From Cymodocea nodosa (lineage: Eukaryota > Streptophyta > Magnoliopsida > Alismatales > Cymodoceaceae): a DNA stretch of 64,000 bases. A program made the position numbers and the translations under genes. Where the stretch lies: assembly GCA_036874045.1 (NCBI GenBank), contig JAZBRI010000011.1, positions 3,906,001 through 3,970,000 on the forward strand. Reading direction: 5' to 3'. Under the pieces are notes generated by a model. The model made no database searches and was not told the origin of the DNA. It saw only the letters and a list, made by a program, of their open reading frames with translations. This document shows, in pieces, positions 1 through 64,000 of the stretch (the first letter of the stretch is position 1; each line of letters opens with the position of its first letter).

Positions 1-975
1 AAAACTCAAAATTAATGAACAAAGATCTTGGCATGAGATTCAAAGCACGCATGATAGCTAAAGTTTATAGTCAATGTAAAGGCATTGTTTATAATGAAGT
101 TTTTGCTCTATTGGTGAGACACACCTCTATTGGAGTCCTTGAAATTGTTGCAACTCAAAACCTTGAATTGGAGAAACTTGATGTCAAAATAGAATTCTTA
201 CATGGTGACTTGAAAGAAGAGATTTGAATGGGCCAAAAGGATTTGTAGTTCCTAACAAACATGACTATGTTTGTCAACTTAGAAAATCTCTATATGGATT
301 GAAACAATATTCATAGCAATGGTACAAGAAGTTTGATAGCTTCATGACAAAGGTTAGTTTCCATAGAAGTTTTCATGATTCTTGTGTTTATATGAACAAA
401 CTTTCAGATGAAGATTACATTTATCTTCTTCTATATTTGGATAACATCTTGATTGCAACACAAAATCTTATTGAAATTCAACATCTCAAATTATTAATTA
501 GCATTGAATTTGTTATTAAGAACCTTCGAGTAGCCAACAAGATTCTTGGAATGGAGATTCATCAAGATAGAGATAATGGAAAATTATTCCTATCACAAAA
601 AGGCTATATTAAGAAGATATTAACTAAGTTTGGAATGACTAATGCAAAAGCCATTCATATGCCATATGACAAAAATCTTCAATTACCTGTTAATAAGGGT
701 CCTCAAACTAAAGAAGAGCAAGCTAACATGGAGAGAGTTCCCTATTCTAATATTGTTGGAAGCCTTATGTATTATATGGTGTGTACAAAGCTCAATCTCA
801 TGTATCTTATTAGCATAGTTAGCCAATTTATGAGTAATCTAAGGTGTAAACATTGGCAAACAGCAAAACGCAATTTTAGGTACCTAAATGGCACTTCTAA
901 CGTTAGTTTAGTCTATGGTTTAAGAACTAGATGTTTGGTTTCTAGATATTCAGACTCAAATTTCACAGTTGATGT
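1..975 (+). pseudogene. Ty1/copia reverse transcriptase relic
   Basis: This is a decayed piece of copia pol. Around 40-230 the reading matches the RT N-terminal part (KAR-IAK-YSQ, EVFA, LEKLDVK, FLHGDL). After a frame change near 230-340 it continues with SCVY, then YLDN where YVDD is expected, then GMEIHQDR, a KKILTKFGM block and MYLISIVSQFMSN. The catalytic Y-V-D-D has become Y-L-D-N, so the enzyme would be inactive. Similarity fades near 975 at the start of RNase H (YSDSNF). The upstream end is cut by the window edge. No LTR is visible nearby, so this is an old fragment, not a recent insertion. Confidence 0.85.
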
Positions 976-2675
976 TTTCATCTCTCTATTCTCTTTTTCA
1001 AGTTTTTACTTCCATAATTTCTAATTGTCTAAACCTTTGCAAAACACTCTTCAATAGGAATGACAAAAGGAGAAAACATCATAGATGACATCAAGGAGAG
1101 TTAAAGTTTAGATGAATTTCATAATCAATATGAAGACGACAGATGTTGGAATTAAAGAGAAGAGGCCATTTTGCAATACTTATAATGTGAAGTTTCTTCA
1201 TTGTCTTTTGATAGTATTGGTTATCGTAATAGACATTTAATAGCATATAAAGCTAGAAATAAAAATGAGTACTAGTCATACTATACAAACTCAACTAAAT
1301 TATTTTGAAATATTTCATCTTAAAAATAATTGGTTGTGTAGAGGGATTCATCATCATAAGTTCAAGTTAAATCCTTATTTTAGTTTATGTGGTACATTTT
1401 CAAGACTCTCGTTCACTTGTGACTCATTTATGTATTTATAAGTGTTTTATGAGTAAACGTGCATGAACTTGTTCTAATACCATATGAAGTATTTTATCTC
1501 AAAATCAATTGATAATGAGTGGGAGACTTCATCATATATTAACTTTTGTCTTATATTAGCATAAACTATTTTATGATATGACTATTAAATTGTATGAAAT
1601 TGCTTTAATTTTTAAGAAATATGGTAGTGTTGGATTTTTTGGCCCTATAGTTGGTTAAGGAAAACTTTTTAAAATATTGACATGCTATTCCTTTATTATG
1701 TGCCTTGAGTGATTCTTTAGATTTTAAGAGTAAATTAAAATTAGTTGATAAAATAATAGTACGATAGAAAAGTGTATATAAAGGCATGTAAATATCATAA
1801 ATTTCATCATGTCTACCATTATCATCATCATCAATGATGACTTCTTGAAAACTTTTAGAAGATGAAGAAGTTTTTCCATCGTCGTCATTAGTACTTGATA
1901 AGAATTGAATGCTTTAATTTCATAAATCAATAATATTTGTGAAATGAATATTATGACATGATCAATAAGTTTAATGTTATAGATTGTTGCAAAAAAATAA
2001 AGTATAATATTTCTTATTTTATCTTCTATAACATAGATTTACATATTACTAATCATTGCAATTTCTTTTATGGCACGAGAAGAAGAATTTACATTAATGA
2101 TAATATTTTAGATGAAAGAAAATTCATGTTAAAAACATATATTTTAGAAGGATTGAGATATATTAATTAAAGATTGGAAAGTTGGTTATCATCATGTTCA
2201 ACAAGAACAAAATACTTGGATTGATGATTATTTGAAAACATGAATACTAAAATAGGCAAGAGGAAGTAACAACTTTTTTTCTTTTTATTTTTGTAACAAT
2301 GTAATTTTTCATTTATTATGTTTTTTTTTTCTTTCTTATGTTTTTAGCTAATTTTTGTGATGCGTAATATGTTTTGAAATTTAAATTTCAACAAAGTAAA
2401 ATTTCAATGGTTTTTAATTTAAATATATTTTTAATTTAAATTTCTGACATTTTGACATTGTATGACATAATTTTAATTGCAAAAAAAAGAAAACAATATA
2501 TGACGTAAAAAACGAAGGACCAATACAATATGATACCATTGAATCAAAGGTCGTACCTACGCTGCCTCATCAAAAATTGGATCAAACACGACACGATAGT
2601 ACGTGGTAGTATCAAACACGATTGATATAACCTGAATTGACACGGCACTGCAAGAATATTTCATTTAATTACCAG
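976..2675. other. AT-rich intergenic DNA
   Basis: No gene is supported here. The stretch is AT-rich with short chance ORFs and poly-T/poly-A runs (for example about 2275-2340 and 2480). It may hold further worn transposon sequence, but no motif could be read. Confidence 0.5.
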
Positions 2676-2935
2676 TCATGCATGCATGCATGGCGGTCTG
2701 AAGTCCGACCACGTGCCGGGAAGACGGTGTCGTGCGACCACCGTCGATGTCCATGGCCGGACCGAAGAATTTTTAGGACTCGTGACGTCAGCCCCCGTCG
2801 GTTTTTCTCCGACTGGAGTAATTTTGTTTTCCGGCACTCGTCATTCTGTGAGTAACGTGGCCACGTTGAGTTCTTCGATGAAAACCAAAGAAGGCAAAAT
2901 ACAGGTATAAAACGAAACGATAACACGTACGTGCA
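2676..2935 (+). promoter_or_regulatory. Promoter-like island with ACGT palindromes
   Basis: A locally GC-richer stretch carries overlapping CATGCATG (RY-type) repeats at 2678-2691, a G-box CCACGTGCC at 2709-2717, a perfect TGACGTCA palindrome at 2783-2790, a perfect 14-bp palindrome AACGTGGCCACGTT at 2854-2867, a TATAAAA box at 2906-2912 and a CACGTACGTG palindrome near 2923-2932. ACGT cores are the known binding sites of plant bZIP factors. The order (ACGT palindromes, then TATA box) suggests a promoter reading rightwards, but no convincing gene follows. It could be an orphaned promoter, a transposon U3 or chance. Confidence 0.4.
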
Positions 2936-3529
2936 TATTTCTCACAGAGAAAGTAAGGGGAATTTATGTTACCTAGAACACGTTAGGAAACGTAAAGAAA
3001 GTTTTTGTCAGAAAATTTCGATGATAAGGATTAGGAGAAAATATAAGCAACAACAAATGAAAATTACTAATTTTCAAATAGTTACAAATGAAAGATTTCA
3101 AAATAACACCTCAATGACAAACTACAACTACTATCCTTGATGTGTAGTCTTTATAATAACAGGTAATCAATTTTTTCTTTTTTCTTTTTTTTTTTCATCA
3201 TTTTTCCTTCTTTTTTTCTCTTACGGTAGTCCTATATCCTTGAGTGTCTCTCGCATCATTTTGTTGGTATTCTTGGTGGGGGGGTCAATCACTAATTTTC
3301 AAATAGTTACAAATGAAAGATTTTAGATTTTTGAAATATTCCTAGCATCTACTCGTACTCTTAATTTAAAGAATTACAAAAGGAAGATTAAAAGACCTTA
3401 AATCAATGACAATAATTAATAAAATAATTGTCATCATTGATTATCTCTCATAAATAGTCAAGAGGAAGATGAAACACTTCACCTTCTTACCAAGAATACC
3501 AACAACCACAAAGGATATTGCAAGACATG
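2936..3529. other. Intergenic, pyrimidine tract
   Basis: No gene is seen. A T/C-rich tract lies at about 3170-3225. A short sequence (TCACTAATTTTCAAATAG-like, about 3062-3090 and 3290-3325) occurs twice, which suggests a small local duplication. Confidence 0.4.
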
Positions 3530-3912
3530 TCTAATATATTTCTGCATTAGCTTTGTGTAACACCTTTAGTAAACATGTCAAGAGAGTTGTCTTTAATTCT
3601 AATTTTCTGAACTTCTATTCTTCTTTTTGTTTGAAGGAAGTGGTATCTCACAACAATGTATTTTATACGATCGTGAAATATTTGATCTCTTGTAAGATAA
3701 ATAATACTTAGGCTATCACAAAAAACGATGGTTCTATTTTATTGCCAACCAAGGTATTTCATAAGTCCTTTCAACCAAATACTCTCTTTAACCGCTTTTA
3801 TCAAAACAATGTATTCAATTTCTATGGTGTAAAGTGAAACAATAAGTTAAAATGTAGATTTTCAATTGATGGTAGAATCTCCAAAGGTAAATACATAACT
3901 AGTTAAAGATCT
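3530..3912 (-). pseudogene. Ty1/copia RNase H C-terminal relic
   Basis: Read on the minus strand, this gives RRSLTSYVFTFG, then IEIEYI where STTEAEYI is expected, then KAVKESIWLKGLM, DRIKYIVVRYHFL and finally DNSLDMFTKGVTQS. This is the usual order of the copia RNase H tail ending in the DMFTK block just before the 3' LTR. Several stops and substitutions show it is dead. It is unlinked to the plus-strand RT relic at 1-975, so it is probably a different insertion. Confidence 0.8.
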
Positions 3913-6900
3913 CCTCAAAAGAAATATAGGAAGACATGAAATGAGATGGGGTTGGGGTACTTATAAGCTCTTGAGAAGATGGTGAATTTAATAAGTTTAA
4001 TTTTAAAAAAATTAGAAAATTTTTGTTAAAATAATTGAGAAGATAAGAGGAACAAAAACTTAAAAATTTAAGGCTTTATTTGTTAAAATAAATAAATAAA
4101 ATGCATGGACTTTCCTATAAAATTTCCCAACCATTTTTCGATAGTAGTATTTAAAAAAACAAAAAATCCAATAAACTTTTAAAAAACAAAAAGAATAGGC
4201 CATGCTAGCCTAGCTCATTTCAGGTCGTGCCTATACGTAGGCTCCAAGTAGACCATGTTGACACAACGTAATCAGCCAGGACAATAGTCTAATACAATTT
4301 AAAAAATCAAGCCAGGCAGATCAACGATCCGACTTAAACATATCAAGATATATCGATCCGATTAGACCCACCCCAAATGATATAAATGCAAGGATTAGGG
4401 AGATCGGATCAGCCTAAATCGGACAACCTGTGATATGTGTCGATGAATTGGAAGAGACCATTAATTACCCAATAAAATGATTCTAACGTCCCATTAGTTT
4501 ATTAATAATGCTGGTCAAACCAATGGAATATGCTCCGTCATGTCTCATGCGCATCCGGTAGAAAACGTTTGAGAGAGCTAGAAACTTCTAAAATGGAGGA
4601 GATTACATCCAGTCTTTTTCAGATCTATAAGATAAAAAATATATCTTATATTTTTGGTAGTGATAATGTTTTTATCTAATTTGGAACTAATGACCTTCTT
4701 AATTTATAGACTTAAGAGGTGGGAGAAGCTTGGTTATGATATTCGTTACTTGTAAGGAAGGTAATTTATATTCAGATATAAGTAAAAACACTGTCGATAT
4801 CAAAAAAATGATATTTTACCTAAATTTGACAATGACATACTAATTACATTGTCTTCTCTTGAAAATGATTGTACTTTTTGTACTTGAATCTTAAAAGAAT
4901 TATAAATACTATTTCTTCTTTTAAGAAAATTGAAAGACTACTTGAAAATTAGACTTAATGAGCAAGGTTTATTTTTGATAAAAAAAAAATTTACGATCAT
5001 CAAAATTTAAATCGTAATAAAAATTATTATAATCAATTAAGTTAACAAAATTTGTGCAACCATAATTTCCGCTAACATCGCTAGAATTTAACATTACAAA
5101 TTTTAATCAGTGGCGTGTGAACACGTTTCCTCCGTCGCCAAACAGGGAAAAAAGAAAGAAAGTATTGCCACAAAAAACGCGGATATACGTAATTATTAAA
5201 AGGTGAAATTATCGAAAAATCACAATTAAGTTGTGATTAATACACCATGCCAGTTGTCAAGCCAAAGTCTTGTAGGGACCACCTCCTACTGAGACCCATC
5301 ATATTATAAATAAATATATATATATATATTATGAACCACCTCTCCACCGCACACGCGGTGCCAGGACGTTTCACCGAATATCGTCGGTCCACAATCTCGC
5401 CTTTTTGCCAAACAAACCCCCAAAAATTACCTTCTTATGGTTATAAATCTATTTTTAGATTTAAATTTCATCATTCATAAAATTCCATGAATTGTTAACA
5501 TTAACATATTTTGATACCTTCTTATAGACTATTTATTATTTATCTATCTTGCACATGTGTCACCACCTTGGTCATCGACGCATCGGAGGAGGACCTCAGA
5601 AGGCGAAACGAACGTCGCGATCGGGCGCCGACGTACGCGTAACCCTTAGGAATTTCAAATTACAGTAAATACATAAGTAAGGAAATTTTATAACGTCTAT
5701 TCTTTCGCGACACTTCAAAACCAGTCTCTTTCGTAAATCCGTAGAAGCTTAAGATTTGAAACGATCTTGATTGGACAAGAATTTTTCTTTTTTAAAAAAG
5801 GTAAATGTTATTGGATTTTGAACCTTTGTTTTTTTTATTTAAAAATATTTACATTATGTTAAGAAAAAAGATTGCAGTACACGGAAATGGTTCTAATATT
5901 TTAGTTTTTTTTATAGAACGAGGAAGCATCACGTACCAATGGTAATACCAGAGAATTTAGTATGCATGTTTGTTCCCCTGATTTTGAAAATCGTATGAAT
6001 TCCAATCATTATTTTGTTCCATTGGAGTTGGGCCACTTCTATTATTTATTTATGTTGATTAATAACTGTAGGATGGCTTGCACAAAAACGATAAATTCAA
6101 GAGTCGACTAATTAAGTGATAGGTTAAACTAAGATGCGATTTTTTAGAAATTAATTTTTACGTTCGTTAAGATTCAAACTTGAGAAAACCGTATGACTGT
6201 TTCCGGGAAAGTAAATTATAGCAGTCAGTTGATAGGAGACCAACTAGTCTTTATATTTGGCTATATATCTGTGTATCAGCAAACTCATATATTCCTTTTG
6301 TCATCATTATTTTTTTTGAAGAAATTCTTCCATCTAATCATCTTGAAAAGAAATCAAAAAAATTATCTATTTATTTTAAATCCAAACAAAGATGAAAATG
6401 GATACAAAATGGAATGCTTAAACAATAACATATATGAAAAATGTATCCATATATATAGGTACGTATGAGATACTTTTTTTCAACAAACTCCTATCATATC
6501 CAAATATTTTTTAAATAAAAAATAATTATACCGATAGTCTATCCTATAATCCACAATATGTATTAAAATTTGAACTTAATCTGAATTATAATAGTTAAAT
6601 ATTTCAGATTTAAATATGGACAGTTAAAAATTAACATAAGTCAAAGAAATTTGATAGGTTTATATAAAAAATCAATATTTGTTTACCTTCAATAAAACAT
6701 TCACCATCTAGCAATAAAATCGATTACTTTTATTTTTTACGTTAACAAATTCTACACCTATTGTTCTTACTGTGATCTCAAAAATAGAGATTGCCTTTTT
6801 ACTTATTTTACTTTTACTATTTGAAAAAAAGTCTACACCTTTTGTAACCACTTACCAATAATCTTTTGACAAATAAAGAACAGAGAAAAGGGTAATTGGC

Positions 6901-6931
6901 ACAATTGCAACTACTTATCCTGCTGTCCACC
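3913..6931. other. Intergenic DNA upstream of the U-box gene
   Basis: No gene is supported. Landmarks are an (AT)n run at about 5311-5331 and a short CpG-rich patch at about 5560-5645 containing GCGATCGGGCGCC and GACGTACGCG. The part nearest the gene (about 6700-6930) is AT-rich and probably contains its promoter; I could not choose a TATA box. Confidence 0.45.
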
Positions 6932-6952
6932 ATGGGAACTAGTCTACGTTGA
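6932..6952 (+). promoter_or_regulatory. Possible upstream ORF of the U-box gene
   Basis: An ATG in a strong plant initiation context (CCACCATGGG) opens a six-codon ORF that ends in TGA, 176 bases before the main start. If transcription starts upstream of it, scanning ribosomes would meet it first and main-ORF translation could be reduced. The transcription start is unknown, so this is only a candidate. Confidence 0.25.
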
Positions 6953-7127
6953 ACCTGCGGTACACCACACCGGCGTCACTCCTACTCGTCCCAAGGCCAA
7001 GTGTCGCCTCCGCCGTTACCATTCAAACCCCTTTCTGCGTTCCACTTCAGAAAACTCCCCTGGCCCTGAAAGGAAGCCACTTCCTCACCGTTCCAGAACG
7101 CAGCAGAATAGAACAAAAGGCGAAGGA

Positions 7128-9197
7128 ATGACTGAAACAGAAGAAGACGAGAGGAAGGACGACACCGCCAGACCGCCCAAGAATTGCGCCACCACCATCG
7201 TCCAGAAGATGGGCGCGGAGGAGCTCCGACGGGAGCTGGAGATGGTGCTCGCGGCCATTGCGGATAAGGGGGAGTTCATGGCGGGGACGATCGAGAAGGC
7301 GGAGGTGGTGCTGGAGGCGATAAGGAAGGTGAAGAAGGCTGGAGGTGGTGGGGACAGCAGGAAGATCCGGTCACCGCCGTCGATGGTGTGGACGAAGGGG
7401 GAGGAGGGGGAGAAGCAGGTGGTCGTGCCGGAGGAATTCGTCTGCCCGATCTCGCGGGAGCTCATGAGGGATCCCGTAATCGTTGCCACCGGCCAGGTAA
7501 TTGAAGCTTGCGTGTCGGAGAAGGGAAACTCCTGTTCTTGTTTCGATCAAATTTTATTCTATTTTCGCCAAAGTTTGGAAATTTTTTTTTTCGGTTTCTT
7601 GTTGTGTTTTATGTTTCTCGTCGTCTTTTACTTTTGACTGTTGTACTCCGTGCTTTTCTTGCTGTTGTCGTATTCGCTGTTGTTACAGTGATGGGTCTGC
7701 TTCATTCTTCTGGCTCAATTCTTCCTGTACATTCTTATCTGTTGCCCCGGTTCATGTTGGTAGATATCTCTGTTTCGATAGTTTCAAACTGTACCATTCT
7801 TGAGATTTTGTGCCTTATATTCCCATCTGTTCATGTCCTGTAACATGAACCCATCATTTGCTTACCACCTCTCTGTTGTATTCTACTTCTCTAACCTTGT
7901 CTTGTTCCATCACTTCTTGTCCCTCTTGATCTTTTCTATCATGGGTCTCACGATTCTTCTCTTTCTGTTTGCAATAGCTCCTATAGTTTGGTTTCTTGAG
8001 CGAGTTTTTGTTTCCCTACGAATCGGTTGTTTTTATAGAATTTGGTCTTCAGTTTTGTGGTCTGTGATTGATCGATTGACAATGTCATCTCCGCTTTGTA
8101 CGTGCTTGCAGACATATGATCGCCCTTTCATCCAGGCCTGGCTGGACTCTGGGAATCGGACATGCCCCAAAACACAACAGGTCCTGTCCTTCCCCACGCT
8201 CATACCAAACCATCTCGTCGGCAGGATGATTTGTGATTGGAGCAACGCTCATGGAATCCACCTTCCTCCCCACGACAACGTCGACGGCGTCACGGTCGCC
8301 CAATGTGAACGGAGTCATCTCGACGGCCTCCTCAAGAAGATAACCATCCCCTCCGTTGCAGAACAGAAGCCCGCAGCCAAGGAACTCAGGCTTCTCACCA
8401 AGCGAAATCCCTCTTTCCGAGCGCTTCTTGGGGAGAATTCGAGCGCAATATCGCAGTTGCTTTCGCCGTTGGCCTCGCCGGGTCTCCGCAAGCATCCTGA
8501 TTTAGAGGAGGATGTGGTCACGACGGTATTTAACCTCTCGATCCACGACAGCAACAAGAAAGTTGTGGGAGACCATCCCCAGGCTATTTCTCTGCTGATC
8601 GATGCCGTGAACTCGGGGGAAATGGGAACGCGCGGCAATGCGGCGGCGGCCCTCTTCACGCTCTCTGCACTTGGCGAGAACAAGTCAAAGATCGGGGAGT
8701 TGGGTGGTTTGGAGCCACTGATCAAGCTGCTGGAGGAGGGGAGCACGGCAGCGAGGAAGGACGCAGCTTCTGCAATCTTTAGCTTGTGCGTGGCCCACGA
8801 GAACAAGAGGAGAGCGATCAGGGGCGGAGTGGTGACGGTCCTTCTGAAGTGCATCGCGGAAGGGGTGCTGGTGGACGAGTGCTTGGCCATCCTTGCCATG
8901 GTGGGAATCTGGGAGAAGGCGCTGGACGAAATCTGCGACGGTGGCGGAGTTGGGCTTATGTTAGGCATCATCAGAGGCAACGATAGCGGGAGGAGCCGTG
9001 AGAACGCGGCCGTCGTTCTCCATTCCGTCTGCATGTACGACGGCACAACGCTGCGCGAGATCGGCGAGGAGGAGAATGACAGCGGCTGCATTTCCTGGCT
9101 GGCGCAGAATGGAACGTCGAGGGCCCGAAGGAAGGCCACCGGCGTACTCCAACGGCTGGACAGGAGAAAGGACAGTTTCTCCCCGGGCGGGAAGTAG
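7128..9197 (+). CDS. PUB9: U-box/ARM-repeat E3 ubiquitin ligase, PUB9-like
   Basis: Two exons, 7128-7496 and 8112-9197, joined at a phase-0 GT..AG intron, give a protein of 484 residues. Residues 1-100 are a charged N-terminal region with a helical stretch (AEELRRELEMVLAAIADKG). The U-box starts near residue 101 (PEEFVCPISRELMRDPV) and continues across the splice (ATGQ, then TYDRPFIQAWL) through NRTCPKTQQ. A conserved AAKELRLLT block and armadillo-type repeats follow (VVTTVFNLSIHDSNKK, GNAAAALFTLSALGENK, KDAASAIFSLCVAHENK). U-box proteins bind E2 enzymes and ubiquitinate partners held by the ARM repeats. The block order matches Arabidopsis PUB9 as I remember it. Exons are GC-rich against AT-rich flanks. 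A later start at residue 28 is possible. The frame is intact, so the gene looks functional. Confidence 0.93.
7497..8111 (+). other. Intron of the U-box gene
   Basis: The donor is CAG|GTAATT at 7496/7497 and the acceptor is TTGCAG|ACATAT at 8111/8112. The 615-base intron is T-rich. It interrupts the U-box coding sequence between GQ and TYD, and splicing restores the canonical U-box. Retention would add a divergent tail and stop at 7637. Confidence 0.9.
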
Positions 9198-10880
9198 AAG
9201 ACAAGGCCCCCCTTGCCCTTTGTAAATGGCACGATACTTCCACTTCCTCGAAAATATTAGCGATTTTCGTTACCCCCCAACAGAAAAGAATTTGCGACTT
9301 TGTAAAGAACCTGACGGTCATATATGGATGGTTCCGGTTACTTTTTCCTAGATAAGGTATTGAATTTTTTGTATCTATGATTTAAATATGAGACTTTTAA
9401 AAATAAAAAATATATAATTTAGACTACCAAGATATCCATTTACGGTTCATTGTAATCGAGGTTGGGGAGGGTGTCGTTCAATTTATTTCGGAATTCATAA
9501 ATTAAATTGTTCGTGATTCGACGATATTCTAAATGGCCAACGGACGATGGTTTTCGATGTTCCGCCAATATCCTTTTAAATTTAATTAAAACTAGGTTGT
9601 GATTTGTAACGTAAAACATATCGAACAACTACATACATAAAATGCAATCTAAATAATTTTTATTTCACAATTTTACGTCGATCATATATTAATTTATAGG
9701 AAATAGTTAATAACTATGGAAGGAGGAAAATATATCTGATCTGACATGGTTAGTTGTGTGATTTAAATGCAAAGGATAAGAAAAGTATTATGTCACGTGG
9801 CACATTAATGAAGTGGCATAACTAATTGCTAGCAAGAAGTGGCGTACTAATGAATCAATTTTTACATTAAAATACGACTCATTAAATAATAAACATGAAA
9901 ATTTTAGGAAAGAGCTTCATATCACTTCAGATTTTAAATATTTAATATATTCTTATGTTTCATATTATTAAAAATAATTAAGAGGCATGCTTGGGTGGCA
10001 TATCACTTCTTTAACAAGAACACGTATATATGAATATAATATGCTAAAGATAAAATAATATTGTCGTGAAGATTTGAATCGGAACAAAAATATGAAATTA
10101 CGAAATCATTTATGGTAATAAAATTGTTGGAGTAGTGGAATTCATTGATCTGCAAAACGATAATTTTAAAATTTGAAGAAGAAGATCGAGCGTAATTTTT
10201 ACTCCTTCCCGTCCGTCTGCCTTCTACTTTATTTTTGTGTTTATCTTCTTGCCTATTTAAATTAGCTTCCTGAGCTCGTCTTTTTTTATTTAGGTTAGAT
10301 TGCTTCAAGTCTGCTTGTAGTGGCGGTTGACTCTATGGTTAAACTTTACCTTAATTGTGGTTTCATAGTTAGGGTTTTATTATATCATATTTTCTGCTTT
10401 TACCTTGAAAAAAAAGATATTTTTCTTGGCAGTCAGGGTGTAACTATAGTGAGAAATATATATAACGCTGCACGTTTTTAGTTAACTCAATTAATTAGAA
10501 TTGATTCACAAAAATTGTTTGTTAGAAAGCTCTGAAAATTAAAAATACAAGAAGCCTCAGATAACGAAATCAATTGAACGCGTGAATGGATAGATTTTGG
10601 TGAGAGTCAACCAATGATGGAGTCCAGTGTTCGCATGAAACTGTAAACATTTTCTTCCAAGCCAAGCTGTGGTGCCGCCCGAAAAATCCCTTCTCCACCA
10701 AGACTGTCAGGGTGGTGATTGGAATGTTGTTGACTTGCTTCATTTTAGTTGTATATACCCTCTTGTTTATTTATATCAAGTTTGCTGGGTTTCATCTACG
10801 CCCGTGTAGACTAAGCACTTTGCTTAGAAGGTTATTTCTATTGGCAAAGTGAACAAAATTAGCAAACACAAACAAGACTA
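9198..10880. other. 3' flank of the U-box gene and AT-rich intergenic DNA
   Basis: No gene is supported. A GTCACGTGGCAC palindrome (G-box) lies near 9792-9803. From about 10560 to 10860 the sequence has a more structured, LTR-like look (a TATATA-bearing stretch near 10753, then GTGTAGAC), but no matching terminal repeat was found. Confidence 0.4.
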
Positions 10881-10967
10881 AACACACACATACACACAAA
10901 TATATATATATACGTATATAAAAACACACGCGCACACACACATATACACACACACACACACACATCA
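10881..10967. repeat. (CA)n/(TA)n compound microsatellite
   Basis: Alternating CA repeats, a TATATATATACGTATATA core and further CACACA runs, slightly interrupted, form one compound simple repeat. Confidence 0.95.
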
Positions 10968-11588
10968 CCCTGCAATCTCAACAACTGGGTAGAAGATTGC
11001 TACAGTGGAGAACCAATTTCGAGAAGTTTTCTTGGTTCATCTAATTGCTACAATTATGGCCATGCACAATCATGGTAGAGGTACAATTTAAGGGGAGATA
11101 AATCATCTATTTTAGCTAAAACTTCGTTGATGTCTTGGCAATAAGTGAACCTGCACTGCTATCAAAGATCATGTTAATCGGTTGTGTGCAATTTGAGCAA
11201 CGATTGAAAAACCATCGCAGCAATGTTGGGTAGCTCTTAATGTTTCTTGTTATGTATTGCTTGTCATTGTTCTTTGATCAAGTTTTCACAAATGTTGCTA
11301 TTCTTCTAGTTGGATAAGAAAGATTTGTACTCATTATTAGTCATAGTGGGAGATTTGTCTGAGAATTATCTGGTCCCATTGTTTTTACCCCTCACAGCAA
11401 GGGGTTTTTCATGTAAATTGATATGTTTTTATGCTTGTGAATTTGGATTGGGATTTTGCTTGATTTCTTCTTATTAGGTTATCACAAGAGGAGATAATGA
11501 ATGCGTATCTTTCCCAATAAAAGGTGATGTCAAAGCTTTAGTCATTCAAAGCAATTTTTACTTGAAGAAGATGAAGACAAATACAAGT
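10968..11588 (+). other. Probable copia 5' leader relic
   Basis: This stretch precedes a gag-like fragment and contains an LTR-tail-like block (GGGAGATTTGTCTGAGAA, then ACCCCTCACAGCAAGGGGTT near 11391-11410, itself a small hairpin). I could not fix LTR ends, and no intact primer site is visible. Confidence 0.3.
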
Positions 11589-11672
11589 AAAATTGATGGT
11601 CTCTTTTAGTGACACAAATTATTAAACTTGGAAAAAATGAAGGACCTTCTTTACTGTAATAAATCAAAGGTA
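11589..11672 (+). pseudogene. Ty1/copia gag N-terminal fragment
   Basis: The reading KIDGLF, two stops, then LEKMKDLLYCNKSK resembles the start of many copia gags (KFDG..F..W..KMKDLL). It is short and broken, so the call rests on this motif order only. Confidence 0.35.
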
Positions 11673-12056
11673 TTATGGTAATTTTCCCATTTATTTTTTT
11701 CAATTATGGTTGTGCATTTGCCTTCGTCCCCTGATTATCATGCGTTGCCCTATTTCCACCCATTTTCTTCAATCGTAGGTGCACCAATTGATGTTGTGTT
11801 GATTGAAGAGAGCAAGGAGGAGCTTTGACGAAGGGCGACTGTTATCAAAGATTTCTCGAGCTGAGAAGGAATCGCCGTCACTTTCAATGATTTTTCCACT
11901 AGGAGGAGGTGCGAGCCCAAACGTTTGTGCTGTGCTTGGGTCTTTGCTTCCTTGTCACGACGTGCTGATCATGAGTGCTGTGTGCATAATCTTCGGTGGT
12001 TCATCGACTTCAGGAGGTTCGATGAGCTCGATGGAAGTGTTGGGTTTGGTTGTTAG
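11673..12056. other. Unassigned sequence, mildly GC-rich
   Basis: No gene is supported. An open frame crosses 11803-12108, but its C-terminus is simply the GAA microsatellite read as polyglutamate, and the rest matches nothing I recognise. Confidence 0.4.
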
Positions 12057-12108
12057 AGAAGAAGAAGAAGAAGAAGAAGAAGAAGAAGAAGAAGAAGAAG
12101 AAGAATAA
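12057..12108. repeat. (GAA)n microsatellite
   Basis: About 16 GAA units run without a break and end in ATAATAATAAG. Confidence 0.97.
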
Positions 12109-12279
12109 TAATAAGAAGATAAAAATTAGACTTTTTGCATTAACCTCTTTATTGTAAGTCTTTTTTATCATTTAGAAATCTCTCTTGTTATAGTGATCTT
12201 GGACTTGGTGGATTTGAGGTTGTCTTTAGATTTCTCAAGTTTCTTAGAGACTAACTAAGACTTTACATAGCCTCTCTTT

Positions 12280-12783
12280 CTAGATTTTTACAACCTTAGT
12301 TAACATATTTGCTAGATTTTTGAATCCTACAATCTTCTGCAAATCAATACTACCTTCCTCGATTTGCTCTTTGATGAAATTATATTTCATCTTGATTTTC
12401 TTTAATATTATACTGTCTAAACAATAAATTGTTTGTTTATGATACAACTCTTTTAGTAGGTTCTTTAATTAGATTTTCTCCTTCACTAACTCTAAAACTA
12501 TATAATATTCTGCTTCTATAGTTGAGAGTGAGACACAATTCTACAATTTGGATCTCCAACTAACTATAGTACCCTCTATGTTGAAGACATATTTGGATGT
12601 ACTCTTGCTTTTGTTCAAATCATCTCCTAAGTCAAAATCTAAGAATCTTTATAATTCAATTGATATTCCTTTGTAACACAATTCAGTATTTGAGTTCTAC
12701 AAATACCTTAGGATCCACTTCACAACATTCTAATGATCCACACTTGAATCTACCATAAATTGACTAACTACTTCCACTACATG
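12280..12783 (-). pseudogene. Ty1/copia RT-RNase H relic
   Basis: On the minus strand the sequence reads VVSQFM, NVVKWILRYL (end of RT), then after a gap VSLSTIEAEYYIV, KYNFIKEQIEEGSIDLQKI and LANMLTKVVKI followed by a stop. These are the RT end, the RNase H STTEAEY motif and the C-terminal DMLTK block in the correct order. Stops and missing pieces (the SYVFTL/G-S-W-S part) show an old, dead copy. Its 3' LTR would lie to the left and is not recognisable. Confidence 0.75.
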
Positions 12784-13196
12784 TGTTGAATCAAGACTAC
12801 TTAAGAGGGGGGGTGAATTAAGCTTTACTCCCTCTTTTTGAACTAGTTATAGTTCATGGAGATTTAAAAATTATTCGTATAAAAAACTATCGATAATCGT
12901 AAAACAATTAATAAAGAGAGAAATAGAGATTTTTATTAGTTTCCTAAATCAGGTATGCCCACTCCTTGAGCTCTACTCTAGTATCAACAATGCAACCTAG
13001 AGTTTTTGGTTGACTCCACAACCTGATGTTACAACCTTTGTTTTCCTTAACTTGACAACAACTACAACTTGCAAATTAACAGAGCACCTACTCCATTTAG
13101 TTTACCTTAACACCAAAAATCAACGAGGTATAGTACTTGCTATATGTAAACACTATGAAAGACCCCTCCTTTAATGTTTAGACACTATGAACTTGT
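12784..13196 (-). repeat. Sirevirus-type LTR terminus relic
   Basis: It starts TGTTGAATC and carries AGAGGGGGGGTGAATT at about 12806-12821. The same G-run/TGAATT signature is seen, inverted, close to the 3' ends of the A LTRs (17578-17590, 50192-50204) and, in a shorter form, of the E LTR (about 62039-62050). This is therefore probably the end of a minus-strand LTR from that type of element. Element R1 interrupts it at 13197, and no partner is seen. Confidence 0.4.
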
Positions 13197-14188
13197 TGTT
13201 AGGGCGAATAGTATAGGTGTGGAGTATGCCACAAGAAGTCTAGGTTCAGTTGAAAGCTTATTAGCTGTAAGTCTCCAGTAGATCAATATTTTCGGAAGGT
13301 TATCAGGTTGAAGTATCCAAAAATAACAGAACAGTTGGAAGACTTTAAGTTAACTATCTGAAAGTTAGGAGATTTCTAAAGGTTACAGGTTGAACCATTT
13401 GAAATGACTTAGAAGACACTTAAGTGGATGTTCGAATAGTTAAGAAGCTAAATATCCAAAAGTCAGGGACTTAAGTGGATCTTGAAATAATTAGGAAGCC
13501 AAGTATCCGAAAGACAGAGACTTAAGTGGATCTTTAGATAGTTAAAGTCATGAGTTCTTCGGAAGGTTACAACTACAACCTTCTAAAAAGACAAAAGAGA
13601 TACTTAAGTGGGTTTTCAGATAGTTAAGACAGTAACTATTCGAAAGACAAGTAGTTTTTGGAAAGTTATAGGTAGAACCTTTTGAATGGACTAAGAGAGG
13701 CGTAAGTGGGTTTTCGGACAGTTAAGACTATAACTATCCGAAAGACCAAATTTCTCTAAATAATTAGCCTGCCATAGTATCGCCTATTACGACAAATAAA
13801 GATAGAAGAATTTTCTTCGAATAGTTAAGCTCTATAACTATCCGAAATGTTGTAGATTTCAGAGAGATAGGAAGAAAAAGTTTTGAACTTGAGTGTTCTT
13901 TCTCTGAAGCACTTTCTCACTACTGTAATGGCTCAAGTGTAATTAAAGGTTTATTAACCCTAGGTTGGGTAGTATATAAACTTTTAAGATGTTATAAAAC
14001 AATATGGTTGATTGTGCCAAAGCTCATAGAAGAATCTCAACCCTCCGTGAACGTAGGCTGTTACTGAACCACGTAAATCCTATGTCTGTAGTATTCTTTC
14101 TTCCTCTTTCTCTTCACTTCCCAATTTTGGTGAGTGTTTTTCAGAATCGTGCCATAGTGTGTTGACTGAATGATCGAGTTTAATCTCA
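13197..14188 (+). repeat. 5' LTR of R1
   Basis: The LTR starts TGTTAGGGC and ends ..ATCTCA a few bases before the primer site. It shares its first bases with the H LTR read on the minus strand (TGTTAGGGC, then GGTGTGGAGTATGCCACAAG). It contains repeated ACTTAAGTGG words (about 13430-13630) and imperfect hairpins with AGTTA, GGTT and AACC arms. Confidence 0.75.
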
Positions 14189-14193
14189 ATAAT

Positions 14194-14205
14194 TGGTATC
14201 AGAGC
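14194..14205 (+). other. Primer binding site of R1
   Basis: TGGTATCAGAGC is the common copia primer site complementary to the 3' end of initiator tRNA-Met. It lies five bases after the LTR. Confidence 0.9.
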
Positions 14206-14228
14206 CGAAGGTTTTTTAGTTTAATAAA

Positions 14229-15661
14229 ATGGCATATGATAGAAAGCTTAGGATTGAGAAGTTTGATGGAAAAGATTTTAGATACTGGAGGTCTCAGATA
14301 GAAGACTATTTGTATCAGAAGAATCTTCATCAACCTCTATTCGGAAGAAAACCAAAGAAGATGGATCAGGAAGAGTGAGAGTTGCTGGATAGGAAAGTAC
14401 TAGGTCTCGTTAGGTTGTCATTAGCAAGGAATGCTCATTCGAATGTTGCCAAGGAGAAAACAACAACTGACTTGATGAAAACACTGTCCAACATGTATGA
14501 GAAGCCATTAGCCGCCAACAAAGTATTTCTCATGCATAGATTATTTAATCTTAAAATGCATGAAGGTGGAAATATTACAAATCACGTTAATGAGTTAAAT
14601 ACTATATTAAATCAACTACATTCAGTAGATATAGTATTTGATGATGAAGTTAGGGTTTTATTTTTATTATCCTCATTACTAGAAAGTTGGTCTCTTATTG
14701 TGATTGGTGTAAGTAGTTCACTAAGTTATGAAAAGCTCAAAATGAGTGACATCTAGGATTTAATTGTGAGTGAAGACATTCACAGGAAAAGTGAATTGTC
14801 AGCTTCAACTTCTACCCTTAGTGTTGAAAGTAGAAGGAGAAGTAAATCAAAACAATTTAAATCTAAAGGAAGGTCAAAGTTTAGAGGTACTAGCAAAGTG
14901 AGATCAGACATTAAATGTTGGAACTGTAATCAATGGGGGCACTTCAAGTCACAGTGTAAGGCTCATAAGAAAGACAACAAAGGGAAGGAATCAGAAGGAG
15001 CAGGAGCAAATGTTATCTCCTACGATTCAGATGATGCCCTAGTATGCTATGTGGACAGTTCCATTGACTCATGGGTATTGGACTTAGGAGCTTCATTCTA
15101 CACTACCTACAAGAAAGATTTGTTGCACAATTATCGTGTAACTCTTGTGAAGAAAGTGCACCTAGCTAACAATACAAGTTTGGATGTGTTGAGAAAAAGA
15201 GAGGTATACATTAAAACAAAATAAGGGATATGGAAATTATAGGAAGTTAGATATGTTCTTGATCTTGCAAAGCAATTAATTTTCATAAGTTCCGTAGACA
15301 ATGATGGTTACTAGATTACCTTTGGTGCAGGCAAATGGAAGGTAACCAAAGGTACAAGAATTGTTGCCTCAGGACAGAGGATTGACACCTTATATTTGAC
15401 ATCAGATCAAAATGACACTATTGCAACAATTAGTGATACCGAAGACACTAACTTATGGCATAAAAGATTGGGACACCTTAGTGAGAATGAACTGAAGGTT
15501 TTAGTGGCAGAAGGGAAAATCCTTAAGTTGAAGAATGTCAATTTAGGGATATGTGAGGACTACATTGAAGGAAAGCAAAAGAGAGTCAGCTTTGCCAAGA
15601 CTCCTCATGATCCAAAGCCATAGAAATTAGAGCTAGTTCACACAGATGTGTGGGGGCCTAC
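14229..15661 (+). pseudogene. R1 gag-pol (gag, protease, integrase start), truncated
   Basis: The ATG at 14229 opens a copia gag (IEKFDGKDFRYWRSQIEDYL). A TGA follows at about 14376, then the gag core (NMYEKPLAANKVFLMHRLF..). The zinc knuckle CWNCNQWGHFKSQC lies at about 14918-14960 with correct CX2CX4HX4C spacing. The protease active site should read D-S-G but reads DLGAS near 15075. The gag-pre-integrase segment (LWHKRLGHLSENELKVL) and the integrase start (ELVHTDVWGPT) end where element D begins. Internal stops occur at about 14376, 14754 and 15222. It is dead by point mutation and by insertion. Confidence 0.85.
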
Positions 15662-16398
15662 TGTTAAGTGGCACTAGAAGACTTGTTTAATTTATTTTTA
15701 TGCTTATATAAATAATTACTTTTAGAAGTAAACAAACAACCTTTCACACAAATTAGATATTAATTCCAATTTGTATTTTAACTACAAGTGCACAGTGTAT
15801 ATTGTATTTGTGTGCAAGTACATGTCGATCCCATAGAGATTGAGTAAAAATTGTGTATTGTTCTGATTTTTATATTAGAGTTCATATGTGTTTAGTTAAG
15901 CACTCCGTTGAGTTACAATTAACACAACAGACTTAGTTCGTGGAGTTATAGTTAACTCAACAAACTAACATTGTAGACATAAGTTAACTCCATGAGCTTA
16001 CCTTTCCAGTTAAATATTGCTATTTATAGAGGAATTCGGCTAAACCATTGGGTGGTTCCATAGAATGTAAATAACATCAATTAAGCTCTTTAATGTTAGT
16101 TAATATTAGATTTGTCATTAAGTAACACTAACATTCAGATATTTCAAACATTAACCATTAAAATCTTTAAGTATTTGGAACGAATCAATTTCAGTAAACA
16201 ATAAAACTATTTTCTATTTTCTGAATCAAACAAACATAAACATTCACAATACTGACAATGATAACATTAATCATGATACAAAACAAACAATACAACACTC
16301 TAATACTAAATGTAAACACAGATAATTTGTTGTTTTTGGTATTTTTGTTTTGATATGTTCCTGAAGATGAGCGAAAAGTGAAATGTAAAAATCTCTAT
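15662..16398 (-). repeat. D 3' LTR, left part
   Basis: It starts TGTTAAGTGGCACTAG and is collinear with the C LTRs at 24114 and 38072 (AGAAGTAAACAAACAACC, AAGTGCACAGTGT, the TCGATCCCA block). A GTTGAGTTA/TAACTCAAC hairpin series lies at about 15905-16000. It is interrupted at 16399 by element A; the rest of the LTR is at 50230-51330. Confidence 0.85.
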
Positions 16399-17610
16399 TG
16401 TTAGGTATTTAATTTTGATGATATATGCTTTATTAATGTTTTTAAATAAGTCTACATAATATTCTCTAAGTATATTTCTCTAAGTATAATAGTTAACAGA
16501 TTATTGGAAAGTTTCATTTTTATGTCGGATAAATTAAAGATTTCCGAAGAGTTAGATTTGCAATAGTTAAACTTTCGAATAGTTAACGTTTCGTTTTTGT
16601 CGAATAGTTTATGTTAAAAACTCATATAGTTAAGTTATTTGCACATGTGTTTTTAATGTTTTAAGTTGTCATGTGTTTTCCATGTGCGTTCGGTAATGAA
16701 AATCAAATAGTTAGATAACTGTTCGAGTTTTTATACGCATGGATAGATAATTGTTCGAGTTTTATAAAAGGACTAACGAACAGATAAGTTTCTTTGTTTA
16801 GTCACGTGTTTTGTAGGTGTAAAAACTCGAAGAGTTAAAGGATAAGTGTTCGAGTTTTTACAGGACTTAAAGGATAAGTGTTCGATTAAATCGAAGACTT
16901 AGAAGATATTCTACAAGACTCTAGGAAGATAAAGTTTCAGTGAATCTACGAAGTGGAGATTGTGAAAATTCAAAATGTTAGTGGAGAAAGTGGAAATTCA
17001 AATAGAAAGTAATTTGGATTAAAGAAAAAATTAGTGTGGATTATGGATTGTGGATTAAGTGGATGAACACGCTAAATGTGAAAGACAACAGAGTTTGACT
17101 ACTAATAGAGAGTATGAGATACATTACAACAAATGATCCCAATCTCAAAAACCAAGTCTGAATATTCAATTTGGTTCCCTAACTGAAAAGTTAAGTTTGA
17201 ATATTCATATTCTGAAAAATTCTCCAACATCAGAAGAAGTTCAAAATTCCAAGCAATTTCAGAAAAGGAGTTGCAAACATAAGAAGTTTAGAAATTTGAC
17301 AACTGGAGAAGAAGAGATACAGAAGCTAAGCAAAGAGAAAGAAAGAAGCTGTGTGCATAAAGATCAGGTTTTATACAATTCAAAATTAGTTTTGAATAAG
17401 AGCTTTGCTTTTCTATTTGAATTGTATATTGAACATTACGGTATCAAAACCTTCAAGAAGGGAATTGAGCTGAAAAGATATTGTAAATTCTGTTTTTAAA
17501 TAAAGAATAGAATTTCATTTACGAGTGTTTTGTGCTCATGTTTTATCCGCTAGTATTTAATTACTAAAGACACAATTCACCCCCCCTCTTGTGATACAAA
17601 CGATCCTACA
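16399..17610 (+). repeat. 5' LTR of A
   Basis: Starts TGTTAGGTATTTAATTTTGA, ends CGATCCTACA. Hairpin cores such as AGTTAGATAACT (16709-16720) and arms of the type CGAAGAGTTA..TTCGAG recur between about 16490 and 16900. The AATTCACCCCCCCTC tract lies near its end. Confidence 0.92.
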
Positions 17611-17613
17611 AAT

Positions 17614-17625
17614 TGGTATTAGAGC
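17614..17625 (+). other. Primer binding site of A
   Basis: TGGTATTAGAGC is one base different (C to T) from the tRNA-Met complementary site TGGTATCAGAGC seen in R1 and E. Confidence 0.85.
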
Positions 17626-17707
17626 ATTATTATCATAATTAAGAGCTTTTATTTCTCTATTTAGGAATCATTTTTTCCTATCATTTTCTTAGGATTATCT
17701 ATTTAAA

Positions 17708-19735
17708 ATGGATAATACTGAAATCTTAGTTATGATTGAAGGACAGACCATTAATCATCCTCCTATGTTCGAAGGTAGCAATTATGGCTACTAGAAATAT
17801 AGGATGAAAGTATTCTTTCAGTCAATCGATTTCAAATTATGGCATATAATTAGCAATCCTATAGTGTTAGTTACAACTCCATATGATACTTGGACTTTTG
17901 ATGAAAAGGAGCAAATGACATTGAATGCTAAAGGTTTAAACATCTTGTTTTGTGCTTTATCTCATGATCAATTTAATAAAGTTTGTACATATCAAATTGC
18001 ATATGAGATATGGCATGCATTAGAAGTTGCCAACGAAGGTACTAACCAGGTCAAGGAATCTAAGATTAATATGTTAGTACATAAATATGAGCTTTTTAAA
18101 ATGCATGAAAATAAATGTATCTCTGACATGTTTTTCTGTTTTCTTGAGATTGTAAATTCATTAAAATCTTTAGGCAAGAAATTCAAGGAAAAAGACTTGG
18201 TAAGAAAGATCCTTAGATCTTTAACTAAAATTTGGGCTCAAAAGACAATATCTATTGAAGAGTACAAAGATTTAAATACATATACTCTCGATGATCTCAT
18301 AAGAAATTTGACAACTTATGAAGTACAATATTTAGATCCAAAAGGGAAAAATCCTAGAAGGGATCTGGCTTTTGAGGCTGATAAAGTCTCAGAATTCACT
18401 AGTGATTCTAACGATGATTTACTATTGTTGACTAGAAAATTTAGAAATCTGTTGAAGAAACGTAGGAACTTCAGGTCAGGAAAGACATCTGGAGATATGG
18501 AGAAGAAGTCATTCACAAAAGACAAAATCATATGCTACAAGTGCAACAGACCGGGTCACTTTCAAATTGATTGTCCGCTCAACAAAGATAAGAAGAATTC
18601 GAGGAGGAATTTTAGGAGTAAGAAATTCAGAAAGAGAAGGACACTTAAAGTGACATGGGATGACTCTTTAGCTTCACAAAGTGAAGAAACAAAGGATTCA
18701 ACATCAGACAATGAATCCTCATCAACATCAGATTCAGAAGAAAATCTGGCAAACGTATGCTTCATGGCAAAATCCAGTGAGGTATCCTTTAATCAAAATG
18801 CTAACTTTGATAGTTTTGATGGATTACTTGTTGAATACAATAGACTGGCCAGAAAATATAAGAAAGTAAAAATAGAAGGAAAGAACACTAGGAAAATGCT
18901 AGATGAATCTGAAAATAAGGTTGATTTTCTGAACTCTACATTGAATAAATTTAAAGAAGAAAATCAAAGGCATGCATAGGAAATTTTAAAGTTTACTACA
19001 ATAGAAAGAAAATTGCATGCTAATTGTGAAAATTTAATTGCTGATAAGAAGAAAATGATCTGTGAAATTGAAAAACTGGAACTGACTATTACTGATTTAA
19101 ATTCAGAAATTGATATGCTAAAGATTAAGATCTGTGATCAAAAGGTTATATTAAGTAAATGGAATAATAGTCAAACTATAACAAATGAACTTAGTAGTAA
19201 AATATCAAATATAGAAAAACATGGTATTGGTTCACACAATGCATCTTTTGAAAATTATATATTGCATGATGATATTGCTAAAAATAATGTCTTTATTTCC
19301 AATACTAAGAATAGTAAGAGAAAAACTATTCCGTGTGTAATTAAAAAGGGAGAAAAATATGTGCAAGTTGATAAAATGTAGCATATAAATGATAGCATAC
19401 GATGCAAGAATGTCAAAAGAAATTTTCAGAAAAATCAAGCTAAGTCATTTGAGAATCTTAATATTCTTGATCAATTTTCTTCATATTTAAAGAATATCAG
19501 ATATTGGAATTAGAAATCAAATAATGTCAGAAATGAAAATTTCAACTCTAGTTTACATAAAGATAAATGTTCTGATAATTATAACACTAAGAGAAAGAAA
19601 CGCAAGAATAATTATCAGAAAATAGATAAGTTGAAGTTTAAAAATATTGAGAATTTTGATATGACTCTCTCTAAAATTCTTGGACCCACTCAAAAATGGG
19701 TTCCAAGAGATAAAATCTCTTTTTGACTGTTTTGT
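17708..19735 (+). pseudogene. A gag, Sirevirus type
   Basis: The ATG at 17708 gives MDNTEILVM, then PPMFEGSNYGY, a TAG in place of Trp at about 17792, and a long open stretch to 18979. It contains the copia gag core (LWHIISNP, NMLVHKYELFKM) and one zinc knuckle CYKCNRPGHFQIDC at about 18532-18573. A basic block and the acidic, Ser-rich tail (TWDDSLASQ.. ANVCFMA) typical of Sireviruses follow. After a TAG at 18977 a coiled-coil-like region (LELTITDLNSEIDMLKIKI) continues, ending with LGPTQKWVPRDK near 19720. Gag packages the RNA; this copy has at least three internal stops and is dead. Confidence 0.88.
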
Positions 19736-20782
19736 AGGTACACAAATCAAAATGGATAATGGACAGTGGAACATCCAACCACATGACTGGAGATATATGA
19801 TTACTTACAAAAATAACAAAGACCAAGAACGGACAAGTTACCTTTGGAAATAAAAGCAAAACAAATATCCTTGGGTCTGGCAATGTTTAGGTAATTGAGA
19901 AATGCTTTATAAACGATGTCTTATTAGTGGAAAACTTAGGTTTTAATTTATTGAGTGTTCCTGTTTTAATGAAGTTTTATAGAGTAATTTTTGAAAAAGA
20001 TTCTTGTAAAATTATAGACATGTCTACAAACGAAATTTTATTCACTACATACAAGAAATGATCTGTTTGTATTCTAAATTTGCCTTCTGATATTATTAAA
20101 GACAATGCTTGCTTAATTGCAAAATCGGATGAAGTCATTTTATGGCATAGAAGGTTAGGACGCTCAAACTTAAAATTATTACAAAAGATGTCTAAAAAGA
20201 ATCTAGTTAGAGGTTTACCTAGAATTAAGTACTCGAAAGAGTTTATGTGTGATGTATATCAACTAGGTAAATTACATAAAACATCCTTTAAAAGCTTAAA
20301 TGAAATAACAAGCAAAAGAGTATTAGAACTAGTGCATATGGATTTATTTGGACCTACTAGAACAACTAGTCTAGGAGGTAAACATTATGCTTTTGTACTA
20401 GTTGATGACTATTCTAGATTTACTTGGGTCTATTTTCTAGCTAATAAAACTGAAGTTTTTGAAATATTTAAGATATTCTGTAATAAAGTTCAGAATGAGC
20501 AAAATGTTAAAATTCAAAAACTTAGGAGTGATCATGGTACAGAATTTGATAATGATCAAATGGACACCTTTTGTGAAGAATTAGGCATAGATCATAGGTA
20601 CTCATTTCCAAGAGCTTCTTCACAAAACGGGATAGTAGAATGTAAAAACAGATCACTTCAGGAAATGTCCAGAACCATGTTAAATGAGAATAAGTTATCC
20701 CTATTTCTCTACGCAGAAGTAGTTTATACAGCATGCTATGTTATAAATAAAGTACATCTAAGACCAATTTTAGATAAAACTC

Positions 20783-21152
20783 TGTGATGCGTGTGCCTTC
20801 CATCAAGTATATGTATGTGTCATTGAATATAGTTGTATTTCTTTGATAATTTGTACAGGAGCAAACTTGTCTTTTGGGTATCACCAACCATTGCCCCTAT
20901 ATATGTAAGGGGTCATTCATGTCCAAGGGATTCCATGCCAAACCATCCTTTGATTTTGTTCTCTCCCTTCTTTGTACCAGCAACCATACAGTAAAGAATC
21001 ATGATAGATTGATCACCTGTGGATGTACCCGTGTTGGGGAACCACGTAAATTTGTTCTTTGAATTCTCCACTCGCAATCCTCTCTTCCACGCAAATCTCT
21101 TCTCCACACTACCCCTAGATGCTCTACGTTTGTTTGATCTTTCCACACAACA
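20783..21152 (+). repeat. 5' LTR of B
   Basis: Starts TGTGATGCGTGTGCCTTCCA and ends TTCCACACAACA. It pairs with 41917-42284 over its full length with scattered substitutions, so B is older than a recent insertion. Confidence 0.93.
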
Positions 21153-21154
21153 AC

Positions 21155-21166
21155 TGGTATCCAAGC
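21155..21166 (+). other. Primer binding site of B
   Basis: TGGTATCCAAGC lies two bases after the LTR. It resembles the tRNA-Met site TGGTATCAGAGC but differs at three positions. Confidence 0.7.
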
Positions 21167-24113
21167 GAGGTTGGACATCTCCGGGTTTGCATCTGAAGTT
21201 TCAAAGAGATTGATCAAGGTTCAAGCCATTTCCGGAAGGGATCTCTCCATTGTTGTAACTGTCGTCGTCACCGGCGCCAGTCTGCACACTCCGACGCCAA
21301 GTCGTGCGCCTTCCTCGTCCATGCTCCGTTGAGTCTCAAATTTTGAGAACGTGTAGTAAGCTTCCTGAAATTCTTTCCTTTAAAATTTCGTGGTCAAAAG
21401 TTTCGTATTCAGAGAGATATAGCAGGAGACGTCTGGCTAGGGCATAGTAGTTTTCTAGATGAGTGACTCTTTGATTGTCGGATTTTGGGCATTTTGTGAT
21501 TGTGGTTTTGTGCTTGGTTTGTGCGAGTATTTGCTATTGTTTTTTGCTAAGTAGTGTGCTTGGCTTGTGGCTGATTGCATTTCGTTGAAATCAGTAGTTT
21601 CAGTAGCATATTGTTGTTGAGATATTGCTTGCTATTGTGTACCTTGCCGCAGAATTGTGTTTGTTGAAATCACATTGTATCTCGTGTGTATTGCTGGTTG
21701 TTTGTTGTTTTGAAAACATGAATACTTCGGGGTTGAAGATAGAAAAGTTTGATGGTAAGAATAGCTTCAGCTTATGGCAAATTAAGATGAAAGCACTTCT
21801 AAAGCAACAAGGTATTTGGGCTCCTTTAAATAAGGAAACTACTTCGAACAGAAATTCGCCAGAGTTTGAATTGCAGGAGGAGAAAGCTCACTCCACCATC
21901 TTGTTGTGTTTGTCTTATGAAGTTATAATAGAAGTTGCTGATGAATCTACCTCGTTAGGTCTTTGGTAGAAACTTGAGTCATTGTATATGACTAAGTTTT
22001 TAACAAACAAGTTGTTGTTAAAGCAGAGATTGTTCTCTTTAAAGATGATAGAAGGTGTACCTCTTAAGCAGCATTTAGATCAGCTAAATGCTATTCTGAT
22101 GGAACTCAAGAATATTGGAGTAATCATAGAAGATGAAGATGCAGCTCTTATCATGCTTTATTCACTCCCATTGAGTTATGAAAACTTTGTTCAGTCTTGT
22201 GTAGTTGGAAGAGATTCAATTACATTGGAAGAAGTGAGGTCCAACCTTCATTCCAGGGAGCTCAGGCACATGGTGCAAGGTAGAAACGAGGCAAGTGGTG
22301 TTGGCCTCTCAACTCAGCAGCAAGAGAATAGGGGAAGAAGCTAGAGACAAGGTGGAGGGAAGAATAGAAGTAGAAGCAAGTCGAAGGGCAAGTACTCTAG
22401 GGATACTTGCCATTATTGTAAGGAGAAAGGACACTGGAAATCACATTGTCCCAAGCTTATGAACAAAGGAAAGGCTGCCGTGGCAGAAACCAGTTTTGCA
22501 TCAGGTGATGACTTTTCTCTTACAGTTTGTTGCAGTGCCTATTTTGATGATTAGTGGATTATGGACTTAGGAACTTCACATCATATGACTCCTACTAGGG
22601 AGTATTTTGACACCTACGAGTAGGTCGAGGGTGGTCAAGTGACTTTGGCCAATGATGATGTGTGTTCTAGAGTTGGTGTGGGCACTATAAAATTTAAACT
22701 GCATGATGGCACAGTTAGAATTCTGGAGGACGTTTGGCACATCGCAAAGCTTAGAAAAAGTCTGATCTCACTAATGGCCCTTGATGCTAAGGGTTATAGA
22801 TATACAGGTGGTGAGGGGAAGATTAGCATACTGAAAGGCTCGTTAGTTGTTATTAAGGGAACTAAATCTGGTCCCTTATACATTTTGTAGGGCACTCCAA
22901 TTGTTGGTGCAGCTACATCAGCTATATCTGGTCAGCAGAATTTTTCTGTCATGTGGCACTCCAGGATGGGTCATTTGGGGCAGAAAGGAATGCATAAATT
23001 AAGTAGTTTGGGCAAGTTTGATGGGCACAAGGTTGCTTGTATTGACATGTGTAAGCATTGTGTCTTTGGCAAACAGAAAAGAGTGTCATTTGCATGCAGT
23101 CAGCATAGTTCCAAGGGAGTTCTTGATTATATTTATGCTGATTGTTGGGGGCCTTCACGTCAACCTTCTATTGCAGGTTCCATATATTTTCTTTCTATCA
23201 TTGATTGTCATTCAAGGATGAATTGGGTTTTCTTTTTGACACACAAAAGTGAAACTTTTTCTTGCTTCAAGCATTGGAAGAAGCAGGTAGAAAACCAAAC
23301 AGATAGAAAGGTAAAATATCTTAGAACTGATAATGGTTTTGAGTTTTGTTCTCAAGAATTTGATAACTTTTGTAAAGATGAAGGCATTACACGGCATAAC
23401 ACTGTCAGGTATACCCCTCAACAAAATGGAGTGGCTGAAAGATTGAACAGAACACTCCTAGAAAAGGCACGTTGTATGCTGTCTCATGCAGGTTTGAGCA
23501 AAAAGTTTTGGGCAGAGGCTGTTAACACAACTTCCTATCTGGTGAACAGGTCCCCTTCTAGTGCCTTAGATGGGAAGATACCTCTTGAGGTATGGTTGAA
23601 AAGATCTACTAGTTATTCAAAGCTCAGAATTTTCGGGTGTCCAGCTTACTATCATGTGAAAAATGGCAAGCTGGAACCACGTGCCAAGAAAGGCATATTT
23701 GTGGGCTATGGTGTTGGTGTAAAGGGATACAGGATATATGATATTGAGTCTCAAAGTAATATATAGCCGTGATGTTACTTTTGATGAAAATTCTCTTTTG
23801 CAGACAACAGATAAACTAGCAAGTGAAACACTAGAAATTAAGCACACCCTTCCTGAACAGATGGAGATAGATGACGCACAACAGCCGCTTATCACTGATC
23901 AAGTTGAAATTAGAGAAATCTCTTTTGAAACTCAGGAAAATGAAGTTGAGGAGGAAGAGGTGGAGCAACCACCACCAAGAACCATTGGTAAAGATCGTCC
24001 TAGAAGAGACGTTAGACCTCCGATTAGATATGGCTACGACAGTTTGGTTGCTTTTGCCTTACAAGTAGCAGTTGAGGTGGAGGATTCTGTTGATCCACCT
24101 ACATATGAAGCTG

Positions 24114-25306
24114 TGTTTGTGTTTTCCCAACACTACACTAGAAAAACTTGGATTTGTTACTTCTGCTTTTACTTAGTTAATTTATCTTTATGCCTATTCC
24201 TTGTTTTAGAAGTAAACAAACAACCTTTAATACAATTTAGATATTAATTCCAATTTGTACTTTAACTGCAAGTGCACAGTGTCTATTGTATTAGTGTGCA
24301 AGTACAGGTCGATCCCACAGGGAATTACTGAAAAGTTCAGAACTGTCCATTTGTTAACAATCAAATTTATATATTCAATAAGCTCTCCGTTGAATTACAG
24401 TTAACTCAACAGATAAAGTTCGTTGAGTTATGGCTAAGTCGACGGATTAACCTCATGGACTTAAGTTAACTCCACGAGCCTATCTTTTCTTTTTAATACT
24501 GCTATTTATAGATGAATTCGGCCAACCATTGGGTGATTCCATAGATTGTAAATAACATTAATTAAGCTCTTTAATGTTAGTAAACACTGGATTTATCATT
24601 AAGCAATACTAACATTTAGATAATTCAAACAGTAACCATTAAAATCTTTAAGTCATTTGAACGACTTACAATTCTGTCTCTTCTCCCTATAGAATTGCGA
24701 GTCCAGAATTGCAAGATAATCTTCTCTTCAGCATACAGGCATCAACCCGAAGCCAAGGCTAATAGCTTTATGATCTCCTAAAATATGAGTCGGCGCTTGG
24801 TGAAAATGGCTTCCCTTTCTGCGACGCGATCACTCCTCACAGTGGTTGTCAAGCACTGTGTTTTGCTCGGAATCGACCCGACATCAAGAAAGTATTCTCA
24901 CAGACCTCCGATGGTTGGTGATTATGGTGGATATGGTGGTGGTAACGATGGTTGGTATGATAGTTCGGAGAATAGCCGATACTGTCTGCAGAAAGCTCGG
25001 TGCTCCTCTATATACACTACCCGTTCATCAATCACACACTAGATTTCTTTTTCTTCTTTTCTTTTATATTTCTTCAGTAGTAACTGCTTGTGCTTGAATG
25101 ATCGGTTGGATTTCCTTCATTCATATCAACGGCGATGATTTCTTCTCCCTACGCAATACATGCAATCGTGGTTTTTCTTCCAACTGTCCTGTTTCTACAA
25201 CCGCTATAGTGGCATATTAGAAAATAAATAGTCTGTGGAGTTACAGATAACTCATCGGACTTTCTTCGTTGATTTAACTATAAAACACGAGCATAAATTT
25301 AACCTG
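24114..25306 (-). repeat. 3' LTR of C, deleted
   Basis: It starts TGTTTGTGTTTTCCCAACAC and is collinear with 38072 onward. Two deletions are visible against the 5' LTR: about 230 bases near 24663 (ACGACTTACAATTC joins directly), and everything beyond AAATTTAAC at 25306, which removes the last part of the repeat together with the polypurine tract. The sequence then jumps to internal DNA equivalent to about 51510 in D. Confidence 0.85.
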
Positions 25307-26847
25307 CAAATATACTTAGAATATATGTCAATTACATACAAAGTATATCATCTTCACATAGGTGCTAATTATATTATCGTTTGTTCTTCTTTTCATCATC
25401 TGCTATCTTGAATTTTCCAATAAGATTTCTAGAAGAAATTTCAACAACATACGAATCAAAGTACAATCCAATTCAATATGATTAAGACAAGTAGAATAAA
25501 GAATTGTATCTCCATTAAAACAACTTCAAAAGTCAATTCTAGATTCATATTACAGCAATTCTAGATAACAGAAAATATACTCGATTCATAAGATATCTGT
25601 ATTTCACAAAACACTTGTATCTTTTTAGAACAGTATATGTTTTTTTTTTCGTAGTTTAAAAGTTAATTTGACAAGCTTGAATCATACAGGAGCTTTCTAA
25701 TGTACCCATGTAACGAGCTTTTAGTCAACAATCCCAGATCTGATCAGGATCTTGGGTTGCCAGATTTCAAGAGTCCTTTTTCAGGTCAACAATCCTTACA
25801 TACCTATCTGCTTAAGTACAACAGGCTCGTGATCAAACAAGTCAATAAACACTCAATTTTTTATTTTTTATTTTTTCAATCAAAATACACACAAAACAAA
25901 GCATTAATCACATACTGTATATGTACGTATTTCATTAATACAGATGAAGTAAAACACCAATCTCATATAGTCTTATTTCTATCATTTACTGAAAATATGA
26001 ATCCATAACAATAAGCTCATACTTTTTGTGTAGTTTAATAAAATCTACACATAAATCATTTTACAAGTTCAATTAGTCAAATTAAATGTATCTTTAATCA
26101 TATGTGTTTCATTTAATCTAGAATTCACATCTCAGCTCCTTTAGGAATTCAGATAATTTACTGATTTTTCATTAAGCATTCTGATTTCATTTTAGAATCG
26201 TGAAACTATTAAACTCATGAAATTTAGAAAAATCATAAGATACTATATCTAGATTTGCATAAATAATAAATTCTATAGCATCATATATAGCCTTCTAAAT
26301 ATAACATTCAAGTAGTTACAATTTATAAATTTTACAGTCTCAATTATCAGATAGTTACAGCAAGTTCATAAAAATTTTCAATTTCCACAACTTTGCAGTA
26401 CCATTTTAATTAACAAACTTACATGGCTGTTACTTTAATTACCTCCCCCCCATATCTACATTTTGCATTGTCCTCAATGTAAAAGATTTGACAATAAGTA
26501 CAGTAATTGTAGCAGACATGAATATAGTTTTGTTTGATTTAAAATTCAGGGTAAGTAATTGGTTACATACCTTGTTCCATTTGTATCTCCTTCTGCATAT
26601 TCTGATTTTTGATTCTGAAAACTTTTCATTCACAGATAAAAGCAAAATATAAAACGAAATAACACTTAACAGATATTAATAAATTAGTGTCTTATGTGGA
26701 ACCCAGGCTCCTATGCCTATGGTGGCTCACAAGCAAGCCAGTTGGTTTCCCAGAACAGATACCAACAAACTGGATTGATATTTTGTTATTTTTTTTTTTA
26801 TACTTAAAAGTAGAATACACACAACATTAAACACACAAAATTACAGC
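25307..26847 (-). other. C 3' non-coding region
   Basis: About 1.5 kb between the F-box ORF and the 3' LTR. It is collinear with 51510-53130 in D. Blocks at 25720-25850 and 26690-26785 are better preserved than their surroundings in both copies. The block with TGTGGAACCCAGGCTCC near 26697 is an example. No ORF is supported. Confidence 0.75.
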
Positions 26848-27986
26848 TTAAGAACATGATTGAAAAGTAGGAACAAATGGAATAAATGTATCTGTCCAAG
26901 CAAACTTTTTAGGCATCGTTCTTCTTGCTATTAATTCTGTTTTCATGCAGTTCTTGTTTCTTCTTAATTTGTAAACGTATAATATATTATAAATTCCAAA
27001 TACAAGTGTATTATCATTAATGATATGAAATGTAGAAAGGGATCCTTTTTGGTTCCAAGGTAATGTAGCAACTTCTATTTCTACATCTATTTCAATATAC
27101 TTCTCTTCCCACTTCCATTCATTATTGTCTTCCATAATCCATATTTGAAATTTCATCAGTTCATCCCACCATCATATCGACATAAAGTAGGATCATCTTC
27201 TTCATTATACCACATTCCTATTTGAATTTTATTAAATTCTGCAGATGGTGGTTTAGCTATATCACTCGGTACAGGTAAAATTTCTATATATTCATCATAA
27301 CTGTCTATGCTCACTATGTATAAATCAAATCCAAATGCAATTGAAATATCTGTGACAAGATATATATATCCATCAAGTATGACATGTGTTTGGTTAATTA
27401 ATGATTTATGTCCTAGATATATCATAATATTTTCATTCCAAAATCTATTTAGAAAATTATACACACTTAAGCATAAATCTTCACCCCAATTTCCTGTAGG
27501 TCTTCAATAATATAATTTTTCAAGAATTGCAGAATTTTTATCAGAAAATATTAAAGCTGACCCATAATTTACAGTTGGTACTTCAAATCTATTAGGTCTT
27601 CCTATATTCCATTCTTCTCCTGTTATAGGATTTCTTATCAAAATATTAGGTAATAATAAACTTGCATACCTTGGTCTCGTCTTGTATATGATTAATCCTT
27701 CATCTATCCCCATAATATGATTTATTCCTTCTAATGCATTGGGTGGAATTCTAGTAGTTTCTTCCATAGCCAGATATTCATGATTAATTGAACTATGATT
27801 AAATGACCTCCATATGAATCCATCTCTAATCTTAGTCATTTTTGCAGCTTGTAGTCCCTGAAAATATTTTTCTTTAATACAGTTTTTAATTTCCTTTGAT
27901 ACACAACACAGCCTGCACAAATCTTTGGCTGACAAGTTACTTAGTACTTCCCTTAGTGCATCCAACGGTAATTGCATCAATTCCAT
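26848..27986 (-). pseudogene. F-box/F-box-associated protein carried by element C
   Basis: The minus-strand reading starts MELMQLPLDALREVLSNL with AKDLCRLCCVSKEIKNCI, a clear F-box (residues about 3-45), the part that binds SKP1 in SCF ubiquitin ligases. The rest resembles an F-box-associated region (NPITGEEWNIGRPN, DGYIYLVTDISIAFG, MKFQIWIMEDNNEWKW, FGIYNILYVYKLRR). A TGA replaces Trp at 27504-27506 (D has Trp), and one base is lost near 27157, after CRYD. The total is 1139 bases; adding the lost base gives 379 codons plus a stop. It lies between gag and the 3' LTR in the same orientation as the element. D carries the same ORF with different lesions, so it belonged to the element family rather than being a host gene hit by chance. 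Confidence 0.88.
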
Positions 27987-28054
27987 TTGTTGATTCTATA
28001 TAACACTAACAAAAATTTAGCAAAGACAAAAAATTAACATAACTACTGCACACC

Positions 28055-28115
28055 CTCGTGGAGTTAAGGAATAACTCAACGGACTAAGTTCGTTGAGTTA
28101 AGGACTAACTCTACG
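28055..28115 (-). repeat. Hairpin cluster between gag and F-box in C
   Basis: Two GAGTTA/TAACTC hairpins with outer GTT/AAC arms lie in the 191-base spacer between the two ORFs. D has the equivalent cluster at 54340-54400. Confidence 0.8.
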
Positions 28116-28177
28116 ATACTATTAACTAAAAAATAAAAACATATATACATACAGATAGTTGCTTCAGATATGCTGCT

Positions 28178-29526
28178 TCATTCAGCTATCCTCCCAGAAG
28201 AGGTATCAATTTCATTGACCGTTCTATTGATAGGATTAGGTATAGCTTGTATTGGCAATCCTCCAGTAGGTCTACCTTCCATTGGTTCCTTCTGTCTAAG
28301 TGGTATATTTCTATTCTGATTTTGAATTGCAGTACTTCCAAATACAAAATCTAGACGATTGTTTAATTGTTGGATTATCTTTTCTAATTTCTCTATTCTA
28401 GATCCTTGTTCCAGTAATGCTTCATAACTTATATTCTTCTCATTTATATTTTCTTCTCCTTGGAAATTGTTGTTTCTCCAAGATAAATTCGGGTGATTTC
28501 TCCAATTAGGATTATAAGAATTTCCCAAGTTATCTTTCTAGTTTCTAGCATAAATAATATCTAAATCATTTATGTTTTAGGATTATAAGAATTTCCCAAG
28601 TTATCTTTCTAGTTTCTAGCATAAATAATATCTAAATCATTTATGTTTGCATTCTTTTCTGCTAGCTTTTGATTTAATGATAACTCTTCTATTTTCTTTT
28701 TTAATTCATTTAATTTCACCTCAAGCATAGTATTTGAATCTATTTCATGCATTCCTCTTGGCAATATTTTTTTATCTGCAATAGCTTCAGCTGAATTTTC
28801 CCACTATGTAGTTCTTTTTGTAAAGTTTTCTAAATATGCCCGTGCTTCTTCACTACAAAGTTTCAGAAATCCATTTTGACAAGTAGATTCTAATAAAGAT
28901 TTCGTTGAAACATCTATGCCTTCATAAATTATACCTATTAATTGTGCTTTACTCATTGCATGATGTGGACATTGAGTCAATAAATCTTTAAATCTTTCAA
29001 AATATTTCCAAAATGATTCACCCTGCTTTTGGCTACACATTAAGATTTTTTTCTTCTTTTTAATCGTTTGATGTGTTGGATAATATTTTTCCAAAAATAT
29101 AGAGCAAAATTCAGTCCACGTAGAAATTGAATCAGGCAATAGAGTATATAACTATCTCTTAGCTGTGTCTTTTAAAGAAAAAAAGATATATCTAAGTTTA
29201 ATAGCATCTACACTCATGTTCGGTATTTTCATCATTTGACAAACTTCATTAAATTCTCTAAGGAAATAATAGGCATCCTCTCTTTCTAATCCATGAAAAT
29301 GTGGCAATTGACTAATATAATTAGATTTTAGTTCAAACCTATCTCCCTCAAAGTTTGATAATCGAATACATGAAGGTTTATCAATTAATTCCGGATATAG
29401 AATCTCTCCTAATGGTTTTTCTACTGGAACAGCCATCTCTACGTTCTCTTTGAAAGAAAGGTTAGCTACACCCCAAAGAATTTCGTTAAAGTTTAGTTCA
29501 GAAAATTTTTCAGTACTCCTCTGCAA
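28178..29526 (-). pseudogene. Capsid-type gag of C, located 3' of pol
   Basis: This is the Athila-type gag core: SCIRLSNFEGDRFELK, WTEFCSIFLEKYYPTHQT, ESFWKYFERFKDLLTQCPHH and IIYEGIDVSTKSLLES, then a coiled-coil stretch (LKKKIEELSLNQKLAEKN) and YNPNWRNHPNLSWRNNNF. In Athila gags as I remember them a CCHC zinc knuckle lies between those last two parts; here none is present. A 71-base tandem duplication at 28508-28649 breaks the frame. TAG stops lie at about 28805 and 29153. The unusual fact is its place after pol and ORFX. D has the same arrangement. Confidence 0.87.
28508..28649. repeat. 71-bp tandem duplication in C gag
   Basis: The unit starting AGGATTATAAGAATTTCC occurs twice head to tail (28508-28578 and 28579-28649). 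D has one copy. Since 71 is not a multiple of three, it shifts the gag frame. Confidence 0.92.
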
Positions 29527-29924
29527 TGAAAATTCCTAGGTAGGTGTTCTTACTAATCGCTTAGTGCTTAGAGAACAAGTCTATGTGCTCATAAATAAAT
29601 AGCAGAAGATTAATTACATACCAGCCAGAAGCTTTCCATTCAATAAATATTCGTTGTTGGATGAAGTTGAATCAGCTGCTTCTCCTTCCAGTTCCTCCAA
29701 CGCATTCTCCTTTCTTTTAAAAGTGCTGGTAACTCGTAAATAACATTCTGGTTTATATATATAATGTACATCCATAAAGTGAATAAATCTCATTGCAAGA
29801 ACGTGTCTTGTAACGTGCATCGTGGTTCCTATTTTTATGGGTACGTGTACCACTATTAATTTTAAATTTTGGTAACCACTAAACTGACGAAGTTTCGTTC
29901 CTGGTTAAAAGAACAACCATTTTG

Positions 29925-30105
29925 CTTAACCTCGTTAAGTTATAGATAACTCAACAGAACACAGTCGGTTACTATTGCTAACTCCACAGACTAACTACGT
30001 TGAGTCACAGATAACTCAACGGAGTGACCTTATATTATATTACTGACCTCGTGGAGTTACAGTTAACTCAACGGACTTACTTCATTGAGTTAACACTTAG
30101 CAACT
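29925..30105 (-). repeat. Hairpin cluster between ORFX and gag in C
   Basis: At least three GAGTTA..TAACTC hairpins, for example GAGTTA 30054-30059 with TAACTC 30064-30069, separated by AACGGACT-type words. The equivalent D cluster is at 56190-56440. The AT-rich 30105-30520 stretch to the left of it holds nothing else recognisable. Confidence 0.8.
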
Positions 30106-30522
30106 TCTAAGTTTACTTCTCGTATTAACTTCTCTGCTTTTTTTTTTTTTTCTGCTAATTGAAATAAAGTTAAATCTATGTCATTAATGCATCATTCTAA
30201 TCAAAATTCATTTAAATCTAAACATTATACAAATATTTAACTTACAGGTCATTTTATATTATGTAGAATTTAAATTTTACCTTGCAACATGTAGAAATTT
30301 TTAAGCATTTATCCTGTCATTCAGCAAATTGTAAATCTGTTACATATTCATTCATAAAGTTCCACAAATTATATAATATTCAATAAATTCCATTCATTTC
30401 ATATTCAAAACACGTATGAAAATTGCATCTAAAAAATTATATTCATTATTATGAATCAATTTACATTACAAATACATCATACAATTTCATACAATTTTAC
30501 ACAAGTAGACGAACAATACAAT

Positions 30523-32740
30523 TTAATCTCTATTCCTAAGTTCATCTACTTCCTTCTGAAGTTTTTCTAATTGAAGTTCTAATTGATTAATACTTTCTAC
30601 AACTCCTGTAAAGCCTCTAGAAGGAACAGCTATCTCTGCAGCTACAAAATTTTTGTATTCTTTCACTGAAATGGTTCTTGATCTGATCCTTTTTGATGTC
30701 TATTTAGTGAAATCGATACAGTCCTCCATCAGCAGTGGAATCAAATCTCCATAAAACAATTTTTTCTTGACTGTTTTCAGCTTGGAGATAAAAACTGCAG
30801 ACCAATTTATTTGAATTCTATTTACAACTGCATATGTGGCCCATTTGACAAATTGACTCAGTTCTATGTCATGACCCTGTCGTTGATAGACATTCTTAAT
30901 TAAAATGTTAGCTACCATGTGTGCTTTACCATTTAAATGCTTCAGTCTATTTAATAAAGGCACACCAGGATTGATAGCCAAACTATCCTTGATTTCTTGT
31001 TTTGTGCACTCGACGGCAGTTGTACTTTCCAAAATTTCCTATCCTTCATTCTTTAATCCAAAAATGTTGTGGAGAAGCTCTGATGTTATCTGTACATCAG
31101 CTTCCTCCACGTTGGAAATTAATTTTCCTTCTTCCTCTCTCAAATTTGCATAAAAATAGGGCACTAGATTCTCATACACTACATGCCCTCTTTCTTGAGA
31201 AATAAACTACAGTAGACATTGAAATTCAAATAGATCTTTTATTTCTTGCATTCCATCCCAATTTACTGGACTACTGTAAATAATATCGTAACCCCTTATT
31301 TCTTGATATTTGGTATAGGCTTCCTGACTACTAAAATGTACTTCATTCAAAATTGTTGTTTCAGTCGGGTCAGGAAGGTGACTTTGTTGTTCCAGAGGGA
31401 TTTGTACTTACTCTTCCTCTAACATAGGCTACATTTGAACATTCTCTACAGATTCCTGAATTTTTGCTTTTGCTTCTATCTGTGGTGATGAGCCGGCAGA
31501 ACTCTCCACTCTGTCTTGAATTCTTTCCATATATTGCTGAAGAGTTTCTTGCTCTTCAGTGGAATCTGTGAAATTATTTTTGTCCAAATGGCTTCTTTCA
31601 TTCTCTTCATTTTCTACCATTTCTTCTTCCTCCTGACTACCAATCTGTTATGTTACTTTTCTTTCTGATTCTGTAACAGATTGGGATGGAGTCCCGGGCA
31701 ATTCAGTTTCTGCCCTAATTTCTGTTTCTTCTTGTACAGGTTGCAGACTAATTTCAGCCTGATTTTCTTCTTTTCTTTGCTCCTACTGCTGCAGCTCCTC
31801 CTGCTCCTCCTTAGAATCGGATAGCAGGTTGATAAAAATTTGCTCCACAGGCCTTGTAAAAATTGGTACTTCAGATTTAATTTCCTCATTTTTAGGCATT
31901 TTTTCTTGTCCTTTCTTTTTTCTGATTAGTTGTGCCTGTTCTTCCTCTTCATCTTCTGAAATTAAATTTACATAAGTAGGCTCTGCAAGCCCTCAAGCCA
32001 CAGGTACTAGCTCTTCCTGTTTAACTTTTTTTATAATTGCTGGTCTCGAAGGACCAGCTTCGTCTCCTTTTGTAGTAGGTTTGGCAGTAGCTGCTGCCTG
32101 ATATTGTTCAACTTTTATTTTGTATTGGGCCCTTATCCTTTCTTCGACCCTTTTTCTCTTAATGGCATCATATATAATATGTGCCTTAGCCGTAGCTATT
32201 TCTTGAGTATCTCCTTAGTCTCTTGCTGTTTTGACCAAGCTAGTAAATTCTTTCTCTTCTTCTTCAATTCTTGGCCAAACAAATGCTAATCGTGGTAGAG
32301 GTTTTATTGGCTGAACTGGAGGTCTTGACTGCTGTTCCTCAGGAACAAGTCTTTCAACAATCGATTCTTCCTGCTCTCTTACTCGTTGCTGCTCCCATAT
32401 TGCCCAGCTTTCTCGACCATTAATGCGTTTCTTAAACCACAATCTAGCTTTACGTTGAATTAGCTCTAGGGCTACTTCATTGTTTGGCTGAATTTTTCTT
32501 TCCTTGCTAACTGCAATTTCAGTTGCCACTCTAATCTGTGTCTCCATTATCTATGGTATTTGTATTTCTAACTCAACTAAAACTTACCTCAAGTTAAAGA
32601 GTTCTGATTCTACTTGTTGTAGCTCTTTCTCTCTTGTTGTATTTCTGATCTTCTATCGCGTGTGCCATTCTTCAGATTCCTTCAGGAACTGTGCGGTGTC
32701 CACTACATCTTCCCAGAATTCAGGTGTCATTTTCCTCATT
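30523..32740 (-). pseudogene. ORFX of C: accessory ORF between pol and gag
   Basis: The reading opens near 32740 (MRKMTPEFWEDVVDTAQFL). A basic N-terminal part (WFKKRINGRESWAIWEQQ), a long Gln/Glu/Pro-rich middle and a folded C-terminal domain follow. That domain reads YDIIYSSPVNWDGM, LVPYFYANLREEEG, LLHNIFGLKNEG, HMVANILIKNVYQRQGHDIE, WATYAVVNRIQINWSAVF and KKKLFYGDLIPLLM, then a heptad-like tail (LELQLEKLQKEVDEL). This resembles what databases call a putative plant transposon protein domain (from memory). Function is unknown. TAG stops and at least one frameshift kill it. Homologues lie at 56901-58482 (D) and, more diverged, 46078-48681 (A). Confidence 0.8.
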
Positions 32741-32914
32741 GTGGAGTTACACAACAGCACAAAATCGCTCTGATTTCTACTGTTATAGATTCTAAATGAT
32801 TTTCCAGATAATGCCCCCAAAACCCTAGGTTTTAGATAAATAAGTCCTAAGTTTAGGTAGGTAATCGGGTCATTTCCCGAACCAACTATTACTATTTTAT
32901 CTGCGGTCTTAGCT

Positions 32915-33020
32915 ATAGTACTCCGTTGAGTTATAGTTAACTCAACGGAATAAGCTCGTTGACTAACTCAAGACTCAACGGAGTAAGCTCGTTGAGTTAA
33001 GCGTAACTCAACGGACTCTC
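32915..33020 (-). repeat. Hairpin cluster between pol and ORFX in C
   Basis: It includes a perfect hairpin: TCCGTTGAGTTA (32922-32933), loop TAGT, TAACTCAACGGA (32938-32949). A second, related one follows at about 32978-33016. The cluster sits in the 540-base gap between pol and ORFX. Confidence 0.9.
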
Positions 33021-33284
33021 CGTACAAACAAATATAATAATAAAAATAATATAGATAATAGTTTTTCTGATTAACTTTTTTTTTTTTCTCTCGGTTTAAC
33101 CGATACTATGTTTCGGTCAGACCTAATTTTTTCAAAAATTAATATACATATTTTTTATGTTCTGGTCATACCGATGGATCCGGTCGATTGAACCGTAATG
33201 ATTTTTATATTATATATATATATGTATATATTTTTAATGTATGTTTTTTTTTTTTAAAATTGAAACATAAAAACTGATTTCTTA

Positions 33285-36200
33285 CTAAGTAAAGCTCAAG
33301 CAATCCTCTACTCTGACTTCTTCTATAATTCCAAAGGAGCTTTTTGGTGTTTTCAGAATAGGTCTAAGTCTTTGTCCATTTACTTTAAATATATTTTGAT
33401 TTTTAGGATTTCAATTTCAATAACTCCATAAGGATAAATATTTCGAACCATGTAAGGTTCTCCCCATCTAGATCTTAATTTTCCTAGATGGTTATGGAGT
33501 CTAGCCATATAAAGATATACTTCTTGTCCTATTTCAAAGCATTTTGGAATAATTTTTCTATCATGCCAGAATTTAATTTTCTCTTTTTCTCTTACAGTCT
33601 TTGAATAAGCTTCATTTCTAAATTCTTCTAATTCAATTAGTTGCATTTTTCTATTTTCAATAGCTTAATTTAAATTAGTTTTCAGAGTTTTTAATGCCTA
33701 ATAAGCTTTATGTTCAATTTCAGCAGGTAAATGATAACTTTTTCCATATACTAGCCTAAAAGGTGACATACCTAAGCTTGTTTTATAAGTAGTTCTATAA
33801 GCCTAAAATGCATCTATCAATCTATTATCCCAATCTGTTCTAGTAGGATTTACTACTTTTTCTAAGATTAACTTAATTTGTTTGTTTGCACTTTCTACTT
33901 GTCCACTTGTTTGCGGATGATATGATGTTGCAATTTTGTGGTTTACTCCATATTTCTTCATTAAGACTTCAAAACTTCTATTACAGAAATGAATTCCTCT
34001 ATCACTAATAATAGCTTTAGGTATTCCAAATCTGGCAAATATATTTGTTCTTATAAATTGTATTACACTTTGTTATCATTAGTTTTTGTATGAATAGCTT
34101 CTATCCATTTAGATACATAATCCACCCCCAACAATATGTAATTAAATTGATTAGACATAGGAAATTGACCCATAAAATCTATTCCGCACACATCAAAGAT
34201 TTCAACCTCAACAATAGGATTAAGAGGCATCATATTCCTCTTTGATATTCTTCCTATTTGTTGACATATTAAACAACTTAAGCAATATTTATGAGCATCT
34301 TTGAATAGTGTTGGCCAATAAAACCCACATTGCAGAATTTTTGCAGCAGTTTTCCTTGAACCAAAATGCCCTCCACAAGCTTGGTCATGACAAAAAGACA
34401 ATATGCTCGGATATTCAGTTTCTGGAACACACCTCCTTAAAACCAGATCAGGACATTTCTTAAATAAGTATGAGTCTTCCCAATAGTAATATTTTACTCT
34501 TGAGAAAAACAATTTCTTATCCTGTCTATTCCAATCCTTAGGTGTTACAATAGTAACTAAGTAATTAACTATGTTTGCATACCAAGGCATTGTGTTGATG
34601 GTCATTAATTGTTCATCAAGAAAATTATCCTTAATTTCAATATTTGATTTTTCTATTTGTAATCTTGATAAATGATCTGCTACTACATTCTCACACCCTT
34701 TTTTATCTTTAATTTCTAGATCAAATTCTTGTAATAATAATATCCATCGGATCAATCTAGGTTTAGTCTTTTTTTTCTTTATTAGATGTTTTAAAGCTGA
34801 ATGATCCGTGTATACTATCACTTTAGCTCCAATCAGATATGATCTAAACTTTTCTAAGGCAAACACAACAGCTTATAATTCTTTTTCAGTAGTTGTGTAA
34901 TTAACTTGAGCATTATTTAAGGTTTTGCTTGCATAATGAATCACTCTAGGAGATTTTTCTATTTTATGTCTTAACACTGCTCCTACAGCAAAATCAGAAG
35001 CATCGCACATTAATTCAAATGGATGGTTCCAATCAGTTGTTTGAATTATAGGAATTGAAATTAAGCTACTCTTAAGTCTGAAAAATGCTTCCTTGCAATT
35101 TTTATCAAAGTTAAATGGGACATCTTTTAATAGATTAGTTAAAGGTCTAGCTATTTTGCTAAAGTCTTTAATAAATCTTCTATAAAAACCAGCATGTCCT
35201 AGAAATGATCTAATATCTTTTACTGATTTAGGTTCTGGTAGATTAGAAATTACTTCTATTTTAGCTTTATCTACTTCCAACCCTTTCTTAGAAACAACAT
35301 GCCCTAAGACTATTCCTTGTTTAACCATGAAGTGACATTTTTCCCAATTTAAAACCAGATTTTTTTTCCACATAGCGTTTTAATATTTGGTCTAAATTAC
35401 TTAAACAAACTTCATATGTGTTGCCATATACAGTAAAATCATCCATAAATATTTCTAAGAAATCTTCAGTCATTCCAATAAATATGCCCTGCATACACCT
35501 TTGAAAGGTAGCTAGTGCATTGCATAATCCGAATGACATTCTCTTAAAAGCATAAGTTTCATTAGGACAGGTGAACGTTGTTTTCTCTTGATCCTCTAAT
35601 GCTACTGGAATTTGATTATAACCTGAATACCCATCTAGGAAATAAAAATATTCTTGCCCTGCTAATCTTTCCAACATTTGATCTATAAAAGGTAAGGGAA
35701 AATGATTTTTCCTAGTCACAGCATTCAGCTTTCTATAGTCTATACATACTCTCCAGCTTGATTGAATTCTAGTAGGTATCAAGTCTTGACTTTCCTTCCT
35801 AATAACTGTTAATCCTGATTTCTTGGGAACTACATGGATTAGACTAACCCACGAGCTATTAGAAATCAAATAAATTATGTCATTATCTAACCATTTCACT
35901 ATTTCCTTCTTCACTACTTCTTTAAGGTTTGGATTTAATCTCCTCTTAGGAATTCTAACAGGTTTAGCATTCTCTTCTAAATATATGTGGTGACAGCATA
36001 AAGTTGAGCTTAACCCTTTTATATCAGTCATAGTCCATCCTATTGCTTCTTTATAACTCTTTACTACATCTTTTAATTTAGCTATTTGATCCTCTTTTAA
36101 ATATGAAGCAATAATGATTGGATAGGTTCGTTTATCTTCCAGAAATATATAGGTTAATTCAGGAGGTAAATGTTTTAATTCTAAATGCTGCCCATTAGAA

Positions 36201-37930
36201 GCTAGAGCTCCTAATTGAACATCATCATTTTTTAAATTACTTTCTTCCAGATCTCCTTCTATATTTATGCTTTCACTTTCCTCTAAAGTTTCAGAATTGA
36301 TTTGCCTATTTAATTCTTCTTGAATCACATCATCTAACATATCTCCTTCGTCCTCTAAAAAGTCTATGGTATGTAAGGACATTTCTAATTCCTCAAACCT
36401 TTCTGGTTTGAAAATATTTAATTGAGTATCCTCATTACCATATACTAGCTTCATTACTCTAGTTTTACAATTTATAACAGCCCCTGATGTTGCTAAAAAT
36501 GGCTTTCCCAAAATTAAAGATGTATCATTATTTTTATGCTTAATTTGTTGGGAATCCACAATTACAATATCAATAGGATATATAAAGTTTTTGATTTTAA
36601 TTAAGACATCCTCTATTTTTCCTCTAGGGTATCTTTTACTTCTATCAGCTAATTGAATAACCGTACTAGTAGGAGTTAAGCCTTCTAATCCTAAGGATGC
36701 AAATATATCACTTGGCATAACATTTATACCTACACCTAAGTCTATTAAGGTTCTTTCTAGAATGGTATTTCCTATGGTGCATGATATAACAGAGATTCCA
36801 GGATCAGATAACTTTTTAGGAATTTGTGGCAGAAATAGGGAACTACTTTGCTCAGCTAAAAAGACATTTCTAAGAGCTTTTCGCTTTCTTTTCTTGGTAC
36901 ACCAATCCTTCAAAAATTTAGCACAAGGTGGCATTTTCTGCAATAGATCTAACAAAGGAATGTTAACTTGTACTTTTTCAAAAATTTCTCTGATTTTTTC
37001 TGGTTTTTTAGGTATTGTTTGTTGTAATCTTTTAGGATAAGGTGCTAAAGATTTTGATTTCAAAGATTCTTTTTCTTTCATTTGATTAGTTTGATCCTTT
37101 TTAGCTTCATTAGCAGATTCAGATTGTTCTTCAGTGATTTCTAGATTTTCAGCTATTACATTTTCATTATCATTTTGATTTTTACTCTTATCCACCTTCA
37201 TATCATTTTCATTTTGAGTTCTTGGTGGTATATCAGTTCCAGATCTTAATGTTACACATACATCTTCCAGATTTTCATTACTCTTATGATGTTTTTGTAT
37301 ATAATTTTCGTAATTATGATCTTCAATTGTTTTTATTTTTAAAGTGCATTCTTTAAATTTTCTTGCATTAATATTTTCTTTTGGTTGTGTATTTTGCAAA
37401 TTATGCAGGTTTATAACATTATAATTTTCATTGTCCTGTTGCATAACTTGTATTTCCATTGTATATTCGTCCAATGCTTTTAATTTTCTTTCCAGATCAT
37501 TTAATTTCATTGCACTCAATTTTTGATCAATTTTCATTATGGTTTTTTCAGTTTCTTAAATTATATCCTTTTTAGGTTTTGAATATGCTTCCTTATAGTT
37601 TAATTGGTTGACTTCTTGTTGCTGACACATAAAGTATTCCAGTTTGTTAAGGTTTTGCTCTATACTATGCTCTAGTTTGTCATACCTATCCCAAACTTTC
37701 GTGTCTCTCAACATATTACACATTCTATACTAACCATCAGTTGGGTAAACTATAGGATTCTCATACTCGACTCTATCATATTGAGGATAATTCATTTGTT
37801 GTTCATGGGATCTACCCATCTGTAAACGTCTCAGTTTCAAATAGTCAGAAATGTCATGTCCTTCAGAATTGCAGAATTCACAAATGCTAATTATAGGTTT
37901 CAGAAATCTTTGAGCATAAGCATATGCCAT
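33285..37930 (-). pseudogene. C pol polyprotein (zinc motif-PR-RT-RH-IN), Athila-like
   Basis: The ATG at 37930 starts MAYAYAQRFL, soon followed by CEFCNSEGHDISDYL, a CCHC-like finger whose last Cys is replaced. Protease: TLIDLGVGINVMPSDIF. RT: VCIDYRKLNAVTRKNHFPLP, FFLDGYSGYNQI-type block, FMDDFTVYG intact. RNase [24 protein letters not shown]. Integrase: [15 protein letters not shown] with CLSCLIC, then D in [10 protein letters not shown] in ISDRGIHF, E in GQVESANKQ, and the C-terminal VNGQRLRP. A stretch of 738 codons (35321-37537) is open. Lesions are TAG near 37729, TAA near 37550, a frameshift near 35345, a stop near 34870 and several in integrase. No capsid precedes it, which is unusual. 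Confidence 0.92.
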
Positions 37931-38046
37931 ATTCTCAATTACAGAAGAAAACACACAACTCTTTGGCTATTAAAACAAAACAACTCTAACAGTTGCTTAT
38001 ATTAATTCAATTCAATTCAATTTAATTCAATTGAATTTAATTCAAT

Positions 38047-38064
38047 TCCCCGGCAACGGCGCCA
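38047..38064 (-). other. Primer binding site of C, tRNA-Asp type
   Basis: On the minus strand the sequence TGGCGCCGTTGCCGGGGA lies seven bases inside the 5' LTR. It is complementary to the 3' end of plant tRNA-Asp(GUC) including CCA, a primer used by Athila and related gypsy elements. Confidence 0.9.
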
Positions 38065-38071
38065 TAAAACT

Positions 38072-40322
38072 TGTTTGCGTTTTCCCAGCACTACACCAGA
38101 AAAACTTGGATTTGTTACTTCTATTTTTACTTAGTTAATTTATCTTTATGCCTATTCCTTGTTTTAGAAGTAAATAAACAACCTTTAATACAATTTAGAT
38201 ATTAATTCCAATTTGTACTTTAACTGCAAGTGCACAGTGTCTATTGTATTAGTGTGCAAGTACAGGTCGATCCCACGGGGAATTGCTTAAAAGTTCAGAA
38301 CTGTCCATTTGTTAATAATCAAATTTATATATTCAATAAGCTCTCTATTGAATTACAGTTAACTCAATAGATAAAGTTCGTTGAGTTATGGCTAACTCGA
38401 CGGACTAACCTCGTGGACTAAAGTTAACTCCACAAGCCTGTCTTTTCTTTTTAATACTATTATTTACAGATGAATTTGGCCAACCATTGGGCGATTCCAC
38501 AGATTGTAAATAACATTAATTAAGCTCTTTAATGTTAGTAAACATTGGATTTATCATTAAACAATACTAACATTCAGATAATTCAAACAGTAACCATTAA
38601 AATCTTTAAGTCTTTTGAACGAACCAATTTCAGTAAACTATAAAACTAAAACAAACATAAAACAATCACACACTAACAAAGATAACATTAATCACAATAC
38701 AACACAAACAATACAACACTCAAATACAACCTACAAACATAGATAAATTGTTTTTGGTATTTTTGTTTTAATATGAACATGGAATGGGGCGAAAGGTGAA
38801 ATGTAAAGTAATCTCACTCGACAGTAAATACTTCTGACACTACTTGCAACGCGATTACACCACTGAAAATTAAACCACTTACAATTCTGTCTCCTCTCCC
38901 TATAGAATCGCGAGTCCAGAATTGCAAGATAATCTTCTCTTCGGCATATAGGCATCAACCCGAAGCCAAGGCTAAAAGCTTTACGATCTCCTGAAATATG
39001 AGTCAACGCTTGGTGGAAATGGCTTCCCTTCCCGCGATGCGATCACTCCTCATAGTTGTTGTCAAGCATTGTGTTTGGCTCGGAATCGACTTGACATCAA
39101 GAAAGTATTCTCACAGACCTCCGATGGTTGGTGATTACGGTGGATATGGTGGTGGTAACGATGGTTGGTATGATAGTTCGGAGAATCGCCGATACTGTCT
39201 GTAGAAAGCTTGGTGCTCCTCCTCTGTATACACTGCCCGTCCATCGATCACACATTGGATTTCTTTTTATTCTTTTCTTTTATATTTCTTTAGTAGTGAT
39301 TTCTTCTGCTTGAATGATCGGTTGGATTTCCTTCATTCATATCAACGATGATGATTTCTTCTTCCTGCGCAATACATGCAATTGTGGTTTTTCTTCCAAC
39401 TGTCTTGTTTTTGCAACCGCTATAGTGGTATATTAGAAAATAAATAGTCTGTGGAGTTACAGATAACTCAACGGACTTTCTTCGTTGATTTAACTATAAA
39501 ACACGAGCATAAATTTAACTATCCGATGCTCAGGTGCATTTCGGATACTTATAAACTTAATTATCCGATGCTCAGATGCATTTTGGATAGTTATAAACTT
39601 AACTATCCGATGCTCAGATGCATTTCGGATAGTTACAGCTAACTCACCAATATATAACTTAAGTAAATCTACCAGATCTCGACACATGTCAACGGTAGTT
39701 TAATAATAAAATACCCATTTCGGAGAGTTACAGGTCTAACTATCCGATGTTCAGATGCATTTTAGATAGTTACAGCTAACTCACTTAAAATCCACTTAAG
39801 TCACTTTACCAGAACATGACACGTGTCCATAGCTATTTTATAAAATAAAAAGAGATTTCGGAGGGTTACAAGTATAACTATCCGTTGCCCAGCTACAATT
39901 TCAGATAGTTAGAGATGACTCACTGAAAGTTTACTTAAGTCATGCATTATGGTTTCGACATGTGTACTTCTAGAAATAATAAAATATTCTTTCAAAACAT
40001 AACTGTTCGACAATATAAACATAACTATCCAACATATTCAATCTGTTAAACATAACTATCTGAAATATATTCGGTATGTTAAACATAACTGTCCGAAATA
40101 TCAGAAAATTCGGAAACTTAAGAATTTCACAGCCTGCAACTTACCGATAGTTCAGAAATGTACTAAATTGACATTAATTCCTCAAAATTAAACAAATTCT
40201 TCAATTAAAGCATATAATAGTGCAATTATAACATAATGGCTTAATTGTCATATGATAAGCTAAATATTATGCAATTAACCATCATTTAACCGTTAATAAT
40301 ATGCACTTTTTCATTCTAAACA
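38072..40322 (-). repeat. 5' LTR of C
   Basis: The LTR is 2251 bp, TG..CA, full length. From its right (U3) end it carries words of the type ACTTAAGTCA followed by ACACGTGT (39790-39830), three 42-bp tandem units (39517-39642) and GTTGAGTTA hairpins (38345-38440, 39450-39490). It pairs with 24114-25306 and with the split D LTR. Confidence 0.92.
39517..39642. repeat. Three 42-bp tandem hairpin units in C LTR
   Basis: Units at 39517-39558, 39559-39600 and 39601-39642 each begin AACTATCCGATGCTCAG and contain the inverse arm TCGGATAGTT. Each unit can therefore fold as a hairpin. As 42 is a multiple of three, the repeat also makes a meaningless periodic ORF. Confidence 0.92.
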
Positions 40323-41916
40323 AGCTGCAATGAAAGATTCAGAAGCTGGTCTTTGGATGTATGCTATAGAGGAGGAACTCCAATCTCTCCATAAGAACAA
40401 GACTTGGGAACTAGTGAAACGTCCAAAGAACACAAATATTGTTGGTTGCAAATGAGTCTATAAGAAGAAGATTGGGACTCAAGGCAACGCAGGTGTGCAG
40501 CACAAGGCAAGATTAGTCACCAAAGGTTATTCACAGTGAGAAGGAGTTGACTTCAATGAGGTATTTGCTCTTGTTGTATGTCATACATCTATTAGAATTT
40601 TGTTATCCATTGCTTCAGCACAGAATTTAGAATTGGAACAACTAGATATAAAGATGGCCTTCTTGCATGGTGAGTTGGAAGAAAATATTTGGATGGAACA
40701 ACCAACAAGGTTTGTGGTGAAAGGTAAATCTGATTGGGTGTGCAAATTAAATAAGTCCTTGTGTGGACTTAAACAGTCACCACGCCAATGGTACAAAAGG
40801 TTTGATGCCTTTATAGTTAAAGTTGGTTTTAGACGCAGCAACTATGATTCATGTGTATATGTTAAAACTCTTGATAAGAGTACACATGTTTATTTGTTAT
40901 TGTATGTTGATGATATTCTTATAGCTATGAAGAATATCGAAGTGATATAGGAGTTGAAGGACACATTAAAATCAGAATTTGATATGAAGGATCTTGGTCC
41001 AGCTAGCAGAATTCTTGGAATGGAGATTAGTCGTGAAAGAAATTCTGGTAAGCTGTTTTTGAATCAATAGAAGTATATTGAGAAAATCCTTAGCAGATTT
41101 GGTATGGCTTCATGCAAAGCCATTAGCACGCCTTTTGACAGAAATGTCAAATTGTCATCTGCGATGTGTCCACAAACTGATTTTGAAAAGCTTGATATGC
41201 AGCAAGTTTCTTATGCATAGGCAGTTGGAAGTCCTATGTATGCTATGGTATGCACTAGGCCTAATCTGGCATATCCTTTGAGTGTTGTTAGTAGGTTCAT
41301 GTCCAATCCGGGCAGGGAACATTGGAAAGTAGTTAAAATGATATTCAGATATTTGAAAGGAACTCCAAGTGTTGGCTTGATGTATGCAGCAGATTAGGGT
41401 TGTACTATGGCTGGTTATACAGACTCAGACTATGTAGGTGATGTTGACAGAAGGAGATCATTATCTAGTTATGTCTTTACATTTGCAGGTTCTATTGTGA
41501 GTTGGAAATCAACTCTTCAGCCTACGGTATCTCTGTCCACAACTGAGGCTGAATATGTGGCTATGACAGAAGCTGCAAAGGAAGGGATTTGGTTGAAAGG
41601 CTTACTTGGAGACTTTGGTTGGCACATTGATAAAGCTGATATCTTCTATGTTAAGTATCAAAGATAATGCCTTTTATGATAGAACTAAACATATTGATGT
41701 TAAGTATTACTTCCTCAGGAATGAAGATAGGATAAAGATTATGAAGGTCAACACAAAGGACAATCCGACTGATATGTTTACAAAGGGCGTTGTTAAAAGC
41801 AAGTTCAAGCATTGCTTGGACTTACTCAACGTCTATTGCTGCTACTGACCCAAGTTGGGTCTTGGTGATCCATCACCTGTTCATGGTGAAGATTGATGAA
41901 AGACAAGGTGGAGATT

Positions 41917-42284
41917 TGTAATGCGTGTGTCTTCCATCAAGTATATGTATGTGTCATTGAATATGATTGTATTTCTTTGATAATTTGTATAGGGGCAAAC
42001 TTGTCTTTTGGGTATCACCAACCGTTGCCCCTATATATGTAAGGGGTCATCCACGTCCAAGGGATGCCATGCCAAACCTTGATTTTGTTCTCCCCCTTCT
42101 TTGTACCAACAACCATACAGCAAGGAATCACGATAGATTGATCACCCGTGGACGTACCTGTGTTGGGGAACCACGTAAATTTGTTGTTCTTCTAATTCTC
42201 CAATCGCAATCCTCTATTCCACGCAGATCTCTTCTCCACGCCACCCCTAGATGCTCCACGTTTGTTTGATCTTTTCGCACAACA
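41917..42284 (+). repeat. 3' LTR of B
   Basis: Starts TGTAATGCGTGTGTCTTCCA and ends CGCACAACA. A purine-rich tract (AGACAAGGTGGAGATT, 41901-41916) lies directly before it, as expected for plus-strand priming. Confidence 0.93.
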
Positions 42285-44250
42285 AACTCCTTATGAGATA
42301 TGGTATAACAGGGTTCCCAAAATAAGTTATTTAAAACCCTTTGGTTGTAAGTGTTTTATTTTAAACACTAAGGAACGAAGAGACAAATTTAAAGCCAAAT
42401 CAGAAGGTATTTTTGTTGGTTATTCCATTAGAAGTAAAGCATATAGAGTTTATAATAAATCAACAAAAACCATTGAGGAAACCCTACATGTAAAATTTCA
42501 TGAAAATTCTCATTTGGATGTTAGACATGCTGAAAACTTTGATTCAGAAATTCTCCCAGAAATGGTATCAAATGATGTTGACAGAGAAATTGAGAGATTA
42601 CTTGATGGAATAAGAAATATAAACTTAAATGATGAAAATTTAGAAGAAAATAATGTCATACCTATAGAAAATATGGAACAACATAGAAATTGGCGTTATG
42701 CTTCATCTCATCCTATCGATTAGATAATAGGTGATCCTAATCAAGGAGTTAGGACTAGGTCATCAGTAGTCAACATTTGTGGTGCTTATTCATTTGTTTC
42801 TTTACTAGAACCTAAGAAAATTGAAGATGCCTTAGAAGATGAATTTTGGTATTTAGCTATGCAAGATGAGCTAAATCAATTTATAAGAAATGAGGTATGG
42901 GATCTAGTTCCACCACTTGAAAATCAATCCATAATAAGAACAAGGTGGGTATTTAGAAACAAAGTAGATCAAGATGGACATATAGTTAAAAATAAAGCTA
43001 GATTAGTTGCTCAAGGTTATAAGCAAGAGGAAGGAATTGACTATGATGAAACATTTGCTCCTGTTGCTAGACTAGAATCAATACAAATTTTGTTAACTTA
43101 TGCTTGTTATATGAATTTCAAATTATATCAAATGGATGTTAAGACTACTTTTTTAAATGGATATATAAAAGAAGTGTATGTAAAACAACCTCCAGGTTTT
43201 GAAGATTCAAAACATCCTGAGTATGTTTATAAGCTTAAGAAGGCACTATATGGCCTTAAATAAGCTCTTAGATCTTGGTATGAGAGATTATCTAAATTCC
43301 TTATGGAAAAAGGGTATTCTATGGGAAAGGCAGATCACACTCTTTTTATCAAGAAGATCGAAAAAGATATATTGGTAGTTCAAATCTATGTAGATGACAT
43401 CATATTTGGAGCAACAAATGATAAATTAGTTGAGTCCTTTTCGAAAGACATGACTAAAAATATACTCAAAATTTATTAAAGAGGTTTGGTTTAGATAACA
43501 CTAAAACAAAGAATATACCAATGAGTACTATCACCAAGTTGGATGAAGATGACTCTGGAAAAATTGTAGATGTAAAACAATATAGAAGTATGATTGGTTC
43601 ATTACTTTATTTAACAGCTAGCCGACCAGATATTATGTTTAGTGTGTGTACTTGTGCTAGATATCAATCTAATCCTAAGGAATCACACTTACTTGCTGTT
43701 AAATGAATTTTTAAATATCTATTAGGAACCATCAATTTCGGATTGTTTTACTTTAAACATAGTTCTTTAAACTTAGTAGGTTATAGTGATGCTAATTTCG
43801 TAGGATGTAAGTCTGAAAGAAAAAGCTCCAGTGGCACTTGTCAATTGTTAGGTAATTCTTTAGTGTCATGGTTCAGCAAAAAGTAAAATTATGTAGCATT
43901 ATCTACAACTGAAGCTGAATATATAGCTATCGCACTTTGGTGTGCTCAAATCCTGTGGATTAGACAAACTTTAAAAGATTTTAATTTAGACTATGAACCA
44001 ACTAAGATTTTCTGTGATAGTAGTTCTGCAATAAGTTTATCTAAAAATCCTGTCTTGCATTCATGAGCAAAACATATAGAAGTTCGACATCATTTTCTAA
44101 GAGATAATGTTATAAAAGAAAAATAGTATTAAATTTTGTTCCTACCACAGAACTATTAGCAAATCTATTTACAAAACCTTTAGATGAAAATACATTTTCA
44201 AAATTATAATTAGAACTTGGTATATCTAGGTTATCTGATATTTAAATGGT

Positions 44251-46077
44251 CCTGCTCATTGCTTTTTGGTTTGTTATAAAGGTAGTTTTAGAATTTAATT
44301 TCTTTATTATACAAAAAAACAAAAAAAAAATCTATTTTTGAATTACGATTTTCTGGTAGTTAAGAATTTATGAAATTTTGATTTTTATTGAAGTCAATTT
44401 ATTTAAGAAAAATTCAGAAAAGGTTACTTAAGGAAAGTTAAATTGATTCAATGTGAGTGCCAACTATATTTTTGTTACTTATGTATATGCTATTATAGAG
44501 ATTTTAACAGGAAAATACATAGAAAGTATGTACTTTTTATTAAAGGAAAGTTATTAACATTCTGTTAGAAAAGTTAAGTCTTGCGGTTGCCTCTAATTTA
44601 TATCTACTACTTTATTTCTTTTTTGTCTGCAATTACTTGAGTAATTAAGTATGTTAGGGGATCTTAAACCATAGTCACTTAAACCAACTGGTTTGGGATG
44701 TGCTGACTAAAAACTCATTTTGCAAGTAATTTAGATTACAATTAAAAATTAAAAAAAAAAAGGAAAAAGGGGCAATGTACTCAAGCTTAATTTATCTTTC
44801 AAGGTGTTATAACAATCCTACCATAATCTGTGTATATAATTCTTGTTTTTTTCTTGTTATTATCTACTCTTTACACATAATGTATGATATTTTTTGTCTT
44901 AAGTTTGTGTACTCATTATTGAATTCTTTTAAGTTTCTGAAGGTATATCTTTATGAATTATCTTTTGTAAACTGAATAAGATAAAAGCCAGAAAGTCTAA
45001 ATTATTAAATCTACTGCTTCTTTCTGTATTTAATTCATATTTAAAAAAAAAAAAATTTAGAGAGACTCAAATCTATTTAAGGCTTAGCATCCTTTTTAAG
45101 TAAGCTATTTGACCTTTTAAAGCCAAATCTATTTAGGGCTTGGCAACCTAGTTTAAGTACGTCATAGATTCTTTAAACTACGTTTATGTAGGGAGAGCAA
45201 TTTCTCGTATAATAATTCATCTCTTATGAACTATTATATGTTTTCATGAAAGAATGTTCATAATTTCATGAAATACACTTTAATTAAGTACATTTCTGAA
45301 CTGTCGGTGACTTGTAGGTTTTTTAATTCTTAAGTATCCGAATTTTCTATTGTTTCACCAAGTTATATTGCAAGTATCAAATAGTTGTGTTTTAAATGAT
45401 CAATAGAATATTTTATTATTTGTTGAAGTACACGTGTCAAAGCTTAAATGCATATCTTAAGTGAATGTTCGGTAAGTTATCTGGTAACTCTCTGAAATGC
45501 ATCTGAGCATCGAATAGTTGGGTTTATAAGTATCCGAAAATATCTGAACACCTTAAGTTAGAATTATGCACGTGTTGAATTTCATTGCTTTATAATGTCT
45601 CAGTTGAAATTCGAACAGTTATGTTTAACTCTTCAACTTTCACACCTATTCATTCGAGAAACCCGAATAGTTAACTTAATATTATTATATTTTTTGAAAG
45701 ACTTAATCTCTAACAATAACTATTCATGTTTGTCGTATAGTTATGTGCTTTACTGCTTACGAAACTCGAATAGTTATCATAAGTCTTCGAGTTTTCTCAC
45801 TTTTCACTTAGCCTGAAGTTATTTTCTTTATACGAATAGTTACGCTAAGTATTCTACAATTGTTGGTTGTAAAACTTGTACAGTTATTGCAAGCACTCGA
45901 GTTATTTATCGGTAAGAGATCTTATATTTATGATTTCAATGATTGAATCCGTTTATAAACTCGAAGAGTTATAAATGTTTTACTAACAACCTTTCGTGTT
46001 TCTACCTTGGTAAAACCCTAGCTTCACAATCTTTACTTCTACTAATTTCTACAGTGCAAAGTGAAGATTAATCGACA
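44251..46077 (+). other. Spacer in A between pol and ORFX, with gypsy-LTR-like part
   Basis: From 44251 to about 45220 the DNA is AT-rich with no ORF supported. From about 45240 to 45590 it is similar to the plus-strand gypsy LTR G (58600-58960): ATTCTTAAGTATCCGAATTT, TTATATTGCA, TTATGCACGTGTTGAATTT. It also contains ATGCATCTGAGCATCG, the complement of the 42-bp unit of the C LTR. About 45600-45970 has more ATAGTTA-type half hairpins. It may be a captured LTR fragment acting upstream of the accessory ORF. Confidence 0.6.
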
Positions 46078-48681
46078 ATGTTAGGACGTGGAAGAGGACG
46101 TGGTAGAATGACAAAAGTGCAGAAAAGAGAGCTGGAAATTTAGAAAATACAAAGTGAAATCAACGAAATCTACTCTAGGTACACTTTTTCAAACGATGTA
46201 CTACACAAAATAAGAAAACCTATTCAAGATGAGAAAAATTTCTATTGGAAATTTATTCGAAATTATGCTGAAACACAGTTTAGACTAAAACAGACTGAAC
46301 TTTCCGCATTGCATTTATGGAAAAGAAATTTACAACCTAACCCTATGGTTGTAAGTTCTGGACATGTACCAGAGACATCCGTACAGTCTATCACCTACTA
46401 TGGAAAGAAGTGGGGACCAATGAACGAAAATGCAAACAAGGAATTACAATCCTTGTATTCCCAACATTATTTTCCCCCAACTGTTTTAGATGACATTCAA
46501 TAGTACACAAATGAATAGAAAACTGCCATTAGCAAAATGGGCTTTCGAAGTGAAGGACAAAGAGTTTATCAACTCAAAATGGCAGAGGTGGAGAGCTTAA
46601 AACTCTATATTCCATTATTACCACCTAGGCATCATGGTGAAGGACCATCAAGACCCCAGGTGCCTTTAATAGGAGAAATTAAGACAATTTTAGAACCTCC
46701 TGAACAACTTGAAACACTGCAGACATATAGTTGGAAAAAGAAAAAGACAATTGAATATTTTGGACTAACTACAAGTGTACAAGGAATATTGCAGCAAAAA
46801 GAAGAATCAGTGAAAAATGGAAAACTATGCTCCATTGCAGAAGCTAGACAGACATTTATGTCAGGAATCCTAGCAGATGTGAACAATATTGGATTACAAG
46901 CATACACTCTAAGGTATTGTGTCACATTAGTGCATAATGTATCTTTTAATACAATGGAGAGTTTTTCACATCATACTACAAGCACACATTCTTTTCCTAC
47001 GGAAAAAAGCATGTAGGAAATTTTGATGATACATATACAGATGATATCTAATTTGATGATATTTTGATGACATAGACACTAAGTCTATGAATTTTGAAGA
47101 TATTTCATCTGAAGAGGAATGTACAGATATTCTTCCTCTTACTGTATCTCGAATAGAGACTTTTGAATTTTGGTACAGTTGCTTATACTACACTTTCTAT
47201 ATATGGTTATGTTTGTTACAATATATCGTATACTTGTTGATAAATGTATATAATCAACAACATACATAGTTACAAATAGAATATGATACTACCAATGTCT
47301 CACATATACAAATTTTAGAAATACAAGATGATTCTATTCCATAGACAGATATAGAACATTCTTTCGTACAGAGACAGTTGTATAAATCAAATATAGATAT
47401 ACATGTTGCTGATATACAGATTATTACAAAGACTGTTGCTAATGAATTATTTCCAGAAGAACACATACAAGAATTTCAGCAGATTATTAATACAACAATA
47501 CCAGATACTTCAGACATTTATAATAGTTTTGATGGCAATTGCACCAGTTCTGAAAGATCTGCAAATTTAGATGCTGCTGGTAATTTGAAACAAGTCCTAT
47601 TTCAGAACATCATGATAGGAAAATACCTAATCCTGAACAGAGTTTAGATGAAAATACACTATTATGGTTCAAAAATAATTCCTGTTATGACAAATTTCAG
47701 ACATATAAAACTTTTACAGTTTTATATTCAAGACCAGTTAAGTTTGAAAGGATGGCACACATACGAGAACTATTTGACTTTCAAGGCTTGTTGACTCTAC
47801 TTCCACAATAGCTAGGCCATCTTGCTATACCCAAACTTATTAGTTGTTTTTACTCAAACTTAATAGTGGAAGAAGGTATTCCTGTTTCTAATATACAAGA
47901 CAATGACATATATTTAACTCCCGATTTACTTCATCTGGTACTTGGTTTGAAAAATGAAGGAGTTAAATTATCAGAAAGAAAACAGGTTTATCGATTGGGA
48001 TGAGACATTACAAGTTTAGCCAAAGATCCAACTACCAACAAACCATTGACAATACTAAATGACTTAAATGGCCAAGCACGTTTTATTGCAAAAATATTGC
48101 ATGTTACATTGTTTCAGAGGTTTGGTCATGGGGCAGAAGTTGACAGATGTTGTCTTTATGCTACATATGCATTAATAAACCATATATAGGTGAACTGGTA
48201 TGATATTTTTGTTTCTCATATCTTACATTTGCAGAGTAAATTATTTTATGGCGATACAATTTTGAGAATTGTGGTAAGTCAAACAGATATTACACCTTTG
48301 CCACAGAAAAGATTAAAGTCAAGATCTTTCTCTGCAAAGAAACTCCAAAAATACTAGGAAGTAGATACACTTGTCTTCAGACAACAACAACAACAGGATC
48401 GGCAAACATAGTCACAGCAGCAATAGCAACAATCCACACAATTTACAGAAACATAGCAACATACAGATATACATACAAATATACAACAAGGTATACATAC
48501 AAAAATACATACAGGTATAGATACAGACATACATACTGAATTTTTACAGCAACCATCACACGTTTCTCAAAATGATTTAGATCAAGCATTACTTGATCAG
48601 ATAAACAGAGTTAGTAAAGAAATTGCAAAGAAAATTTCAGATACTCTAATTGATATTTTTCGAAGACAAAGAGGCTTGTGA
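46078..48681 (+). pseudogene. ORFX homologue of Sirevirus A
   Basis: The ATG at 46078 starts MLGRGRGRGRMTKVQKRELE. The region spans 2604 bases with two compensating frame changes (about 47020-47080 and 47600-47645). Middle part: an acidic stretch (FEDISSEEECTDILP) and a hydrophobic segment of about 27 residues at 47168-47251 that could cross a membrane. The C-terminal domain reads VLYSRPVKFERMAHIRELFDF, LISCFYSNLIVEEG, LLHLVLGLKNEGVKL, NGQARFIAKILHVTLFQRFGHG, TYALINH, VNWYDIFVSHIL and SKLFYGDTILRIV, block by block like ORFX of C and D. A Gln-rich tail with IHT repeats follows. Stops are mostly TAG at Gln positions. Sireviruses often have an extra ORF here, usually called env-like; the function of this one is unknown. 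Confidence 0.8.
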
Positions 48682-48899
48682 TTATACAAATTATGTATTA
48701 TATGATTTATTTTTTGTAATTTGTAACCAAAACTATTATGTCAACTGTTTATTGATTTTAATGTTACGTGATTATTTTTCACAGTTTATGTTTAAACAGT
48801 TTACGCTTAATCCATAAATTTTATGTATGTTTGAAACTATCATTTTGATTAATATATACTTAGTAAGATTTCCTTCCTTACATTTAACTTACTTAACTT

Positions 48900-49005
48900 C
48901 CTAAAGGGGGAGAAAATAGTTTGTTTACTTTTTTATAATGCCAAAAAGGGGGAGATATAAATTATGTGACTTATTAGGTTTTGACATCATCAAAAAAGGG
49001 GAGAT
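48900..49005 (+). other. Three polypurine tracts of A
   Basis: AAAGGGGGAGAAAA (about 48903), AAAAAGGGGGAGATA (about 48943) and AAAAAAGGGGAGAT (about 48992) stand in series before the 3' LTR. Repeated polypurine tracts are a known Sirevirus trait; the last one adjoins the LTR. Confidence 0.85.
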
Positions 49006-50224
49006 TGTTAGGTATTTAATTTTGATGATATATGCTTTATTAACACTTTTAAATAAGTCTACATAATATTCTCTAAGTATATTTCTCTAAGTATAATAGT
49101 TAACAGATTATCAGAAAGTTTCATTTTTATGTCAGATAAATTAAAGATTTCCAAAGAGTTAGATTTGCAATAGTTAAACTTTCAGATAGTTAACGTTTCA
49201 TTTTTGTCGAATAGTTTATGTTAAAAACTCGTATAGTTAAGTTATCTACATGTGTGTTTTTAATGTTTTAAGTTGTCACGTGTTTTCCATGTGCGTTCGG
49301 TAATGAAAATTGAATAGTTAGATAACTGTTCGAATTTTTATATGCATAGATAGATAACTGCTCGAGTTTTATAAAAGGACTAACGAACAGATAAATTTCT
49401 CTTTAGTCACGTGTTTTGCAGGTGCAAAAACTCAAAGAGTTAAAGGATAAATGTACGAGTTTTTATAGGACTTAAATGATAAGTGTTCGACTAAATCGAA
49501 GACTTAGAAGATATTCTACAAGACTCCAGGAAGATAAAGTTTCAGTGAATCTACAAAGTGGAGATCGTGGAAATTCAAAATGTTAGTGGAGAAAGTGGAA
49601 ATTCAAATAGAAAGTAATTTGGATTAAAGAAAAAATTAGTACGTGGATTATGGATTATGGATTGTGGATTAAGTGGATGAACACACTGAACGTGAAAGAC
49701 AATAGAGTTCGACTACTAATAGAGAGTACGAGCTACATTACAACAAAAGATCCCAATCTCAAAAACCAAGTCGGAATATTCAATTTGGATCCCTAACTGA
49801 AAAGTTAAGTTTGAATATTCATATTCTGAAAAATTCTCCAACATCAGAAGAAGTTTGAAATTCCAAGCAATTTCAGAAAAGGAGCTGCAAAGGTAAGAAG
49901 TCTGGAAATTCGACAACTGGAGAAGAAGAGATATAGAAGCTGAGTAAAGAGAAAGAAAGAAGTTGTGTGCATAAAGATCAGGTTTTATACAATTCAAAAT
50001 TAGTTTTGAATAAGAGCTTTGTTTTTCTATTTTAATTGTATATCGAACATTACTGTATCAAAACCTTTAAGAAGGGAATTGAGTTGAAAAGATATTGTAA
50101 ATTCTATTTTTAAATAAAGAATAGAATTTCATTTACGAGTGTTTTGTGCTCTTGTTTTATTTGCTAGTATTTAATTATTAAAGACACAATTCACCCCCCC
50201 TCTTGTGATACAAACGATCCTACA
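49006..50224 (+). repeat. 3' LTR of A
   Basis: Starts TGTTAGGTATTTAATTTTGA and ends CGATCCTACA. It matches the 5' LTR throughout with scattered, mostly transition differences and small indels, followed by target duplicate TCTAT. Confidence 0.93.
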
Positions 50225-50229
50225 TCTAT

Positions 50230-51330
50230 TGACAGAAAAAACTTTCGTCACTACATGCAATGTGATTACACCACTGAAAACTTAATCACTTACAATCTTG
50301 CCTCTTGTCCCTATAGAATCGTGAATCAAGAATTGTAAGATGATCTCCTCTTTAGCATACTGACATCAACCTAAAACCAAGGCTAGAAGCTTTACGATCT
50401 CTTGAGATATGAGTCGGTGCTTGGTGAAAATGACTTCCCTTCCCGCAACATGATCACTCCTCACAGTAGTTGTCAGTCACCATGTTTGGCTCAGAATCGA
50501 CCTAACACCAAGAAAGTATCCTCACAGACCTCCGATGGTTGGTGATTTTGGTGGTGGTGTGGAGCTTCAGTGAACTTCTGACGCTTCCTGTAGTTAGTGT
50601 GGTTCTCCATCTCTGCACACACACTTTCTTCGTCTTTCTCCTCTTCTTTTATATTTCTTTCAGTAGTAACTACTTCTACTTAATTGATCGGTTGGATTTT
50701 CTTCATTGATATCAATGTTGGTGATTTCATCTTCATTTCATGAGTGAATTCCTACGTGATACGTGTAATCGTGGTTTTCCTTCGAATGTCCTGTTTCTGC
50801 AACTACTACAGTGGCATATTAGAAAATAAATGGTTCGTGGAGTTATAGATAACTCAATAGACTTACTTCGTTGATTTAACCATAAAACACGTGCAATAAA
50901 GAAATAACTAGTTCAGATGTTTTAGATACTTACAAACCTTAACTATCCGATGCTTAGATACATTTCAGATAGTTAACAGATAACTTATCGAAAATTCACT
51001 TAAGTCATGCATTAATGTTTCAACACGTGTACTCCAGGCAATAATAAAATATTCTTTAAGCATTTAAAATATAATTATTTAGTACATAAAATATAACTCT
51101 CTAATGTAACAAAAAATTCGGATACTTAGGAATTTCAAAGCCTGTAATTCACCGATAGTTCAAAAATATACTTAATTAACGTTAATTCCCTGAAATTATG
51201 TAGATTCTTTCATTAAAGCATATAATAGTGCAATTATAACATAATGGCTTAATTCTCATATGATAAGCTAAATATTATGGAATTAACCATCATTTAACAG
51301 TTAATATTATGCACTTTTTCATTCTAAACA
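50230..51330 (-). repeat. D 3' LTR, right part
   Basis: Continues the LTR broken at 16398. It is collinear with 38811-40322 in C but lacks two of the three 42-bp units and ends ATTCTAAACA. The minus-strand polypurine tract AGTATGGGGGAAG lies just inside (about 51331-51343). Confidence 0.88.
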
Positions 51331-53132
51331 CTTCCCCCATACTTAAATTTTACTTGTCCCTTAGCAAACTAAGATCTAACTAGTTGGTCTTTCTAAAGTG
51401 CTAGAATTAATTCTTCATTTTGTTCTTCTTCAGAATACATAAATTAGACTACTATATAGATATTTTGTATTTTTAAGTAATCTATTTTAACATTGTTTTC
51501 TCCTCTTCAACTTGCAAATATATTTAAAACATTTGTAAATTACATACAAAATATAATAGCATTACACAGGTAGTAATTATATTATTATTTTTTTCTTCTT
51601 TTAAACATCTATTATCTTGAATTTTCCAATATGATTTCCAGAATTAATTTCAACTACATATGAATCAAAACACAATCCAACTCAATATAATTAAAACAAG
51701 TAGAATAATGAATTGTATCTCAAATAAACAACTTCAAAAGTATATTCTAGATTCATACTTCAATAATCTTAGATAACAAAAAATATACTTGATTCAAAAG
51801 ATATCTGTATTTCCCAAAACACTTTTATCTTTTCAGAACAATATATGCATATTTGTACTTTAAAAGTTAATTTGAAAAGCTTGAATCATATAAGAGCTTT
51901 CTAGTGTACCCATGTATCGAGCTTTCAGTCAACAATCCCAGATCTGATTAGGATCTTAGGTTGTCAGATTTAAAGAGTCATTTTTCAGGTCAACAATCTT
52001 AACATACCTATCTACTCAAGTACAAAAGGCTCGTGATCAAACAAGTCAATAAACTCTCAAAGTTTTTCTCTCTTTTTTTCTTTTTTTTTTCTTTTCAACA
52101 TAGTATATATATGCATTTCATTAATATAGATGTAATAAAACACAAATTTTGTATAGTCCTGCTTCTATTATTTACTAAAAATATGAATCCATATCAATAA
52201 GCTCATACTTTTTCTGTAGTTTAATAAGATTTACACATAAATCATTCTACAAGTTTAATCAATCAAATTAAATGTATCCTTGATCATATGTATTTCATTT
52301 AATCCAAAAATCAACATTTTAGCTCTTTCAGGATTTCAGATAATTTATTGAGTTTCAGTTAAGTATTTTGATTTCTTTTTAAAATCGTGAAATTGTTAAA
52401 TTCATAAAATTCAACAAAAACATAGGATACTATATCTAGATTTGTATTAATAGTAAAATTTTGTAGCATCTTATATATAAGATTCTAACATTCAAGCAGT
52501 TATAGTTCTTAAAAATTTGACAATCTCAATTATCGGATAGTTACAGCAAATTCATAAAAAATTTTTTCAATTTCCACAGAACTTTTGCAGCACCATTCTG
52601 ATTCCTATAATTAACAAAATTACTTGGCTTTTAATCTAATTACCTCCCCCCCATACCTACATTTTACATTGTCCTCAATATAAAAGATTTTACAGTAAAT
52701 ACAGTAAATGTTAGCAGGTATGAATATTATTTCATTGACTTAGCTCCTAACTCAATGAACTTAATTCGTTGAGTTAATGAATAATTCCACAAACTAAGTT
52801 TAAATATAAATTCAGGATAAGTAATCAATTACATACCTTGTTCTTTTGTATCTCCTTCAATATCTTTCAATTTTTGATTTAGAAAAACTTTTCATTTACA
52901 AATAAAAGTAGAATATATAACAAAATAACAACTTAACAACAAAACATAAATTGTTAATTCAGTGTCTTGTGTGGAACCCAGACTCCTATGCCTTTAGTAG
53001 CTCACAAGTAAGCCAGTTGGTTTCCCAGAACAGATACCAACAAATTGGATTGATATTTTGTTTTTCTTTCCTTTTTCTTTTTCTAAAAATAAATGCAGAA
53101 TACACACAACATTAAAAGTACAAAATCACAAT
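51331..53132 (-). other. D 3' non-coding region
   Basis: Collinear with 25307-26847 in C. It also holds a hairpin cluster at about 52740-52800 (TAACTCAATG, GTTGAGTTA) that is missing from C. No ORF is supported. Confidence 0.75.
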
Positions 53133-54271
53133 TTAAGAACATGATTGAAAAGTAGTAACAAATGGAATAAACGTGTCAGTCTAAGCAAACTTTTTAGGCA
53201 TAATTCTTTTTGCTATTATTTCTGTTTTAATGTAGTCTACTTTCCTTTTTAACTTGTAAACTTGCAGTATGTTATCAATACTAAATATAAGTGTATTTCC
53301 ATTAATGAAATGAAATGTAGAAAGGGATCCTTTTTGTTCCAAGATAATGTAGCGATTTCTATTTCTACATCTATTTCAATATATTCCTCTTCCCACTTCC
53401 ATTCATTTAGGTCTTTCATAATACATATTTGAAATTTCATTAGTTCCTCCCACCATCTAATCAAATATAAAGTAAGATCATCATATTCGTTATACCACAT
53501 TCCTAATTGAATTTTATCATATTCTGTAGACGGTGGTTTAGCTATATCACTTGGTATAGGTAATATTTCTATAAAGTCATCATCATAATTATCTATGCAT
53601 ACTATGCATAAATCAGATCTAATTGCAACTAATATATTTGTGACTAGATATATATATCCATCAAGTATGATATGTATGTTGTTAATTATTACTTTTTGTC
53701 CTAGATATATCATAGTATTTTCAGTCTAAGATCTATTTAGAAAATTATACACACTTAAGCATAAATCTTCATCCCAATTTCCAGTTGGTCTCCAATAATA
53801 CAATTTTTTAGGAATGGTCAAATTTTTATCAGAAAATGTTAAAGCTGACCCATAATTTTTAGTTGGTACTTCAAATCTATTAGGCCTTCCTATATTCCAT
53901 TCTTCTCTAGTGATAGGATTTTTAATCAAAATATCGGGTAACAGAATTGCATACATTGGTTTGGTTCTATAAATAATTAATCCTTCATCCATCCCCATAA
54001 TATGATCTATTCCTTCTAATGTATTGGGTGGAATTCCAACAATTTCTTCCATATTTAGATATTCATAGCTGATTGAACTACGATTAAATGACTTCCATAA
54101 AAATCCATATCTAATCTTAGTCATTTTTGCAGCTTGTAGTTCATGAAAATATTTTTCTCTAACACATTCTTTAATTTCTTTTGATACACAACACAATCTA
54201 CCTAGATCTTTTGCTGATAGGTTACTTAGTACTTCCCTCAGTGCATCTAGTGGTAATTTCATCAATTCCAT
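53133..54271 (-). pseudogene. F-box/F-box-associated protein carried by element D
   Basis: Homologue of the C copy at 26848-27986: MELMKLPLDALREVLSNL, AKDLGRLCCVSKEIKECV (F-box), then NPITREEWNIGRPN, WRPTGNWDEDLC, DGYIYLVTNILVA, and MKFQICIMKDLNEWKW. Its lesions differ from those in C: a TAG after FLNRS near 53725, and one base missing near 53338 in a T-run that is one G shorter than C. Length is 1139 bases, again one short of 380 codons. At the C copy's two lesion sites D is intact, and at D's two sites C is intact. The common ancestor therefore had a complete ORF. Confidence 0.88.
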
Positions 54272-54339
54272 CTATTGTGATTCTGTATAACATAAACAAA
54301 AATTTAATGGAGATAAAATCAATATAGCTACTTACATAC

Positions 54340-54400
54340 CCTTGTGGAGTTAGGTCATAACTTAATAGACTAAGTTCGTTGAGTTAAGTAATAACTCTAC
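54340..54400 (-). repeat. Hairpin cluster between gag and F-box in D
   Basis: Equivalent to 28055-28115: TGGAGTTA..TAACTTAAT and GTTGAGTTA..TAACTCTAC words. Confidence 0.75.
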
Positions 54401-54493
54401 GATATTACAAACTATAATTAACACTTATATTTTTTTCTTTTAATATTTTTCTATACTTACTATATTATACATAGTTGCTTTAGTTCTATTGCT

Positions 54494-55790
54494 TCATTCA
54501 GCTTCCCTCCCATAGGAGGTATCAATTTCATTAATAGTTCTATTGACAAGGTTAGTTACTACTTGCATTGGCAATCCTCTAATAAGTTTAACTTCTATTG
54601 ATTCCTTCTGTCTAGGGGGTATATTTCTATTTATATTTTGATTTTGAATGGCAACATTTCCAAATACAAGATCTAGACGATTGTTTAATTATTGAATTAT
54701 CTTTTCTAACTTCTTTGTTCTAGATCCTTGTTCAATTAATGCTTCATAACTTATATTTTTGTCATTTATATTTTCTCCTCCCTAGAAATTGTTATTTCTC
54801 CAAGATAGGTTCGGGTGATTTCTCCAATTAGGGTTATAAGAATTTCCAAAGTTATCTTTCTGGTTTCTAACATAAATAATATCTAAATCATTAATGCTTG
54901 CATTCTTTTCTGCTAGTTTTTGATTTAATGATAACTCTTCTATTTTCTTTGTTAATTCAGTTAATTTAACTTCAAGCATAGTGCTTGAATCTATTTCGTG
55001 CATTCCCCTTGGCAATATTCTTTTATCTGTAATAGCTTTAGCTGAGTTTTCCCACTGTGTAGTTCTTTTTGCAAAGTTTTCTAAATATGCCCATGCTTCT
55101 TCACTACACAATTTTAAAAATCCATTCTGACAAGTAGATTCTAATAAAGATTTCGTTGAAACATCTATGCCTTCATAAATTATACCTATTAATTGTGCTT
55201 TACTCATTGCATGATGTAGACATTGAGTCAGTAAATCTTTAAATCTTTCAAAATATTTCCAGAATGATTCTCCCTATTTTTGGCTACACATTAATATTTC
55301 CTTTTTCTTTTTAATCGTTTGATGTGTTGGATAATATTTTTCCAAAAAAATAGAGCAAAATTCAGTCCATGCAGAAATTGAATCAGGTGATAGAGTATAT
55401 AACCATCTTTTAGCTATGTCTTTTAAAGTAAAAGGGATATATCTAAGTTTAATAACATCAATACTCATGTTCGGCATTTTCATCATTTGACAAACTTCAT
55501 TAAATTCTCTAAGGACATAATAGGCATCTTCTCTTTCTAATCCATGAAGGTGAGGCAATTGACTAATATAATTAGATTTCAGTTCAAACCTATCTCCCTC
55601 AAAGTTTGGCAATCAAATACATGAAGGTTTATCAACTAATTCAGGATACAGAATTTCCCCTAATAGTTTTTCTATTGGAGCAGCCATATCTTCGTTCTCT
55701 TTTAAAGAAAGGTTAGCTACACCCCTAAGGATTTCGTTAAAGTCCAATTTAGAAAATATTTCAGTACGCCTTTGTGTTGAATAATCCTAT
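54494..55790 (-). pseudogene. Capsid-type gag of D
   Basis: Same gag core as C: LPNFEGDRFELKSNYIS, WTEFCSIFLEKYYPTHQT, YFERFKDLLTQC-type block, IIYEGIDVSTKSLLES, coiled coil ELTKKIEELSLNQKLAEKN, YNPNWRNHPNLSWRNNNF. No zinc knuckle is present. Stops lie at about 55275 and 55613. It lies between ORFX (right) and the F-box ORF (left), as in C. Confidence 0.87.
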
Positions 55791-56189
55791 GTAGGTGTTC
55801 TTACTAATTGTTTAGTGCTAGGAGAAAAAATTCATGTGCTCCTAAACTCTTAACATAAAGTAAAATAGCAAAAGATTAATTACATACCAGTCTGATGCTT
55901 TGTTTTCAGTAAATATTTGTTGACAGATGAAGTTGAATCAACTGCTTCTCCTTTCAGTTCCCCAACGAATTTTCTTTTCTTTCCTCAAGTGCTAGTAACT
56001 CGTAAATAACATTCTATTCTATATTTATAATGCACGTCTATAAGGCAAATGAATCTCGTTGCAAGAACGTGTCTTGTAACGTGCAATATGGTTCCTATTT
56101 TTATGGATATGTGTTCCACTTCTTATTTCAAATTTCAGTAACCGCTAAACCCACGAAGTTTTGTTCGTGGCTAAAAGAATAACCATTCA

Positions 56190-56445
56190 ACTTAATTCAT
56201 GAACTAATCTCGTTGAGTTATAGTTAACTCAATAGACTAGCTTCGGTTACTGTTTCTAACTCAACGAACTAACCTCGTTGAGTTACAGCTAACTCAACGG
56301 ACTAGCTACGTTGCTTATTTGCTAACTCCACAGACTAACTTCGTTGAGTTACAGTTAACTCAACGGAGTGACTTTATATTTTATTATTGACCTCGTGGAG
56401 TTAAGGTTAACTCAACGGACTTACTTTGTTGAGTTAACACTTAGC
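56190..56445 (-). repeat. Hairpin cluster between ORFX and gag in D
   Basis: Five or more hairpins, including CGTTGAGTTA (56276-56285), loop CAGC, TAACTCAACG (56290-56299). This is the densest such cluster inside an element here. The AT-rich stretch 56446-56900 holds nothing else recognised. Confidence 0.88.
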
Positions 56446-56900
56446 AAATTTTTCTAAAACTTACTCGTATTAACTCTCTCTATATATATATATTTTTCTT
56501 TCTCTGCATTTTGTCAACTTTATCAAAGTTAAATACATGTCATTAATGCAGTGTTTTAATGTAACTCATTTAAATTTGAACATCATATGCATATTAAACT
56601 TATAGTTCATTTCTTGTTATGCAGAATTTACATTTTACTTTTCAGCATGTAGATATATTCAAACATTAACCAATTATCATGCATTTAACCATGTCGTTCA
56701 TAAAATTTGTAAATCTTTTAAACAGTCTTGCACATCTTTAAACAGTTATATACTATTCAGTACAGTTTTCAATTATATCATTCATTCTCAAACATGAATT
56801 CAAAAACATCTGAAATTCAAACATTCATTTATATAAATAGTTACATTTACATTTAGTTAGATATTTTTTCAATACAAATATAAGTAGACAAACAATACAA

Positions 56901-58482
56901 TTAGTCATTTTTCATAAGTTCATCTACTTCCTTCTGGAGCTTTTCTAGTTGTTGCTTTAATTGATTTATCCGTTCAACTGCCCCTGTAATGCCTCTAGAA
57001 GGTCCAACAATCTCAACAGCTACAACATAATTTCTATATTCTTTCACTAAAATGGTTATTGATCTTATCCTTTTTGATGTCCATTTTGTGAAATCGATAC
57101 TATCCACCATCAGCAGTGGAATTAGATCTCCATAAAATAATTTCTTCTTTACTGCTCTCAGTTTGGAGATAAATACTTTGTACCAATTAACTTGAATTCT
57201 GTTCACAACTGCATATGTGGCCCACTTGACAAATTGACTAAGTTCAATGTCATGGCCTTATCTTTGATAAATAGTTTTTACTAGTATAGTTGCAACCATG
57301 TGTGCCTTTCCATTTAAGTACTTCAGTCTGTTTAGTAATGGCACACTAGGGTTGATGGCTATGCACTATTTAATTTCCTATTCAGCCCATTCCACTACAG
57401 TTGTTTCTTCCAAAATTTCAATTCCTTCATTTCTTAGTCCAAAAATATTATGGAGAAGCTCTAGTGTTATCTGTACATCAGCTTGCTCTACGTTGGAAAT
57501 TAATCCACTTTCTTCTTCTCTCAAATTGGCATAAAAGTAGGGTACTAGATTTTTGTATACTGCATGCCCTCTTTGCTAAGAAATAAATTGTAGTAGGCCC
57601 TGGAACTTAAATAAGTCCTTAATTTATTGCATACCATCCCAGTTTACTGGTCTACTGTATATAACATCATATCCCTTTATCTCTTGATATTTATTATAAG
57701 CTTCCTGACTCCAAAAGTGTACTTCATTTAGAATGGTAGCTTCAACCGGGTCAGGAATTTGAATTTGTTGCTCTAGAGGGGTTTGTTCTTGAATTTCTTC
57801 TTCCATATGCTGAACTTGAATTTGCTGAAAATACTCAGAAGATTCCTGCATTTTTTCTTTTGCTTCTATCTATGGTGGAGAGCTGGCAGAACTCTCCACT
57901 CTTCTTTCTTGAATCCTCTCTATTAATTGCTGAAGAGTTTCTCCCTCTTTAGTGGAATCTGTCAAGTTATTTCTTTCTTGTTCAATATGTACTTGTTTAG
58001 CTCTTTGTTCAGTTTCTTCTCTTTGTTCTTCCTTCTGACTACCAATCTGTATTGTCATTGTTCTTTCTGATTCTGTGACAGATTGGGATGGAGTCATGGG
58101 AAAATAAGCTTCTACCCTAATTTTAGTTTCTTCTCTTTGTATAGGCTGCAGACTAATTTCAGCCTATTTTTCTTCTTCTCTTTGTTTTTACTGCTGCTGC
58201 TCCTACTCATCCTCAGATTTGGATAGCAGGTCTATAAAAATGGGCTCTACAAGCCCTACTGATATTATAGGTTCAGGTTTAATCTCTTCTGGAGCTTCAG
58301 ACACTACCTCTTTTCCTTTCCTTCTTCTAATTAGCTATGCCTAGTCTTCCTCTTCCTCCTCTAAGATTAAGCCTACAAAAATGGGCTCTGTAGGCCCTCG
58401 AGCCATAGGTACTAGCTCTACCTGTTTCACTTTTTCTATAACTACTAGTCTCGAAGGACCAACTTCAGCTTCTGTTGCAGCC
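56901..58482 (-). pseudogene. ORFX of D, N-terminally truncated
   Basis: The C-terminal domain reads NRIQVNWYKVFISKLRAVKKKL, FYGDLIPLLMVDSIDFTKW and a coiled tail QLKQQLEKLQKEVDELMKND. Upstream lies the Gln/Glu-rich middle (HMEEEIQEQTPLEQQIQ). It is cut at 58482 by LTR G; at the same place C continues (about 32090). TAG and frame lesions are present. Confidence 0.8.
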
Positions 58483-59463
58483 TGTTTAGAATGAAAAAGT
58501 GCATAATATTAACAGTTAAATGATGGTTAATTACATAATTTTTAGCTTATCATATGAAAATTAAGCCATTGTGTTATAATTGTACTGTTATATGCTTTAA
58601 TGAAAGAATCTGCATAATTCCAGGAAATTAGCGTTAATTTAGTACATTTTTGAACTATTGGTAAATTGTAGGCTATGAAATTCTTAAGTATCCGAATTTT
58701 CTATTATATTGGAGAATTATATTGCATGTACTAGACAGTTATGTTTTAAATGCTAAAAGAATATTTAAGTGAATAGTATCAACTAGTTGAGTTAATGTTC
58801 TTTTTGTTAAAAGATCACGTGCCAACTCGTTGAGTTAAAGGTTTAAAGGTATAAAAAGATCACGTGAGAACTCAATGAGTTAGTGAGTGAAAACCGTAAG
58901 TGTCTGAAATATTTGAACTTGTTAAGTTAGAATTATGCACGTGTTGAATTTAAATGCTTTAGTATATCACGTGAGATGCACATGTATAACTCGTTAAGAT
59001 AGCATAACTATACGCGTTGAGTTACATGAATACACACTAAGGTAACACGTTAGGTTAGCAGCTTATTTCTTTAGTGCACATGTTTTATAGTTAAATCAAC
59101 AAAGTAAGTCCGTTGAGTTTTCTGTAACTCCATGGACCATTTATTTTCTAATTTGCCACTATAGTGGTTACAAAAACAGGACATTCGAAGGAAAACCACG
59201 ATTGCACGTATCACGCAAGAATTCACTTGTGGAAGGAAGAAGAAATCACCATTGTTGATATAAATGAAGGAAATCCAACCGATCATCGAAGCAGAAGCAG
59301 TTACTACTAAGAAATATAAAAGAAGATGAGAAAAAACAAAGACGTGTGTGGCTAGTGTGTGTGTGCAGAGGTGGAAGACCGCGCTAATTACAGGCAGCGT
59401 CGGAAGTTCCCTAAAGCTCCACACCACTCTCACCAACATCACCATAATCACCAACCATCAGAG
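58483..59463 (+). mobile_element. G: gypsy LTR in opposite orientation, truncated
   Basis: It starts TGTTTAGAATGAAAAAGTGC, the complement of the right end of the C and D LTRs, so this LTR is on the plus strand. It carries TTAAGTATCCGAATTTTC, CACGTG words (about 58816, 58861, 58930, 58970) and CACGTATCACGCAAG. It ends at 59463, inside ACCAACCATC.GAG, where copia LTR H is inserted. The preceding bases GCAGCC are in D ORFX. Confidence 0.8.
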
Positions 59464-60418
59464 TGTTGATTTCTTAAAGAATTGTTCAGTTAGCCTTCTA
59501 TGACACGATACTGAAACACTCAGCTCTAAACTCACCGATGCTAGGAGTGAAGAGTAAGAGAAGAAATAATACAGAGAAGAAACATGATTTACGTGGTTCA
59601 GCAACAACCTACGTCCACGGAGAGTTGAGGGTTCCTTATGAGCTATGGCATAATCAACTGCAATGTTTTACAACATCATAAAGGTTTATATACTACCCAA
59701 CTTAGGGTTTATAAACCTTTAATTACATATAAGCCATTACAGTAGAGAAATAATGCTTTGAAGAAGAGGCTATTAATTTCGGAGCCTTATCTTCTTAACT
59801 CTCTGAAATCTACAACATTTCAGATAGTTACGGACTTAACTATCCGAAGAGAATATTCTTTCTGAACGGGCAGTACAGTAGCAGGTTAATTGTTTGAGAG
59901 ATTCTGTATTTCGGACAGTTACAGACTTAACTGTTCGAAAAGTCACTTACTTTTCTCTCTCTGTCCTTTCGGAAGGTTATGCTAATAACTCATCGAAAAC
60001 TGCATGTCTTTCGGATAGTTATACCTTAACTATCCGAAAACTGACTTAAGTGTCTTTTCAGGCATTTCGGAAGGTTTTACCGATAACCCTCCGAAAAACT
60101 CATGAACTTCGGATAGTTAGGTAGTAACTATCCGAAGATCCACTTAAGTCACTGCTTTCCAGATACTAGGCTTCTTAACAATCTGAAGATCCACTTAAGT
60201 GTTCTTTAAGTCATTTCAGATAGTTACAACTTAACTCTCCTAAATCTTCTGACTTTCGGATAGTTAACCCAAAGCCTTCGACTTAACTTTTATTTCTAGA
60301 TACTTAGGTCTGTAACTTACCGAAAATATATAACTGCTAGATACTTACTACTAACAAGCGTTCGATTGAACCTAGACTACTTGTGGCATACTCCACACCT
60401 ATAATACTTGCCCTAACA
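59464..60418 (-). repeat. 3' LTR of H
   Basis: Plus-strand limits TGTTGATTTC..GCCCTAACA; minus-strand start TGTTAGGGC as in R1. It holds the clearest hairpins in the window: TCGGATAGTTA (60011-60021) with TAACTATCCGA (60027-60037), and TTCGGATAGTTA (60108-60119) with TAACTATCCGAA (60125-60136). A variant pair is TTCGGACAGTTA (59910-59921) with TAACTGTTCGAA (59928-59939). Confidence 0.9.
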
Positions 60419-60479
60419 ATCTCCCACTTGGAGTTTGTCACAATGATTGAAAGAAAAATCAATCTCTACACTCAGCTTA

Positions 60480-60697
60480 CAGATTATTGCAACTGTTGCT
60501 CAAATAATCATCAACTCTTCATCTCCTTCTACTTTCAGTTTTTCAGGAGACCAATTAAGGCCATACAAAGCCTTAATTTCTACAGATTCAGAACTTTGGT
60601 TAGCATATCAGCTGCATTTTCAGATCCAGCAATCTTCTGAAGATTTAACCTATTCTACTCTATCTCTTCCCTTATGAAATGAAATCTCATTCTCACG
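60480..60697 (-). pseudogene. H pol C-terminal fragment
   Basis: On the minus strand: LHVRMRFHFIREEIE, stop, NRLNLQKIAGSENAADMLT, KVLNL and a stop. This is the RNase H tail with the copia DMLTK block, ending before the polypurine tract. Confidence 0.8.
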
Positions 60698-62075
60698 TGT
60701 AGAAATAAATCACGTGTAGAAATAAAGAACGGAAGCTTAAAGGACTTGTCGGAGAGTTAGATAACTATCCGAGTTTTCTTCTCGGAGAGTTAGATAACTA
60801 TTTGAGTTTTTTGGTGAGTTACAGGTATAACTTTCCGGAACTTAAGTCATCCTATTACGCACGTGCAGGATGGAGAAGCCGGTAGTCAAAAGCTTAAAAG
60901 GAAAAATCGGAGAGTTAGATAACTATCCAAAATCTCGAAGAGAGTTTTGGTGAGTTACAATTTAACTATCCGAAACTTAAGTCACTGAATTCCCCACGTG
61001 TAGAAATCTAGACAGAAGTTCATATAAGATTTCAGAGAGTTAGAAAGATAACTATCCGGACATTCAAGAGAGTTTCGGTGAGTTACAGTTTAACTATTCT
61101 AAACTTAAGTCATTGAATTTCCCACGTGCAAAATTCTAGAGAGAAGCTCAAATAAGTTTTCAGAGAGTTAGAAAGATAACTATCCGAAATCCTGAAGCGT
61201 TTCGGTGAGTTATAGGGATAACCATCCGAAACTTAAGTTAGTCTTTTATGCATGTGTTGAATTAAACTAATCGAAAAGTTAACGGAGGGTTACTGTAGCC
61301 AACTATCCGATAGTTAAATAACTATTCGGTAAGTTACAGTTATAAGTATTTGATTGAATGATAGCTTGCAGTATACATTCTGGAATCCTACATGGTAGAA
61401 AGTTTTAAGTGATCTTTCGGTGAGTTACAGATATTCTTCGGAGAGTTACACAGCCAACTATCCGAAAGGTTAAGAAGATCGGAAGGTCATCTTGAAATAA
61501 CTTTCTAAACGGTAACCTACCGTATTTGGGACTGAAGTCTAATCAAGTACAGTAGAATACATTTGTTAGAAGAAAATATGATCGTTACACATGTTTGGTA
61601 TATATACAAGATACAGACAACGGATGTATATAGCTTTTTACTCATATACATACTTACACCAAGCTCAATAGAAGAAAAGCTTTAGAGATCAAATCATCTT
61701 CAACATTTACAGACTGAAGTTCAGAAGCTCATCACGCACTGAACTCTGTTGTTCACAAGCTAGTGTTTTACTAAAGTACATGGATCAAAACTTTAGAGAA
61801 AGGATTGATTGAAGCTTCGACAATGAAGCTCAAGTGAATGGTTAGTTGGTTCTTACTTAAACCTTAAAGTAAGTGATTGTAAGTTTGCAAGAGTCTAGTG
61901 AAGCCCAAGTATCCCTTGGGGGAGGACTAGCCGTTAGTGGTGAACCACCTAAAAATCCCTGTGTGAACTCTTTATTGTGTGCTTGCTATCTCTTTACATT
62001 AAACTACTTCTAAAAGGTTAAGAAACGAATTATTACCATTCACCCCCCACTCTGGTAAGCCTTAAGGTCCTAACA
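60698..62075 (+). repeat. 5' LTR of E
   Basis: It ends AAGGTCCTAACA. Between 60750 and 61330 it carries repeated modules: AGTTAGATAACTATCCG hairpin core, GTGAGTTACAG, AACTTAAGTCA and CACGTG (for example 60859, 60997 and 61121). About 61500-62070 is the transcribed part with fewer motifs. The CATTCACCCCCCACTC tract is near its end, as in A. Confidence 0.75.
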
Positions 62076-62077
62076 AT

Positions 62078-62089
62078 TGGTATCAGAGC
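62078..62089 (+). other. Primer binding site of E
   Basis: TGGTATCAGAGC, two bases after the LTR, the standard tRNA-Met site. Confidence 0.93.
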
Positions 62090-62127
62090 AATGTTGATCT
62101 TGTTAATAGATTTAACCATCTGAGATC

Positions 62128-63675
62128 ATGGCTTTTCACACTGTAGAGGGTCAGAATATCCATCGACCTCCCCTCTTTGATGGTAGCAATTATAGATACT
62201 GGAAAAATAGGATGGAGTGCTTCCTCAAGAGTACAGATATGAAACTTTGGAGAATGGTTGTACATGGTACACTAACTTCAATCAGTCATGAAAGTGATTG
62301 GACTGTGGAGGATGAAAGAATCATCCAAATAGATGCTCGTGGGCTTAATTCCATTTACTGTGCACTAACTAGTGAATAGTATAATAAAATTTCTGCTTGT
62401 AAATTCTCCCATGAAGCTTGGAAGATCCTTCAAATTTCATATGAAGGAACCAACCAAGTTGAAGATACTAAAATCAACATTTTGTTAAGAAAATATGAAT
62501 TATTCAAAATGCTTGAAAAAGAAAGTATCACTGAAATGTTTTCTAGTTTCATAGAAATTGTGAATGAACTAAGAGGCCTTGGGAGGAGTTTTTCTAATCG
62601 TGAATAGGTACAAAAGATCCTAAGGAGCCTAATAGTCGAATGGAAGCAAAAGTCTACTTCCATACAGGATTCAAAGGATCTGAATAACTATTCAGTTGAA
62701 GATCTGCTGGGAAACCTTCTAGCCCATGAAGTCCAAATGAAGGAATGGAAAGAAGAAGGAGTCACTAAAAGAAAAGCAGAGAAAAAGAAAGAACTAGCTT
62801 TTCCCTTAACAGAAGATCAACTAAACTTGGATGAGGATGAAGTGTTACTGTTGGCCAGGAACTTCAAAAGGATGATGAGACAAGGAGGCAAAGCCAGCTC
62901 TTCAAAACCAAAAGTCCCTACATGCTACAAGTGCAAGAAATTGGGACACATTCAACTCTACTGTCCTTTTCAACAGGAGGAGGACAAACAGAAATGGAAA
63001 AGGAAGAATAAGAAGAAAATGACCTTGAAAGCCACTTGGGATGACAATAGTTCATCCAGCAGCTCATTAGACTTAGATGAGGAGGCATCTGCAAACGTGT
63101 GTTTTGCTGCACAAGAGGTATGCTCTACATCTCCCTATTGCTCAAAGAAAGAAAATGATGATGTAGATATAGATAGTCTTCTCTGTACAGTAGATAACTT
63201 ATTTGTAAATTGTAAGAAGTACAAGAAAGAATTAAAGAGTTTAAATTCCTATCTAGAAGATGTTTTTGCTGAACTAGAAAAAGCCTTAGTCGATAATTGG
63301 GAATTAAAAACTATAATGGATAGCTATAGTTGTAAAAATTTTGATTTGAAAGAAGAAAATAAAAATCTGTTATCTGAAGTTACTGATTTAAAGAAAATTG
63401 TATGTAAATTTACTAAGGGTGAAAATAGCTTAAATAAAATCATAAGATCTCAAAGAATAGGAAGAAGCAAATTTGGCCTAGGGTATGCTATACCACAAGA
63501 AACCCCTTACTGTGGTGGAAAAATTAGATCTTTTAAAGATGGCACAACTGTGTTTGTCATTAAGAAGAGATCTACGTCTATATGGCTACCAAAAGCCAAC
63601 AGGTTTAGTATACAGAGGACTAACAGTTATGGACCCAAGAAGATATGGGTACCAAAAGTCTTAATTTCAACATGA
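62128..63675 (+). pseudogene. E gag, Sirevirus type
   Basis: ATG 62128: MAFHTVEGQNIHRPPLFDGS, NYRYWKNRMECFLKS, then gag core (NILLRKYELFKMLEKESI, EMFSSFIEIVNELRGLG). A single zinc knuckle CYKCKKLGHIQLYC lies at about 62921-62962, then TLKATWDDNSSSSSS and ANVCFAAQE as in A, a coiled-coil-like region, and KKIWVPKVL near the end. Only two internal stops were read, both TAG at 62377 and about 62605, each at a likely Gln codon. It is better preserved than A. Confidence 0.9.
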
Positions 63676-63676
63676 C

Positions 63677-64000
63677 TTGCAGGACTACATGGACAAGAAA
63701 GCCCAAACGTTTAAGTGGATCATTGACAGTGGTTGTTCAAAGCATATGACAAGTAAGAAAAGACTTCTGGAATTTGTTAAATTAATAAATTCAGGATCTG
63801 TTAAGTTTGGTAACAATGAAAAATGTAGAATTACTGCCATAGGAAATGTTGCATCTGAAAATGGAAAAATAGGAATTGTTGCATCTGAAAATGGAAAAAT
63901 AGAAAATGTCTTACATGTAAATGGTTTAAAAAAGAATCTGCTAAGTGTAGGTCAATTATGTGACAAATGTTACAATATACTTTTTACTGTAGAAAACTGT
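63677..64000 (+). pseudogene. E pol start (protease), cut by window end
   Basis: It lies in the +1 frame relative to gag: LQDYMDKKAQTFKWIIDSGC, SKHMT with an intact D-S-G, then FGNNEKCRITAIGNV and LHVNGLKKNLLSVGQLCD. A 30-bp direct repeat (63841-63870, 63871-63900) adds ten residues in frame (VASENGKIGI-like). Whether the gag-pol frame change is natural or a decay lesion cannot be decided from one copy. Confidence 0.8.
63841..63900. repeat. 30-bp in-frame tandem duplication in E protease
   Basis: Two adjacent units with GTTGCATCTGAAAATGGA in common differ at a few bases. The length keeps the frame. Confidence 0.92.

Follow-up and report, generated by a model that had tools for sequence, protein, structure and literature searches.

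An Athila-like Ty3/gypsy retrotransposon family of Cymodocea nodosa with a conserved F-box/FBA gene, a putative element-borne SCF adaptor

Two elements, C and D, in a 64,000-nucleotide stretch of Cymodocea nodosa DNA (the window; contig JAZBRI010000011.1) probably represent a high-copy, Athila-like Ty3/gypsy family that has a conserved F-box/FBA accessory gene encoding a putative element-borne SCF adaptor. In nearly all copies examined the gene, which has spread with the element, occupies one site between gag and the 3' LTR, and its substitution pattern shows that purifying selection preserved the coding sequence while the family multiplied. The first-pass annotation had held that the gene would count as a chance capture if other members of the family lacked it or if C and D were copies of one segmental duplication; neither proved to be the case, and the gene is a standing component of this gypsy family.

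Results

The F-box genes of C and D and the elements that hold them

Both F-box ORFs are on the minus strand, running from 27986 to 26848 in C and from 54271 to 53133 in D, and both open with MELM.LPLDALREVLSNLSAKDL. A Pfam profile search matched the F-box domain PF00646 over the cut-off in both (E 3.2e-11 and 2.7e-10), bearing out the positions and the nature of the ORFs as first annotated; these matches, together with at least 150 matches in the genome, rule out a chance ORF. Both are disrupted: premature stops and a frameshift occur in each, at sites that differ between C and D. The FBA-like tail that had also been claimed scores only marginally in C and D (PF08268 E 0.35; TIGR01640 E 0.13), but it is clear in an open family copy of 379 codons (L017), in which PF00646 is over the cut-off and TIGR01640 matches residues 114-335 with E 1.3e-8, the score of 34.5 bits lying below the curated cut-off of 37.9.

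Element C extends over 24114-40322 and the visible internal part of D over 51331-58482, in place of the spans first given to them. The features are as follows.

Element C
24114..40322, minus: element C, Ty3/gypsy, LTR to LTR (LTR ends and target duplications)
38072..40322, minus: 5' LTR, begins TGTTTAGAATG (LTR comparison)
38047..38064, minus: primer binding site TGGCGCCGTTGCCGGGGA (sequence match)
33380..37966, minus: polyprotein without capsid match, broken; protease (weak), RT, RNase H, integrase (Pfam)
32921..33379, minus: integrase/ORF-A spacer; palindromic repeats 32922-33015
30528..32920, minus: ORF-A, broken; weak PF20167 (Transposase_32)
29536..30527, minus: ORF-A/gag spacer; palindromic repeats 29948-30091
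28178..29535, minus: gag (capsid), broken; PF03732 E 3.3e-16
27987..28177, minus: gag/F-box spacer; palindromes 28061-28111
26848..27986, minus: F-box/FBA gene; stops and frameshift; PF00646
24114..25297, minus: 3' LTR, 5' part deleted along with the polypurine tract (LTR comparison)

Element D and the insertions within it
56904..58482, minus: ORF-A, ending at 58482 where another LTR cuts in; PF20167 E 0.0036, below curated cut-off
54494..55780, minus: gag, broken; PF03732 E 2.6e-4 on 54782-55270, below curated cut-off
54272..54493, minus: gag/F-box spacer; palindromes 54347-54397
53133..54271, minus: F-box/FBA gene; stops and frameshift; PF00646
51331..51344, minus: polypurine tract (sequence)
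50230..51330, minus: 3' LTR, first part; remainder beyond copia F
15681..16398, minus: 3' LTR, last part, outer end approximate (LTR comparison)
16399..50224, plus: copia F, within the 3' LTR of D; target duplication TCTAT; holds copia G and element C
20783..42284, plus: copia G, within copia F; target duplication AACTC; holds element C

The placement of the F-box gene between gag and the 3' LTR, as first described, is read directly in D, where gag is followed by the F-box gene, the polypurine tract (51331-51344) and the start of the LTR (51330); in C the tract has been lost and the 3' LTR is partial. The primer binding site of C (TGGCGCCGTTGCCGGGGA) is presumably of tRNA-Asp type, and such a site was found with at most two mismatches in 9 of 12 family loci, C among the nine. 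In the C polyprotein the Pfam profiles RVT_1, RT_RNaseH and Integrase_H2C2 are over their cut-offs, rve is slightly below and Asp_protease_2 far below, and ORF-A of C matches PF20167 with E 1.2e-5 and 25.7 bits against a curated cut-off of 45. The gag proteins of D and C are 86.8% and 75.4% identical in two stretches, and the two LTRs of C are separated by a Kimura distance of 0.066 over 1184 sites.

C and D are independent insertions. They lie on the same strand with 79-83% identity over about 7 kb, as one segmental duplication would have it, the F-box gene then being a local accident. However, C is nested in copia G, copia G in copia F and copia F in the 3' LTR of D, each with its own 5-bp target duplication, that of C being AGCTG (plus strand) at 24109-24113 and 40323-40327; joining the flanks of C leaves one copia frame open over the junction, and the D F-box piece matches at least 150 places on many contigs. 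Because C is nested with separate target duplications, a segmental duplication is excluded, and we give this explanation practically no chance.

The family across the genome

The at least 150 places in the same genome that match the F-box piece of D do so at 85-92% identity; open frames of at least 378 aa with no stop within the match number only 10 among the 150 matches listed. In one genome, and with loci taken as the best-scoring matches rather than as a random sample, all but one (L016) of the 30 top F-box loci have gag 3' sequence directly upstream, and all but one (L045) of the 20 top gag loci have an F-box downstream, D being one locus in each set. The gag stretch is at least 780 bp long in 26 of those 29 loci and 52-244 bp in the other three. 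The genome thus contains more elements with the ORF at the same site, and examined members nearly always carry it.

A genome search with the FBA profile TIGR01640 gave 38 matches over the cut-off among the 145 listed. Ranks 2-4 of the four best places carry the family F-box (85-86% to D), and the remaining one is a deep relative, L083, in which an F-box gene of 34-40% amino-acid identity lies between the integrase tail and gag. Beyond its own clade the L083 F-box finds 33-38% identity at best among about 150 matches listed, several of which coincide by coordinates with element F-box copies. The Pfam profile FBA_3 had no match in the genome, where its control was equally silent.

Gene order and classification

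The family order is LTR, primer binding site, capsid-less polyprotein, ORF-A, gag, F-box and 3' LTR. The first description had missed that the capsid gene is downstream of pol: gag of C (29535-28178) comes after the integrase, the polyprotein begins about 120 bp past the primer binding site without a capsid, and in 12 loci, C included, the first 1.5 kb around the polyprotein start gave no gag match. The distance from integrase to gag was 4.67-4.75 kb in five of six pairs matched by hand and 5.84 kb in one; these are the visible pairs from part of the coordinate rows, two of the F-box rows came from a separate search, and the pairs show that the order recurs, its frequency being given more fairly by the 29/30 and 19/20 locus counts and the 12-locus check of polyprotein starts. 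LTR-type palindromes occur in the spacers after pol, the motif having been picked after it was seen.

The Ty3/gypsy traits present are LTRs of the form TG...CA, a primer binding site and a 5-bp target duplication, the last two observed in C, a polypurine tract, observed in D, and an integrase that follows RT and RNase H. In the pieces scanned, no Pfam match to a chromodomain was found in the integrase tail and none to an archaeal-type second RNase H. ORF-A does not match the Athila ORF-1 profile PF03078, matching PF20167 instead, below the curated cut-off; PF03078 is no strict criterion, being reported in 16% of Athila elements in the available text of a survey of LTR elements (PMC6317226). 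Inspection of the 3' noncoding region for a further gene revealed none.

Selection on the F-box gene

The proposed comparison of dN/dS between copies gave 0.38 for the F-box of C and D (95% 0.25-0.56), below simulated neutral means of 0.77-0.96, and none of 1000 neutral runs at each of three kappa values was as low. Four stops were observed against 11-13 expected, and the share of changes at third positions was 0.42 against a neutral 0.31-0.32. Indels numbered 4 in 1135 bp of F-box and 18 in 1522 bp of 3' noncoding DNA (p 0.029), and frameshifting indels 2 in the F-box and 13 in the neighbouring noncoding DNA (p 0.033). Across the family (34 F-box and 28 gag sequences), F-box dN/dS was 0.41, dropping to 0.30 with distance, and gag behaved much alike; the F-box set leaves out L002, L004, L005, L007 and L008 (match below 1000 bp) and L009 (D itself), and D was compared over the first 930 nt of its frame. 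The NG86 method is biased, the F-box scoring 0.50 and 0.87 in wrong-frame controls and the gag core 0.43 and 1.26, and the true effect is therefore smaller than raw dN/dS. Pairwise distances of F-box and gag are correlated (r 0.58; none of 2000 permutations as high).

The view that the F-box domain varies least within the gene was dropped. Codons 1-48 have a pN/pS of 0.20 against 0.32-0.53 elsewhere, yet this stems from a high pS (0.292 against 0.132-0.174), pN being 0.058 against 0.054-0.076, and is therefore poor evidence for extra constraint; C and D alone favour stronger constraint there (p 0.014). ORF-A has a dN/dS of 0.10 between C and D and a dS of 1.0, and C and D may be mosaics, since this dS is far above that of gag and F-box (0.24-0.31).

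Searches for relatives and a donor

No protein relative of the F-box was found at E 0.001 among 629 candidates or at E 10 among 6118, both searches reaching only relatives that share exact 5-residue words; the database includes plants, a U-box query having matched monocots, Spirodela first at 61%. Neither the viral nor the prokaryote contigs searched had an F-box with gag. Solved structures offered nothing convincing (weak matches to Ta1207 and F-box only protein 4), and AlphaFold on a two-row alignment gave a mean pLDDT of 31.8. A donor host gene was found neither in the protein searches nor among the about 150 genome matches listed, which are filled by element copies. The earlier proposal that a host F-box gene was acquired and came to serve the element accordingly stands in one part, service being in keeping with purifying selection, and lacks a donor gene in the other.

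Discussion

F-box proteins tag other proteins for degradation, and the family protein is likely to be an SCF adaptor. The F-box would dock on SKP1 of the host, while a target would be bound by the FBA part, so that the host SCF ubiquitin ligase would be supplied with a substrate adaptor encoded by the element; the target might be a host factor that restricts the element, for example in the silencing machinery, or it might be Gag or the polyprotein of the element itself. The gene is probably expressed together with ORF-A and gag in the element's 3' half, by way of splicing or internal promoters, and the spacers of this half bear a palindromic repeat of the LTR. A bolder and tentative reading, which we consider possible, is a genome rebuilt from cassettes, in which the capsid gene would have moved behind pol to form a group with ORF-A and the ubiquitin-ligase adaptor, the spacer palindromes would be an internal promoter or RNA signal, structural and host-manipulating proteins would be expressed apart from the enzymes, and the F-box would act against host control.

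That the F-box gene shows selection from the time of the family's multiplication suggests that it does something for the element. Were it a passenger, a host gene captured once by a successful element and copied along functionless, the broken state of most copies here would be expected, and the available text of two reports describes captures of this kind among plant LTR elements (PMC7264820, PMC3726574). We consider this improbable in view of purifying selection between subfamilies, the deficit of frameshifting indels relative to adjoining noncoding DNA (2 against 13, p 0.033) and the F-box in a relative only 34-40% identical (L083). Selection might also have acted on host copies that were used by the host and seeded the elements; F-box genes are a large host family and one locus, L005, resembles an ordinary host F-box gene. 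The compared copies, however, are dispersed and adjoin gag, and the best matches of the L083 F-box beyond its clade (33-38%, among about 150 listed) include several that coincide by coordinates with element copies, so that domestication has a very slim chance. A better, though still unlikely, alternative is that the F-box protein drives the turnover of Gag or the polyprotein and thereby limits copy number or times the assembly of particles, with no attack on host defence. The adjacency of F-box and gag in nearly all copies examined and the correlation of their distances are in its favour, but the former may reflect mere co-transcription and the latter is expected from shared descent.

Several known systems resemble the family in part. 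Viral F-box proteins such as polerovirus P0, which removes AGO1, are likewise encoded by a genetic parasite, whereas the family protein has an FBA-type tail. Ogre/Tat elements have an ORF upstream of gag, as ORF-A is here, but the Ogre block precedes pol and the ORF-A/gag block follows it. A primer binding site of tRNA-Asp type is common to the Athila clade and our family. The capsid gene behind pol breaks a rule that is used in classifying and filtering such elements. According to the available text of the LTR-element survey (PMC6317226), the Athila clade (OTA, Ty3/gypsy) shares with our family the order of RT, RNase H and integrase, the 5-bp target duplication, long LTRs and extra ORFs, and the want of chromodomain and second RNase H matches in the pieces scanned adds to the likeness; the downstream capsid gene, the capsid-less polyprotein about 120 bp past the primer binding site and the F-box/FBA gene set our family apart. 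The same text describes elements with odd domain order or repeated domains being dropped as likely mispredictions, and a family of the present type could therefore have escaped notice.

Nematode F-box genes are also associated with mobile elements, but in the main text of that study, where the word 'gag' does not occur, they acquired the DNA-binding domain of a Tc1/mariner element or were carried to new sites by Helitrons (PMC12062965). LTR elements that capture genes, such as maize Bs1 (PMC7264820) and an F-box family 'LTR-gene' in Thlaspi (PMC8764390), likewise have a host gene inside or beside them; as far as the available texts go, such genes are regarded there as duplicates of host genes, whereas here a single gene occupies a fixed site in a family that has at least 150 matching places, and it bears signs of selection. 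Orchid Ty3/gypsy elements that encode an AlkB-type m6A demethylase are likewise a gypsy family in which an additional domain of host type has been kept over rounds of replication, the domain being a 2-ODD there and an F-box here; the accompanying screen of 121 angiosperm genomes reported 15 extra domains, and its main text does not contain the term 'F-box' (PMC9289625). Extra ORFs are common in plant LTR elements, and the available text of the survey doubts that they have any function (PMC6317226). The one described here is recognisable, near-universal among the copies examined and marked by selection, and the idea of an element-borne ubiquitin-ligase adaptor is therefore directly testable.

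The F-box genes of elements C and D

The first-pass annotation had claimed that two gypsy elements, C and D, each carry an F-box gene between gag and the 3' LTR. Both ORFs were found at the positions claimed (26848-27986 and 53133-54271), on the minus strand and 1139 bp each; their F-box domains matched the Pfam F-box model well above its cut-off, gag lay directly upstream in both (PF03732 was matched above the cut-off by the C piece and below it by the D piece), and in D a polypurine tract and LTR start were found 3' of the gene. The F-box-associated region that had been proposed to follow the F-box was recovered in an open family copy of 379 codons as a match to TIGR01640 (residues 114-335, E 1.3e-8), which falls below the curated cut-off. 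Premature stops and one frameshift interrupt the C and D ORFs at differing sites, so that an unbroken ancestral gene is likely. Within the C gag there is also a perfect 71-bp tandem duplication (28506-28648).

A search of the genome to which the window belongs (374.6 Mb, 28 contigs) with the first 181 aa of the D F-box protein yielded 5400 first-look candidates and at least 150 matches, 85-92% identical to D apart from D itself; among 150 matches listed, 10 had an open frame of at least 378 aa with no stop in the match. Gag 3' sequence was present directly upstream on the same strand in 29 of the 30 best F-box loci (D being one of the 30), over at least 780 bp in 26 loci and 52-244 bp in L013, L019 and L036, the sole miss being L016. 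From the gag side, the F-box gene lay downstream at 19 of the 20 best gag loci, D again among them (miss, L045). The F-box gene within gypsy elements is real and, as this linkage from both sides indicates, a family trait. F-box and gag distances were correlated (r 0.58, 26 copies; r 0.40 for the 24 copies other than C and D; 0/2000 permutations as high in either case), and thus both genes travel together.

Nesting of the elements

24114-40322, minus strand: element C, target duplication AGCTG at both ends
20783-42284, plus strand: copia element G, target duplication AACTC, containing C
16399-50224, plus strand: copia element F, target duplication TCTAT, containing G and sitting in the 3' LTR of D
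58483-59444, plus strand: LTR of the C/D family, inserted in ORF-A of D (an extra ORF between integrase and gag), with no polypurine tract before it

Segmental duplication, by which C and D would be copies of a single capture, is refuted: C lies in G, G in F and F in the 3' LTR of D, so C inserted later than D and is not its duplicate. When the C flanks were joined, a single copia reading frame was open over the junction, stops appearing further downstream. Kimura distances between LTRs were 0.066 for C (1184 sites), 0.062 for F and 0.082 for G, values which for F and G do not mirror F being the older. The 5' part of D ends at 58482, cut by the opposite-strand LTR, the remainder of whose element was not recognised within the window. 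Tandem repeats of 42, 137 and 33 bp occupy 39509-40101 in the C 5' LTR. Elsewhere, 13196-14170 and 59485-60419 form an unexplained inverted repeat pair (73% identical), and 7800-9197 (plus strand) holds a U-box/ARM gene resembling U-box protein 9, with best named matches in monocots (Spirodela, 61%).

Gene order of the family

The C polyprotein (weak protease, RT, RNase H, integrase) begins about 120 bp past the PBS, shows no capsid domain match, and is followed by ORF-A (weak PF20167 match), gag and the F-box gene. This order recurs. At the 12 best polyprotein-start loci, C included, a C-type LTR lay upstream in all, a PBS with up to two mismatches in nine, and no gag was matched within 1.5 kb either side in any. 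Of a dozen loci anchored on the integrase, one of them C, all but two ran on into ORF-A (10 of 12; misses, L061 and L066), and integrase-gag spacing was 4.67-4.75 kb in five of six hand-matched pairs and 5.84 kb in the sixth. Between C (30700-31425) and its D counterpart, ORF-A has a dS of about 1.0, far above that of gag and F-box (0.24-0.31); a recombination mosaic is possible. Copia F holds an ORF-A homologue (47596-48354, plus strand; 36% over 268 aa, E 2e-44) shortly 5' of its 3' LTR, so that one extra ORF is common to both superfamilies.

A deep relative, L083 (G000:C7:17066786 region), has the order integrase tail (35%, E 3e-5), F-box, gag, with a CCHC zinc knuckle in the gag region and no ORF-A match. 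Protein identity is 34-40% for the F-box and up to 61% for gag, and its F-box recurs at six more places (61-85% identity) among the matches listed. Judged from this one fetched locus, the F-box gene seems to be old in the lineage, its place having shifted.

Spacer palindromes

The palindrome TCCGTTGAGTTA-n-TAACTCAACGGA is present in the LTRs and in spacers downstream of pol, namely integrase/ORF-A (seen in C) and ORF-A/gag and gag/F-box (C and D).

32922-33015, 29948-30091, 28061-28111: LTR-type palindromes in C gene spacers
56209-56435, 54347-54397, and 52737-52787 after the F-box gene: LTR-type palindromes in D
24386-24446, 25232-25275, 38361-38404, 39448-39491: palindromes in LTRs

With up to two mismatches allowed, 25 half-sites were counted in 2987 bp of spacer versus two in 13482 bp of coding sequence (none in pol, gag or F-box, two in ORF-A of C) and two in the remaining noncoding internal DNA (3457 bp). 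RNA hairpins were stronger than shuffles in four of five folded gene-spacer stretches (z -2.9 to -6.9), the D gag/F-box spacer being no stronger (z -0.3); the stretch after the D F-box gave z -5.6 and two LTR stretches -3.7 and -1.6. The palindrome has a CCGTTG core, which resembles MYB sites. These palindromes may indicate that the 3' genes are expressed separately, or may be a trace of cassette joining.

Selection on the F-box gene

Over 372 codons, the C and D F-box genes gave dN 0.118, dS 0.311 and a ratio of 0.38 (bootstrap 0.25-0.56), the ratio elsewhere being 0.17 in the gag core and 0.10 in ORF-A. Because wrong-frame control ratios were as low as 0.43 (F-box 0.50 and 0.87; gag core 0.43 and 1.26), neutral evolution was simulated on the same F-box codons under three transition biases, with 1000 runs per setting. 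The simulated mean ratio was 0.77-0.96, and 0/1000 runs were as low as observed in every setting; four stops were seen versus 11-13 expected, and the third-position share was 0.42 versus 0.31-0.32. Indels numbered four in 1135 bp of F-box versus 18 in 1522 bp of 3' noncoding sequence (p 0.029), and frameshifting indels two versus 13 (p 0.033). Across the family, the F-box ratio fell from 0.41 to 0.30 with rising distance (34 sequences, 561 pairs), the same trend as in gag (0.53 to 0.27; 28 sequences, 378 pairs). By region, pN/pS was 0.20 in codons 1-48 versus 0.32-0.53 in the remainder (C versus D alone, p 0.014); this is weak evidence of any extra constraint on the F-box domain, because pS is higher there and pN about equal (0.058 versus 0.054-0.076).

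Function and comparison with known systems

In F-box/F-box-associated proteins the F-box part joins SKP1 and the remainder binds the target. In a TIGR01640 genome scan, 38 of the 145 matches listed were above the cut-off; among these matches L083 ranked first, and ranks 2-4 carry the family F-box. The best reading of the element's protein is a putative SCF adaptor, whose F-box would join SKP1 while the remaining part would bind a target.

The F-box and retrotransposon literature, taken by title or abstract start and mostly outside subscription journals, yielded no report of an F-box gene as an LTR-family component, and an exact-phrase search, a weak one, found no paper on gag behind pol. A screen of 121 genomes for extra domains reported 15 domains (PMC9289625), and the F-box is absent from its main text. 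Gene capture by LTR elements in general has been described (PMC7264820, PMC3726574), and in nematodes F-box genes have been tied to DNA transposons (PMC12062965). Together with an F-box family 'LTR-gene' in Thlaspi (PMC8764390), these are the nearest cases.
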